Source: Malania oleifera (taxonomy: Eukaryota; Streptophyta; Magnoliopsida; Santalales; Ximeniaceae). Taken from it: 64,000 bases of DNA. Location of the stretch: assembly GCF_029873635.1 (NCBI RefSeq), contig NC_080417.1:32290214-32354213 (forward strand). The letters are read 5' to 3'. The notes beneath the pieces were generated by a model, which was not told the DNA's origin, made no database searches, and saw nothing but the letters and a program-made list of their open reading frames with translations. Positions 1 through 64,000 of the stretch are shown here, one piece after another; position 1 is the first letter of the stretch; every line of letters begins with the position of its first letter. A program made the position numbers and the translations under genes.

Positions 1-1163
1 GAAGCTTAGGCAAGTCTTCTTGGATAGGCTTATGAGCAAATCCCCCTAAGAGCACTTTAGGTTTATCTCTCGCTGAAAATCGATTCAATCACACAACAAT
101 GAGAGAGCAAACCTATTTGCACAAACACTTAAGACACTTATAGAGGATTTAGGAACTTGAGAAGGTAAGTTTGAGTGATTTTGAGTGAGAGTATGAGCAG
201 TAGAGAGTTTTTGGCTTTAGAGAGATTTTTTAATTTTTTTTGCTAATCATATTCCTAATTTTCCCTAATGAATGGGTATTTATAGACACCCCATGAATTA
301 TGACCGTTGGGGACAAGGCTGGTATTATTAGAAAAGATTAATGACATTTTAATTATTTTAACCCTATTAAAATTATTTAACCACGGTAAAAAATACAAGG
401 CAACCCGAGAGACCCGGTCGACTAGAAGACTTTCGATCAACCGAAGTTCATATGGCTTGGTCGACTAGGCCAATTTTGAACTTCAGAGTCAGTCGACCAG
501 GAAGGGCGATTTTTCCAAAATGGCGCGGTTCGGTCGACCAAGGTGAAAATGAACTATCTGGTTGGTCGACTAAACCATTGGGTTCCTACACAGGGGAACG
601 CAGTCGACCAGGTTGGTGTAGTTCAAAAAGGTTTCGGTGGACTAGGAAGTAAAACTGTTGACTTCAAGGTGTTTCGGTCGACCAGGGTCAAATGAACTGT
701 CATGGCTTAGTCGACCGAACTATGGTCAACCGGTTGACCCAGACCGGATTCGGTCAACCGGGGGCAGAATGAACTGCATGTGCCGGTCGACTAAAAGTGC
801 ATAGAGTGTGCATTTCGCTCCTGTTTAAATTACAATCACCCTATTCAAGTGCCTAACACATATAAGTGCAATGGTGAGCATCTTAGGTCTTTTCTAGGTC
901 CAGTTTTAGTTCTGAACTTACCTATTAGACCATGCACACGGGGTGTGTGATTATTACAAGTAAACATTATAATTTACTATTACAGGCCAATTACATGAAT
1001 GAATTATTTATTACAACCCAATGAGATATGGTCTTCAATCTTCACTTGCTTTACGTGCATCTTGATCTTGACGATTTAGGTTCTTGCACATAATCTCAAA
1101 TACCCATTAGATATCATGAGTATTTGTCATAATCAAAACTGGACGTGACCTATAAAGTCAACA
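1..1163 (-). mobile_element. SIRE/Maximus-like Copia LTR, partial (runs off left edge)
   Basis: The right end reads ...AAAGTCAACA at 1163, the same end as the other SIRE-like LTRs of this window, preceded by a shared stretch about viewing 'no data' conserved in the family (TATTTGTCATAATCAAAACT near 1112-1140). Orientation is minus: a minus-strand TATA box lies at 278-285 (TATTTATA on the plus strand), and a GTCGAC array lies upstream of it at 415-790. No polypurine tract follows position 1163, so this is either a solo LTR or a truncated copy. Its left end is outside the window. Fossil; the family call rests on resemblance to the LTRs at 11.3, 16.3, 19.2 and 32.1 kb. Confidence 0.7.
415..790. 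repeat. Array of GTCGAC-centred palindromes in LTR U3
   Basis: About a dozen copies of GGTCGACC/GGTCGACT-like words and decayed forms (GGTCAACC, GGTTGACC) occur at irregular 25-60 bp spacing. On the minus strand the array lies roughly 130 bp or more upstream of the LTR TATA box. Similar arrays sit in the same place in most other LTRs of this window. Confidence 0.8.
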
Positions 1164-1223
1164 CTTACACACACATATAAATAGACAAACACTTTCAAAT
1201 ATATCTACACATATGTATGTATA

Positions 1224-1263
<40 letters not shown>

Positions 1264-1735
1264 CACACACACACACACACACAAACACGTGCACCTGTGC
1301 ATACTTACATCCATACATACATGTCATGCATATTCATGCACATGCATCAATCCATGCATGCATAGATGCATCATCCATATTTCCATCCAAGCATGCATAC
1401 CTACATCATCATTTATGCATCCATGCCTTTATGCATTTATCCATGCATATGTGTATGCATGCATACACACATCACATGCATCATCCAACATTCATTTATA
1501 TACATACATACATATTTATGCATCCCATCTATGTATGCATACATACATATTTATGCATCCCATCTATGTATGCATATATGCATATGCATGCATACCCATT
1601 CACATATCCAACATTACATTCATTTATACATTCATACATCTAAGAATATGCATTCCTACATCCCCATCCATCATGCTCATATTCATCCATACACTCATAA
1701 AGTGGGACACGTGTCACCACCCGAAGGGTGATATG
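1164..1735. repeat. Simple-sequence tract: (TA)n, (CA)n and ATGC-rich repeats
   Basis: (TA)n at about 1228-1259 is followed by (CA)n at about 1264-1283, then by about 400 bp of CATGCATACAT-like words. One unit of about 50 bp (ATACATATTTATGCATCCCA) is present twice near 1505 and 1543. The overlapping open frames here, rich in His, Ile, Cys and Met, are products of the repeat. No gene. Confidence 0.85.
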
Positions 1736-2797
1736 TGACATGATTTGGGCCAAGCCTCACTTGAGAGACGTGGAGAGACTTGAATTGTTCGATCTATGTT
1801 TTCTCTAAACGGTCATATTTATACTATGTCAGCAATCTTACACATCTTCTTTGGGCCAACCGTTGGTTGACACATGGCAGGGTGACATTAGCTACACTAA
1901 TTCAAAAAAAAAAAAATAAATAAAATAAAATAAAATTCCTTGCCATGTGTCAACACTCGGGGTTGATATGTGGCCCCTACTTCCTAAATCGGTTGACCTG
2001 GTTTAGACCGGTCAAATTGGTTCATTTTTTTTTTAATTATTTTATTAATTTACTTTTTTAATTATTTTTTTGAAAAATGAAAAAAAAGGAAAATTTAGAA
2101 AAAACCAGGATAAATTGGGGGGAAAGTAGAAAATATTTTTTTGAGGGTAAAAAAAGTAGGAAAAAAAATGATTTTTGGCCTGTTTCAAGCCAAGAAAATA
2201 AGGAGCGGTCTTTAAATATACCAACTTTTTTTTAAAAAAAGTGAAAAAATTCTAAAAAATTTGTATAGAAAAATTGAAAAATCTAGGGATGATTTTTAAG
2301 ATTTTTTTGCTTATAATTTGGCATTTTCACTAGTTTTTGCTTGCGTGTGACCCTATGTTTTAAAAGAAGGACAATGAAGTATTTTAGACCTCACCTATAT
2401 TAACTTTGTGGGGAATTTATCTAACAAGATCCCCTAGTTTGGAGGTCTTATTAGACATTCCTAAATCTCATAGATATTTTTAATCTCCTTTTAATTTTGT
2501 TTATTTATTTAGTTATTTATTTATTTATCTGTTTATTTTAAAAAGAAGTTAATTAAAGGTTATTAAATTCAATTTGGGGATAAGTCATAATTAATTAGAT
2601 ATCGTTTGTTGAACGGGCGTGTATGGGTCCTGATACCTTCCTCTCGTACAACTAGAATCTTGATCCCAACTTTGGTAAAAGCAAACCAAGACTACTGGTT
2701 TCTTGGCTTAGGATTAGTCTAGTGACCAATCAAATGAGTAGTAGCGGGTGTTTTAACCGCACCAAGGAAAATAGGATAATGGCGACTCCAAATCAAA
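1736..2797 (+). mobile_element. Tat/Ogre-like Gypsy LTR end with primer-binding site
   Basis: The stretch at 2600-2779 (GGGCGTGTATGGGTCCTGAT ... TAACCGCACCAAGGAAAATA) is, from memory of the family, typical of the 3' end of Tat/Ogre-type Gypsy LTRs in plants. It is followed directly by TGGCGACTCC at 2780, which matches the usual primer-binding site of that lineage (tRNA-Arg type). Orientation is plus. The left boundary near 1736 is a guess, and no gag or pol follows, so this is a broken relic, perhaps with a short leader to about 2870. Confidence 0.55.
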
Positions 2798-3486
2798 ATT
2801 TTCAATATGATATATATATTTCCTTGCCTTCCCAAGGCCCTTACTCGGGATGTTGCGACAAAGAGTATTGATGACACAATTTTGTTGGTTTTATTCCTAG
2901 TTCAATTAGAGCCAATTTGGACAAAGCTAAAGTTATATTGTACTTTAGCTAGTTTGTTTGGTTTAGCTATTTTGTATGTTTGGTAGCCATTTGTTGTGGT
3001 TGTGTTGTTTTCTTTTAAACCATTTCTATGGCTGCTCTTCTTTTACCTACTTGGTGTAATATATGTGCATATTTTTTACTAAAAAAAAACTTACCTAGTC
3101 TACTTTACGTCCAAGCAAATGCCAATTTTGATCATACTTTGATGAGAACAGTGACTGACTGTGAATAGTGCACATTGTGCAATTTCTTTACTGTTAGCAA
3201 TTTCTTATATTTTTAGCCTAAAACCCACCCTTAATCTTCAATCACTGCACCTAATTTATTGTACTAAAACTTTAATTTCTTGCACCTAAAGTTCAATTTC
3301 TCACACTCGAACTTCAATTTCTCACACCTAATTCTTACACCAGCTAGCTTTCGGAAAGGTATGTTAATTTGTTAATTTTTTTTGCTATGCCTACTTCCAC
3401 AATACCTTTTGCTTGATCTATTTTATGAATATGAACTTGAAACATAAATGATAGTTGATGTGAATTGTTTATTTTAAATTATGAGC

Positions 3487-3538
<52 letters not shown>

Positions 3539-3798
3539 GTGTATTATGACCTTCATATAGTGTGACATATATATGCATCAAAACCTCTTTCAACTTCCAA
3601 TGTCTCCCAATTTCTCAACTTTTACATGTAGTAAAATGCAAGGAACCCCCCAAAATTTCTATGAACTATGTTATTCTTCTCCTTTTTGGATTTTTGAAAA
3701 TTCAGATACTAAAATTGTGTTGCTATTGTTATATGGAGAATACATTACTAAAGAAAAGAGGTTTTAGGTTTGTATTTTTCATTTTATTTTGTGGTTTA
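2798..3798. other. No gene seen; AT-rich, with (AT)n
   Basis: About 1 kb without a supported gene. It holds an (AT)n run at about 3491-3535 and an A-rich stretch at 3080-3090 that could be the tail of an old LINE or SINE. The short open frames at 3562-3804 have no recognisable domain. Confidence 0.6.
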
Positions 3799-5395
3799 TG
3801 TTGACTTTTTGAGTCTGAGCCCTATTGTGATTATGACAAATAACATCATCTCACTTGTGTACTTAGTGAATACACAGATTTATAATTCTGTAAGTACAAG
3901 TGAAGGATGCAAAATGGAAGCCGTAAATGCACTTCAAGCTCGCACCAATCGGCATATTCTATGGGAATTAGGAGAGCAAGCTTGAAGACTTTATTTATTT
4001 TTGGGTTATAATAATTAATTAGATTTAATTGTGCATACATCTCATAATCAAATTTGAAACTCATACTTGACCTTATACTAACTTTAAGCACTCTATATTT
4101 CATGGAAAATCATTTAACAAATGTGCAAAAATTATTTCAAGTGCAAAAATCTTTTTTGAAATGAAAAACTCTAAAGCAAGCTTTTTAAAGACCCCTTCAT
4201 GTTTCTTTTGTCGCATTGATGAACACTTTTCTCTATCAATAACTATACTGTTTAAAACGTGTTCAATATGAAAGTTGTGAGATTTTCTCTTATCTATCTA
4301 TTGATCTCAAGTACGTTTAATTTAGAGTTGTATAGAAAACATTATGTTTAAAATATCAAAGGGTGTCCGCAGTAGAAAAATTCCCTTCATGTTTCTTTTG
4401 TCTCATTAATGAGCTATTTTTTTTATCTAAAACTCCTTATCTTAAAAAGTGTTCAACATGAAAGTTGTGATATTTTCTCTTAGCTTTCCGTTGATACCAA
4501 GAACATCTAATTTGGAGTTGTATGGAAAAGTTTATACCTAAAAATTGAAGGGTGTCTGTGCAGAAAGTGCCCCAATGGCCAGAAAATGCCTAGTTTTCAA
4601 GTTAATTCATATTTTTAATGCCCCAACGGCCATAAAACGGCTATATCTCCAATTTTCCTATAAATACAAAGTCTTTACACTTGGAGAAGACAAGGGAGAT
4701 ACTTGGAAAGTCTTGTTGAAAATTCTTTCATTCTTATTCATCTTTATACTCTCTTTGAAGATCAAAATCTATTTTTTCCTACTCTTTCTTTTTGAAAATA
4801 TTTTTTGGAAAATTCTTTTGAGTTATACAAGCAAGGCTTGAGCATATATTCTCTTTCATATATTTTACTTGAGATCCTTCTTGCTATTTGTTTTTTAAAG
4901 GTCAATCTTGAAGAAATATTCTTCTTCTACTCTTCATTTTGAAAAATCCTTTGGAAAAAATATTTTGAGTTTTACAAGGCATCTTTGAGCAAATCATTCC
5001 ACTCTCTCATTTTTACTTGAAAAATATATTTGAGAGAAATATCCTTACTCTACCAAGTTTCAAATTTTATAAATTATTTGAGAGTGCATTAAGGTTTTTA
5101 CATTGTACAACTCAGCTTATTGAGAAGCATTTCATTGTATGAAAAATTCATTCCTTATATCATTTGTATTTACTTTTCAGATTATGAACCGTGGTGAGGT
5201 AGCTACGCCTTGTGTTGAAGCAGTGGATTTTAAAGAGGTAGCTACACCTTGTGTAAGCAACGGATTGTAAATAGGTAGCTATGCCTTGTGTAAGTAGCAA
5301 ATTGTAAATGGAAGCTTCGCCCTAGTAACAAGCGGATTGTAATGGGAAGTTCCGTCTAGTTTACGTGAAAAACTCAAATATAGCTTTTCAAAAAC
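3799..5395 (+). mobile_element. SIRE-like Copia LTR, partial, plus orientation
   Basis: It starts TGTTGACTTTTTGAGTCTGA at 3799, the reverse complement of the right ends of the minus-oriented LTRs (for example 18750-18776). The homology to the 18.6-18.75 kb stretch continues through 3990. A TATA box (CCTATAAATACAAAG) lies near 4660. Just upstream, a unit of about 190 bp (TTCATGTTTCTTTTGTC...) occurs twice, at about 4195 and 4383. Downstream in R/U5, a unit of about 45-55 bp (GGTAGCTACGCCTTGTGT) is repeated about four times at 5195-5350. The family's usual right end with the G/C run and primer site is not present. Broken fossil. Confidence 0.7.
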
Positions 5396-5772
5396 ATTTT
5401 CAAAAGTTTTTCAAGTGCTGGTCTCTAAGTCTTTGTATCTTAAGGAGCTTCATATATCTAAATAGTAATGACTTGAAGTACTTACAAATATCCTTCTAAG
5501 CATGATCTCCCTAATCACTAAGTCTTCTAGCCTCTTGAGGTTCAGTATTTACTTCAAGACCTGCTTAACCTTTAAACTCTTTATTTTTCGTTCATTGCGT
5601 CAATATACTGAGAAGCTTTCACTTGATTGACTTTGATTTCCAGCTTACTTCCATGATTGACCACGAGTGTCTTTTTACTTAGACTTGAAATAAAGCCACT
5701 CAACAACACAAGTTAAAACATCCTTCATTTGTTATCATCAAAATAAGATTGAAAAGCCCTGTTAGACCAACA
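5396..5772 (-). mobile_element. LTR end fragment resembling the 61.4 kb LTR family
   Basis: The right end ATTTGTTATCATCAAAATAA ... GTTAGACCAACA (to 5772) resembles the reverse complement of the LTR start at 61421 (TGTTGGCCCTATAAGGCTTA). Left limit is unclear. Short fossil fragment. Confidence 0.5.
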
Positions 5773-7239
5773 TGTACAACTGATTTACTGCATTGTTGAT
5801 AATGAAATCATATAATTAAAAAGTTTATGCATGTAACCATAGGTTATATGGGTGTATATATAAATTATAAATATGTTAGCATGGTTCCCTCGAATTCGCA
5901 AATTTTTTTTTTATGTGTCCATTAGGTCATTTTTGTGCATGAAATAATGTCGTGCAATGTACTATCCCCTACTTCCAACTTAGAACTTCAGTGTTGAAAA
6001 AAAATAGGATCCAATCAAGGGATAAGATAGTGCACGGTGTCAGCAAGAGCAAACAGTGCCTTGCAAAATATAAGAACCAAAATGACATGTAAGCAAGAAG
6101 ATACTATAGCACAAAAGACAGATACTAGTTAACCGCACCATGGTCATTTCATTCATATTCCAATCTATACAATATAGTGCAAGCATTCAAAACATAGTGG
6201 ACTCATGCAAGAGCAAAAAAAAAATGACCCAATGCCGAACAGGCATATTATAAGACCCAAAAGTTGTATTGATATTAGTCGAAGTTAGAGTCAGAATCCG
6301 AGTGAGATGAAATCATCAGCGGTTTGGCCAATGCTGCATCCTGAGTAGGTGTTGTTGCCCACAGATACTGAAGCCGGTGGGACGAGAGTGGAGGTCGAGG
6401 CTGCTGTGGGTGAAGAGCCTAGAGTGGTCTCGGTTGGTTAAGCATTGTTCATAGCGGGAGGGATTGATATGACTAAAAGGGGTATGGTAATGGTTGCGGG
6501 TCAAACCTGGGAACCAGAGGCGTCATGATGGGACGATCAAGAACCTCTGACGGTGGGATATATGGCATGGTTGGCTGGAAGTGGTGAAATGGAAGGGGGT
6601 AGGGAAACCAAACCTCATGAAGATCAATGGAGGTCTGGTCAACGAATGGTGGTGTTACTCCTCACAGTGAACTCTCTGGTCGTGGGGCTGACCCTCGTCG
6701 TGGTGTCATATGTAGACACCTATGAGGAGCCCAAACTAGGTGCATAACCTCCTCCTGGAACTCGAGACCCTACTAGCCTCGCGATGAAGACCCTCGCTAT
6801 GGCATGGCTAGAAGTCGTCGCCTCTTGGCAGCGGGCTGAGACAACGCATTAGAGGATGTCGAAGATGAATCAGATGGAGATGACATCACTACAGATTGCT
6901 TCAGTAGCACGTGTGAGAAGGGGGCGACTATGCTAGCCCAAGTTATGATGAGAAGGTGGGCGATGCAGAGTCGGGGTCGACCAAAATTTAAATGACTTCT
7001 CAATGTTTCTCAACCTGGTCGCACCATGTTCAGTGCTAGACGTGGACTTGGTCGACCCTCTCAGTATCTCCCAATCTAATAGCAGTGTAGGGATTCAACC
7101 AGGTTGCCCTTATACGTGATGGTTGTTGTGCTTTGTCGCACTCCCAGATTACCCCAAATCCTACGTAACAAACACTCAACCAACTTTACCTACTCTAAAC
7201 ATTCTATGGACTAAATAAAAGATGAAAAACTATCGGGTT
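5773..7239. other. Unassigned stretch; possible decayed coding sequence on the minus strand
   Basis: No gene is supported. On the minus strand one frame from about 6570 down to 6276 reads as Pro- and Gln-rich residues ending in SHSDSDSNFD and a stop, but it is interrupted by several in-frame stops. A short minus frame at 6797-7003 contains a basic patch, AAKRRR. Neither was recognised. This stretch may be the downstream part of the Gypsy relic that follows, or a separate dead gene. Confidence 0.35.
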
Positions 7240-7619
7240 GCCTCTCGGTAGCGTAAGTTTACCCTCTTCAGCCAGACACTTCAACGATTATTTTAAACTC
7301 TTCCTGGTTCCCAAATAACATTGGTTTCTTCCTCCTCTTCCTCACAGCCTAAGTTGCATATCCCCAACTTAGTTTTAGATTTGGGGTCCCAATCAAGTTT
7401 TAGCATAGATTACTCAAGGGAATCCCCAAACTCAGCATGGGTAGGGCTATCGAGCTACACTGTAATTTCCCAAGGGTGTTTCCATTGCATTGAAGGAGTT
7501 GCTTCCCTAACAATTTTGTCAATTACGTCTTCGTCCACAGATTCGACGACGTTCAGAGGATGTTGGGAAGCATTAAATATGTTTAGCCTACGTTGCTTAT
7601 GACCCCATAAGATGTCCAT

Positions 7620-7900
7620 AATCCCTATCCTACATTGAATGCAGGCGTTAGCCGTGGCTAGGAATGGTCATCCTAAAAAGACAGGGATTGGGTTGGTGGA
7701 GGTCTCCATACCCAAAATGATAAAGTCAATGGAGTAATGGAAATCTCCCACCTTAACTACCACATCTTCTACCATACCCCAGGGTTGCTTAAGAGATTGA
7801 TCAGCAAGGCATATGGAAATTGAGGTGGGTTGCAAAACTCTTCGGTTAAGTTTATGATAGGTTGAGTGTGAAAGAATGTTCACATTTGCGCCTAAATGTA
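7620..7900 (-). pseudogene. Gypsy aspartic protease remnant
   Basis: The minus strand reads LQPTSISICLADQSL, a Trp-Gly-Met-Val-Glu-Asp-Val stretch and IDFIILGM, which follow the order seen in Athila-group proteases downstream of gag. Reverse transcriptase should come next but is not seen. Fossil. Confidence 0.65.
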
Positions 7901-8169
7901 GAAGAGCCCCATCAATGGTGTAATTACCAATTACACACGAGATCGTAGGTGAGCCTCGGTCTTTTATTTTAGGAACCAGGTGCTTTAGTATTATTTAACT
8001 CATATGCTCGGTCTGCTTTACTAAACAATCCATATGCACCCTTGATTCTGTCTTCTGCATCAGCAGGTCCTCAAGGAATTTTATAAACGTAGGTGATTGC
8101 TCAATGTCATTGAGGAAAGGTCCATTCGCACTTGTTTAAACATGTCCCAGATGGAATTAGTGAAGCCGC

Positions 8170-9876
8170 TTTCTAAAATATAGAGGGTGCGAGTGGTGTT
8201 GCTGGATGTGTCACAGAGAAGCTATGAAAAGCTCTATGGGGGGCGAAGTGAGCTGTGGTTCTTATGGTGGTGGGTGTGAGACTCAATGGTCTATGTACCC
8301 GACTAGATGAAGAGAGAGTGCATGAATCTGCGTTGGGTACTTCCAATTTTTTATCTTGGGTCTCCCCCGTACTCGGCTGCTCTTTACCTTGTTTAGGTGT
8401 CAATCTGCCATTTTGAGATGTGGTTACCGCCTGAGCTTGCTTAGAGTATGAGGAGGGTCCAGAATCCGGTTCACATTCTACCCCATATGGTCCCTTTGGA
8501 TTCATGATGGGTTGTCTTGGTAACTTACCCTCATGCCTTCGACTTAAAGTAGTGGCTAGCTATCTCATGGTGGTTTTTAGCTTTCCAATGGATTGGAAGT
8601 GGGAGTGAAGGAGTTGCCTATCCACTTGACGTTCAGCTTCAATTCGCTTAAGGGATGTCAACACCGTCTCTTGGAATGAATCATATTTGAATTGAGGTGG
8701 AGGTGGATGTTGAATGGTTAAAGGTCTAGGGGCTGAGTCTGGATGGTTTTGAAAATTTTGATATGGGCGTGGAGCCAAAACATTAGTGTTTTGTTAAGGT
8801 CTTTGGCTTTGAAAACCCGGAGCTTGCGGCCTCTAGGAGAACTTAGGATGTTGTTTCCACCTAAGATTGTATGTATTTGAATAAGGGTCATTAGACAGCT
8901 TATCGTACCAATTTTGAGTGACCTTTACTTCCTCCTACAAAACCTCAAGTTGGGAATGCGTGTGAGGGCAATTATAACATGTATGGGTAGGGTCGGAGCA
9001 GATTGCACAAACCTCTGCACACGCTGTTGTCTGCAGTCCTAAGGACAGGCATTGATCTAACATTTTATATATGCCATGCAAGGTCGGGGCTAGGTCTTGG
9101 CCAGTGGCCAACTCATAAACTCCTTTTGGTTTGGAATTTGATTAATTAGGTAGTCTACGAGTGACAGTCATGTGCTGCTGAGAATTTTCCGCCTGATTTT
9201 CGAAGAGAATCCAGGCCTCATTCTCGTGCTTAATAAGGAAAGTACCTCCACACGATCCATCAACCATAGACCTATATCTCTTAGCCAATCCTTCGTAGAA
9301 AGTTTGGACTAATTGCCACTTGGGGACCTGGTGATGTGGGAATTTACAGTGCAAGTCCCTAAAGCACTCGCAAGTCTTGAAAAAGAGTTCCCCATCCATT
9401 TGTGAGAAACTTGTGATGGCTCTCCGAAGCTGATTAGTCTTCCCAATTGGGAAGTACTTTTTAAGAAATTCATGTTGCATGGTGGCCCATTTGGTCACCG
9501 AGTTCGGTTCTAAGGACGTCAGCCAATATTTGGCTTTATCCTTCAGAGAGAACAGGAAAAGCTTAAGACAGAGAGCATTATCACTGAAATTAGGGATGCG
9601 GATGGTGGAACAGATTTCCAAGAACTCATTCAAATGCTGATAAGTATTTTCAATGGAAATCCCATGAAAGTTTGGTAGCATCAAGATGATTGAAGTCTTA
9701 AACTCAAATTGGGCGGCCCCAACATCTAAGGACCGGATGCAGGATGGCGATGTGTATGCAGTAGGTATAAAGTAGTCCCTAAGAGGGCGTAGGTGTTGCT
9801 CTCTCACCACAGGTAGGTGAGGAGCATGGGGTTCCAGGATTTATTCAGTGGTAACCGGCGGGTTATTTTTGTCCAT
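8170..9876 (-). pseudogene. Gypsy gag remnant (Retrotrans_gag type)
   Basis: The longest open part (about 9142-9810) contains the gag core typical of Athila-group Gypsy elements: a stretch ending in LFLFSLKDKAKYWL, then EFLKKYFP and LVQTFYEGL, which are conserved in Retrotrans_gag domains. Further toward the 3' side, Pro/Gln-rich residues (about 8560-8778) and a charged stretch (8173-8505) fit the gag tail. The probable original start is MDKNNPPVTTE near 9876, just inside the primer-binding site. The fossil gag belongs to the relic at 7.2-10.8 kb and is broken. Confidence 0.8.
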
Positions 9877-10156
9877 TGCTTTTAGTTCAGACGACTTAGC
9901 TTTCTTCGAATTACGGATAGGTTTCCTAAGGGACCTACAGTATTTTTCAATCTCAAGATCTATGGTATTTATCTCGGGTTCCAAAGAATGCAGACCAAAC
10001 ATACACACTTATAAGCACACATATTAAAACTTCAAAAATAGAAAACAAAACTAAAGAAAATAGGATTTAAGTAAGAAAGTGAAAATAAAAGGAGAGCAAA
10101 TCAAATGGACAAGGCAATAATACTCTAAAGAGGATGTTGGCTTATAATCGTAGCTA

Positions 10157-10176
10157 TGTCCCTGGCAACGGTGCCA
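10157..10176 (-). other. Primer-binding site, tRNA-Asp type
   Basis: The minus strand reads TGGCACCGTTGCCAGGGACA, next to the LTR edge at 10182. It differs at two positions from the standard Athila-type site. Confidence 0.8.
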
Positions 10177-10181
10177 AAATT

Positions 10182-10811
10182 TGGTAGGCTCGCCAAGGCT
10201 TGGGTCTTTAATTACCAAAAATAATATTTATAAACCAAACTATCCCAAGTTCAATAGAAAGTGGGTAAGTCGGGTATCGATCCACAGGGACTTGAAACAT
10301 AGTTAGTAAACCACTTCCAAGTTAGTTTATTATGAAAAAAAAAGTAAAAGGTGATATTTTGCAATGGTGGTTGTTTCTAACTACTAGAAAGCGATTAAAT
10401 GAAAGCAAGTAAATCTATACTATTGGAAAGCAAGTAAATTTATGAGTTACCCTACTCCTACAAAGCGATACTATGGTCCGAATCAGACGCTAGATGCCAT
10501 GCCTCTATCTATGTTCATCTAGACTTCCATAGAAGTACTAACCCGAGCGGGCCAAAGCGGAGAGGGGCAATCGAGGGCACAGGGTAGCAAAGGTGCACCA
10601 ACCGTCCAGAGCACGGTCGAGAATCGGAGCATACCCTATCTCAACGATGAACGAACACCTCCTCGGTTTTGTAGTCGACTAATTCCCTCATACCGATACG
10701 TAGAAGTGCTTATCCTTATCTGCAATCCTTCATCAAATGCACATCAAGTAAATGGAAAGCAGTAAATGAAAGCATGTAAATGAAAGAAAGAGTAAAAAGA
10801 TCATCCCTTTT
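10182..10811 (-). mobile_element. LTR of the Athila-like relic
   Basis: It begins TGGTAGGCTCGCC beside the primer-binding site and contains GGGTATCGATCCACAGGGAC at about 10270. The upper limit is set by the next LTR-like start at 10812, so the true length is uncertain. Confidence 0.6.
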
Positions 10812-11256
10812 GTAATGACCTGAAATTTCTGCTATTATTTTTTCCCACATAATAATTATCATAATAACTCTTATACCATGACATACTAACAGAGTCAAAG
10901 TCAACCCACAACTTACCCTTCAGACAGGGTAGTATAAAACAGCTTCCTCTACCTCAGAGCTTGGTCCGCTCTTCTAACTGGGTTTCCTAAAATGTTTATA
11001 GTTCTGGGGTGAGACACCTCTCAATAAGGGAGATAAACTTACATCAGTGTGTGGCATCATGTGTATCATTGTGTTATAGCATATATTGTACATGGTATAT
11101 TATATCAGCTAAATAAGGCAAATCTATACATAAATCAACTGCATTTAGTAAATTTGTTAAAACTATTCTGTAATCATCTCAATAAATCATATTTCATATA
11201 ACATACTATGTCATATTAAATTTTTGTATACATCTAAGATCATCTGTTATATCTAT
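10812..11256 (-). mobile_element. Fragment of a TGTAAC...GTTACA-type LTR
   Basis: It starts TGTAATGACCTG and resembles the reverse complement of the right end of the solo LTR at 59304-61329 (GGTCGTTACA). Shared words include ATACCATGACATA, and GTGTGTGGCATCAT corresponds to the GTGTGTGGTAAATGAG stretch there. Only about the last 450 bp are present; the 11257 element adjoins it directly. Fossil fragment. Confidence 0.5.
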
Positions 11257-12849
11257 TGTCGAATCAGGTGTAATCCCAAGAGGGGGGGGGTGAATTGGGC
11301 ATTTAAAAATTCTTTGAAACTTATTTTCCACTTAATTCCTACTTCTATATTTACCAATGAGTTCTCATTACTCAATTAATTATGTGCAACGCTATCCAAC
11401 CTATACATGCGAACATTTTGAAAATCTAGGAATTTAAACTCAATAAAATATTTGTGCTATAAATAATTTTTCCCAAAATATTTATCAAATGAATAATCGG
11501 GAGAAATACAAGCAATACTCTCAAAAAATGAGTTCTAGAACATAAAGAACAAGTGAGAATATGTGCAAGTAAAATGCCCTAAATAAAATACTCTCAAAAA
11601 TGATTTTGAAGTAAAAGCATGGAAGAGATTTGGATAAAAAAATTTTCCCTAAAAGAATGATTTTAACTATAAAACTTGGTTGGGGGAACTTTGATTAACA
11701 AAGGTTTAGAGAGAATTTTAGAGTTAATCAAAGTTACTAATCTGAGGTCATGAGGGAGCATTTATAGAGTTTCAGAAAATTTTGACCTTTGGGGACACGC
11801 ATGGTATTTTTGAATTTGTTTTATTAAAATTTAAGCGTGTTTAAACAATAAATATTAATCCAACACAAGAGGTTTAGTCGACCAAGGGTAAGGGCTGGTC
11901 GACCACTTTTATAAATTCGGTTGACTGAGACAAATTTGCATTACAGGTTTTGTCGATCATATCAGGGTGTTTCTAAACCCTTCGTGGGTTCAGTTGACCA
12001 AGGCTAGAGGCTAGTTGACCATTCATGAGGTTTGGTCGACCAAGGCCAATTTGAACTGAAAGGTTTGGTCGACCAAGTAGTTGGGGTGTCAGAGGTTCAT
12101 GGTTCGGTCGACCAAGCAAAGTCAACATGTTGACTTTTGACGGTTTGGTCGACCAAGGCATTTATAATACCAAGGGTATGGTCAACTGAAGCTTTGACTT
12201 TGGTCAACTTCTTAATTTGGTCAAACAAGGTCAAATGACCTTGCGATGGTTGGTCGACCGAGGCAAGTGAAATTCCCACTTTGCCCCTGATTTTGAGCTT
12301 AACGAAATTTCCCCTTAAATGTATGAGTATGATTTTTAAGTGAGGGATTTTTCCATTAAATATATTGTGTCCTAAGGTCAGCTATGGTCCTTGTCCAGAT
12401 CCCTATGCTCAAGGCTTTTAAATTAAGCGAAAAAATCCAAGGTCGACCGAAGCTCCATTTTTTCCCCAGTTTTAACCCTAAATTCATTTTTGAAAACCCT
12501 GTATGATTTTAGTATGTTAGAAAAAGGTTTTCAGTGCAAAATGTTGGTCCTTAGGGTCTATCTATGGTCTTTCTAAGCTTATTAATCACATCATGCATGC
12601 AATGCATTATTATAGACCAAGTAATGAACTAAATGCAATGCAATACAATTAAATGTCTTCTTCTTGATCTTTTGCTTTTCACTTCATGAAGTATGCCAGG
12701 TTTATGTGCATTAAGATCCGTCTTTGCCTCCATTCCCCTTATTCCTTATGTGTGTGCCGAAATATGAACATGTTCACAAACTAAGTACACACATAAGATA
12801 CAGATGCTTTGTCAGCATTAAAATAGGGATCAGACTCAAAAAGTCAATA
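11257..12849 (-). mobile_element. 3' LTR of the 11.3-21.5 kb element
   Basis: It starts TGTCGAATCAGGTGTAATCC, with a run of G at 11281, and ends CTCAAAAAGTCAATA. A minus-strand TATA box lies at about 11759-11766 and a GTCGAC array at 11875-12265. Much of it aligns to 19985-21481 in the partner LTR. Confidence 0.75.
11875..12265. repeat. GTCGAC palindrome array in LTR U3
   Basis: About nine or ten copies of TGGTCGACCAAGG-like words, with variants GGTTGACTGAG and GGTCAACT, begin about 110 bp upstream (minus strand) of the LTR TATA box. The same array, with different decay, is in the partner LTR at 20470-20905. Confidence 0.85.
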
Positions 12850-15800
12850 ATCTCCCCCTTTTTTATGATGACAAATATCCAAGAGTAAAATGGGATATGC
12901 CTGAAAGGTGTCCCCCTAGGGATGTGCATAATGTAAAATATAAATAGTAAAGCTCAAGCATGTTTAAGAAAGAAGACATTACAATAAATTATGCATTTAA
13001 ATTTTTGCGTTAAAGCACAAGTTCAGATATTTTACCCCTATATTTTTGCCCCTTAAAACGATTTTCCCTTTTGGTCTTAAATATTTTGCTCATAAAACTT
13101 CTCCTCTTTTTGACTTTAGCAAAAAGGGTTAAGTAGAAAAGTTTGATCATTTAAAACAAACTTAGCTTAAAAGATAACTCCCCCTTGTCAAAATAATTTT
13201 TATTTTTCTTAGAAAACTCTCTCCCTCTTTTTGTGCATATGATTTGGGCATAAAAATTTTAAAATTATTTGAAAGATATAGTCATTAAGCATATAAAATA
13301 GTTTAACTGGTCATTTAAAGCATTAAAATGACATGTTAACAAGATTAGACCAGAAATATTCTCAAACCATTATAATTTTCGCACAATGTAAGACTCGCAA
13401 AAGATTTAAATTTAAAGTGGTCTAACTAGGTCGCACGTATTTTCATGTAAGATCCATAAACCAGTTATATAACACCCTTACAAAAATTTCAAAATTCACA
13501 ACATACAATTTTTAACACAAAATAGCACATGTCATGAAGGCATTTAAGCACTAAGCAAGAAAACAGGATATGTTCTATGTAAGTTTGTTTCTTGCCAAAA
13601 ATAGAAAATATATATGATATAAATATATAAATATATATCTCCCTTATGATTGTCAACAAATGCTTGGGATCTTTGCTTGCTAAAAAGGAAACTTTATTTT
13701 AAAGATAAAGCAAGCAATGTTTTTCTGGTTTGACATTTATGCACAAAATATTTCAACAAATAACTAGAAAAACCAACCATGTAGATCATAAAAATATCAA
13801 ACCAATTTGAAAGAATGGATCATATGGCAGAGCCTAAGACACTGTGGCAAACAAAATATTTCCATTTATGATATTCAATAAAAACATTACAATAAAGCAT
13901 ATGCCACAATGAACTCAGAACATCAAATCTAAGCTAGAAAAGCTGGTGAGCACAATAAGATAGGAATTTAATTTCTAGGTGCTCCCCTATCAATTTGAAT
14001 ATGTGCTTAGATTTTGTTAATTACTTATACTGATACTAATTGTGAAAATTCATCACGAGTTTAAAACAGTATAAGTGTTATTCTCATTCTTGAACAAATT
14101 TTACTGGATATATGTTATGTAATTTTGTATTTTACCAGTAAAACCATTCCTAAAACACATATGCACTATAAATTCATCATTAAGTCAAGTACAAGGTGTT
14201 CATATGCCCCAAGAACAATCCATATCAAATATTGATTCAATAAATGCAGGATATGATGTTCAAGGTGCCCAGAGAAACTTCGGACTCAAAAAGTAGAAAC
14301 AATAATAATGTGAGTCCATGGGGCCGGTGACTTTTAATTCTTTTCTCAAGGATGGAGCTTAGACTCCCTCGTATAGTCTCAAGCACACATAAGTGCATTT
14401 ACGGTCAAGGATGGATTTCATTTAAGTACAGTCAACACATGTTCATCCTTCATAATATACTTAGCATGCAAGAGATTATAGACGTTAAGCTTATGTTCAT
14501 TTTTCCTCAAAGTGGGGCTTAAACTCCCCCTGTATATTTGCATGCATGCATACTTGCATTAAGTTCAAGGAAGATAGTCATTTAAAAGCATTCCTCATAT
14601 ATTCATCCTTTCAAAAGAATTCAGCATGCAGCAAATATTAGTCATTCAACATCTATGATGACATATTGCTTTTCAATTTAATACACAATAGCCAATCAAG
14701 GCTATACTCAAAGGTAATGCAATAGGGGTTTATTATAAAGATGACACAACTCAAAATACCCAATGAGTGTGTGCAAAATGAAAACTTCCCCTAAGTCATG
14801 CAATAACCTTAGTCACATGGACTTGAAATTTTTAGCATGATTACTAACCATTTAGGTCTAGCATGAAGTTCATAACATAAAGATTTTGGGCCAAAATGGT
14901 GTCCATAAACCAAGTTATCCTAGGACAACAATAAGTGTATATGATGAAGGACATCCAAGGAAATAAATATGAAGATTGTGCATGTTTTTCAATTTAGCAC
15001 ATACTTTTTAAGATTCAACATGGAATAGTTAACTATCTTATTATTTTGCATGCATTTTAAAAAATAATCATAAAGTTCACCTAGCATGCATTTTATCATA
15101 ATTTGTTCTAGTACATAGCTTATAAATTTTAAAAAATTTTGGAAAAATTCTAACGAAATTTTGGAAGCATGTCGTTTGTGAATTGAACATTTTCCCATTT
15201 TTACCATGTACCTAAAACCTGATAGGTTCAAGCAAATAATTCAAAATAATCTGCATCATACAGATACCATTCAGTGTAAGCATATAAGAACCTATATCTA
15301 CTACCAGCATGCAGTTCATATCACTGCATCAGCCATGCAGGAGACATTTAGTACTAACATGCATTTCAATATACGATCAATATAGACTATCCATTAAATA
15401 TGTTCATTTTACAGACAATGGATAGTGACATTCAGGTCAAAGTAGTTCATATAAAAAATACAATCCATCAAGTGAGATTAAGCTTTTATATGAAGGATGG
15501 ATTGTAGGCATTTAGAGCAAACTAGTTTACATTAAAAAAAATTTACCCATTTATAATATAATCATTTAGCAAGGATGGATATTAGCATTTAGCTTAAACA
15601 GGTCATCCAAAAAATAAAAGCACAGATTAAAAATTTTCATTGGATGGCTTTTAAAGAACTCCCCCTCAATTAAATAACCTAAGCATTTTTATCTTATGCT
15701 CTTAATTTTCATTATTTTATGCTTAACTCTAATCTATAATATCTAACAGGGGATAAGCAATAGATGCATTTGAAAATGATTAATCTTTTAAGCTCAATGA

Positions 15801-16254
15801 TAAGTTTAGAATTATATGATATATATAATACTATGATAACTTCCCTAAACCTCAATCTGTGTGATGGACAAAATATGTTGTTATTCAATAATTTTAAACT
15901 TTAAGCATATACATAACACTTAGAATCTTTTAACAATTAAAACATTTGTCCATTCGAAGGGGATAGCCAATATCTTCATATATTAACCAATCATAATCAT
16001 ATGTGTATATTAAGCTTAGATTGAATATATCAACTAAGAGTTTCATATTAGCTTGCTTTCATAAAGTTTTTAGTATAACAATAGTGTGTTCTAAAATTTA
16101 AAGCACTATTTAATCATTTAAAGCATTTTGACCCCTTATATATTTTATCCTAAAATCTTATGAGTATATAAAATTTATTTGAAATGTGCCTCATAAGATA
16201 TCATGCTATTATCAAAACAAATTTTATCATGATTCATACAAAATTGACACAAAA
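12850..16254 (-). other. Conserved non-coding interior of a non-autonomous element
   Basis: About 3.4 kb with no supported gene, AT-rich with scattered CTCCCCCTT words (12850, 13172 and 15658). From about 15700 to 16250 it is collinear with 36060-36570 in the other element: shared words include ATGATGGACAAAATATG-like (15861 and 36201), CCAATCATAAT and AGTATAACAAT. Open frames here are short and unrecognised. Confidence 0.7.
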
Positions 16255-16674
16255 TGTTGGAATTGGTGTGATCCCAAGAGGGGGGGGGGGTGAATTGGGT
16301 TTTAAAAACTTTTTGGCTAATTTAAACAATTCGTCGATTCATTACAGTATCATATCCCATTCAACATGTATACGTGTATGTAAAACGAGTTTAACAATAA
16401 AAGCAAACATACACATGTGCAGTATCTTATTTAAATCAAATGTGTGCATGAGAACAATTTCGACATTAAATAAACATTCATACACATGCTGAAATTAAAG
16501 TGTAGGAATTTAAATAAAATAGAAAGAGCGACACAAGATTTGTTATCGAGGTTCGGCCAAACCAGCCTACATCCCCGCCTTGGGCTTACCCCCAAGGATT
16601 CCACTATACTTGCTCACTTAACCGGGCGGAGCAAAAGCCTTTTACAACCTCTCCTTACGGGGCGAGGAAAACCC

Positions 16675-16865
16675 CAGCTCAATTACTAGGCTGAGCCAAA
16701 CTAGTCTCACTTGCGGGGCTGAGACTCCGCAGTTCAATTCCGGGCTGAACCGAACCGGTCTCACTTGCGGGGCTGAGACTCCCCAGTTCAATTCCGGGCT
16801 GAACCGAACCGGTCTCACTTGCGGGGCTAAGACTCCCCAGTTCAATTAACGGGCTGAACCGAACC
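16675..16865. repeat. Tandem repeat of about 60 bp in LTR R/U5
   Basis: Three to four units contain GGGCTGAGACTCC, CAGTTCAATT and GGGCTGAACCGAACCGGTC. The minus frames translate into a repeated peptide, but this is repeat sequence and not a gene. Related arrays are at 19660-19800 and 32490-32660 in other LTRs. Confidence 0.85.
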
Positions 16866-17825
16866 GTTACAATAAAATCATTTTGTACATAAAATATGCT
16901 TCTAAAATACAAGCAGAGATGTACAACATTAAAATCTAATATGCATTCTCATATGATTTTGAAATGAAGCTCATATAGAGTATGGGTTTTCTCTTAAAAT
17001 ATTTTTCAAGTAAAACTTGAGAGTTTGGAAAATGATTGACCTTTATAAAATAGAAGGAGAAGCCTCTCAAGCAAGTATATATTAAATTGATATATGCTCA
17101 AGGCTCCCTCTTGTATAACCCAAAGAAATTCTCCAACAAATGTATGTCAAAATAAGAGTAAGAGAATATTAGGGTTTTCTTCAAAATGATTGTCCTCAGT
17201 AAAATTAATCCCAAGAAGGCATTCAAGAAAAATATATGAGTAAGAATATTAGCCCAAGCCTTCAAGACATTTTTCACAATAAATTTCTCCAAAAAAAATT
17301 TTTCCAATTAAAAGAATATGGGAGAAATTTAATCTTTGAAAAACATGAAAAATAGAAAGGCCTTCAAGCAATATACATATGAAGAATGTTATATGCTCAA
17401 GCCTCTTCAAATATAACCCCAAAAGTATTTTCCCCAAAAATGGTTTTCAAAAGAAGAGAATGGGAGACATTTTAATCTTTGAAAATATATCACAAATGAA
17501 AGAAGAAGGCCATCAAACAATATATATGTATATGATATATGCTCAAGCCTCTTCACATAAAACCTCCAAGAATATTTTCTCCCAAAATGATTTTCAAATA
17601 AAAGGAGAGTAGGAGAAAAATAAGAATTTAAAGAACAAATGGGGTATAGAAGTGTGGGAGAATCAAAGAATGATAAACTAATTTAACAAAGGGATTCTCC
17701 AACATTTTCAAGTGTTTTGGGGTTGTATTTATAGGAAAAAACCCCTTGTGACCGTTATATAGCCGTTGGGAACTTAAAATATATTTTTATTTTGAAAACT
17801 AGCCGTTGGGACACTTTCCTGAGAA

Positions 17826-17985
17826 GGTCGGTCGACTAGGCACAAGGTACGGTCTACCGGGGCTTAAAATGAATGAGTTTTGGTCGACCTTAGTGAAGGC
17901 TCGGTTGACCAGGCTCAAGGTACGTTCGACCGGGGCTGAAATCAACGAGTTTCGGTCGACCGTAGTGAAGGCTCGGTCGACCGGC
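17826..17985. repeat. GTCGAC palindrome array in the solo LTR
   Basis: Copies of GGTCGACT/GGTCGACC and GGTTGACC lie about 95 bp upstream (minus strand) of the TATA box at 17726-17733. Two near-identical subunits (TTTTGGTCGACCTTAGTGAA and TTTCGGTCGACCGTAGTGAA) show recent local duplication. Confidence 0.85.
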
Positions 17986-19222
17986 CTCTACTTTTCTGTG
18001 CAGACACTATTCAGTGTTTTGGCCATAACTTTTTCCACACACCTCAAAATTGGATGTTATTTACATCAATAGAAAGCTAAGAGAAATTCCCACAACTTTC
18101 ATGTTGAATATATTTTAGGATAATGACTGTTGGTTTAAGAAAAATGTCCATCAATGAGACGAAAGAAACATGAAGGTAGTTTTTCTCTTACGGACACGTT
18201 TCAGTGTTTTGGCCATAACTTTTTCTGTGTAACTCCAATTTGGATGGTCTTGGTATCAAAATCAAGCTATGGGAAAATACCACAATTTTCATGTTGAACA
18301 TGGTTTGATATAAGATCCAATTGAGTGATAAAATTTCTCATTTCTAACATTCGGTCAACTGGCCAGTTGACCGACCCCTTTGAAAAATATAGTTTTTGCC
18401 TTCTTTTAACTTTAAAACCATTTAAAAACCTTTGTATAAGTTAGGCATTTTATGAAAAGAGTTCTTCATATTATTTGGAGGTCCTATGGTCAATCTAAGG
18501 TCAGGTAGAGCTTCAATTTTAAATCATGTAAGATGCATGCACATTCAACCCTAATTACTATTACAACCCAGAAAATAAATAAAGTCTTCATGTCTTCTGC
18601 TCCTCAATGCTCCATGGAATATGCCGATTGGTGTTCTTCTCAGTGCTCTTTACAACTTCCATTTTACATTCATCACTTGTGCTTACAGAAATATAAACCT
18701 GTTCACACTCAGTTACACAAGTGGGATACTGTGGTTTGTCATTATCAAAACAGGGATCGGACTCAAAAAGTCAACACAAAATGTAACACACAAATCATGA
18801 CATGAAAGATGCAATAAAGTAGAAGGAGAAAGATATAAACCTTTCCACTTTACTCCTTCTTCAAAGTTTAAGCTCGGGGTGGCGTATTTCTCTCTCTCTG
18901 ATTTTTCAAAATTTTTATTGTTCCCAAAATTCCTTAGGACTGCTAGAAAACATAAGCTTTACAAGAATATTAGTAGCCAAGGCACAATACAATATGCATG
19001 ACACTCAAATGATATACATTAAGTTCAAGTCATCCACTTTCAAATCATTTTCATGTTTGAGAAACAATGCATTAAAAAAATCCTTTTCAATGGGATATGA
19101 AATACTTTGCCAAAACCTTTTCCACAACCTCCAATCAATGGATTTTACAAAGGCATTTTCAAAAATTCAAATGGTAAATTCTATATAATAAAATTAGTGG
19201 AGGATTTGCAAAGGTTTAACGA

Positions 19223-19235
19223 GGCTCCGATACCA
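19223..19235 (-). other. Primer-binding site, tRNA-iMet type
   Basis: The minus strand reads TGGTATCGGAGCC, one base away from the usual TGGTATCAGAGCC, and lies next to the LTR start at about 19238. Confidence 0.8.
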
Positions 19236-19237
19236 AT

Positions 19238-21481
19238 TTTTGGAATTGGTGTGATCCCAAGGGGGGGATAAATTGGATATTTAAAAAATTTTCGGCTAAT
19301 TAAAATATTTCGATTCACCTTTGTTCATATCTCATTCAATATTAAAAACATGTATGTAAAATGATTGAACTATCAGTGCAGACATACAGGTGTGCAACAT
19401 ATCTCATTTAAATTAAATCTTTGCATGCAAATAATTACAGCAGTGAACAAGCAAGCATACACATATGGAAATTAAAGTGCAATAATTAAATGAGATAGGT
19501 AGAGAGAGTCACACACGATATTTGTTATCTAAGTTCGGGCAAACCAGCCTACGTCCCCACCTTGGGCATACCCCCCAAGGATTACACTATCCCTACTCAC
19601 TTAAATGGGCGGAGCAGAAGCCATTACGACCTCTCCTTATAGGACGACGTAAACCCCAGATCAATTACTAGGCTGAGTCCAACTGGTCTCCCTTAAGGGG
19701 TAGAGTCATCTTGGTTCAATTTTCGAGCTGCATCGAACCGGTCTAACTTACGAGGCTGAGACTCTCCAGTTCAATTTAAAGGATGAACCCAACCGATCCA
19801 TTAAAAACATTTTGTACATATAAAATGCTTGTAAAAATACAACAAGAGATGTACATGTTAAAGCTCAAGTACATACACTCTAATATGATGCGCAATTTGT
19901 TGAGTAGAGTACAAGTGCTTATCTAACAATTTATGTACAAATGAAATATATGAAAATATGAGTATTATGTTCTCCTATAAATATTTTTGTAAATAAGGAA
20001 CATTTGGAGAATCTAGGAATTTAAACTCAATAAAATATTTGTGCTGTAAATAATTTATCCCAAAATATTTATCAAATAAATAACCAGAAGAAATGCAAGC
20101 AATACTCTCAAAAAATGAGTTCTAGAACATAAAGAACAAGTGAGAGTATGTGCAAGGCAAATGCCCTACATAAAATACTCTTCTCAAAAATGATTTTGAA
20201 GTAAATGCATGGAAGAGATTTGGAGAGGTATGGATACAAAAATTTGCCCCAAAAGAATGATTTTAACTATAAAAATTGGTTTGGGGAACTTTGATTAACA
20301 AATGTTTAGAGAGAATTTTAGAGTTAATCAAAGTTACTAATCTAAGGTTATGAGGGGGTATTTATAGAGTTTCAGAATATTTTGACTGTTGGGGACACAC
20401 TTGGTATTTTTGAATTTGTTTAATTTAAATTTAAGCGTGTTTAGGTGCTAAAAATTAACCTAACCCGAGAGATTTGGTCAACCAAGGGTAAGGGCCGATC
20501 GACCACTTTTATAAGTTTAGTTGACCGAGGAAAATGTGCACTATAGGTTTGGTCCACCATATCAGGGTGTTTCTAAATCCTTCATGGGTTCGATCGACCA
20601 TGGCTAGAGGCCAGTTAACCATTCATGAGGCTCGTTCGACCAAGGCCAATTTGAACTACAATGTTTGGTCGACCAAGTAGTTGGGGTGTCAGACGTTCAT
20701 GGTTCGGTTGACCTAGGACGATACGATCAAAACAAAACAGTCAACCGAGGCGAAGTCAACATGTTGACTTCTAATCGTTCGTCGACCAAGGCATTTATAA
20801 TGCCAAAGGTACGATCGACCGAAGCTTTGACTTTGGTCAACTTCTTAGGTTGGTCGACCAAGGTCAAATGACCTTGCGATGGTTGGTCGACCGAGGCCAG
20901 TAAAATTCCTATTTTGTCCCTAATTTTAACTATACAAAATTTTTCCTTAAATGTATGAGTATGGTTTTTAAGTGAGGGATTTTTCCATTAAATATTTTGG
21001 GTCCTAAGGTCTGCTATGGTCCTCGTCAGGTTCCCTATTGTCAAGGCTTTTGAATTAAGCCAAAAAATCTAAGGTCTACCGAAGTCTTATTTTTGCCCCA
21101 GTTTTAACCCTAAATTCATTTTGAAAACCTTGTATGATTTTAGCATTTTAGAAAATGGTTTTCAATTCAAAATGTTGGTCCCTAGGGTCTGTCTATTGTC
21201 ATCTTGGAGCTTATCAATCACATTATGCATACAATGCATTATTACAGACCAAATAATAAACTAAATGCAATGCAATACAACTAAATATCTTCTTCGTGAT
21301 CTTTTGTTCTTCACTTTATAGAGTATGCCAGGTTTATGTGCATTAAGATCCATCTTGGCCTCCATTTCCCTTAATCCTTATGTGTGTGTTGAAATATGAA
21401 CCTTTTCACAAACTAAGTACACGCATAATATACATATGCTTTGTTCACATCAAAATAAGGATCAGACTCAAAAAATTAACA
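19238..21481 (-). mobile_element. 5' LTR of the 11.3-21.5 kb element
   Basis: It starts near 19238 (TTGGAATTGGTGTGATCCCA) and ends ACTCAAAAAATTAACA. A minus-strand TATA box lies at 20359-20366 and a GTCGAC array at 20470-20905. R/U5 repeats related to those of the nested solo LTR lie at 19660-19800. Confidence 0.75.
20470..20905. repeat. GTCGAC palindrome array in LTR U3
   Basis: Copies of GGTCGACCAAG, GATCGACC and GGTCAACCAAG lie upstream (minus strand) of the TATA box. Compared with the partner LTR, several sites differ just at the central CG (for example AGTCGACC at 11876 against GGTCAACC at about 20475). Confidence 0.85.
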
Positions 21482-21499
21482 CAATCAACAATAATAATG

Positions 21500-21991
21500 C
21501 ATTTGTAGATACCTTCTTGTTGAAGATGTTATAATGAGATTTGGATTCTCCAAAAATTCCCATAATTTCTCTAGGTTCTCTTTAGAATCAAACCCAATGG
21601 TTCCCCTCATGCATGTCTCTGAAGACAAGCTTGGGAAAATGCAGATTTGTATTGATATGGTAATCTACTTATGTAGGAATTCACTAACTATTTTTGGAGA
21701 CAAGTCTTTCTCAAAATTGTCAATTAATACGAAATGGTCATAGCGAGTGATTATATTCATCCATGAAGTTTCTCCTCCCATATCTAGATCATGCTCTATA
21801 GACTAAGACAAGCTTGACTTGTTCTTGACATTTGAACTATAAATATCCTCATGGCAGGCAACACTTCCGACACTAGAATCACCGCCTTCTTTTGAATCTG
21901 AACTAGAAGCTAGTAGGGTGGTAGGCCAATTCTCCATTGTTAAATTGTGTCTAACCAAAATATGTCCAGCTCTGAACATAGTAAAGTACAC
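21500..21991 (-). pseudogene. Unrecognised decayed coding segment
   Basis: One minus-strand frame stays readable for about 490 bp, with two in-frame stops. It begins with an open part at 21991-21803 (FRAGHILVRHNLTMENW..., then an acidic Ser-rich stretch) and continues through MGGETSWMNIITRYDHFV and TIGFDSKENLEKLWEFLENP. The amino-acid composition is protein-like, not repeat-like, and I do not recognise the family. It lies between the 11.3-21.5 kb element and the CACTA-derived region, so it may be a host-gene fragment carried by a transposon, or a dead host exon. Confidence 0.4.
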
Positions 21992-23064
21992 TAGTTCATA
22001 AACTGAAAAAATAAGTCAACCTTATGCCATACAAAACAATAAGGAGTTAATTTATAGTTTCATTTTGACCACTAAACCCCCTTTACAAGACTATACAAAA
22101 AAGAACATCCATTATTTTTTGTTCACAACATGTGATGAAAAGATAAAAACATTCACAAAAGCAATTAATCAAAGTAAGATATTAAATGATTGGATTATTA
22201 TCACAAATTTCAAGACTTCATTAACCCTTACTTAGGTTAAAGCACATCCTCGTTACATTTGATGAGACCATTAGTGACCTTTTAACTATCCACAATCCAT
22301 CAACCAATGTACTTTTAGTGTAATTGGAAGATAATGATCAAAGCCAATAAAAGGATCAAAGTCTCAAACCAAGCACTGTGAAGGATTTCAGAGGTAAGTA
22401 ATAATATTTTCTATTATGATTTCTTCCTTAATTGGCAAGTGCTTCCCGGTGCTTCTACTTCTCAAGACAGCTTGTCATTACACCATGGTGATGGTCTTAG
22501 TGGACTCCTTCATGCGACTTATTCATGACAACTACTTTCAACCTTTTCGGGTGGAACCATTGGTGTAACTTTTGATTTGACTTTAGTTTCACTTGCATCA
22601 CTGGGTTGAACCTTTGTATCCAGAGGGAAATCTTCCTACTCGTTGCTCCATTCACTTACACTCTCTACCTTCATTTTGCAAGGTCCTTTACTACGATTGC
22701 TAGAATTCCTCGATGCAGAGGAATCGCAACATCTCCTTATGCATTCTTGCTTGATAAGATGGTGAATTCATAGGCTTACTCATCTTCATAAGCACATACT
22801 TCATTACAATTTGCTTGAGTCAACATATGACTCTTCACCAGTTGTAGGGCCTACTGGAAACCCCTGCTTCGAATGATCTTTGTGGGATGGGCAAGAACTC
22901 AACCTTGCGCGAAAGTTATTGATCCATTGTGAGCACTACTACCTGATGTGGCAAATACTTCGCTACATAACCTATTCCAACTATCACAAGCACCTAGGCA
23001 CCTAACGAAAGATTGTAGCTCGTCGTCTAAACTCAACCAATCAAGCACAGATTGTTCTTTTGTT
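21992..23064. other. No confirmed gene; weak coding-like minus frame
   Basis: On the minus strand near 23040-22890 a frame reads WLSLDDELQSFVRCLG... ending in a stop after SITFAQG, with protein-like composition. Nothing upstream or downstream lets me name it. It may belong with the 21.5-22.0 kb segment as remains of one gene or of a CACTA-borne insert. Confidence 0.3.
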
Positions 23065-24800
23065 AACATGTACTATTAGCGACAATTTTAAAAAACCGTC
23101 ACTAATAATCCACCCTTTTGGGGGATCTTGAGTTGACTTATAAAGGTGAAGTTAGCGGATAATTTCTTCTCTATGAGACTGCCCACGTGCGAGTCCTCTG
23201 TACTTGGTAACCTATTGAGCTTTTTTCCCCGTCAACAAATGCATTATTAGTAATGATTGTAAAAACCATCACTAATATAAAACTACTAGTGATGGCCTTT
23301 CTCTCCAAGCATTCGACTTAAAAGGACATAGGTTGCTCATCCTTTTTTATCTTCAACTCATTTAGATTCTCATCTATGGTGTCAAGCACACTAGCGAGGT
23401 TTGCCAATATATCACCTGATATATATCTTGTTTTGCTTCTAGGGATAATTTCAGGAATTGTTTTCATCCGCCCACTGCTACAAAGATAGTCTCCTAATGA
23501 CTATGCTAAAATGTAGTCTTCTTCACGAGCAACCCACCCACTACTCTTGAGGTGCCTTTGTTAATCCTTTTCATATTCACATCTCCTTAATTTGATGTCT
23601 TGTGTAATTAGGTGTTCTAAAAGATGCCTCATTTATTTGGAACTAAAACTATCCTTATACACCAAAGATCTCCATACTACACACCGGATGTGGGATCCTT
23701 ACACAAAGGCCTTTTCTACTTTCACTCTTATAAGTTCATATAATAAGTCCCTGATGCTAAATTGTTAAATGAACTCCGTGAAAACTATCCACATTAGACA
23801 ATTCAAGAATGGTTGAAATACAAACATCACTTTCAAAAATATTTTAGCATGTAGTATATAACATACTCATTTTAGCACATGATTTATGGACTTTTGATTA
23901 TTTTGGAAAAATTCTATCAAAATTTCGGTAGCATGCCGTTTGTAAATAGAACATTTTCCCACAAAGACATACTCCAAAAACCTGGTTGTTATAGTAAGTA
24001 ATTCACATGAAACATGCAACAACCTAAAAAACATATACCAGCATGCAATACACAAGTCACTACATCAGCCATGCAGGTGGCATTCAGTTCAATTAGTGTG
24101 CATTTCTATCATCACCTATCAGCAAGCATTTCACAAAACTGCATACACCATGTAGTTGGCGTTCCAGACAAATATGCAATCCAGGACATTTAAGCAATTC
24201 ACTATAGTCCAATATAGTTCATGTCAAAATATAAACTATCCATCAAAGAGATATAATTATTTAATTGCAGTAAATTAAAAATTCAAGGGAATCAATATTC
24301 CTTGAGAGTAGATATTCACACTGATTTTTTTTAAAAAAAATTGAATAAAATTATGTGGCAATCACCAATACTAGGTCTGGGTCCAAACATAAATTCAGAT
24401 CCAAATACCCTAGACTTGAAGACCCAGGACCCAGGTCAACTTTAACATGGATCCATTGACCATTGACCCATTTCCCTTGTACTAGCCCAAGTCAATTAAT
24501 GGTTTACAAGATCGACCCATTCTCATATTAAGTCCGATTGAGCTCGGCCAACTTAACTAGGCTTAATTTAACCTAGCAAAAACCCAATTCCTAATAAGCT
24601 CAGGCTCCCAACCGACCAAGCCCAACTGCATTTAAGACCCAAGGCCCATTTTAATTTAACTATATCAGGCCAAATTGGGTTTTGAGTTAGTTCAACCCAA
24701 ACATAAACCAACAATTAAAATCCATATCTTAAGGCCCAATTAGGCTCAGTTAGCCAAAACCATATGGCCTAATTTCACTAATCCACATGGCCCAATTAGG

Positions 24801-24802
<2 letters not shown>

Positions 24803-24861
<59 letters not shown>

Positions 24862-24907
24862 GTATATATATATATATATATATATATCTCTGTCTCTCTG
24901 TCTCTCT
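24803..24907. repeat. (CT)n and (TA)n microsatellite
   Basis: (CT)n with one interruption runs from about 24803 to 24861, then (TA)n to about 24886, then short CT words. The open frame on the opposite strand (Arg/Glu and Tyr/Ile repeats) is an artefact. Confidence 0.9.
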
Positions 24908-25254
24908 ACTACTTAGTGCATCTGCCCAAACTGCTTTGTTCGCCATGTGTGTAATTTCAACTTCCTTTCATACTACCCAAACCTAAGAAAACTAGGAGAA
25001 GGAAAACAATAAAGAGAATCCAATCTAGAGCATTAATATAATCTTAAAACTCAAGATTATTATTTTGAAGAGAGGAACAAAACATTCAAAAAACAAAACA
25101 AAACAAAACAATTCTAACCAACAATAATAGCAACCCACAAACATGCTTTTTCTTAAATAAAATTTATTGCATCTTGTATACATAAAAAAAAAATCATATC
25201 TTTAAATCTAGAACAATGTTCACTTAATAGCTTCATTGTATTAATGAATCCTCC

Positions 25255-25505
25255 GTGGTATCTAGCAAGCACGCACGCACACAAAGACTCACACACTCTG
25301 AATCATGCACCACGCATGCACACACGCACACACGGATTCTAGGGTTTGCAGAAGAAGAAGAAGAAGAAGCGTCATGGAATCTGGCAAACACACACGTATA
25401 CACAGTCACACTTACTGAGACCCATGCACGTACACACAGAAAACTCACGGTTTACAGAAGAAGAAGAAGAAGAAGAAGAAGAAGAAGAAGAAGAAGAAGA
25501 AAATG
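25255..25505. repeat. Tandem duplication of about 110 bp ending in (GAA)n
   Basis: Two units, each a CA-rich stretch (CACACGCACACACGG, CACACACGTATACACAG), then GGTTTGCAGAAG / GGTTTACAGAAG, then (GAA)n. The first has about five GAA units and the second runs to about 25501 with about fifteen. Predicted Glu-rich and Arg-rich peptides here are repeat products. Confidence 0.85.
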
Positions 25506-26414
25506 AAGAGCAGTGCGTACTAGGCCAAGGAGCTTCCGCAAACATTGGCGAGCAATGGTGGCAGGAGGAGTTTCGGCGAAGAACGACGACAACTGCAACG
25601 GCGGGGGGAGGAGCTTTGGTGAGGAATGCAAGAAGGTAAAGGGGAGGAGGGAAATGATCAAGGGTGGCACAGAATTAGGGAAATTAGGATATTAACCAGA
25701 CTATGAGTGACTGCTTTAAAATCGTCACTAAAGCCTTAAAAACCGTCATCAATAGCCTGTTATTAGTGACGGTTTAAGAGAATCGTCACTAATAGTCTGT
25801 CATTTAAAATTAAATATATTGTACTAATTAGGGTGAGCATATAATTCGAGGAAACCTGAATTCATTGAATTAAGAGACCAATTTGGGTCAATTTGGTTCA
25901 ATCAATAAATAGGATTGATTCGATTCGGTTACGAACCAATTTTTCAATTCATTGGTTATCGGTTCGATTAATATAAATTTTCATTCAGTTACCCGAATTA
26001 ATATTAATTAATTACAAATTTAAATATAAATTTAAGCTACTTTGAAGTGTTTTGATAATTCCATATTTAGTCACTAATTTATATTTTATTAATTTTGTTA
26101 ATAAAATTAATAGATGAGCTGCTTAATTAATTAATTAAGCTGAATGATTAGTGACGGTTCTAAAAACCGTCACTAATATAAAGACTATCAGTGATGGTCT
26201 TTCTTCCTAGATAGTATAGGTCGTAGCAACAGTTCCTATCTATCCACTACTATGAAGATGGTCTCATATTACTAGCCCATCTGAATTGTAATCATTTTCA
26301 CGAGCAACCCACCCATGCATGCACTGACATGGTTGCTGCAGAATCTCATTACAGTTTAACTGCAGTCGATACCGACCTCGAATACCTGTGCTTATACTAC
26401 TTCTGGTAATCCAT

Positions 26415-27469
26415 ACATACGCCTGGTTCACTATCAATGACAGCTTCTTATTTTTTCGTCCACTATGTTAAGAACAATCCCAGTCCATGGCCAAACAAAT
26501 AAATCTTTCCTTCAAATTTGAAAAAGGATGCTTCTATTAGGAAAAGTGACATAATACCTCCAAGACTTGATTCATTACAGAAGCTAAAAATGAGTATTGC
26601 TTCTGTAAAACCTTTGCATGCACATTAACACTACAAAGTATGTCTCAAAGAAACTGGAAAAATCTACCGCACGCAAGTGATGAAAGTAGGACTTCCTAAT
26701 TGGAGGAAAAGCTATATAATATGACGTGTAAGGGCTCTGCGCGCAAGAAACCTAGGACATGCTCTTGTTGTTGTATTTTATCTTCAACTCCATCTAGATT
26801 CTCATTTTTGATGTCAAGCTTTGCGTACTAGACAATATCAACAACTCTTTTTAATTATCTGTCCATTGCGCGCTACGAAGATATATTTCTTAGCTTACTG
26901 GCCCTACTAAATTGTAATCATTTTAACGAGAAACCTACCCATATATGTATAGACATTTGAATAAAGTGCATTGTTTCTCTTTCGTGCATCTCACTCCTTT
27001 TACTTTACATGATGAACAATTTCAAAAGATCTCTCAAACTCTATTGCACTAAAATAATCAGTCTAATCATTATTGCATAACTTCACCACACCTTCCCTGG
27101 TCTCTACATGGTCATTCCAAAATGTATATATGAACTTGAAAAAGTTTAAATTTAAAGAATCTTTTCAACCAATATTCACTATCGATCAATGACAGCTCTT
27201 CCATTTTTTTTCGTCCACTATGTTAAGAACAATCCCAGTCCACATCTAGACATATAGATCTTTCCTTCAAATTTGAAAGAGGTTGTTACTTCTATTACGA
27301 AAAGGGAGAAACGATCTTCAGGACCTCATTCATTAAAAAAGCTAAAAATGAGTAATGCTTCCATGAAGCCTGATTTGCATAATACTACAAAGTCTATCAA
27401 CAAGAAATTGGAAAAATCTTTGATCCGCAGATGATGAAATTAATTGGGACTTTCTAATTGGGGGAAAAG

Positions 27470-27520
<51 letters not shown>

Positions 27521-27600
27521 GATGTGTAAGGGCTCTGGTCCCATTAAACATAGGACATGCTCATCTCGTTGTATTTTATTTCATCCATATTCTCATTTGT
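26415..27600. repeat. Direct duplication of about 450 bp with 745-bp spacing
   Basis: The segment at about 26430-26800 (CGTCCACTATGTTAAGAACA at about 26458, GCTAAAAATGAGTA at 26582, GGGCTCTG near 26730) recurs at about 27180-27590 in the same order (CGTCCACTATGTTAAGAACA at about 27212, GCTAAAAATGAGTA at 27340). The second copy has gained a (TA)n run at 27470-27516. A related third module, with TTATCTTCAACTC and CACGAGCAACCCACCC, is at 23360-23535. Confidence 0.75.
27470..27516. repeat. (TA)n microsatellite
   Basis: An uninterrupted (TA) run of about 46 bp inside the second copy of the 26.4/27.2 kb duplication; the first copy has only TATATAATATG at this place. Confidence 0.9.
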
Positions 27601-27769
27601 TGTGCATCTTGGCCACTTAATTAAGTGACCTAGAACACTAATGGGACTCGCATGGGTCTTTTTTCTAGCACGACAATCAATGTGATTCCTTGGTCATCTC
27701 TGTCTCTATAGGAAGGCCTAACTTTTAGGTTTGGATTATCTATAAGCTAATCTACTTGTTTTCCCGATC

Positions 27770-28433
27770 GAAAAATGTATTATTAGTGGAGGGACTAATA
27801 CAAGACTATTAGTGACAGTTAAATAAAATCATCACTAATAATAGGATATTAGTAACAGTTTACATAAACCGTCACTAATGAAGTTGACTTTTCCTAGTCA
27901 ACATATGCATTATTAGTCACGGTTTCAAAAACCATTACTAATACAAACCTATTAGTGACAGTTTGTATAAACCGTCACTAATAATATGCTTTTAGTGATA
28001 TTTTTTAACAAATAAATTTTTTATTTTTCAAATAAATGCATTATTAGTAATAGCTTATAAAAACGTGACTAATATGATTCTATTAGTGATGGTTGTTTAG
28101 CTGTCACTAATAAGTGGCTTTTAGTGACGCTTTCAAGTCGTCACTAATACCCTAAAAGATATTGCTAATATTTTCTTGGGATAGTTGCTGCGCGAAAAGT
28201 GGTTTCCCGCGATGGTTTGAGCGGGGAAAATATTTTTTAGTGACAATAGTATTAGTGATGGTTCCAATTTCATCACTAAAGGTGGCTTATTAGTGACGGT
28301 GGTCAAATTCATCACTAATACTTACACTAGTAGTGACAGTTTTTAAAAACCATCACTAATAAGGCATTTTTAGTTACGAAATTGAAACTATCACTAATAC
28401 TTTTGTCACTAAAAGCCAATTTTTTTGTAATGT
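27770..28433. repeat. Subterminal inverted-motif array of the CACTA-like element
   Basis: At least eight hairpin-like pairs of ATTAGTGACGGTTT and AAACCGTCACTAAT are spaced by short AT-rich loops. Three larger modules begin with a GCATTATTAGT- or GTATTATTAGT-like word at about 27775, 27905 and 28040, a period of about 130 bp. In En/Spm-type elements such repeats are the binding sites of the transposase near the ends. Confidence 0.75.
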
Positions 28434-28649
28434 CATGTTGATTGGATTCTTCCTTATTTGGTGTGAGTTTAAGTCTATTGCCTTGTTGGTGTGAAGTATC
28501 CTGATTTGTAGGATTTACTGATGTGTCTTCGTGGATGGAATTGATTGCAGGGAGAGCACCCCTTAACGGCACTCTAGTGATTGAGGTGAGATTGGTGGCT
28601 GCAGTGGAGAACTCACATGTGTTGCTAATACCCTCCCGCAAACCTTACT

Positions 28650-30500
28650 AGGGTTAGAGGCAAAGTTTGGTACGAATATAATGAAGTGACGACTTAGACA
28701 TTGGCTTTGTAAAGAGATCGGTGACCTGGTGAGTAGTTGAAACATGTTGAGTGATGAGTAGTCCTCGTGCAACGCGTTCACGAATGAAATGATAATACAA
28801 TTCAATATGTTTGGTATGAGCATGGAAAACAAGAATGACGGTCATGTAAAGTGCATTGAGATTGTCAGAGTAAAGTATGGGAGGTGACGGTAGTGTAATT
28901 TGAAGGTCTTGGAGGATAAAGGTGATCCAAGCGAGTTCAGCTATTGTGTTGGCCATGGCACAATACTCAGCCTCCATGCTTGAATGTGAAATGGTGTGTT
29001 GTTTCTTTGCACACCACGAGATGAGGTTCCCTCCAAGGAATGTACAGTAGCCTGTGGTTGATCGTCATTGTAGAACATCCTACCCAATTTGCATCTAAAA
29101 ATGCAACTAGATCAAGTGGAGTGTGTGAAGAAAAATGTAACCCCCATTCCAATTGATCCTTTGACATATCGCAAAATACTCGAACCATTTGTAAGTGTGT
29201 CAATGTGGGAGCATGCATCAATTGTGAGACATAATTAACATTAAAGAAAAGGTTGGTATGAGTGAGTGTGAGGTATTGTAAAGCACCAACAAGTCTCCAA
29301 TAGTAACTAGGGTCGTCTATGGGAATATCATTAAAGGTAAATTTAGTTTTAACTTCAAGCGGTGTACTCATGGGTTTACAATCAACCATATTGGAGCTTT
29401 CAAAAATAGTGAAGGCATAGCTTGATTAAGATAGATGAAGCCTATTAGGTGTTATGGTGATTTCCATGTCAAGGAAGTGATGAATATGCCCTAAGTCTTT
29501 CATCGCAAACTCATTACTTTGAATTTGAATGAAATTTGTAACAAGTGTTGGAGTAGATCCAATGAATAATATATCATCCATATAAAAAAGTAAAATTAAG
29601 GAGCCAAAATCAGGGTGAAAAACAAATAGGGAAGGGTCAGTCAGGTTACAGAAGAAATCATATTTAAGAAGAAAGGCACTAAATTGATCGAACCAAGCAC
29701 GGGGTGCTTGTTTTAATCTATAGAGTGCGTGTTGTAGTTTACAAACATATGTTGGATGGTGCAGATCTGCCATTCCTGATGGCTACTACATATATTGGTC
29801 TTCAAAATTTAAACCATGCAAGAAAGCATTTTTGACATCTAGTTGACGAATAGACCATTGTCAAATGAGTGCTATGGTCATAATCATGCATATAGTTTCA
29901 GGTTTGATGACAGGGGAAAAAGTTTCAGTCTAGTACACGCCATCAATTTGAAGGTGCCCTTTGGCAACCAAGCGTGCTTTAAATCAATATAATTAAGGTG
30001 CCATCGGGTTTGAGTTTTGATTTAAACACCCATTTGGAACCAATGGCATACATGTGAGGTGTGCGAGGAACAAGTGTCCAGGTCTTGTTTTGATGGAGGG
30101 TAGCAAGTTCCTCATTCATGGTTGTTGTCCAACTAAGGTGTGCTAGGGCCACTTTTATGTTGTAAGGTTCACGGGGTATGGTGGTCGAGGTGAGTGAAGT
30201 TAGGGCATACATTAGATTGTGTTTGACTATACCAAGTTTAGACCGAGTGACCATAGAGTGTGTTTGTGCTAAAAAGATAGGGTGTTGGTAAGATGATGCC
30301 AATGATTCAGACACGGGTTGTGGGACTATGGTGTGGGATGTTGCTGAGTTATCAGGTGGAAGTGATTCGTGGGGTAGTGATGTTTTTGGTGACGTTGTTC
30401 TATGAGGTAATGCAGGAGAAACATGTGCTAAATTGTCAGTGGTGGTAGGTGACACTCTGTTGTGAAAAGGCAAGGGTGGAGGGTCGGGTGACATGGAATG
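28650..30500 (-). pseudogene. Copia reverse transcriptase and RNase H remnant
   Basis: Visible motifs are KWVFKSKLKPDG (start of the RT domain), ALYRLKQAPRAW, the catalytic YMDDILFIG (YxDD box), MKDLGHIHHFL, and on the RNase H side HTKHIELYYHFIRE and TDLFTKPMSKSSLHY. This order and these words are standard for Copia pol. Upstream, a Pro/Ser-rich linker (30490-30250) precedes RT. Broken fossil. Confidence 0.85.
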
Positions 30501-30549
30501 TTGGGAGGGTGATGCTGTAGTATCTTGGGATGGCAGTAAGGGACTTAAT

Positions 30550-31950
30550 TATGGAGGTGTGGAAGGGCTATAGGTTGTGTCTCCAGGCGAGTGAGTGCTA
30601 TTATTAGGTAGCCAGGTGTTGAAGATATTTATCATGTGTGGTATTGTTATTGTCATGCAGGTGGTGTGTGTAGACTTATAGGGAAAAACCAGCTCATCAA
30701 AGATAACATGTCGGGAGATAAAAGTGTTTTTACTTGATGGATGAAAACGTTTGTAAGCCTTGTGTTGGTCGATGTAACCAAAAAAATGCAAAGAAGTGTT
30801 TTGGGATCAAACTTGTGGCGTCGTGTGTCCCAAGTGTAGGGAAAACACTTAGACCCAAAGGTTCGAAGTAAGGAGTAAACTAGATGGATTCTATGTAATG
30901 CAAAATATGGAGTTTCACAATTGAGGGCTGATAAGGGCAACTGATTCATTAGATAAACAGTGGTAGTGAAGACTTCTACCCATAAATATAAAGGTGCACC
31001 ATAATGAAATAACATTATCATACCTAGTTCTTTTATAGTCTTATGGAATCTCTCAACCATACCTATTTTCTTGGGCGTATATGGTGTTGATACTTGATGC
31101 ACAATGCCCATGGAAAAAAAAAAAAAATGAGTTGACAATTTGGAATTTATGAACTCACCATCTCCATTTGAATGAAAAAATTTTATTTGCTTGTTAAATT
31201 ATCTAGCTACATAATTTTCAAAGGCTATATATATATATACACTAAAAAAAATTAGATTTATGACGTAAAGGAATAATCCATGAATATTTAGAGAAATCAT
31301 CAACCAAACAATCATAATATCTAAATATTTTCAATAGAAAGAGTAGGAGTGGGTCCCCAGAAATCCCAATGAATTTTTTCAAAGGAACTAGTACTTGAAT
31401 GTTCTGAGCAAGAAAAAGGCAACCGACTAAGTTTTCCTAATTGACAACTATCACAAAGATGTTGTGGCTTTGTTGTCCCTACAACGTCAATTAATCCTTT
31501 ATTTTTTTAGCATTTGTAAAGCTAAAAATTGGGGATGGCCAAGGCGTCGATGCCAAACTCTTGCAGTGCTGGATTTGAATCGATGAAAGAAATATAACTC
31601 TAGTGAAGTTGGTAGGACATAATGATCACCCTTGCGTTTCACTGTCATCATTGATTGTCGAGTTTCCCTTTCCTTAATACAAAAATCAGCATTAGAAAAT
31701 TCACAATTAACAAGAGTTTCAGTGGTTAACTTAGTTACAGAAAGTAAGTTCTTTATTATGTTGGGAACTATAACACATCAAAGGTAAGGAAATTTTTTTT
31801 TTGTTTTAAATAAGAGTCTCCAATGGCAAGAATTGGCATTGAAGACCCATCTCCAATTAGTACTGAGTAAGAACCAAAGTATTTTTCGAGGTTAGTTAAC
31901 ATACCTGACTTACTTGTCATATGATTGGAAGCACCAGTGTCTATAGTCCA
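30550..31950 (-). pseudogene. Copia integrase remnant
   Basis: STPYTPKKIGMVERFHKTIKE is the conserved block around the third acidic residue of Copia integrases, followed by LWVEVFTTTVYLMNQLP and, further on, FGSKCFPY. N-terminal parts up to about 31950 are poorly readable. Broken fossil. Confidence 0.75.
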
Positions 31951-32044
31951 TTATGTGTCTGCAATGGTGTTGTCTAGCATTAATGCTGCAAGTGTTTGTG
32001 GAATGTCATCTTGAGAAACTGATTTCTTCGGTACTTACTAGCAT

Positions 32045-32086
32045 ATCTTTGCAATATGGCCCATCATGCCACAATATTGGCACTAT
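32045..32086 (-). pseudogene. CCHC zinc knuckle of Copia gag
   Basis: The minus strand encodes CQYCGMMGHIAKIC, a C-x2-C-x4-H-x4-C knuckle. The solo LTR at 32093 is inserted immediately next to it, which separates it from the rest of gag at 40.5-41.2 kb. Confidence 0.75.
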
Positions 32087-33028
32087 TGGTCATGTGATTT
32101 TAGGTGTAATCCCAAGAAGGAGGGTAAATTGGAGATTTTAAAATTTCTAGGTCAAACTAAAATCAAGATCAATATTCCCCAACCTAGAGTTGTTCTAATC
32201 CTAAAATTAATTCGACAGATATATGAATATTTACATAATTTATGCAAGTATCACTATTCTAGTGTTTCCCAATCAAACACAGTGTAATATTTAAGAACTC
32301 AAGCAGTTATATCAACAAAAGAATATAAGCATGCAAATATAGGAATGTAAAGAGAACAGGGAGAGAGTGACACAAGGGTTTTATCGAGGTTGGGCCAATA
32401 CTGCTTACGTCCCCGCCTCAAGCCAACTCACTTGAGAATTCCACTAAATGCTCACTTAATCGGGCGGAGCGACGCCGTTTACAAACTCTCCTTATGAGTC
32501 AGAGACTCCCTAACTCAATAGCCACAACCAATGCTCCTTGTAGGGGTAGAGTCTCCCTAGTTCATGTACTGGGCGGAACCAAATCAGTTCTCCTTACGAG
32601 GCGGAGTCACCTCAGCTCAATTACCAAGTTGAGCCAAACTAGTACACCTTACATGATGGTGACCTCCTCTTTAGGCCACGCCTGGAATATAAATAGAATA
32701 AAATGATTTTTGTATAAATAAAATGATTCTCCAATAAGCATATGTGTACAACAATAAAGCACTATAAACACTCTCAAATAATTTACAATTGAAGCTCTAT
32801 AGAGTATGTAATTTTTCTCTCAAAAGTATTTTTCAAATAAAGACTGAGAGTTTTGGATGGTGCCTTTCCTCAAGATTGACCTTGTATTAAACCAAAATAC
32901 AAGAGGCTTTTCAAGAAAAAAAATATATGAGTTGATATATTGCTCAAGCACTCTTGATTTACTCAAAGATCATCTCCACAAACAATTTTCAATGATGAAG
33001 CGTATAGGAGATTTTGATCTTTGAGGTT

Positions 33029-34722
33029 TGTTGGGAGTCCAAGCCCGGAGTATATAGTCTAGAGGGGGGTGAATAGAATATTTTTGCGGAATACGTATTT
33101 TTCTACAAAATAAAAACTCTTGGCAAGTTACAAGAAATTATATCGCAATATAAATATAAATCATGCACAAGATATAAAATAAAGAGAGCAAAGGAGAGAA
33201 AGAACAACACCGGTATTTTTACGTGGTTCGGCACCAAGCCTACATCCAAGCCTTAACACCAAGCCAAGGATTCCAAAATCCACTAAAGATACTCTTTCAC
33301 CGGTGGAGAAGCCTTACAACTCGAGAACAAATCCCTACACTTAGGAAGAAACCCCTACTGTGCTCACCATGAGCCTTCGCTTCGGTTCACAAAGAACCTT
33401 ACAACAATGGTTCACAAAGAACCTTACAAGAGATTGGAAATACAATTTAATGCTCCTTAAATGGGCCAATATGAAACACAACCAAATTCTCACTCTATTC
33501 TCTCAAGGAATGAATCTTACATGATAAGTGAGCAAGAGAGGATTGAGCACTTGTGAAGAAAAACTAAAATGCAAAGTGCAAAGTGCTTAGGTTTTGGATA
33601 AAATGATATTTTTAACAAATATGATTAACAATGCTCAAAACCATATTAGTACAAGTCTAAAAGCTTGTATTTATAGCCCAAGAACCTTAGGAGGCGTTAA
33701 CTAGCCGTTGGGGGGGAGAAAAAATATTTTATTTTACAAACTAGCCGTTTTCCGCCCGTTGAATTCGTCGACGAAATTCTCTAAATTTCATCGATGAGAT
33801 CCCTGAATCAGAAAAAGTCACCAAAATGAAAGTTGTGGAATTTTGTCTAAGCTTTCCAGGGACACTAAGATCATCCCACTTAAACTTTTCTAGAAAACTT
33901 TATGCCCAAAATACCATAAGGTATTCAGGACTCAAGACTGCACTACGGCAGTGACGATTACTTTGTTTTTCCTTGTCAAAAAGTATTTTAATGACTCAAA
34001 ACATTCTTGGAAAAAATTATATGAAATATATTAAGTCTAATGAAGATTAAAACTTGTCCAAATGAGTTTACTTTTGAATATAAGATATTTTAATTAATAA
34101 AACACGTTTGAAAACCCATTTTGATATCTTATATGCTTAGTATGTCCTTTTGTAAAAATACTTGACTTTATTTGAACCTTTAGAACATTAAACTTGTTTT
34201 AATACAATCGGGACTAAGTATAAAAATGTTCTTAAAACTAGGATGTTATAAACTTGTTCCTTTGAAAACATATTTGAGTTTTAGGATTCATTTGACAAAC
34301 TCTTATTTTAACTTAGAAAGCCATGAAAGGTAAGTTTGTGTTTACGTCTTTAGTGCAATCCTATAAACTCATATGTCCTAGTATGCTTATGCAATGGCTC
34401 AACTCTTACTCAAAAAATCATGCAAGACACACACCGCAAGAGTTATAATACGCACTCACTCACACAACCCTTATTATAATTAATTTATACACAATAAAAA
34501 CTCCGGGATGTGCTTTGGTGCTTCTGAGTCAATGTCCTTCCGATCTTTTCTATTTGATGTCTACTAGGTTCGATCTTTTCTTCTAATTTGGTACCTTTAT
34601 GTATCTGACACTATGTACCTATACTAGATAAGATCTGCAAGGATAGAAAATACTAGAAACAACAACTAGGTTAATATCATCAAAACATATAAGCCAAGAT
34701 AGTGTAGCTGACAGGGCTAACA
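33029..34722 (-). mobile_element. 3' LTR of the 33.0-39.3 kb element
   Basis: It starts TGTTGGGAGTCCAAGCCCGG and ends TAGCTGACAGGGCTAACA. A minus TATA box lies at 33668-33675; about 90 bp upstream of it is TCGTCGACGA (33765-33774) and then TTTCATCGATGAG. The segment at 33800-33960 is the stretch around AATGAAAGTTGTGG that is shared with the other SIRE-like LTRs. Confidence 0.9.
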
Positions 34723-37300
34723 TTCTCCCCCCTTTTTGATGATGTCTAACCTATTAAGAATCTACTTAATCTTTGCATTTGTGTTTGTTCTTACTAAGGC
34801 TTATTGTGCAAAGATAATCCTACTTAGAACCACTGATGGGTTGTTATCATCAAAACAAGACAATTAAGTTTACGTAACCTCTAAGGCTAACATTCTCCCC
34901 CTTTTTGATGATGGCAAACCATTGGTGTTCTATATGGGGTATGTTTTAAAGCTCCCCCTTAATTTTTGCACTCCCCCTTAATTTATGCATATTGTTAAAT
35001 GATATTTATAATTTGCTCCCCCTTACTATATGCATAAGAGGCATAAAAATAATTCATGTTCATTTGAGCTTTTAACATGCATTCCATATTTTCCCCCACA
35101 CATACATCATGTTTTCCCTCACATATATAACACCATAAATCTTATCCCCATGGATAACTTCAAATATCTTCTCCCCCTTTGATCATCATAAAAAAGAGAG
35201 GTCATTTATCTTAAAAATACTCTAAGAGCCTATTAAGACTAGTTTCCATGGTAGTGAGGTGAGTGTGTGCTAAACACATATACCAAAATTTTGGGTGCTA
35301 AACCATAATATTAGAAAAGTCTAGATTGACTTCCTTCCAAACTCATGAATGATGATTCAGAAGTTAAACCCTTTGTTGTAGATCAATCATTCAATGATCA
35401 TTCAAGAATAGACATTTTCAAATAAGCACAAAATATTCATGCTTATAATTTAAGCATGGTAAATGTGTCCAAACAACTAGGTAAAAAGCATGTGTATATT
35501 TTAGAGCATTCAATTATTCAGCATACATTATAAAAAATTCATAAAGTTCAACCCACATGCAATGGATTTCAAGCCATGATCATTTAACATGCAAAGACTT
35601 ATAATTACCAATGAATCTTCATGCAAATGATCTTTTTATCATACATCATTTATAAATATTCATTAATGACAATGTATATGAACCAGTCTAAGTGACCACT
35701 TAAGGTTAAAACACTAAGTTTAACTTGGTCACCATACTAATACTGCATAGGACTTTCAAAAGTATTTAGAATTTAAAAAATAAGTCTTATGAAGTCATAA
35801 TTTCAGTTGACTAACTAGATCAATAAATTCAACATGCCAGACCCTAGTCAACTATTAGCATACAATGCACAAATCTGCATCGACCAAGTAGATTATGTTC
35901 AAATTAAGCATGCAGTTCAGTATATTCAAACAATATAAACTATTAAATAATGTAATATTTAGAAAGTAATGGATAGTAAGCGTTTAGTTCACATGAAGCA
36001 TCCAAATATATATATCCAAAATAAGCACAATACACTGAAGTATTTATTGGATGAACTTTAAATTTGTTACTTCCCTTCAATTACACAACCCAAGCACAAA
36101 AAATTTATGATCTTTTGAATATATTAATCAATTAAGCTTCAAGATGAGTTTAGGGCTATATGTGCAAAGTCTATAATTAATTCGCAAAAGCTCAATTTTG
36201 TATGATGGACAAAATATGCTATATTTTAAGATATTCATACAAAAACATATGTATATAGCATTTAAAAAATTATTTAACTAGTTAAGATCCTTTGTCCATT
36301 TAGGGGGTTTACTTAAGTATGCAATAACCAATACTATCATATAATAACCAATCATAATGATATATATATTAAGCGAAATAGATTGGATATTTGACTAAAG
36401 TTCTCATATTGGCTTGATTTTCCTAAGGTTCTTAGTATAACAATAATGTATACTAAAATTTAAAATTTTAAGCACAAAACACTATTTAAGCTTTTAAAAC
36501 ATTACTGCCCCTTATAACCTAACAAGAATCTTATGAGTAAAAAAAATTTCTTTTAAGATATCTCATAAGATGACATGCAAATATAACCCATGAATTGTTA
36601 ATGAATTTAACACAAGATGTAAATCATGAATCATGGCATGAAATAAAGTAGAAGGAAGAAAATAAACCTTTCCAATTAACTTGGCTTTATTTGACAATGC
36701 TCTTAGAAAATAGGAGACATGTTCTCCTAATTTGCTAGTAATGGGAAGGTATTCCTCAAACATATGATATCACAAATAAATGCTTAATTTTATAATACCA
36801 CTTGTTGTTATGATTATTTTTACTAAATTTCTATTTTTAAGGATGTTATGTTTTAGATATCTAAACTAAAGCATATATCATCAAAACAATTCACGTGAGA
36901 AAAACAAGGTTTTTCCATTTATCACCCATAAAATTTATTTTTAACTATCAAACTTTGCATGCTATTTCATCCCATAAATAATAGTCAATAAAAGGAAACA
37001 AACCAATTTTCAAGATGAATACAATTCAAGAAATCATATTGGTTTTAGTATTTTCATTCATCAACATTGGCATGATCATCAAGAATTCCCAATAAAGTAA
37101 TTTAACAATTTAGAATGCATTAATTGAGATTTTATTTTTTAAGCACATCTTAATCATCAGATTCTTTTTACCTAAGTAAAGTAAAGTCTACCTAAAACTA
37201 ATTCCTAATCCTAGGTTCTAAGGAAACAAGAATTCAAAGGTCACGTGTTTCCTTTGGGTACCCATTCTTCCTTGGGTGCCAATGAGTTTTTCTTCACTAC
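34723..37300 (-). other. Non-coding interior of the pol-less element
   Basis: About 2.5 kb with no supported gene. It begins with the tract CTCCCCCCTTTTTGATGATG, and a second LTR-end-plus-tract (GGCTAACATTCTCCCCCTTT) follows about 170 bp further on, near 34886. CTCCCCCTT words recur near 34950-35030. From about 35.5 to 36.66 kb it is collinear with the interior of the 11.3-21.5 kb element. Confidence 0.75.
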
Positions 37301-38800
37301 CCATTATAACTTCTTTTGTTTGCCTCTATTTCCTCTATAATGGCAAAAATATCTTATGTGGCCCTTTCTTTCACAATACAAACAAATTTTATTTTCATGT
37401 GAGGGTCTTGACTTATTTGTATTATTTTTGCTTGTTGAGGCATGACCATGTGGTTTAAAATTATTTTTCTTAACTCCCAAAAATGCTTTGGAGTTTTCTT
37501 TTCCTTTAATGGTTTTGCTATAATCTTCCTTTATCTTTTTCAAGAGAGTCTTTTCTTTCATTATATTTTGAATTTGATTTTTCAAATTTTCAACTTGCTC
37601 TTGTAAAATTTTATGGTCTTTTTGTGCTTTTTCATTAAGCTCCTCATTTTCTTTTCTAAGGGAAGCATTTTCATCTTTCAAGGAGGAACAAAGACAAGGT
37701 TCTTTTCCTTTGTATTTTGACAATTTTTCCTCCAAGTTTTCTATCTTTACTTGCTCCTTTTGAGAATTTAAAACAATTTCTTTTTAAAAGAATTATTTTC
37801 TTCTATCAATGAGGATTCCCTATGTTTTGACAAAGCAAGTTTTTTCTCCATATTTTTGTTCATTCTTTTTACTAAAACTAATTCATCATATAATTTAGCA
37901 CAATTTTCTATTACTTCATCATAAGAAGGTGCATAATCCTTCTCATCCGAACTTACTTCATCTTCTTGTTCGTTAGCCATTAAGCATGGATGTGCTTTTT
38001 CCTCATTTTTGCTTATTTCTTCTTTCCTAAAGTGTTGTTTTTCTTCAAGGAATTTTCTAAAGTCTTTTATGAGTGATTCCATATCATCCTTATTATCCTC
38101 ATCATTTTCTAACATTTCTTTGAATTTTGGACTAGATGGTTGAAGAGCAATACACTTATCCTTCCTAGACTTTTGAGGATCCAAAGTCGTATTTTTCTTA
38201 AGTTCATGAGTCATAAGTGATCCAATAAGCTCATCAAGCGTGACTTTGGTTGAATCCTTTGCCTCCTCAATGGCGGTGGATTTAGCATGTCATGACTCGG
38301 GTAAAGATCTTAAAATTTTTTGAACATTATCCTCTATAGAATAAGTTCTACCGAGTGCTTTTAATTCATTTATGATGTGTGTGAACCGAGTGAACATGGA
38401 TGTGATAGATTCTCCCTCATCCATTTTAAACATTTCATATTCATTGACTAACATGTAAATTTTGGACTTCTTAACTTGTGAAGTACCTTCATATGTGACT
38501 TCAAGTTTTTCCCATATTTCTTTACCAGTATCACAACCACAAACACGATTATATTCATTATCACTTAAAGCACAATAAATAAAATTTTTGGTTTGAAAGT
38601 TGCTCAACTAACCTTATTTCGGTGTCTAACATTTCCTCTAGTTTTTTTGGTTCACCCTCGATATTTTTGAATTCGTAATTTCCCTTTGAGATGACACTCC
38701 ACATTTTGAGATTGTGTGTTTGGATGAAGATGGTCATTCGGTTTTTCCAAGCCGGGTAGTTTGAATTGTTGAACAATGGTGGTCTTGCCACGGACTGTCC
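37300..38800 (-). pseudogene. gag of the SIRE-like element (UBN2 core, coiled coil, CCHC knuckle)
   Basis: From the N-terminal side: MARPPLFNNSNYPAWKNRM, the standard start of SIRE/Copia gag; a UBN2 core with GKEIWEKLEVTYEGTSQVK, YEMFKMDEGESI and ALGRTYS; a strongly charged, Lys/Glu-rich coiled-coil stretch at about 38210-37770 with DEVIENCAKLYDELV; and a CCHC zinc knuckle, CLYCERKGHIRYFC, near 37325-37380. The gag frame is broken in this copy, with a few breaks. Protease and pol do not follow, which makes the element non-autonomous. Confidence 0.9.
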
Positions 38801-38875
38801 TTAGAAGGAGGTACTCGCTAAATACTCCATTTGATCTTTACACTTTGGATTTTACACCGTTAAATGCAAGCGTCT

Positions 38876-38888
38876 GGCTCTGATACCA
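38876..38888 (-). other. Primer-binding site, tRNA-iMet type
   Basis: The minus strand reads TGGTATCAGAGCC, the exact standard Copia site, next to the 5' LTR start at 38891. Confidence 0.9.
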
Positions 38889-38890
38889 CT

Positions 38891-39330
38891 TGTTGGGAGT
38901 CCCAGCCCGGAGTATATAGTCTAAAGGGGGGGTGAATAGACTCTTTTTGCGGAATACGTATTTTCTAAAAAATAAAAACTCTTGACAAGATACAAGAAAT
39001 TATATCGCAATATAAATATAAATTATGCACAAGATATAAAATAAAGAGTGTAAGGGAGAGAAAGAACAACACCAGTATTTTTACGTGGTTCGTCACCAAG
39101 CCTACGTCCACGCCTTAGCACCAAGTCAAGGATTCCAAAATCCACTAAAGATACTCCTTGCCCAAAATCTACTAGGTCTGATCTTTGCTTTTGATTTGGT
39201 ACCTCTATGTATCTGACACTATGTACCTATACTAGATAAGATTTGCAAGAATGGGAAATACTAGAAACAACAACTAGGTTAATATCATCAAAACATATAA
39301 GCCAAGATAGTGTACCTGACAAGGCTAACA
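38891..39330 (-). mobile_element. 5' LTR (short form) of the 33.0-39.3 kb element
   Basis: It starts TGTTGGGAGTCCCAGCCCGG and ends GTACCTGACAAGGCTAACA, matching both ends of the 3' LTR but only 440 bp long. The target duplication AGGTT follows at 39331. Confidence 0.88.
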
Positions 39331-39814
39331 AGGTTAATTACAAAATATATAAAGACTTTCGAGCTAAGTATATGAAACTTGAATACAAGCTCAAGTCTTT
39401 TTCAAGAACCCAAAGAAATTTTCTCCAAGAAAATATTTTTCAAAACAAAGAATTTTGGAGAAAGGATTGCTCTTTAAAATCTTAAGAACAAGAGGCTTTC
39501 AAAGTAAGATATAAAACTTGAATAAATGCTCAAAGCCAACTTATATGAACCTCAATCTTTCCCAAAAATATTTTTAAAAAGATAGTATGGGAAAAATGGA
39601 TTTGATCTTTTGATATGGAGTAGAAAAAGAGAAAGAATTAAAAAATAAGCAATATAACTTTCAATCTATTTTTTTAATATTCAAAAGATGTCTTGGCCAA
39701 GTATTTATAGACTTTTTTCAAGATATGGGCGTTATCTAACCATTGGGCATTAAAATAATATTAAAATTTGAATTTTTCTACCATTAAATTCCTAATATTT
39801 TGAACTTTCGCGAG

Positions 39815-40130
39815 GTTCGATTGACTGACTAGTAGGGCCAATCGATTGACCCTTAGGCGATTTCAAAATTCGTGATAGTTAGTCAGCTGAGCAAAAGCGT
39901 CGGTTGACTGAGTGAATAGTGTCGATCAACTAAGCCATTTACATTTTAAGGGGGTTAGTCTACCAAGCTTATTGGAATTACAAAATTGACCTTAAGCATT
40001 CGTCGGTCGATTGACCATGATACAACTATAGGGAGGTCGGTCAATTGAGCTTATATGAAAATATCATTTTTGCTTTTAAGGACATGTTGGTTGACTGAGC
40101 TTGACTGGCCGGTCGATTGACCTCAGCAAA
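39815..40130. repeat. Decayed GTCGAC array in LTR U3
   Basis: Words such as GGTTCGATTGACTGAC, CGGTTGACTGAG, CGGTCGATTGACC and GGTCAATTGAGC replace the intact palindrome seen elsewhere; intact GTCGAC is absent. It lies about 110 bp upstream (minus strand) of the TATA box. Confidence 0.75.
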
Positions 40131-40529
40131 AATGAATTTTTGGCCAAGTCTTTAATTCCAAAAATAGTTTAAACCTTTTGTGAAAGTGTTTAACTTTAAG
40201 TAAACAAGGTTTTAGTTCAGTTTAGGGTTTCTATGGTCAATCTATGGTTTTAGTAGAGTTTCAATAGAAATCAAATGAAATGCATGCACATCCAAACACT
40301 AATTACTATTACAACACAAAATTACATAAGTGTTCTGTCTTTGCTTTCTAGTGTCCATGGAATACGCCTTGGAATACAATCATGTGGGAGCTTGTTAAGG
40401 CTTCCATATTGCAACATCATTTTGTGCTTTTCAAGAATTTAACATGTTCAATACTAAATACAAACATGAGATCCTGTTGTTTGTCATAATCAAAATAGGA
40501 ATAGGACTCAAAAATCAATAGGTTATGGT

Positions 40530-41200
40530 ACTTGTCCCTCTCGATAGGTGTCATGTGGCGTTCACCTGATGGTGGAGGACACCACTGTGTATTTGAATGA
40601 GGGGTAGATTGTGTGTAGGCTTAAGCCTTGAGTCCTTATTTTTTTGTGCCTGAAATCCACATTCGGTTGACATGAATTTTTGTGTTGGTTCACAATATCC
40701 TGAAGAGTTTGATTGGAGACGACACTGTTGTTATCCATAAAATGTCACTTGATGGGTGAGGGATGTGGGTTGAACATCGGTGTGGCCAGAAAACCAATTA
40801 CCTTTTTTATCAGCATTTTGGAGTTGAGAGACCAACTCGGAATATCTCGAGGGCTTTAACATAGTTGTTGTGAAGACTTCATATTGTGGACCAAGATTAG
40901 TGAGAAGACAAAATACCTTTTCTTGGTCTAGAATGGGCTTCCCAATTGTTGCTAAATTGTCATAGAGACCTTTGAAGGTGCAAATGTGGTCTGTGATTGT
41001 TGTGTGATCTTCTTTCCAAAGATATGCAACTTGTTGGTGTAAAGTGAATTCATGTTCTTGCGAGTCTTGGACATATGCATTTTTGAGAGCCTCCCACACC
41101 GCATGAGCTATGTCGAGGTCAACAACTTGGTATCATCGGACAAGTAGCCCCATGTACGCATAGGTGAGTTATGTCTCCAGAACTAAAGTACATCAATTTA
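40530..41200 (-). pseudogene. Copia gag remnant (UBN2-type)
   Basis: The readable part contains WEALKNAYVQDSQ, LTNLGPQYEVFTTTML and SELVSQLQNAD, typical of the UBN2-type gag core. It belongs to the relic whose other half is at 28.6-32.09 kb. Fossil. Confidence 0.8.
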
Positions 41201-42637
41201 GATGAAGTAATGATCGCTAGAAGAAAAAGAGTAAGTATGAAAAAAAAAAATGGAAAATGTTTAGAGCATTAATAAGGTTCTTAAAAGGAGAAGAGAACCA
41301 AAATGAAATACAATCATCCTAGAATAAGGGAAGTTGAAGGTTGTATAGAAAATGTGTTATTTGGAATTAATTAATATTGCATTAAAATAATAGGTGCTTT
41401 TGATATTTATTCAGAGTTTGAAACTTAAATGTTTCTAATGAGTACATGAATTTGAATTCAGAGAGAGAGAGAGAGATTTTAGGGAAACGAAATGAGTGAT
41501 AACTAGAAGTCATTTCCTCATCATCATGTCCTTCCTCCCTGCTATCTTGTCTGCCAGTCTCTTCATCCTTCATTGTTAGGGATAGGGTGGTTATATCCTG
41601 CAAAGTTAATATATTCGAAAGTATCAATATTGAGACACTTTAATTTGAATTTATCTCGACACTGGTGGGAGGTTACCCAATAGATCGATGAGCATGTTGG
41701 AGCTCTATTGTCCTCCTAGAAGGGCTCGGGGCAAAGGAGGAGTCTAGGAATCATCAAGCTCATTTCTTCCATGTTGCAAATTAATGAGCCTACGACTCAT
41801 ATATTCTTTGCATCAAATTTTTGGTATTTGAAAAGGAATGAGATGGCCAATGGTACATTTTCATTTTATAAGCCAAACCTAATTATGTTCTAATTAGTGG
41901 TGGCAATTACTACACGTGCCCATTAATCCACCCATACTCATGATGAATAAAAATGTTAGAATACACTCATATAATTATACAGGTCATAAATGGGTAACCC
42001 ATTTATTAAATGGTTTAAATGGGCGTACCCGCTTAATCCATCAACTTATTAATATTTTCAGCCTTAATTACTTTATTTAATTTATCACATTTAAAAATAT
42101 ACTATAAGTAAATAACTAATATTATAGTTTTAAATTCTATGTACGCAATATAATTATGTATTATTTGGTTTGAATATTTACATAACTACATACATAATTT
42201 GTCTAGATTTTCAAACAAATTAATATGCATGCATGTTTGTAATTGCACAATAGATTAGGTTTCTGCATGTATGTAATTATGTCGGTATATGATTATAGTT
42301 TATTATTTATAATTAAATTATATAATTATGTAAATAGTATTATAATTAAAAAATTTACATGCATAATTTTATAATTATGGACAATTCGGTTATAATATGT
42401 TACATACTACCCATTTAATCCATGCCCATCCAATTAACATGCTTAGTTCAACAAGGAGTTGGGGTGCAAACAAGCAGAATTAATTAAGTGGGCCCAGCAG
42501 CCCATATGAATATGATATGCTCTTCAACATACATAATCAAACTCAAATGCCTTTGGTTTATCTAACCTCTACCGCCATGTCAACATAGAGTAGGTAGCGC
42601 CGGTGAGCAAAATTAAACCACCCTGCCAAAATATCAT

Positions 42638-42683
<46 letters not shown>

Positions 42684-43260
42684 ATTATAGATGGATAACC
42701 TAAAAATCGATCTATACTATATTTTATCCACACATCATACAACTCTTACTTAAGATCCAAAATTTCATGCTTACAAACATAAAATAAGTGTTTTAGAATC
42801 AAATGCTATGAGAGAGGCAAATCTTTTTTACACGGTTTAATTAGAAGTATGCATTTCAAGCTTTTTATTTTCTTATTATATTATTTAAAAAAAAAAAAAC
42901 AAATTGATAATCTAAAAATAGATCAATAAACATTACGTACCTTATTTGTGTGTAGGGATAGCTAGTTGTCTGTGTGGATGCGAGGTGCATGTGTGCCAAC
43001 CAATCTTCAAAAAATTTTAGGTAGTCCCGGACTACTACATTGCCCGTAGTACCATTTAATAGGAGTTTCGACCTAGCTACCTAGTTTCATGTCACAAGCC
43101 CCTAGACTTTTTAGAATATTTATGATAATTATACCAAAAAATCTCTAAAATCTCCACCGAAAAAAGGAAAAAAGTGTTGAATTTTTTTTTTTTTTATCTC
43201 TTCATATATCTTTAAGCCAAAAGATCATAAATGTTAGTTTTTTTTTTTAATATTATATTA
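41201..43260. other. No gene seen; AT-rich with MITE-like and (GA)n sequence
   Basis: About 2 kb between two Copia relics. At 41895-42430 an AT-rich stretch is bracketed by GTGGCAATTACTACACGTGC at the left and words such as ATGGGTAACCCATTT and TACCCATTTAATCCATGCCC, which look like an hAT-type MITE, but paired termini were not confirmed. (GA)n lies at 42639-42679. The open frame at 41382-41627 has no recognisable domain. Confidence 0.5.
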
Positions 43261-43261
43261 C

Positions 43262-43630
43262 CAAAGAAGATTCATCATCTTGGAGTTGGACTTTGTTTAA
43301 TTAAGTCCTTCGAAAGGAAATGTATCTTGGAGTTATATTTTTAGTTAACTGAGCCGCCTTTGGAAAGGACATGTACCTTGAAGTAAGACTCTTATTTATT
43401 TAAGTCTTTGAAAAGAGTATACATTAGAGTTAGAAATCTATTTATTTAGGTTTTGATTTTTTGTGTTTCTTAAATTCAATAGAATTAATTGGACCTTGTT
43501 TTTAGGACTTGTATGCCTATATATACCCTATGGCATGGACTCTAAGATACATCTCTACATACAATTCCCTTCACATCACTATTATCATACTATCTTATCA
43601 TTCAAGTATAAAGAGTTTGACAACTTAAGA
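43262..43630 (+). repeat. Tandem repeat of about 57 bp followed by a promoter-like stretch
   Basis: Three to four degenerate units contain CTTGGAGTT...TTTAATTAAGTC..TTCGAAAGGA-like words at about 43275, 43325, 43376 and 43430, then TATATATACCC at about 43516. It resembles the U3 and TATA region of a short LTR in plus orientation, but no end was located. Confidence 0.45.
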
Positions 43631-43689
43631 AAGGTGTTCTTTGTGAAGCTTTGGGCTCTTCCATTTGTGCAGAATTGGATTGAGTCATT

Positions 43690-46299
43690 TGATTCAAATA
43701 GAATCACTATGTTGCTTGTCGAAACACCCCATTGCACAAGCATAAGGGACCTTTGACATGTCCCGAACATCACCGTCCGTCCTTGGGTTCCAAGTGGTAG
43801 ACAATTTACATTGATTCTCCACAAAAATACCCTGAGACAACCACAATCTCCAAGCAATTCTATTTACAAAGCTACCCTGAGATAACCCTAATTTCACTAC
43901 AACTTTGTCCTTGCGAATCTCCAACCCAAGACTCTTTTTGGTCATACCCAAAACCTTCATGTCTGGCACATTTCTCAATAGAGTTCCCAACTGATTAGCC
44001 TCAATCAAAGCCTTCCTAAAAAATAACATGTTATCCACATACAACAACATATGCATCACCCCCTTGCATCCTATCACCCTCTTCCCTTCTAGAAGACATA
44101 TGCATGGTTCATATACAATAACTTCATATCCTCCACCATAGCACTCATTTATCTATTTTTCCCTTTGTTGTGCCCCACATCTTGAAAAATAGTAGGAACC
44201 TTGCTGGTAGTAATGAATGCATGAGAAACCAGAACATCAAATTCATACTTGAGTAATGGCCTGATAGTGCATCTGGATCCATTGTGATCCTGCTAGTCTC
44301 TCGAGCTATAACTCCCTGCATTATGAACAATGTCATCTCTACCTTAAGTCTGTAACTTTATTTGCATCACATACTCATTGCTGCTGCAATTTTTTGGTAT
44401 TTGTTTCTCTTCCTTTACTTGAGTATGTTGCACCATGGCTTTCTCACTGAAAACCACGTCTCCACTTATCACCATCTTGTTTGCCATTGGATCACACAAC
44501 TTGAATACACCTTCCTTATACACCAGAAAGATTTACCTTCTAGACATTATACCAAGCTTAGATCTCACCACACTCATGGCTGGACCTCCCAATTCTCTCA
44601 ACCTAGAGTAGTCTACCGCATTACCTGTCCAAACCTTTTTTACAACTTTTCTATCTAGTGATACCCTTGGCGATTTGTTAATTGATAAATACGTGATACT
44701 TTCTACTTTACCAAGAAATTCCTTGCAAGCCCTGTATACAACTTGCCATGTTGCTAACAAAACTCCTTGAACAGAACCAGCATACTATGTTCAAATGTCT
44801 GACGTGAGGATCTCTCTCCCAGTCTGGTTTTCCACTTTATCCACAAGTTAAACCTGACAAACATCTCTGACTTGTGCCACATAAAACACACCAGATCTTT
44901 TGTGATAAACTCATGAAATACACATGTCCAGCCCATGATGTTACCCTCACCGGTCCCCAAATATCTAAATAAATGTAGTCACTCATATGCCCTAACCGCA
45001 TATGCCAAAAATCAATGTTATCTAACTCACATTCTACATTTGCAGCTCCACTTACAATTGTGGTAGGCCTTACAATGCATAGATATTTCCCGCTAATTTT
45101 TATCCCTTCATCACCATCAAGTCACGTTCACACACCTTCTTTATCCCACTTTCAGTCTTGTAAATATACCCGTTACAATCTAAAGTGTCCAATGAAATCA
45201 CATTCTTCCGTAAATCCGGTACATGGCTTACATTATATAATGTTCTCACAACACCATCATACATTTTAATTTTGACATTTCCTATTCCAATAATTTTGCA
45301 TTAAGCATCATTTCTCATTAAAATGGAACCAGAATTAATTTACTAACTTGTAGGTGTTGAACCAATTTCTATTTGGTCTCATGTGATAAAAACATCTCAA
45401 ATCTAGGATCCAAGAATCTGTGAGAAGTTCTAAACCCGATGAAATAGAAAACATATCACCATCACTACTCCCCGAGTTTCCTTGTTCCACTACATTTGTA
45501 GATTTCGACAAACTCTCTTGATTTTTTTAGCATTCCCCTTCTTCCACTCTGGACACTCTGATTTTTTGTGCCCAATTTCCCCGCACTTAAAGTACATTAT
45601 GTCCTTCTTTCAGACTGCGATCGAGACTTGTTATAACTTGACCCACTCCGTAATTTGCTTCTCCCACGATCCTAGTTGCCCTTTACCATAAGTCCTTCAC
45701 TATGTGAATTTTCAATGCTCAACAATGTGCTTGTTACCTAATCCAAATTCAAGGTTTCTTTACCCCATGTTAGTGTAGTAACCAAATTCTCATACGCGTG
45801 AGACGCAAATACGGAATTCAATAGCATTAGCACCTTGTCTTCCTCCTTAAACTTCACATCAACTCGTATCAAATCACTTACAATTTGATTAAATGCATTC
45901 ATATGCTGGTTCAAATCTGAACCCTCAACCATTTTAGTTCAATACAATCTTTGCTTAAGAAATAACTTGTTCGATAAAGACTTAGATATATACCAACTTT
46001 TCAGTTTCTATCAAACTGCTGCTAGAGAATCCTCATCCATGACGTGATACAGCATGTCATCAGCCAAACAAAGTTGGATAGTCGACCCCACCTTTGCTTC
46101 CAATTCATTCCAACTTGTTTCATCCATGCTTTTCGATTGAATTTCATATAAAGCCTTCACCATACCTTGCTGCACTAATAGATCCTTAATCCTTCTCTAA
46201 CATAAACCGAAGTTTCCCATTCCATCGAACTTAATTTACGACATCGAACTTTGTAGAAGAAGTTTTAGAAGTCATTACGACAATGCTCTGATACCAACT
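43690..46299 (-). mobile_element. Copia relic (Tork/TNT1-like), minus strand interior
   Basis: Minus-strand order: start of gag near 46275, gag core at 45930-45740 (LNQHMNAFNQIVSDL, EEDKVLMLLNSV), knuckle region at about 45600, gag-pre-integrase at 45300-45000, integrase at 44960-44540 (FITKDLVCFMWHKSEMF, VWTGNAVDYSRLRELG), and RT at 44080-43900 (LLYVDNMLFF, LGMTKKSLGLEIRKDKV, LWLSQGIFVE). RNase H and the 3' LTR are not visible. Primer-binding site: plus-strand GCTCTGATACCA (46285-46296), just next to the LTR at 46300. Many breaks; old. Confidence 0.8.
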
Positions 46300-46790
46300 T
46301 GTTGTGAAAATTGAATGCACAGCTGAATAAAAAAGATCTTACAACGTAGCAACCAACAGTGAAAAATACAAAACAATAATCACACTGATTATAATAAAAG
46401 CAATAACAATGACACAAAGAATTACGTGGTTCGACAATGTCTGCATCCACGGGAGCAATCGACAACGTAATTTTCACTCTCTTGTGTCCAAAGACTTGAA
46501 CAGTACATAGTTACAACATAAATCATGTATATATAAGTTTCCCAAAGGCTTTCCCTCTAAAACCCAACCTGTCCAATGTCTTAATTCAAAATTTGAAAAA
46601 AAATAACACTAAGTAACCAAGCCAAACCGTCGACAGTTTGCAGAGATATCATTGACGATTAAATACTGAGAGCAAACCATCGATGTAACAGGTTCAAAAC
46701 CATCGACTGTTACACCGCACTTGGACCAAACCATCAATGGTTTCCTCCTGCAAGTCAGCATTTTTGTTTTCTTCATGTTTTCTCTTTGTA
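46300..46790 (-). mobile_element. 5' LTR of the 43.7-46.3 kb Copia relic
   Basis: It starts TGTTGTGAAAATTGAATGCA next to the primer site; the probable end is TTGTACA near 46790. A minus TATA box lies at about 46527-46535, and GTCGAC-type words at 46627-46745 (ACCGTCGACAGTTT, ACCATCGATG, ACCATCGACTGTT). It contains GCAGACATTGTCGAACCACG (reverse strand), shared with the LTR at 47.8-48.5 kb. Confidence 0.7.
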
Positions 46791-47826
46791 CATGTCTTCC
46801 ACTCGATCATATGAGCCACATATTACAACAACGATTGCCTATGTGAAGGCTACAGAATCTATGGAAGCATTCTTTGCATCACTCCACCAAAAGGAAGAGG
46901 TTGCCCCTTTGCCATTAGCCGATTTTCCAAGGGCAATCTTGGAGAAAGCAATCCATAAATTATCCTCATCGCTCTCTAATGGTGTTTTGATTCTGCATGA
47001 TGAAGGGAAAATAAAATACCCGCTCACTAAGGCTCTATCAATTGAATCTACGTCCACCAAACTTCCTTAAATTAGCAGGGTTATTGCCAAACTAAAAAAT
47101 TCCTTTAAGAAGCTCCTCAGCATAATAGCTATTATGAGATCCTAGTCAAAGAAAAGAGATATCTCACTAAATATGAATACTAAGATACAACCTAGAATAC
47201 CTTAAATACTAGTACTATTAGGTCAACCATAAAAAAAAAAAAACATAAGGATGTTCAAGAGTTGGCAAGGTTGGAGGCTAAGATCAATGACATTCATCAT
47301 TCATGTATGTTCGTCGCCTATTACTATGAGGCAGCAAAGGATAAAACAACAAAGCAATTGGCAGTCCAAAATCATATCAAATTATGCACCTTATGATAGT
47401 TTTGTTGTAAATATGACATTAGTTGAGCATGAGGACTCTCCTCAATGGCTACAGGATCTATCTACCCTCACCAAGTTACTGGAAAAATTAGATTATGGCT
47501 CTTTTATATTGTATTTCTCTAGTTAAGTCCCAAGCACTAGCCAAATTCAAATAAACTTGAATGAAACCTAGTCTTCTCTCTGTAACCTTATCTGGTCAAC
47601 TAATTTCATTGGCTTTGCTAAATGGTAATTTGCCTCAAATCGTTCTCCATCCTAGTTTTGGTGATGCTTGTTGTGCATTTCACTTCACTTGGCAATCATT
47701 GTGTAAGACTCCATGCAAATGTTGAGATTGCATAATTATGACTATTTTTCAAGAGAGTTGCTCCAGTAAATGGCATTTATCATTTGCTAATGAGTAAGCA
47801 TGCTCCTTTTTTAGTTACATTTTAGT
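46791..47826. other. Unassigned; protein-like plus-strand segments of unknown kind
   Basis: The plus frame at 46786-47070 reads protein-like residues (IAYVKATESMEAFFASLHQK, then LPLADFPRAILEKAIHKL) and remains readable beyond one stop. At about 47250 another frame reads QELARLEAKINDIHHS. I do not recognise either. They could be parts of one decayed gene or of a transposon product. No splice model is supported. Confidence 0.3.
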
Positions 47827-48529
47827 TGTGAAGAATGTAATACCCTTCCTAGGTCAAATAATGGTCGGTCAAATTATTTGTAAGAGATACTTCTAGAATA
47901 CTAAACTTAGAATAAGTTTTGACTAACCAAGAGTGGAGGATGGAGGAGCATCGCCCAATTTCGAATTTAGGCCAAGCTAAGAGATGGTCATCACCTAGCT
48001 CAAAGTTGTTTCTAATGAACTCACCAAGCTTCAAATAGAGTTTAAGCTTATCTTCTCTCACAAGATTATTTTAGCCTTTATAATTGGCAAGTTTTAAATC
48101 CTTGACCAAGTAGGAGTTATGGTATTCTTCATATTTTCCTAAAACTGTCGACAATTTTGTTCGGCACAAGTAACAAAATTTGAACCCGAAGATCAGTAGA
48201 GTGGGGGATTTGAGGATTTCCCTCTGAGATTTTCTATAGGAGTATTTTAGATAGTATCTAAGCCTCCCATATGCATAGGGTTGATATATAATTTATATTT
48301 GTAACCCTTGATCTAAGCTTTACAATGTGATAGTGAAAAACAGTCGTTTGCTTCCGTGGGCGTAGGCACATTGTCGAACCATGTAATTTCTTATATCATT
48401 GATTTTATTGCTTTCCCTTATTCTCATTGTGAGTGATTCTTGTTCTATATATTCATCATTGAGTATTTGCATTACTTGTTCCAGATTGATTTGAGTTTGC
48501 GAGTTTTCCGCTGCACATTTGTATCAACA
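47827..48529 (+). mobile_element. Copia LTR, plus orientation (same family as 46.3 kb LTR)
   Basis: It ends CTGCACATTTGTATCAACA at 48529. GTAGGCACATTGTCGAACCA near 48364 matches the reverse complement of 46430-46450. ACTGTCGACAATTTTG lies at about 48146, upstream of a TATA-like ATATATAATTTATA at 48283. The start at 47827 (TGTGAAGAATG) is a guess, and no clear target duplication was seen. A solo or truncated copy lying beside Gypsy gag. Confidence 0.55.
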
Positions 48530-48862
48530 GTTTCTCCACCTCTTTCGTGCGTTGGAACTCGAAAATTTGATCCACTCTTCCATGCCATCATAGCGTTGAA
48601 AGTCCAACTTCGTGATTTTGGGTGCTAAAGAGCCTCCTCCCAAGGGGCTATGATGGTGCCCACAAGAAGACTCGGCATCGTCATCATGTCCTCCACCGTG
48701 CATAGAAAAATGAGCAAACATGATCTCCATATGCTTCAAGAGGCGCTCTTCACTAGCCCTCATGGCTTGTTGTAGTTCTTTTTGGCCCACAGCTAATGAG
48801 ACAAGCTCGTTCTCCACTTGCTCGAGGCGGTGGTCAGACATGCCTGGTTCTGACACCAAATT
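48530..48862 (-). mobile_element. Gypsy gag N-terminus with primer-binding site
   Basis: The minus frame reads from MSDHRLEQVENEL through a Glu/Lys-rich helix, a His/Asp-rich patch and APKITKLDFQRYDGMEEWIKF, the start of a chromovirus-type Gypsy gag (the usual form is ...L.FP.FDG.DP..W). A primer site resembling the tRNA-iMet type (TGGTGTCAGAACC, 48858-48846) lies upstream, and an LTR start, TGTTACGTGTCAAAG, lies at 48862. Only this 5' tip of the element is present; the rest is missing or displaced by the LTR at 47.8-48.5 kb. Confidence 0.6.
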
Positions 48863-49381
48863 GTTACGTGTCAAAGCTTGTGATCTCGTGGTGAGTTTAT
48901 GAACAGATAGAGAGCAAGGATCGTGGTTGTTTTTTCTACCTATGATGGTAAGTTAAACACAATCTCCTATTATAATTAATGAAAGCATTTTTTTTATTTC
49001 CATGTTTGTGTCCATTTTTAATTTTATATTATTGTGAGCTACTCTTTAATTTTTATATTTGCATATAAGACCCTGGACCACCAAGTGGCATGACAGCCCT
49101 ATATTAACACCCCCACAACCTCTTTGGCCCCTTAGAATTTAATTCATGCATTTATGAATGCATGTGTTTATTAGTACTATGAGTATACTATAGGAATATA
49201 TGTAGGAACGCGGCCCATAAATTAAAATATTTAATTTAAAAAATATATCTACATTATATGGTTATCAATTAATTGCAATCTTATTTTCATTTAAACACGA
49301 AATTATACAAAGAAGTTACCCTTCATATTGTTCGTGCACCTCCATTTTAGATGTACATTATATAGTGCTGAGTTCCAACAG
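48863..49381. other. Probable Gypsy LTR remainder and AT-rich flank; no gene
   Basis: It begins with the LTR start TGTTACGTGTC and grades into AT-rich sequence without a recognisable right end. Confidence 0.4.
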
Positions 49382-49413
49382 GGACGAGCCTATATATATA
49401 TATAGGCTCGTCC
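49382..49413. repeat. 32-bp perfect palindrome
   Basis: GGACGAGCCTATATAT is followed directly by its reverse complement ATATATAGGCTCGTCC, with no loop. It lies about 750 bp upstream of the hydrolase start codon. It could be two abutting terminal repeats of a lost element. Confidence 0.9.
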
Positions 49414-50085
49414 TTGCATAAAAAGAAAGAAAAACATAAAAATATACAAAACAAAAATTTTTAATATTAATTTTTTCGATGTTTCAACTTTAGATCGCTT
49501 AATGTATGATGTACAAGTCTCATAAAGTCAAACCAATAGGATGCCCTTAAGGAACATTTTGAATAATTTTTATATTTACTAATTTGATATATATTTTTTC
49601 ACATAATTTGGATTAATATTATTAATATAATCCTATTATTTTATTATTTTATAATTTTAGTAGGGTGCGTACTCATATTTTTAATCTAAATATTTTGTAA
49701 TTTCATATATAATGTATTATTCTTTAAATTTTCATGGGGGCACTTGCTCTTACTAGGCCTAACCTAAACCGATTTATTAGCATCAAATGTATGAGATGAT
49801 CTACCATTTGACCCGTGTTTTACACCTATTAGAGAAATTATATCAGAAATCTATCTCTCTATATTATAAATATAAATATCACTGTCATTTTTTTCATATT
49901 TAAAAATAGATATATAAACAATATGGAGAGACATACACGACTGTTTTATAATTTCTCCATTTAACCATATTAATAATTATCCTATTGATGACAAATTATA
50001 ATAATATAATAAAAATAATACACAACAACCCAACACCAAACTGGTTGCTTCTTCTCATCTCCTACATCACCAAGTTTAAGAACCC

Positions 50086-50086
<1 letters not shown>
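49414..50086. other. Upstream region of the hydrolase gene; no gene seen
   Basis: AT-rich, with no repeat family recognised. It presumably holds the promoter; several TATA-like words are present, so no specific promoter can be assigned. Confidence 0.5.

Positions 50087-50116
<30 letters not shown>
50087..50116. repeat. Poly-C run of 30 in the 5' leader of the hydrolase gene
   Basis: Thirty uninterrupted C residues end 43 bp before the start codon, preceded by AAGAACCCA and followed by AAAGTTC. The opposite strand is G30. The run may be longer or shorter in reality because such homopolymers are hard to sequence. Confidence 0.9.
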
Positions 50117-50118
<2 letters not shown>

Positions 50119-50142
50119 AGTTCTCATTCATTTCCTGGACCA

Positions 50143-50160
50143 GAGAGAGAGAGAGAGAGA
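50143..50160. repeat. (GA)n tract abutting the start codon
   Basis: GAGAGAGAGAGAGAGAGA runs directly into ATGG of the hydrolase start. GA tracts are common in plant 5' leaders and core promoters. Confidence 0.85.
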
Positions 50161-53076
50161 TGGTGAACCTAGTAGCAGCACAGAAGCCATTGTTGCATGG
50201 GCTAATGAAGATGGCCGGAGTGAGACCCCACTCCGTGGAGATCGAGCCCGGCACCGACATGAACTTCTGGGTGCCTTCTAAAACTATCGTTCATCCTAAT
50301 AACACCACCACCACCACCCGCCCCCCAAACAAGCCTGTCGTGGTGCTCGTGCACGGCTTCGCTGCTGAGGGCATCGTAACGTGGCAGTTCCAGGTGGGGG
50401 CTCTGACGGGGAAATACGCGGTGTACGTGCCGGACCTGTTGTTCTTCGGGGGGTCGACCAGTGTGACGGCGGAGCGATCGCCGGAGTACCAGGCGGACTG
50501 CCTGGCGAAGGGGCTGAGGAAGCTGGGGGTGGAGAAGTGCACGGTGGTGGGATTCAGCTACGGGGGGATGGTGGCCTTCAAGATGGCGGAGCGCTACCCG
50601 GAGTTGGTGGGGGCCATGGTGGTGTCCGGTTCGGTGCTGGCCATGACCGACTCCATCAGCGGCTCCACCCTCCAGAGGCTGGGTTTCTCTTCCTCCTCCG
50701 AGCTGTTACTGCCCAACTCCGTGAAGGGTCTCAAAGCTCTCCTCTCTGTCGCTGCTCACAAGAAGCTCTGGTTCCCGGACTGTCTCCACAGGGACTATCT
50801 CCAGGTTTAATTCATTCATTAATTTGCATATCCCTCAGCTCGTTAATTATAATTTTTTAATCATCACATAATTTTTAATTAACTATTTCGTTTTTTTTTT
50901 AAAAAATCTATCTAGTTTGATCTTCTATTTTGTTTTTTTTTTTTTATGTTAATTTAATTTTTTTTTTTTAATTATAAAGAAGAAAAAGTCCATGTTGTAC
51001 ACGCATGCAGAAAGTCCACAGGAACTAACATTTTCAGTCACACCTTTAATGCTTCCTTCCAAAATCAAAACCTAGAAGATGAATACACGTACACTTACAT
51101 ACATATACAAATTCACTAGCAATATCCATCATGAGTGTGATATATAACCTTCTTGATATTGGCATTGCGTGCAAAAATTAACTTATTTTGGATTTGAGGA
51201 TCAATATAGAAGATAATAATGGTAAATTATTTTTAAAAAAATTTTATTTCTGTGCTTGATCTGTCTTGACAAAGAAAGTAAAAATAAATATTTTCATAAT
51301 AAAACTTAAAAATAGCTATTCCACATTTATTTCATAATATATATATATATATAAAATATAAATTCATATTCTCGTTATTAAAATAGACATATTCATCCCG
51401 AACTAAATAGACTAAAAATGTTACACATCTTCTCCTTAGTATCAAGATATTGAGTGGATGGGAGGAGGCCTAGAATATTAGAGTCAACTTTGAGCTTATC
51501 AAAATGAGCGAATAGAATAAATATTAAATATATATGGGGTATTAGGTGGCTAACACCTACGGCCACTAATTAGGGCTACACCCAGCGGATGCCTATTGGA
51601 TGGCTGCCTCAACCAATATGACCTAAAATCGCAATAGCAACAGCTACTTAACATTTATGTAAAAATATTTTTTAAAAAAATATTAAATTAAATAAATACA
51701 TAATATATAGATACTTATTTTTATTATATGATTATTTTCAAATATATTTTAAATTAAAATTATTAATATTTTTAATTAATATATTTTAATTAAAAATAGA
51801 ATAAAATATTGATATTTATTTATAACATATTACTATCATATTAGATTATGATAAAAATAATGTTATTAATTAAATTTAAAATTTAATTTATTTAATATTT
51901 GATTTAGATTAATAAATAATTCTTGTTCAATTGAGAATTGAATTATAATTACTAATATGTATTTTTAAGTATATTTTCAATAAAAATATTAATTTTAATA
52001 ATTTATATTTTAAATAATAACCATATTAATTTTTTAATTAAACTTTTAAAAATATTTCCCATTAACTAAAATAATATGATATTATTTCCTAATTAACAAT
52101 AATCTTGTTATTAATATATATTTATAATATATGATTATCACATTACTTTATATTAAAATAGTATTAATAATTCAATTAAAAATTTTAATTTATTTAATAT
52201 TAATTTAAATTTATAAGATGATTTTTTTATTCATGTAAATTTCAACAATAGATAGTTTTAAATTATATTAATTTAAATTTAAATGTATATGAATTTTTTT
52301 TAAAATACCACATAAAATTATATTAAATTTTATCCAAATCTAAATCCATTACCCAAAATCGATGCCTCCAAACTCAAAATAATTATCTTTCAAATACGCA
52401 GTACAAAAATCCATACCCCCAACCCCACCTGAGTGAGAGACCATCCTCCTCCCCCTTACCATCACACAGTACTATAACCAGAACACAATTTTATTGTGGA
52501 CATTGACGAATGTGCAAGAACAAAAACAGGTGATGTTCACAAACAGAAAGGAAAGAAGTGAACTCCTGGAGGCCTTGGTCATCAGCAACAAGGATTCCAG
52601 CATCCCCTGCTTCCCACAGGTAAAGTATTACCTCAGCATTCTGCAGTCAATGCCCACCTAAAGCTTCTTCTCTCCACAATTTTTCCCTCCCTGCCTGAAA
52701 GTTCTTATCGGTTTTAAATAGTTTATTTATTTTTTCAGAGAATACACCTCTTGTGGGGTGAAAACGATCAGATATTTAAGCAGGAACTTGCCCACAACAT
52801 GAAAGAGTATGTCTACTCTTTACATATCAATGCTTGGTCCAAAATGAGTCCCCAAATGTAGGTTATAGTCATAGTTCATACATAATGATAAGATTTTTCT
52901 CTTCTTTTGTTCTTTTTTTTTTTTTTTGTGATGACAGGCAACTAGGAGACAATGCAACGTTTGAAGGGATAAAGAAAGCAGGTCACCTGGTGCACTTGGA
53001 ACGCCCCTGTGTCTACAACAGATGTCTCAAGCGGTTCCTTGCCTCTCTGCACACTGACACAGCCCAAAAATTATGA
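50160..53076 (+). CDS. Alpha/beta-fold hydrolase, four exons, 313 aa
   Basis: Exons are 50160-50804, 52530-52619, 52739-52806 and 52938-53076. All three introns have GT-AG ends and the frame stays open through every junction to TGA at 53074-53076. The product is a plant alpha/beta hydrolase of the AB_hydrolase_1 type. VVVLVHGF (residues 60-67) carries the oxyanion-hole HG; VVGFSYGGM (129-137) is the nucleophile elbow with Ser133; WGENDQIF (251-258) supplies the likely acid Asp255; KKAGHLVHLERP (280-291) holds the likely catalytic His284. The triad therefore comes from exons 1, 3 and 4, in the usual order. The N-terminus MVNLVAAQKPLLHGLMKMAG and EPGTDMNFWVP match, from memory, a plant-specific subfamily often annotated as epoxide-hydrolase-like; the substrate is unknown. 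There is no signal peptide. Exon 1 is much more GC-rich than its AT-rich surroundings. It looks intact and is probably expressed. Confidence 0.93.
50805..52529 (+). other. Intron 1 of the hydrolase gene
   Basis: A 1.7-kb intron, very AT-rich (especially 51650-52330), with a GTTTAATT donor and CAAAAACAG acceptor. A short GC-rich patch at about 51550-51640 (CACCTACGGCCACTAATTAG) may be an old insertion. No other gene inside. Confidence 0.85.
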
Positions 53077-53402
53077 ACTCATGCTGCAATTTCATCCTGC
53101 CCTAATATTGGTTGTACCGCTGTTGTGTGTTAAGACACAAGCTTTATAATGAACTGAAACATTTAACATGGAAACTTGACCAGTGCAAAAAGGAAAGATC
53201 ATAGAATGTATTTGACGAACTTTTTTGTTACACATTCTTCTCTTTTGCTTAGAAAACCCACACGAAGAGATGCTATGCATGAGAAACATGCGTAACGATG
53301 CATAAAAGTGATCTGCATGTGCATGATGCCAATTGCCAAGCATAGGACATCTCCTGAATCCAGCTTAGGATAGATCATAGATGCGTGCTTGTGCAAACAA
53401 AT

Positions 53403-53717
53403 TCATCTGAAGGACCACTGAATTTCTTCTAGAGTTCTTCCCTTTGTTTCAGGCACCCAAATCGTCACAAAGACAATAGTAAAAGCAGTGCTTAACGTGT
53501 AAATCGTAAATGTCCCTGTTGACAGTAAAAGTATATCATTTCTGTTTGATCTTAATGAGTCCATTGGGTGTAAAACAGACATGTACACAGAGAGATACCC
53601 ACCTCGAGTGCTCCAACTCAAAAGTAGGTTTGCAGTCATGGTAACCAACCAGGATGATAGCCAATTCAACAATGTTGCTAGGCTGCCAGCAAGGCCCTTA
53701 ATATTCACCGGAAAAAT
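53403..53717 (-). CDS. ERD6-like sugar transporter, last two exons only (partial)
   Basis: On the minus strand, exon 53717-53603 encodes [20 protein letters not shown] through LLLSWSTR, and the last exon 53515-53403 encodes [32 protein letters not shown] and the stop. The 87-bp intron has GT-AG ends and joins Arg-Gly in frame (CGA-G/GG). [12 protein letters not shown] is the C-terminal signature of MFS monosaccharide transporters, and the rest corresponds to the last two or three membrane segments of the ERD6-like group, which export or import sugars at the vacuolar membrane. The acceptor before IFPVN (CTCAG) implies an upstream exon, but none was found up to 54.6 kb, where a Copia relic begins. 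The gene is therefore either truncated or has a TE-filled intron extending beyond what I can trace. It is tail to tail with the hydrolase, about 325 bp between stops. Confidence 0.82.
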
Positions 53718-54630
53718 CTGAGACAACCAACCAGGAATGTATAAGCAGTATGAAGGATACAATTTGTATTAACATTTTTCCACTATCAAGAAACCAATGA
53801 CAATCCTTCATGCTCAATAGAACTTCTAGAGCGTGTTTGCCTTCAATCCTTGGACCTATCCTAACTCTAATTGTACTGTTCCGCCTACCACCCTGTGTCA
53901 GTGTATATATTACCATTTACCCAAAAAAAAAAAAGTGGGGGAAGGGGGTGAAAGGCAACTTAGGGTTGTAAAATTTATCAAGAAATCTGAAAACCACACT
54001 GAAAATAGACCGAACTGAGCAGCATTTTCTCCATTTATAGGTTTTTAGCTGCAGCTTTTTAGTTCTCGTAATTGGTTTTTTCAGTTTCAGCTTTACCGAA
54101 GAAAAAAATAGAACTATATATTTATTGATAAAAAATAAAATTTATTAAAACTGCTCTATTAGCTTAAAAAATATATTATTTAAATCCTTTTACAAATTAA
54201 TTATTTTTTAATTTCAAATTAGTTGATTGGTTTTAGTGGAGGAATAGTAAAGACATCAGGCCCTATGCCACTACCAATAGATAAGAGACTTAGAAAGGGA
54301 AGGGGGGTTTATATAAGAAGAAGGAAGACCCAACTCGTCAATCTTCTGATGTGGGAATGCTTATTGGGCATGGGGCAGATATCCCAGCAACTAGTGCTCA
54401 GGCTCTAGCCAGCTGATGCCTGGGGAGAAATGGGAAATCTATTCCCACATCAGAAATGCAGGAGGGCGTCAGCCTCCATCTCTTAATAAAATCCCATTGC
54501 CCATTGTCTAGTCTTGCAATTTCCGTCCATTGGACCTGCCTGTGACTCTGCGCGGCTAACCCACAATTTTTTTTTTTTTTCAAAGAGCCAGAATCTCACA
54601 TAATGGCCCCATCCCAAATTTATTAATACC
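53718..54630. other. No exon found; inverted repeat and possible SINE/LINE tail
   Basis: TTCTGATGTGGGAAT (about 54345-54359) is repeated inverted as ATTCCCACATCAGAA (about 54442-54456), about 80 bp apart. CCATTTACCCAAAAAAAAAAAA at about 53910-53933 looks like a retroposon tail. No sugar-transporter exon is visible here. Confidence 0.5.
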
Positions 54631-54958
54631 TATTGAAGAGTAAACTTAACGGTGGCAGTAAAATTTGACGACAGCTGCCGCACCAACTAGTCGCTTCTAT
54701 TGACATTGAAGATCGGCGGCCACCAACCTCACCAACCAGCCACTATCGTTGATAATTTTGATTTTGAATTTGCTATAAATAGATGTAGGTGTGTGCAATG
54801 TAGTGTGTGGTGAAGTGAGGGTGAATAACCAGTGAGTGAGAGAGATTTTGCTTTGAATTCCTTTGTATTTATTTTCAGATCGAAATTAATTATTTTTGCA
54901 ATTGATTCTCACTGAATTTCTGTCACAACCAATGATTGAGTGTCCCCTCCACCCATCA
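54631..54958 (+). mobile_element. 5' LTR of the 54.6 kb Copia
   Basis: It starts TATTGAAGAGTAAACTTAAC (normally TGTTGAAG...), so the start is approximate, and ends CTCCACCCATCA next to the primer site at 54960. The TATA box is at about 54772. Confidence 0.55.
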
Positions 54959-54970
54959 GTGGTATCAGAG

Positions 54971-55637
54971 TGTCTAGGTACGCCGGAATTCGTCAAATAA
55001 AGGCGAATAGATAGAAATTCAAAATTTCTCCCAGATTTGAAGTTGCTCAAAATCCAAAATTGAGCATACCATTGTGAAATACACGTCAAGATGATTCCAA
55101 TGGTGAAAACCGCATCTCAAACGGAGTCCAGAAGACTCCACGCGTGCTCACACACACCTTCAAAGAACTCAGCGTCCTCCCCACGTGCCGACGAGGATTC
55201 TAACCGCTGGCTTTACCCGCCCGCACGTGTCTTCCTTGCCCGGATGACGTGATCCAACCCGGAAACCCGCTTTAGCAACCCGCGTCCAACTACCCGGCCC
55301 AACAACCCATTTTTCAGACCCACGTCCACAACTCGAACCGATAACCCAAACATAACCAGACCCGGCTTGCTGACCCGCGTCCAATCGCCGACACGCAGCA
55401 CGCGCAAAAGCAGCCATGTGGCCTTAACGGTTAGTGCTGACGCCGTTAAATGGCCGCTAAGTTAAACCGGCCGAGTAAAAACCATCCAAAACTTTCTATA
55501 GTCAGTTCAGTGATTTTTGGACCGGTTCTTTGCAACCCAAAACCGATTCCTAAGGTTTTTCGACCTTATGAACACATTGGTGGCATCAAATTTGTCAAAA
55601 TCTATCCCCATCATTCCATTTTGATATATTAAATCTA
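54971..55637 (+). other. Untranslated leader of the Copia relic
   Basis: About 670 bp between primer site and gag start. It is unusually GC-rich for the window (about 55130-55460), with repeated ACCCGCGTCCA and AACCCGC words; no gene. Confidence 0.65.
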
Positions 55638-56815
55638 ATGGCGAACGGTGCTACCCAAGCGATCATTCCAAAGTTGAACTGGGAGAATTATGACAACTGA
55701 TCTATTCAAATAAGAGCCCTTCTTGGTGCTCAAGATGTCATGGACATCATTGAAGATGGGTACAGAGAAAGCCCATCAAAAGAAGCCGAACCATCTATGT
55801 CCAATGCTCAAAGAACGACCTTGCGAGCCGATCGAAAGAAGGATTGCAAGGCGAAGTCCATAATCTACCAAGGCCTTGATGAGGCCATGTTCGAAATCAT
55901 CGCTTCTGCCAAGACATCCAAAGAATTTTGGGACTCTCTCCAGTGAACACACAAAGGTGCAGACAAAGTAAAGAAGATTTGTCTTCAAACATTGCAAGGT
56001 GATTTCGAATCTTTAAAAATGAAATCTACTGAATCTGTTACTGACTACTATGCACGAGTTATGATAGTATCAAATCAATTGAGAATAAATTGAGAGACTC
56101 TCAATGACGAGAGAATTTGTGAGAAAATTTTGCAATCTCTAGATCCAAAATATGATTATATAGCTGTGACCATGGAAGAAACAAAAGATTTGGAAACCAT
56201 GTCCGTAGAAGAACTTGTGGGCTCACTCCAAGCCCATGAGCGGAAAGTCAACAGAAGGAGTGATGATAAAGCACTGGAGCAAACCCTCCAAACGAAGTTG
56301 CCACTCAGTACAGATAGATACGACAAAGGGGAGACATCACAGCGAGGAAAAGGACGAGGTCGAAGATCTCGTGGAAGAAATTATGAAAATTTTGACTCCA
56401 GAGGAGGTGGTAGAGGCGAAAGAGGTCCCACTAGAGAAGGACGCAATCAACATAACTATGTCCTACGAGGCAGAGGACAAGGAATAAGAGGGGGATACAA
56501 TAACCGCCTGAACATAGACAAAAGAAACGTTCAGTGCTACAACTGTTATAAGTACGGACACTATAGCAATGAGTGTTGGAGGCGACAGCAAGAAAAGGTT
56601 AGCGAGGAGGCTAACCTTGTCAAAACTGAACATATATATGGAGAGTCGTTGATGCTAATGGCACACAATTCAACTCTCCAAGACCAAAGTGTTTGGTACC
56701 TTGATTCTGGAGCCAACAACCATATGACTGGCAAAAAGAACCCATTCTTTGAACTTGATGAGAAAGTTCAAGAGGAGATCTCTTTTGGCGATAATTCTAA
56801 ACTCCCAATCTGAGG
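55638..56815 (+). pseudogene. Copia gag and protease remnant
   Basis: Gag starts MANGATQAIIPKLNWENYD and contains KDLETMSVEELVGSLQAHE (UBN2 core end), an Arg/Gly-rich basic stretch (RGKGRGRRSRGRN) and the CCHC knuckle CYNCYKYGHYSNEC near 56535-56580. It is followed by the protease start VWYLDSGANNHMTG with the catalytic DSG near 56705. Broken fossil. Confidence 0.88.
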
Positions 56816-56949
56816 GAGAGGAGATGTTTTGATCAAACAGAAGTCTGGAGATCATGCTTACATCTCCAATGTCTGTTACGAGCCAGATATGAAGACTAAC
56901 ATCTTGAGTCTTGGACAGCTTGTCGAGAAAGGCTGCTGAATTAACCTTA

Positions 56950-58000
56950 GTGATAAGTAGATGGTGATAATAGACGCTCGAGGAAAGATGGTTACTCGAG
57001 TACAATTGGCAAAGAATCGAATGTTTTCGCTTGCCATTCAACATGATATGCCAAGGTGTTTGAGAGCTATTATCAAAGATAAAGACTGGCTATGGCATCT
57101 AAGATATGGACATCTAAGTTTTGAAAGTTTGAAACAATTGGGAAGCAAGAAGATGGTGAAAGGCTTACCCGACATCCACCACTCAAATGTGATATGTAAA
57201 AGTTGTGTTCAAAGCAAGCAACACAAAAACAACTTTGGAAAGCAAGCCAACTGGAGATCTACCATGCCGCTCCAGCTAGTACACACAGACGTGTATGTTC
57301 CATTGAGACCATTTTCAAATGAACAAAATCGATACTTCCTCACCTTCATCGATGACTACAGCAGGAAGACTTGGGTCTACTTTCTGAAAAAGAAGTCAGA
57401 GGTCTTCAACAAGTTCAAAGAGTTCAAAGCTATTGTGGAGAAACAGAGTGGCTATCGCATCAAGTCACTTCGATCAGACCAAGGAGGAGAGTACAAGGAC
57501 GAAGATTTCTTGGAATTCCTTAGGCAAAAAGTGACTCAAAAACAGTTCACATCGACCTACACTCCCCAGTTGAACGGTGTAGCTGAGAAGATGAACTACA
57601 CGATCCTTAACATAACCAAAAGCATGTTAAAGGATAAGAATGTGCCTAAGAGTTTTTGGACAAAAGCAGTATCATGTGTAGTTTATCTTCTTAACAGGTG
57701 TCCTACGAAGAGTGTTGATACAAAGACACCATATGAAGTTTGGAGTACTCACAAGCCCAGTGTGAGTCATCTTAGGGTGTTTGGTTCCATAACCTATGCC
57801 AAGATTTCAGAAGCAAGAAGGACAAAACTAGAAGATAAAGAAGAGAAGTGTATCCTTGTTGGATACGTGACAGCACCATGGGATATCGACTCTACAATCC
57901 TATCAACAAGAAATTCATTCAAAGTCAGGATGTCATTTTTGAAGAAAATGAATCCTGAAAATAGGACCATACCGAATCTTCCAAAGATGCGAAATTGACA
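56950..58000 (+). pseudogene. Copia integrase remnant
   Basis: The gag-pre-integrase HxxxxGH-type segment (LRYGHLSFESLKQL, CKSCVQSKQHKNNF) is followed by the integrase core. VHTDVYVPLRP has the first acidic residue, FIDDYSRKTWVYFL the second, and LNGVAEKMNYTIL corresponds to the block with the third. This is the most readable pol segment of the window. Fossil. Confidence 0.88.
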
Positions 58001-58129
58001 CTTGAAGGAGAAGAACCTACACAAACAAGAGAAGTAGTTATTGAGTCACAAGTTCCCAAGCTGCAGACACCTCCACATGGTTCACCATAGAGGGTTGAAG
58101 CTCAATCACCAATTGAGCATGAAATCTCA

Positions 58130-59303
58130 AATATGAGACCTAGAGGAGCTCGAAATCTAGCTGACCTGTATGAAACTACAAAACCAATAGAAGAGTATGT
58201 TACTTTATATTGTCTGTTGTTGACTAGAGACCCGGTTAGCTTTGAGGAAGCTAACAAAGAATACAAATGGAGAAAAATGATGGATGAGGAGATTCAATCC
58301 ATCGAGAAGAACAATTCTAGGGAGTTGACAAATCTCCCGAAGGGCCATAAAACTATTGGTGTGAAATAGGTCTACAAGACCAAGAAGAATGCTCAAGGAG
58401 AAGTTCAGAGATACAAAGCAAGACTTGTCACCAAAGGTTACAAGCAGAAAGAAGGGATTGATTATGGAGAAATATTTGCCTCGGTTTCTAGGCTTGAAAC
58501 CATCAGATTACTAATTTCACTATCAGGACAAAATGGATGGAAGATTCACCAGCTAAACGTGAAATCAACATTTATGAACGGTTTTCTAGAAGAAGAGATC
58601 TATATCGATCAACCCACCTAGATATGTGAAGAAGAGAAAAAAAGATAGAGTGTACAAACTGAAGAAAGCACTCTATGGCTTGAAGTAGGCACCTCGTGCA
58701 TAGAACTTGAGGATTGATGACTACTTCTAGAAGAATGGATTTGAGAAGTGTCCCTACGAGCATGCGCTATACATGAAGATGGAGACAGACGGAAGCATGC
58801 TGATAGCCTGCCTATATGTTGATGATCTGATCTTCACCGGCAACAATCCAGAGATGTTTGCTGCTTTTAAGAGGAACATGGTAAAAGAATTCAAAATGAT
58901 GGATATTGGCCAAATGACTCATTTTCTTGGCATAGAAGTCGTGCAAAGCGAGAAGGGAATCTTCATCTCCTAGAGCCACTATGCAAAAGAAGTACTGAAG
59001 AAGTTTGGGATGGACAAATACAACTCTGTGACAACTCCGGTTGAAATGGGATTGGAATTGAGAAAGAATGAGGAAGGAGATGTTGACCCCACATATTTCA
59101 AGAGTCTAGTTGGAAGTTTGAGGTATTTGACGTGCACTAGACCAGACATACTCTATGGAGTTGGACTTGTCAACAGGTACATAAAGACTCCTGACCAGTC
59201 CCACCTAAATCCAGCGAAGAGGATACTCCGCTATGTCAAGGGTACCATCACTGATGGTATGTTCTATTCATCAAGAAGTGATTGCAAACTTATCGGCTAT
59301 TTA
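58130..59303 (+). pseudogene. Copia reverse transcriptase and N-terminal RNase H remnant
   Basis: KKALYGLK-type region near 58660-58690, then CLYVDDLIFTGN (catalytic YVDD) near 58810, MMDIGQMTHFLGIEV, and TTPVEMGLELRKNEEGD, SLRYLTCTRPDILYGV and AKRILRYVKGT leading to RNase H. The coding stretch is cut at CKLIGY by the solo LTR at 59304 and resumes beyond it at 61330 with SDSDWGRD. Fossil. Confidence 0.88.
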
Positions 59304-59393
59304 TGTAACAACCCAAAGAATAATGATATTTAAATAATATAGAGGGAGAAAAATGGAAACGGTAACAGAAGGAGGCAGCTGATTTCGTTGACA

Positions 59394-59628
59394 AAGGCTT
59401 CACATTCGTCAATGACATTACATTTTGGAGATGATAATTCCAAGAAATTTTCCAGGCCTCGTCGACGAACACAGGGGTTTCGTCGACGAGGGTTCTTCAG
59501 GATCTCATCGATGAGAAGATATCGAGAGAGGATTTTTGGAAGTTTGAAATTCATCGACGAGGGTGCAAATTCATCGATAAACTTTCTACAGGACTCGTCG
59601 ATGAGGTGGCGTGTCTCATCGACGAATC
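59394..59628. repeat. TCGTCGACGA palindrome array next to the TATA box
   Basis: About ten words such as CGTCGACGAACACA, TTTCGTCGACGAGGG, CATCGACGAGGG, CTCGTCGATGAGG and TCATCGACGAATCC occur. The last lies only about 5-10 bp upstream of the TATA box, closer than in the other LTRs. Confidence 0.88.
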
Positions 59629-59685
59629 CGGCTTTATAAATAGCTGAAAGTTGGATTTTTACGCAGAAAATTTACAGAAATTCAC

Positions 59686-59688
<3 letters not shown>

Positions 59689-59728
<40 letters not shown>
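59689..59728. repeat. (CT)n microsatellite
   Basis: An uninterrupted CT run of about 40 bp inside the solo LTR, about 50 bp downstream of the TATA box. Confidence 0.9.
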
Positions 59729-59732
<4 letters not shown>

Positions 59733-61420
59733 CGGCTCCACCTCCATCTCTCTTCAATTTCGGGCCCGTCGTTTGCCGAATTGACGATCTGAGGCCACCA
59801 CGATGCTCCTGGGGAAGTTCTCTCCAATTCTGCTGGAGTAGATCGTCGGTGGGACGAAGTTGGATTTCATCCCAAATTCAAGGTAAGGTCTTTTAAGCAA
59901 AATTTGGTTTAGTAGCAATTGTAAGAAATGTAATAGACGTAGAAATAATGATGTTTTATTCTGAGATTTGTGGTTTTCAGGGTGTTGAGTGGAGAACCCT
60001 GTGGGTGTAGAACCCTGCGGGTGTAGGACCCTTCATAGTAGGGAGATTTTAGCATAAATTAGGTAATGGAAATATGCTATGCTAGATAATATTAGTATGA
60101 TTTCAGTATGAAATATATGTTTTAATCAGATTATTATTTCACAGCAGGAATTTATACAGTGTATCAAATACATTTAAAATGTTTTAAATTGTTGTGTGGT
60201 ATGAGAATATGGATATAGTACAGAAACATGTTTTACAATATTTTTAGGATTATGCTTTATAGATTATAAGGACAGGGAATATGTTTTATAGTATTTTCAG
60301 AATACCATAATTATACAGTTTTCAATACCATGACATATAGTTTTACAATTTATTTCAGAAATACAGATGATACAGATACAGTTTATAACAGCGTCATGGT
60401 TAATACAGATATTACAGAATCATTGTAAAACAGATATATTGTATATAGTAATGTATTATTTAGTATCAGACCCTACTGGATCAGATAGCAGAGCATGGTA
60501 CCGTTTCTATATACAGATATTCAGTACAAAGTGCAACTACCTATTCAGATAATACGTGGTATAGAGGTCAATTAAATGCCCAGGAGCAGACAGACTCCCC
60601 ATCAGATATGGGTTGAGGAGGGCTGATCAGACTGATGGAGTATAATGGTTTATTCCTGGTTTTCCAACCAAGCTAGATCCCTCCTTTAGGCCGCACAATC
60701 CTGTCATGAGGGGTTAAATCATGACATATAGCCATCTAGGGAAGTTTTCAGCTATTATATGTATATATAGTTTTACAGTAACAAAAGGCGTACTTATGTA
60801 TAGTAGAAGTACTATGTATAGAAACCTAAAAATATAGTTATGTTAAGCAACATGGGATAGTGGTTATTATATTATTTGTACTATATTTTCAGATTCAGTT
60901 ATATGTGTTTATATAGAAATAGATCTTCTCAGTATTGTAACTCATTTACCACACACTAGCAATAGCATATTTCATCTTACTGAGCATTGGCTCATCCCAT
61001 TACTTTAACATTTTTCAGGTGATCCAGGTAGGCGATCAGATTAGGCTCGCAGATAGAAGGGCTTCAATATTGCCCTATCAGTAGAGTGAGTATTTTTTAG
61101 AGTAATTATGTATAGCCCTAGCCCTATTGAGGGTATTTTGGGTAACAGTCTTATATGTATATTTTGAGAAACCTTTTAGCACTCTGGTATTATATATTTT
61201 CTTGATTGTGTTTACATGAATTCCGCTTCTTGCTACTTAGGTTGATGGATTGGTTTGATCTCGTAGGTATCATAGCATTATAAATTTTGCAGTATATATA
61301 TAAACCCAATTAAATAATAGGTCGTTACAATTCAGATAGCGATTGGGGAAGAGATCTTGATGAAAGAAAAAGCACGATGGGATTCACATTTTTCATGAGA
61401 GATACAACATTTACATGGTC

Positions 61421-64000
61421 TGTTGGCCCTATAAGGCTTAACATCTTGTTTTGATGCTAACAAATAAGTAGAACTTAACACGTTTGGTTAAGTGATTTAT
61501 TTTCAGGACTTAATGATGAATGCAAGGTTAAAGAATTCATGAAAACTTGTACTTCAAAGAAGGATGATTATATCAAGGCTTGAGGCATGGATAGCATTGA
61601 TATTAAAGAAAAATCTTCAAGAATGAAAGTCCAAGTGATCAACATGGAAAGCTCAAAGAAAGATGAAGCAAGCATAAAGACCTCAAGGAATTCAAGAATT
61701 GAAAATTCAAAAGAGTCTAGGAAATTTCATGTAAGTACTTCAAAGAATTTCAATATGGATGCATGAAACTCTTAGGTTAATATATTGGATATAGATACCT
61801 TTTAACATACTTGGAAAATATTTTTTTAAGGTCAAAAATTGTTTCAAAAAGGTTAGAATCATTTTTGGAATGAAAAGCACCAAAAAGAGGATTTCTCAAT
61901 TACTGTCAATTTTTCTACATCTTCATTGATGTACTTTTTTCTCCATCAACAAATATTTATTTTAAAATGTGTTCAACATGAAAGTTTTATTATTTTCTAT
62001 TATATTTCATTTGAACCCAAGCTCATCAAATTTGGAGTCATACAGAAAACGTTATAACCAAAATACAGAAGGGTGCTCGAAGTTGACAGCTTGACAGCCA
62101 TCTGTCAATGCTCGAATAAAAGCCTAGTGTTGCACTGATAGGTGCCTATCCGTGTTCAGAAAGGTGACTGCCACCCTGCTATATCATTAATTTAAATAGA
62201 CAGATGACTACCAAAAATGGACAGTCAGCTGTCACACGGCAGATTTGAAATTTTCATAACGGTCAAATTTTTTAAAGGAGGTTTCTTGGGGCTCAAACTT
62301 TGTGAAAACTTGGGGAATACTCTAAGTCACTTAGGGATCAAGTTACATACTTTTTAAAGTCTATAAATAAGTCTCAAAGATCATTGAATCAATGAACCAA
62401 GAATTCAATTCAGAAAAAATTCAAAATCTCTCAATTGTTCTCAAATTCTCAAGGCTCTCTCTTGCTCTCAACTTGCACGAATTCAACTGAGTTTTTGCTG
62501 ATCTTCTTCCACCGTAATTGTGCTACAAATTCTAAATCTTTCAATCATTGAAAGAATCAATCAGTGATATACTTCATTGAGCTTCAAGTTAAATTCCATA
62601 TTGTTATTTACTTTAAAGTATATAGTTCTGAATTGTTGTACTAATCAGCTCCTTGAGGAGCAAATTATTTATACGCATCTATTTGATTTATTTCTTGTAG
62701 ATTGATGATTCCAAGGATTGTTTGGATCGTTGTTTAAGCAAGGGGATATTGCTTAGGGAGACAGACTCTAGCCTACTTAAGGAGTGACCTGACGAGAGGA
62801 TATCTAACCTTACCCAAGGAGTGTTGTAAAGGTATTGTTCTGCCCGTTAAAGGAATATGTTTAATGAATCCTTTGGTGGTTTTCTAAAGGTAAGGACGTA
62901 GGCTAGGTATAAGTCGAACCTCCTAATAATCTCCATCTCACTTTTTCTTTCCTTTACTCTTTATTTTCAGTACATATTTAAATTGCATGGATGGTTTAAA
63001 TTGAAAATCATATATACTACGCATATTTAGGAATCAAGTAAACTTAAAGTTTAATTTTGATTTGGTTTGCAAAAACCAAAAGGGAGTACATTGGTTAAAC
63101 GATATCTTGCGGAAACCATATGGGAGTTCGTTACTTGGTTAAACATCCCAAAGATAAATTAACTGAAAGTTTATTTGAATTTTGAAAATTGGGAAGAGTG
63201 TGAATATTATGTTAGATTTTATATTACATATCATATTAAGCAAATCAATCAATACAAGGCTTCACATCAGCAAACACAAATTATCATTCACTACATGGCT
63301 TAATTCAAATTTATATCTAGGGTTGACAACATAAGCTATATTATAATTGAATGGTTTAAAATTTTATATTGAGTAGTTTGTGTTTATATTTCAAAGAGTG
63401 TTGAATCTTGCAAATTTTCATCAATCTAAATTGTGCTGCAGGTAACTTGTGCTTGGAAAATCATTTGGTTGTTTGTTTTCAAATTGTGGATGATTGGTTT
63501 TGTTGCTTTGTTGTTTACATAGTTGTGTTGATTGATTGAATTAAAAGAACTAAGTTCTTGAGTGATTAAAGAATTAAATAAACAAGTCAAGAATTAGCTC
63601 AAAGAAATAAAAGAAGGTTAAGGATTCTTAAAAGGAATTAAAAGAAATTTTTATAATCCAATTCACCCTCCTCTTGGGACTACATCTTACTTTTCAATTG
63701 GTATCAGGACAGGGTTATAACAAATCTTAATTAGTAGCTATAAAAATATCTTAATGGCTAACTTAGGCGTAGCTCCCTTTGGAGAGTGACAATCTTCAAT
63801 TAGGCCACCAATATTTTGTGATATGAACTATACCTTCTGGAAAAAGAGAATGCAAATATATCTTCAAACTATGAATTGGAAAGCTTGGGAGGTTGTCATG
63901 GAAGGTGACCAAATTCCCACTAAGATAGTTGATGGAAAACAAGTCCCTAAGGAGAAAATTGATATGACAGACTTAGACTACAAGATGCTGCAAGTAAATT
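61421..64000 (+). mobile_element. SIRE-like Copia element, 5' part (runs off right edge)
   Basis: The 5' LTR is 61421-63696 (TGTTGGCCCTATAAGGCTTA ... CTTACTTTTCA), 2276 bp. The primer site TGGTATCAGGAC is at 63699-63710. Gag begins with ATG at 63754 (MANLGVAPFGE), followed by a readable frame with YTFWKKRMQIYLQ and NWKAWEVV, the standard N-terminus of SIRE/Copia gag. A plus-strand TATA box (GTCTATAAATAAG) lies at about 62361. Upstream at 62080-62250 is a set of GACAGCTGTC-related words. The element is inserted in the RNase H region of the Copia relic. Its interior and 3' LTR are outside the window, and the visible start of gag is broken at least once. Confidence 0.85.
63699..63710 (+). other. 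Primer-binding site, tRNA-iMet type
   Basis: TGGTATCAGGAC, close to the standard TGGTATCAGAGC, three bases after the LTR end. Confidence 0.8.

Follow-up and report, generated by a model that had tools for sequence, protein, structure and literature searches.

Arrays of a CpG-centred palindrome with the core GTCGAC, up to about twelve copies per LTR, lie upstream of the TATA box in several LTR retrotransposons. We propose, with a probability of roughly two in three, that they are upstream activator arrays in U3 bound by a candidate host protein. The window (the whole 64,000-nucleotide stretch analysed) holds 35 GTCGAC against 2.6 expected from its dinucleotide content, the highest ratio among the 64 palindromic hexamers, and GTCGAC again ranked first in a 200-kb sample of this genome made up of 20 arbitrary 10-kb pieces (94 observed, 10.0 expected). 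The preliminary description had reported such arrays in LTRs of the window and had made its case depend on an excess over other palindromes; both the arrays and the excess were confirmed. Three classes of word, at least, can be told apart among the sites, namely A (GGTCGACC), B (TCGTCGACGA) and C (AACYGTCGACRGTT), and CpG-transition forms were the commonest variants among those counted. Genome-wide, GTCGAC occurs 492,939 times vs 165,896 for the word read backwards; the corresponding counts are 128,541 vs 6,493 for the class A word, 132,361 vs 1,383 for class B and 4,641 vs 12 for class C.

Position of the arrays relative to the TATA box

The arrays of the window, with TATA positions that we set from the sequence, and one LTR without an array are:

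415..793, minus strand: class A array, nine exact GTCGAC and further copies that have decayed; LTR 1-1163, truncated where the window begins (TATA box near 277-284, minus strand)
11875..12449, minus strand: class A array, eight exact GTCGAC, in LTR 11257-12849 (TATA box near 11761)
17829..17983, minus strand: class A array, four exact GTCGAC and variants, arranged as a tandem of units about 72 bp long, in LTR 16255-18776 (TATA box 17726)
20475..20893, minus strand: class A array, four exact GTCGAC (20668-20886) and variants, in LTR 19238-21481 (TATA box 20359)
33765..33797, minus strand: class B pair, TCGTCGACGA (33765) and TCATCGATGA (33788), in LTR 33029-34722 (TATA box 33668)
39901..40119, minus strand: decayed class A array in LTR 32093-40520 (TATA box 39702)
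46620..46712, minus strand: class C array, ACCGTCGACAGT (46626) and variants, in the short LTR 46300-46790 (TATA-like sequence near 46540)
59385..59625, plus strand: class B array, two exact TCGTCGACGA and seven CpG-transition variants, in LTR 59304-61329 (TATA box 59635)
3795..4720, plus strand: counter-example, 5' part of an LTR related to that at 16255-18776, with a TATA box (4658) and no array

The listed LTRs make up 21.7% of the window, yet they contain 29 of its 35 exact GTCGAC, each of these 29 being on the upstream side of the TATA box; the other six lie at 6976, 7051, 10674, 46081, 48147 and 50453. The one-transition variants GTTGAC and GTCAAC behaved alike, with 26 of 60 inside the listed LTRs and all 26 upstream. 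For the 15 other NNCGNN palindromes, 15 of 64 sites were inside these LTRs, six upstream (five of them ATCGAT) and nine downstream.

At least eight LTRs had been credited with arrays. Their position upstream of the TATA box held, but the split LTR 32093-33028/39331-40520, interrupted by the nested element 33029-39330, lacks exact GTCGAC altogether; its sites are all decayed variants, starting about 190 bp from the TATA box. One exact copy each is present in 33029-34722 (plus TCATCGATGA) and in 46300-46790 (plus variants). The LTRs 11257-12849 and 19238-21481, previously taken as separate cases, are the 3' and 5' LTRs of a single element (11257-21481) and hence not independent. Absence of the array was also found, in the related LTR running from 3795 to about 5800, which was missing from the earlier list and has a TATA box. 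The distances first given, mostly 90-130 bp and about 10 bp in the last LTR, were reproduced in five LTRs of the window (about 89-133 bp) and in 59304-61329, where the array stops about 10 bp before the TATA box. In 19238-21481 the nearest exact site is about 300 bp away, the nearer copies being decayed (the first at about 108 bp). Overall, class A gaps are mostly about 90-150 bp; in the gypsy-linked family with class B arrays, three LTRs have both array and TATA box readable, and there the gap is about 10-33 bp.

The bias extended beyond the window. Within 500 bp of 93 TATAAATA motifs in the window and 20 10-kb loci, GTCGAC was found 48 times upstream and 5 times downstream, vs 56 and 57 for the 15 control palindromes; the counts were 25 and 3 vs 40 and 39 in the 20 sampled loci only, and 46 and 4 vs 55 and 41 when each site was assigned once to its nearest TATA motif. 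The comparison with other CpG palindromes that had been suggested supports an upstream bias of GTCGAC over the controls as a group. Among the controls, ATCGAT, to which the class B word itself decays, gave 12 upstream and 3 downstream (44 and 54 for the other 14). A strict TATA motif was present within 400 bp downstream of 12 of 25 site clusters, three of which also have one on the wrong side; no such motif was found within that distance in the other 13, three of which (L001, L023, L025) show CTATATATA in the class A alignment.

Around 20 primer-binding sites (PBS), the first 21 in listing order less one that overlapped with its neighbour, we counted 31 GTCGAC in 50.0 kb upstream and 1 in 10.0 kb downstream, vs 52 and 13 for 16 control palindromes. 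Upstream GTCGAC occurred in 8 of the 20 loci and two or more copies in six, all six belonging to 2 of 13 homology groups. The arrays are not a general feature of LTRs.

Carriers of the three word classes

Three of the eight LTRs sit on two elements classified here as Sireviruses by their sequence features, namely multiple AGGGGGAG copies, an ATTGG or AGTGG+TATCAGAGC junction and a polyC signal near the LTR end. The element 11257-21481 has AGGGGGAG on the minus strand at 12852, 13178, 14524 and 15659, the first starting 10 bp before the LTR if the LTR start is read as TATTGACTTTTTG; its junction, AATTGGTATCGGAGC, has one PBS mismatch against ATTGG+TATCAGAGC, and C7 and C9 runs lie near its two LTR ends. 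No coding domain was detected in the one internal fragment tested (14992-15240). The element 33029-39330, which carries the class B word, has five AGGGGGAG copies (34895-35171), the 5' junction AGTGGTATCAGAGC, a terminal tract AGGGGGGAG that is longer by one G, C6-C7 runs near its LTR ends and a copia gag (Retrotran_gag_2, 38293-38607). Three further LTRs may be assigned to the Sirevirus group, more weakly: 16255-18776, with a C run near its end, and the split LTR show partial similarity to LTRs of these two elements, and LTR 1-1163 has a U3 similar to that of another locus (L047), in which CA-ATTGG-TATCAGAGC is preceded at 35 bp by a C9 run.

Sirevirus LTRs are known to contain "RM boxes" (Bousios et al. 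2010, PMC2829016). In the sections of that paper drawn on here, they are arrays of palindromes in the upper LTR, upstream of the TATA box and CpG-dense, and all of the 13 except one bear a CGG-CCG signature; they are called Sirevirus-specific and absent from classic copia elements, and the authors could not identify a binding site shared by the boxes for any one factor. Class A has this layout, and the Vitis consensus given there, CGGTCGACCG, is the same word. Each of the six LTRs aligned has the GGTCGACC core in 6-12 near-exact copies; LTRs 16255 and 19238 have 4 exact copies each plus variants. Among 50 exact class A sites, C precedes the core in 18, G follows it in 34, and the full CGG-CCG flanks 13 on both sides. 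The six arrays had a CpG o/e of 0.72-1.25 and a GC content of 0.45-0.54, reaching the 50% GC threshold in four; in LTR 1-1163, CpG o/e was 1.04 in the array vs 0.35 in 1-400. Judged against the RM box as a CGG-CCG palindrome in eight or more copies that lies within a CpG island and upstream of a TATA box, class A is, on sequence grounds, the published box, and this part of the finding is therefore already known.

Classes B and C differ from the boxes of PMC2829016, as characterised in those sections, in that their words lack the CGG-CCG signature and that they also occur in gypsy-linked and short-LTR families. Neither that signature nor a Ty1/copia Sirevirus carrier was found for the 59304-61329 family, whose word is TCGTCGACGA. 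By homology it leads through two loci (L037 and L030) to a third (L012) with RVP_2, RVT_1, RT_RNaseH and SH3_Tf2-1 in 4 of 6 fragments tested, i.e. Ty3/gypsy; this link is only stepwise because the array region of L012 itself falls outside the fetched piece. Judged by this chain, class B arrays stand close to the TATA box in LTRs connected to Ty3/gypsy genes, as well as in the one Sirevirus-type element, 33029-39330. The class C carrier is probably a short-LTR copia element: its LTR (46300-46790) measures about 490 bp, its copia-type matches lie below curated cut-offs (RVT_2 2.9e-4, gag_pre-integrs 3.1e-5), and no AGGGGGAG occurs on the minus strand in the surrounding stretch between 35171 and 52449. 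Searching an open-licence library by the GTCGAC word for palindromes in retrotransposon LTRs gave no paper, and our searches there gave no report of class C arrays or of class B arrays near the TATA box of gypsy-linked LTRs. By title, no plant LTR arrays appeared among the matches listed for TCGTCGACGA and CGTCGACG with retrotransposon, and the passages used from two further papers (PMC11656987, PMC6911290) report none.

Conservation of sites and spacers

In alignments of six class A U3 regions, compared pairwise and hence not independently, the T/A columns of the core were identical in 522 of 522 ungapped comparisons, vs 6611 of 9502 for spacer columns. Up to transitions, 257 of 261 class A 8-mers were kept; the central CpG persisted in 204 of 261 and other CpGs in 187 of 353. 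The statement that only the GTCGAC centre is shared is thus correct between classes, but each class also conserves its flanks. For class B, with five of ten candidate U3 regions aligned (no LTR start was recognised in the other five), the equally non-independent comparisons gave 532 of 532 for non-CpG site columns vs 1768 of 2639 for spacers. With sites masked during alignment, class A conservation dropped from 100% to 89% (456/514 vs 5401/7979 in spacers) and class B gave 340/348 vs 1156/1764, after 13 of 270 and 5 of 92 site pairs, respectively, had been dropped as gapped. We also compared 41 local alignments, each holding four or more exact sites: of 399 sites, 247 were intact, vs 27% of other 6-mers. 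Exact class B hexamers were not better kept in several pairs (e.g. 0/8 in L016/L035, 0/6 in L015/L021) because three CpGs decay, and the excess appears only with CpG transitions allowed. Single class B decays numbered 25 at the two outer CpGs and 7 at the centre, too few to interpret.

Since the words stayed much the same as the intervening DNA diverged, they are most likely docking sites that switch the elements on. The earlier suggestion of a promoter or enhancer site is favoured by sequence constraint together with position upstream of the TATA box.

Alternatively, the palindromes might act as RNA, their copies pairing in transcripts through the 3' U3 to form hairpins that serve the element or feed host siRNA silencing, a role already put forward for maize Sireviruses; we consider this unlikely. 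Folded as RNA, six arrays fell far below 60 dinucleotide shuffles each (z of -9.6, -6.7, -3.1 and -5.1 for class A, -3.4 and -6.0 for class B; five neighbouring stretches, -1.4, -2.0, -0.5, 1.6 and -2.1), but any palindrome array folds strongly, and RNA pairing does not depend on a specific word close to one TATA box. In maize Sireviruses, an excess of small RNAs is reported to map to clusters of palindromes (PMC10760457, citing Bousios 2016); these cis-region clusters, as presented in the part of that paper drawn on here, also lie in Sirevirus elements and have strong predicted structure, with a different word, CACCGGACNNNGTCCGGTG. The flanks at -1/+1 showed no compensation, the double change AGTCGACT occurring in 5 of 66 vs 4.6 expected if independent, a weak test because each copy can pair with many others.

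Neutral tandem duplication, i.e. short repeats grown in ancestral LTRs with no function, would fit the regular class-specific spacings (32-34, 38-43 and 71-75 bp in class A; 19-24, 44-46 and 65-68 bp in class B), the visibly tandem units of about 72 bp in the 16255 LTR, the clean absence of an array from the related LTR at 3795, and the common polarity of class A sites in the LTR sense, as expected from head-to-tail duplication. Preservation of sites above spacers, also after masking, argues against it (non-CpG site columns 89-100%, spacers about 66-70% identity), as does the recurrence of the position upstream of the TATA box across LTRs of different families; this account is already disfavoured and we hold it improbable. 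Least probable of all is a CpG-methylation platform, in which sites would be retained for the many CpGs that they offer to methylation directed by the host or the element, with no sequence-specific activator: CpG o/e is high (0.72-1.73 in nine arrays vs 0.31-0.47 in five neighbouring LTR stretches) and the predominant variants counted are CpG transitions, but the 15 other CpG palindromes as a group have no upstream bias and methylation by itself gives no reason for non-CpG site columns being kept above spacers.

A candidate host factor

As activator arrays, the copies would recruit a DNA-binding protein of the host, which probably acts as a dimer or occupies two overlapping half-sites and would activate transcription from the TATA box; element lineages keeping many good copies would transpose more, and copies would decay by CpG transitions after insertion. 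In Sirevirus-type elements this would be the known RM-box system. As a guess, the factor could be an AP2-type CBF/DREB protein, because GTCGAC is catalogued in PLACE as CRTDREHVCBF2, a core CRT/DRE motif (CBFHV is RYCGAC), according to the part of PMC9138379 drawn on here. The hexamer is identical to the array core; unlike the CRT/DRE elements described there, the core here is a putative binding site embedded in longer class-specific palindromes, in arrays.

Repeated recruitment of one kind of site, as first proposed, survives in reduced form. The boxes are a described feature of the Sirevirus lineage (PMC2829016, in the sections noted above), so most of the eight LTRs, up to six, would represent one clade; class B in gypsy-linked and class C in short-LTR families lie outside it with their own flanks and spacing, and one inherited array does not account for all. 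That the centre recurs in these families suggests that unrelated elements adopted a single factor, or related factors sharing a GTC/GAC half-site. A more far-reaching and tentative version, which we hold rather doubtful, is that Sirevirus copia, Ty3/gypsy and short-LTR copia elements each built GTCGAC arrays, differing in flanks, spacing and TATA distance but converging on one host factor or factor family, with some hundreds of thousands of copies above expectation, and compete for it. If one host factor does serve several groups, a single protein could control much retrotransposon transcription, and both this protein and genes close to the elements would be under strong pressure from its hundreds of thousands of sites. 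Read from genome sequence alone, a purifying signal on such words would offer a way to seek the factor that a transposon requires, and the published Sirevirus-specificity of the boxes seems worth testing in Ty3/gypsy elements.

Two further observations concern the arrangement and decay of the sites. Helical phasing of the exact sites, tried over several periods, scored highest near 10.5 bp (class A) and at 11 bp (class B), and was set aside because inter-site distances are inherited within families and not independent. The idea of a methylated W box (GTTGAC variants contain TTGAC) was dropped, as CpG decay alone yields these variants.

GTCGAC abundance and position in LTRs

GTCGAC-centred arrays upstream of the TATA box had been described in at least eight LTRs of the window, and this observation proved sound: GTCGAC occurs 35 times versus 2.6 expected, ranking first among the 64 palindromic hexamers, and 29 of the 35 sites fall inside the following LTRs, all of them (29/29) upstream of the TATA box.

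1-1163, minus strand: LTR
11257-12849, minus strand: LTR, paired with 19238-21481
16255-18776, minus strand: LTR
19238-21481, minus strand: LTR, paired with 11257-12849
32093-40520, minus strand: older LTR, split
33029-34722, minus strand: LTR
46300-46790, minus strand: LTR
59304-61329, plus strand: LTR

Compared with these 29 upstream and 0 downstream sites, 15 other CpG-centred palindromes in the same LTRs gave 6 upstream and 9 downstream. An annotation-free profile around 93 TATAAATA motifs (window and 20 arbitrarily chosen 10-kb loci) gave 48 GTCGAC upstream and 5 downstream, versus 56 and 57 for 15 control palindromes; in the sampled loci alone, the figures were 25 and 3 versus 40 and 39. 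Around 20 primer-binding sites, GTCGAC was found 31 times in 50.0 kb upstream and once in 10.0 kb downstream, with 52 and 13 occurrences of 16 control palindromes over the same lengths.

The genome around the window (1.494 Gb, 510 contigs, the window being in contig C1) contains 492,939 GTCGAC versus 165,896 copies of the reversed word; from the expectation in the 20 sampled loci, where GTCGAC again ranked first (94 versus 10.0 expected), we infer by scaling up a genome-wide expectation of about 75,000. Sites are clustered, 71 of the first 100 in contig C1 (371 kb) having a neighbour within 130 bp. Three longer palindromic words share the GTCGAC centre, each with its own flanks: class A, GGTCGACC (128,541 genome copies versus 6,493 reversed), class B, TCGTCGACGA (132,361 versus 1,383), and class C, AACYGTCGACRGTT (4,641 versus 12). 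In a ranking of 10-base palindromes over 294 kb of pooled sequence (the window together with 20 sampled and 10 anchored loci), pure A/T words excluded, the top three were TCGTCGACGA, CGGTCGACCG and TGGTCGACCA, each GTCGAC-centred.

A strict TATA motif lay within 400 bp downstream of 12 of 25 site clusters, at about 96-154 bp from class A in five of the six class A clusters having one, and at 17-49 bp from class B in five sampled clusters (L015, L016, L019, L021 and L035, of which L016 and L035 belong to the gypsy-linked family). The gap to the TATA box had been put mostly at 90-130 bp and at about 10 bp in the 59304 LTR; the latter holds, the last class B copy there, a variant, ending about 10 bp away, and the former needs amending for the 19238 LTR, whose exact class A sites are about 300 bp distant.

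Elements carrying the arrays and array build

The 11257-12849 and 19238-21481 LTRs form the pair of a single element, in which AGGGGGAG occurs four times and which also has poly-C runs and a Sirevirus junction that is nearly perfect. A second Sirevirus-type element (33029-39330), with five AGGGGGAG copies and a copia gag, is nested in the older 32093-40520 LTR. These five copies, at 34895-35171, are polypurine tracts less than 0.5 kb from an LTR, an arrangement known from Sireviruses. Partial similarity tentatively places the 16255-18776 and split 32093-40520 LTRs with Sirevirus-type elements; LTR 1-1163 is tentatively assigned to them too, on the grounds of its class A array and its similarity to locus L047, where the CA-ATTGG-TATCAGAGC junction is exact and a C9 run is present. 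Copia-type matches for the element of the 46300-46790 LTR are weak.

The 59304-61329 LTR matches locus L037 over 1.6 kb; in L037 and L030, what follows the primer-binding site matches L012, and L012 runs on into RVP_2, RVT_1, RT_RNaseH and SH3_Tf2-1, the Ty3/gypsy set. This family is thus linked to Ty3/gypsy stepwise, through an L012 piece that excludes the array region.

Arrays are built of repeated units, rich in CpG and strongly folding as RNA. For the 100 places listed first for each word, inter-site distances peak at 32-34, 38-43 and 71-75 bp for class A and at 19-24, 44-46 and 65-68 bp for class B. Class A sites are polar in LTR sense: of 50 exact sites, 20 have T before and G after the core, and 3 have the mirror form with C before and A after. 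An array seems to behave as a module that can be gained or lost, because the one at 16255 is made up of tandem units of about 72 bp and there is a related LTR without any, although its surrounding sequence and TATA box are kept:

3795-5800, plus strand: LTR related to 16255-18776, TATA box at 4658, without GTCGAC array

Imperfect direct repeats spaced by 190 bp occur in both (4193/4383 and 18003/18193). Elsewhere in the window we noted a Retrotrans_gag match at 9145-9840 (E 1.6e-16), a fragment of another retrotransposon; an open frame at 50019-50807 matching Abhydrolase_1 (alpha/beta hydrolase, E 4.4e-18), probably part of a host gene; and about 180 bp at 28235-28414 aligning to their own reverse complement with 79% identity.

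Conservation of sites against spacers

For class A six U3 regions were aligned, and for class B five, another five class B candidates being excluded as their LTR start was unrecognised. Class A core T and A columns were identical in 522/522 comparisons (spacers, 6611/9502), and the central CpG was kept in 204/261 (CpGs elsewhere, 187/353). Class B non-CpG columns were identical in 532/532 (spacers, 1768/2639), with 116/133 sites kept up to CpG transitions versus 231/1164 spacer 10-mers under the equal rule. Since the aligner could favour repeated words, sites were masked and the regions realigned on spacers alone, giving 456/514 for sites versus 5401/7979 for spacers in class A (CpG, 174/257 versus 55/182) and 340/348 versus 1156/1764 in class B (CpG, 56/87 versus 12/32). 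Because the comparisons were made pair by pair and lack independence, no P value is attached. By a coarser test, 247 of 399 sites were intact in 41 local alignments, compared with intact fractions of 27% for other 6-mers and 23% for CpG 6-mers; class B pairs among these alignments often had no excess of intact exact hexamers, because these lose their CpGs. At the sequence level, the evidence for constraint on GTCGAC sites is direct, and we count it among the new parts.

Known and new parts, and the shared centre

Most of the array observation is of a known kind. Bousios et al. 2010 (PMC2829016) describe the Sirevirus RM box, with Vitis consensus CGGTCGACCG, with which we identify the class A array; in that paper, RM boxes number 8 to 32 per element, cluster mostly in the upper LTR half as CpG islands, precede the TATA box by 37 bp on average (from the end of the island), and are called Sirevirus-specific, one binding factor not being nameable. 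Small RNAs are reported over maize Sirevirus palindromes in PMC10760457, and a table in PMC9138379 lists GTCGAC as a CRT/DRE core in PLACE. What is new is that such arrays extend to gypsy-linked and short-LTR families, the centre being shared and the flanks different; a search of open-licence literature gave no description of class C arrays, nor of class B arrays carried by Ty3/gypsy LTRs.

A single host factor may explain why three classes share GTCGAC. Chance, or exchange between LTRs, could also have produced their six identical central bases, and junctions of a class B U3 with a class A array do occur, as in locus L006. There, on the minus strand at 1502-2200, the start of a gypsy-type LTR with its class B array, cut at its TATA box, is immediately adjoined by a Sirevirus-type class A array leading to a further TATA-like sequence; this would represent either a chimeric U3 or an insertion that is nested or truncated.
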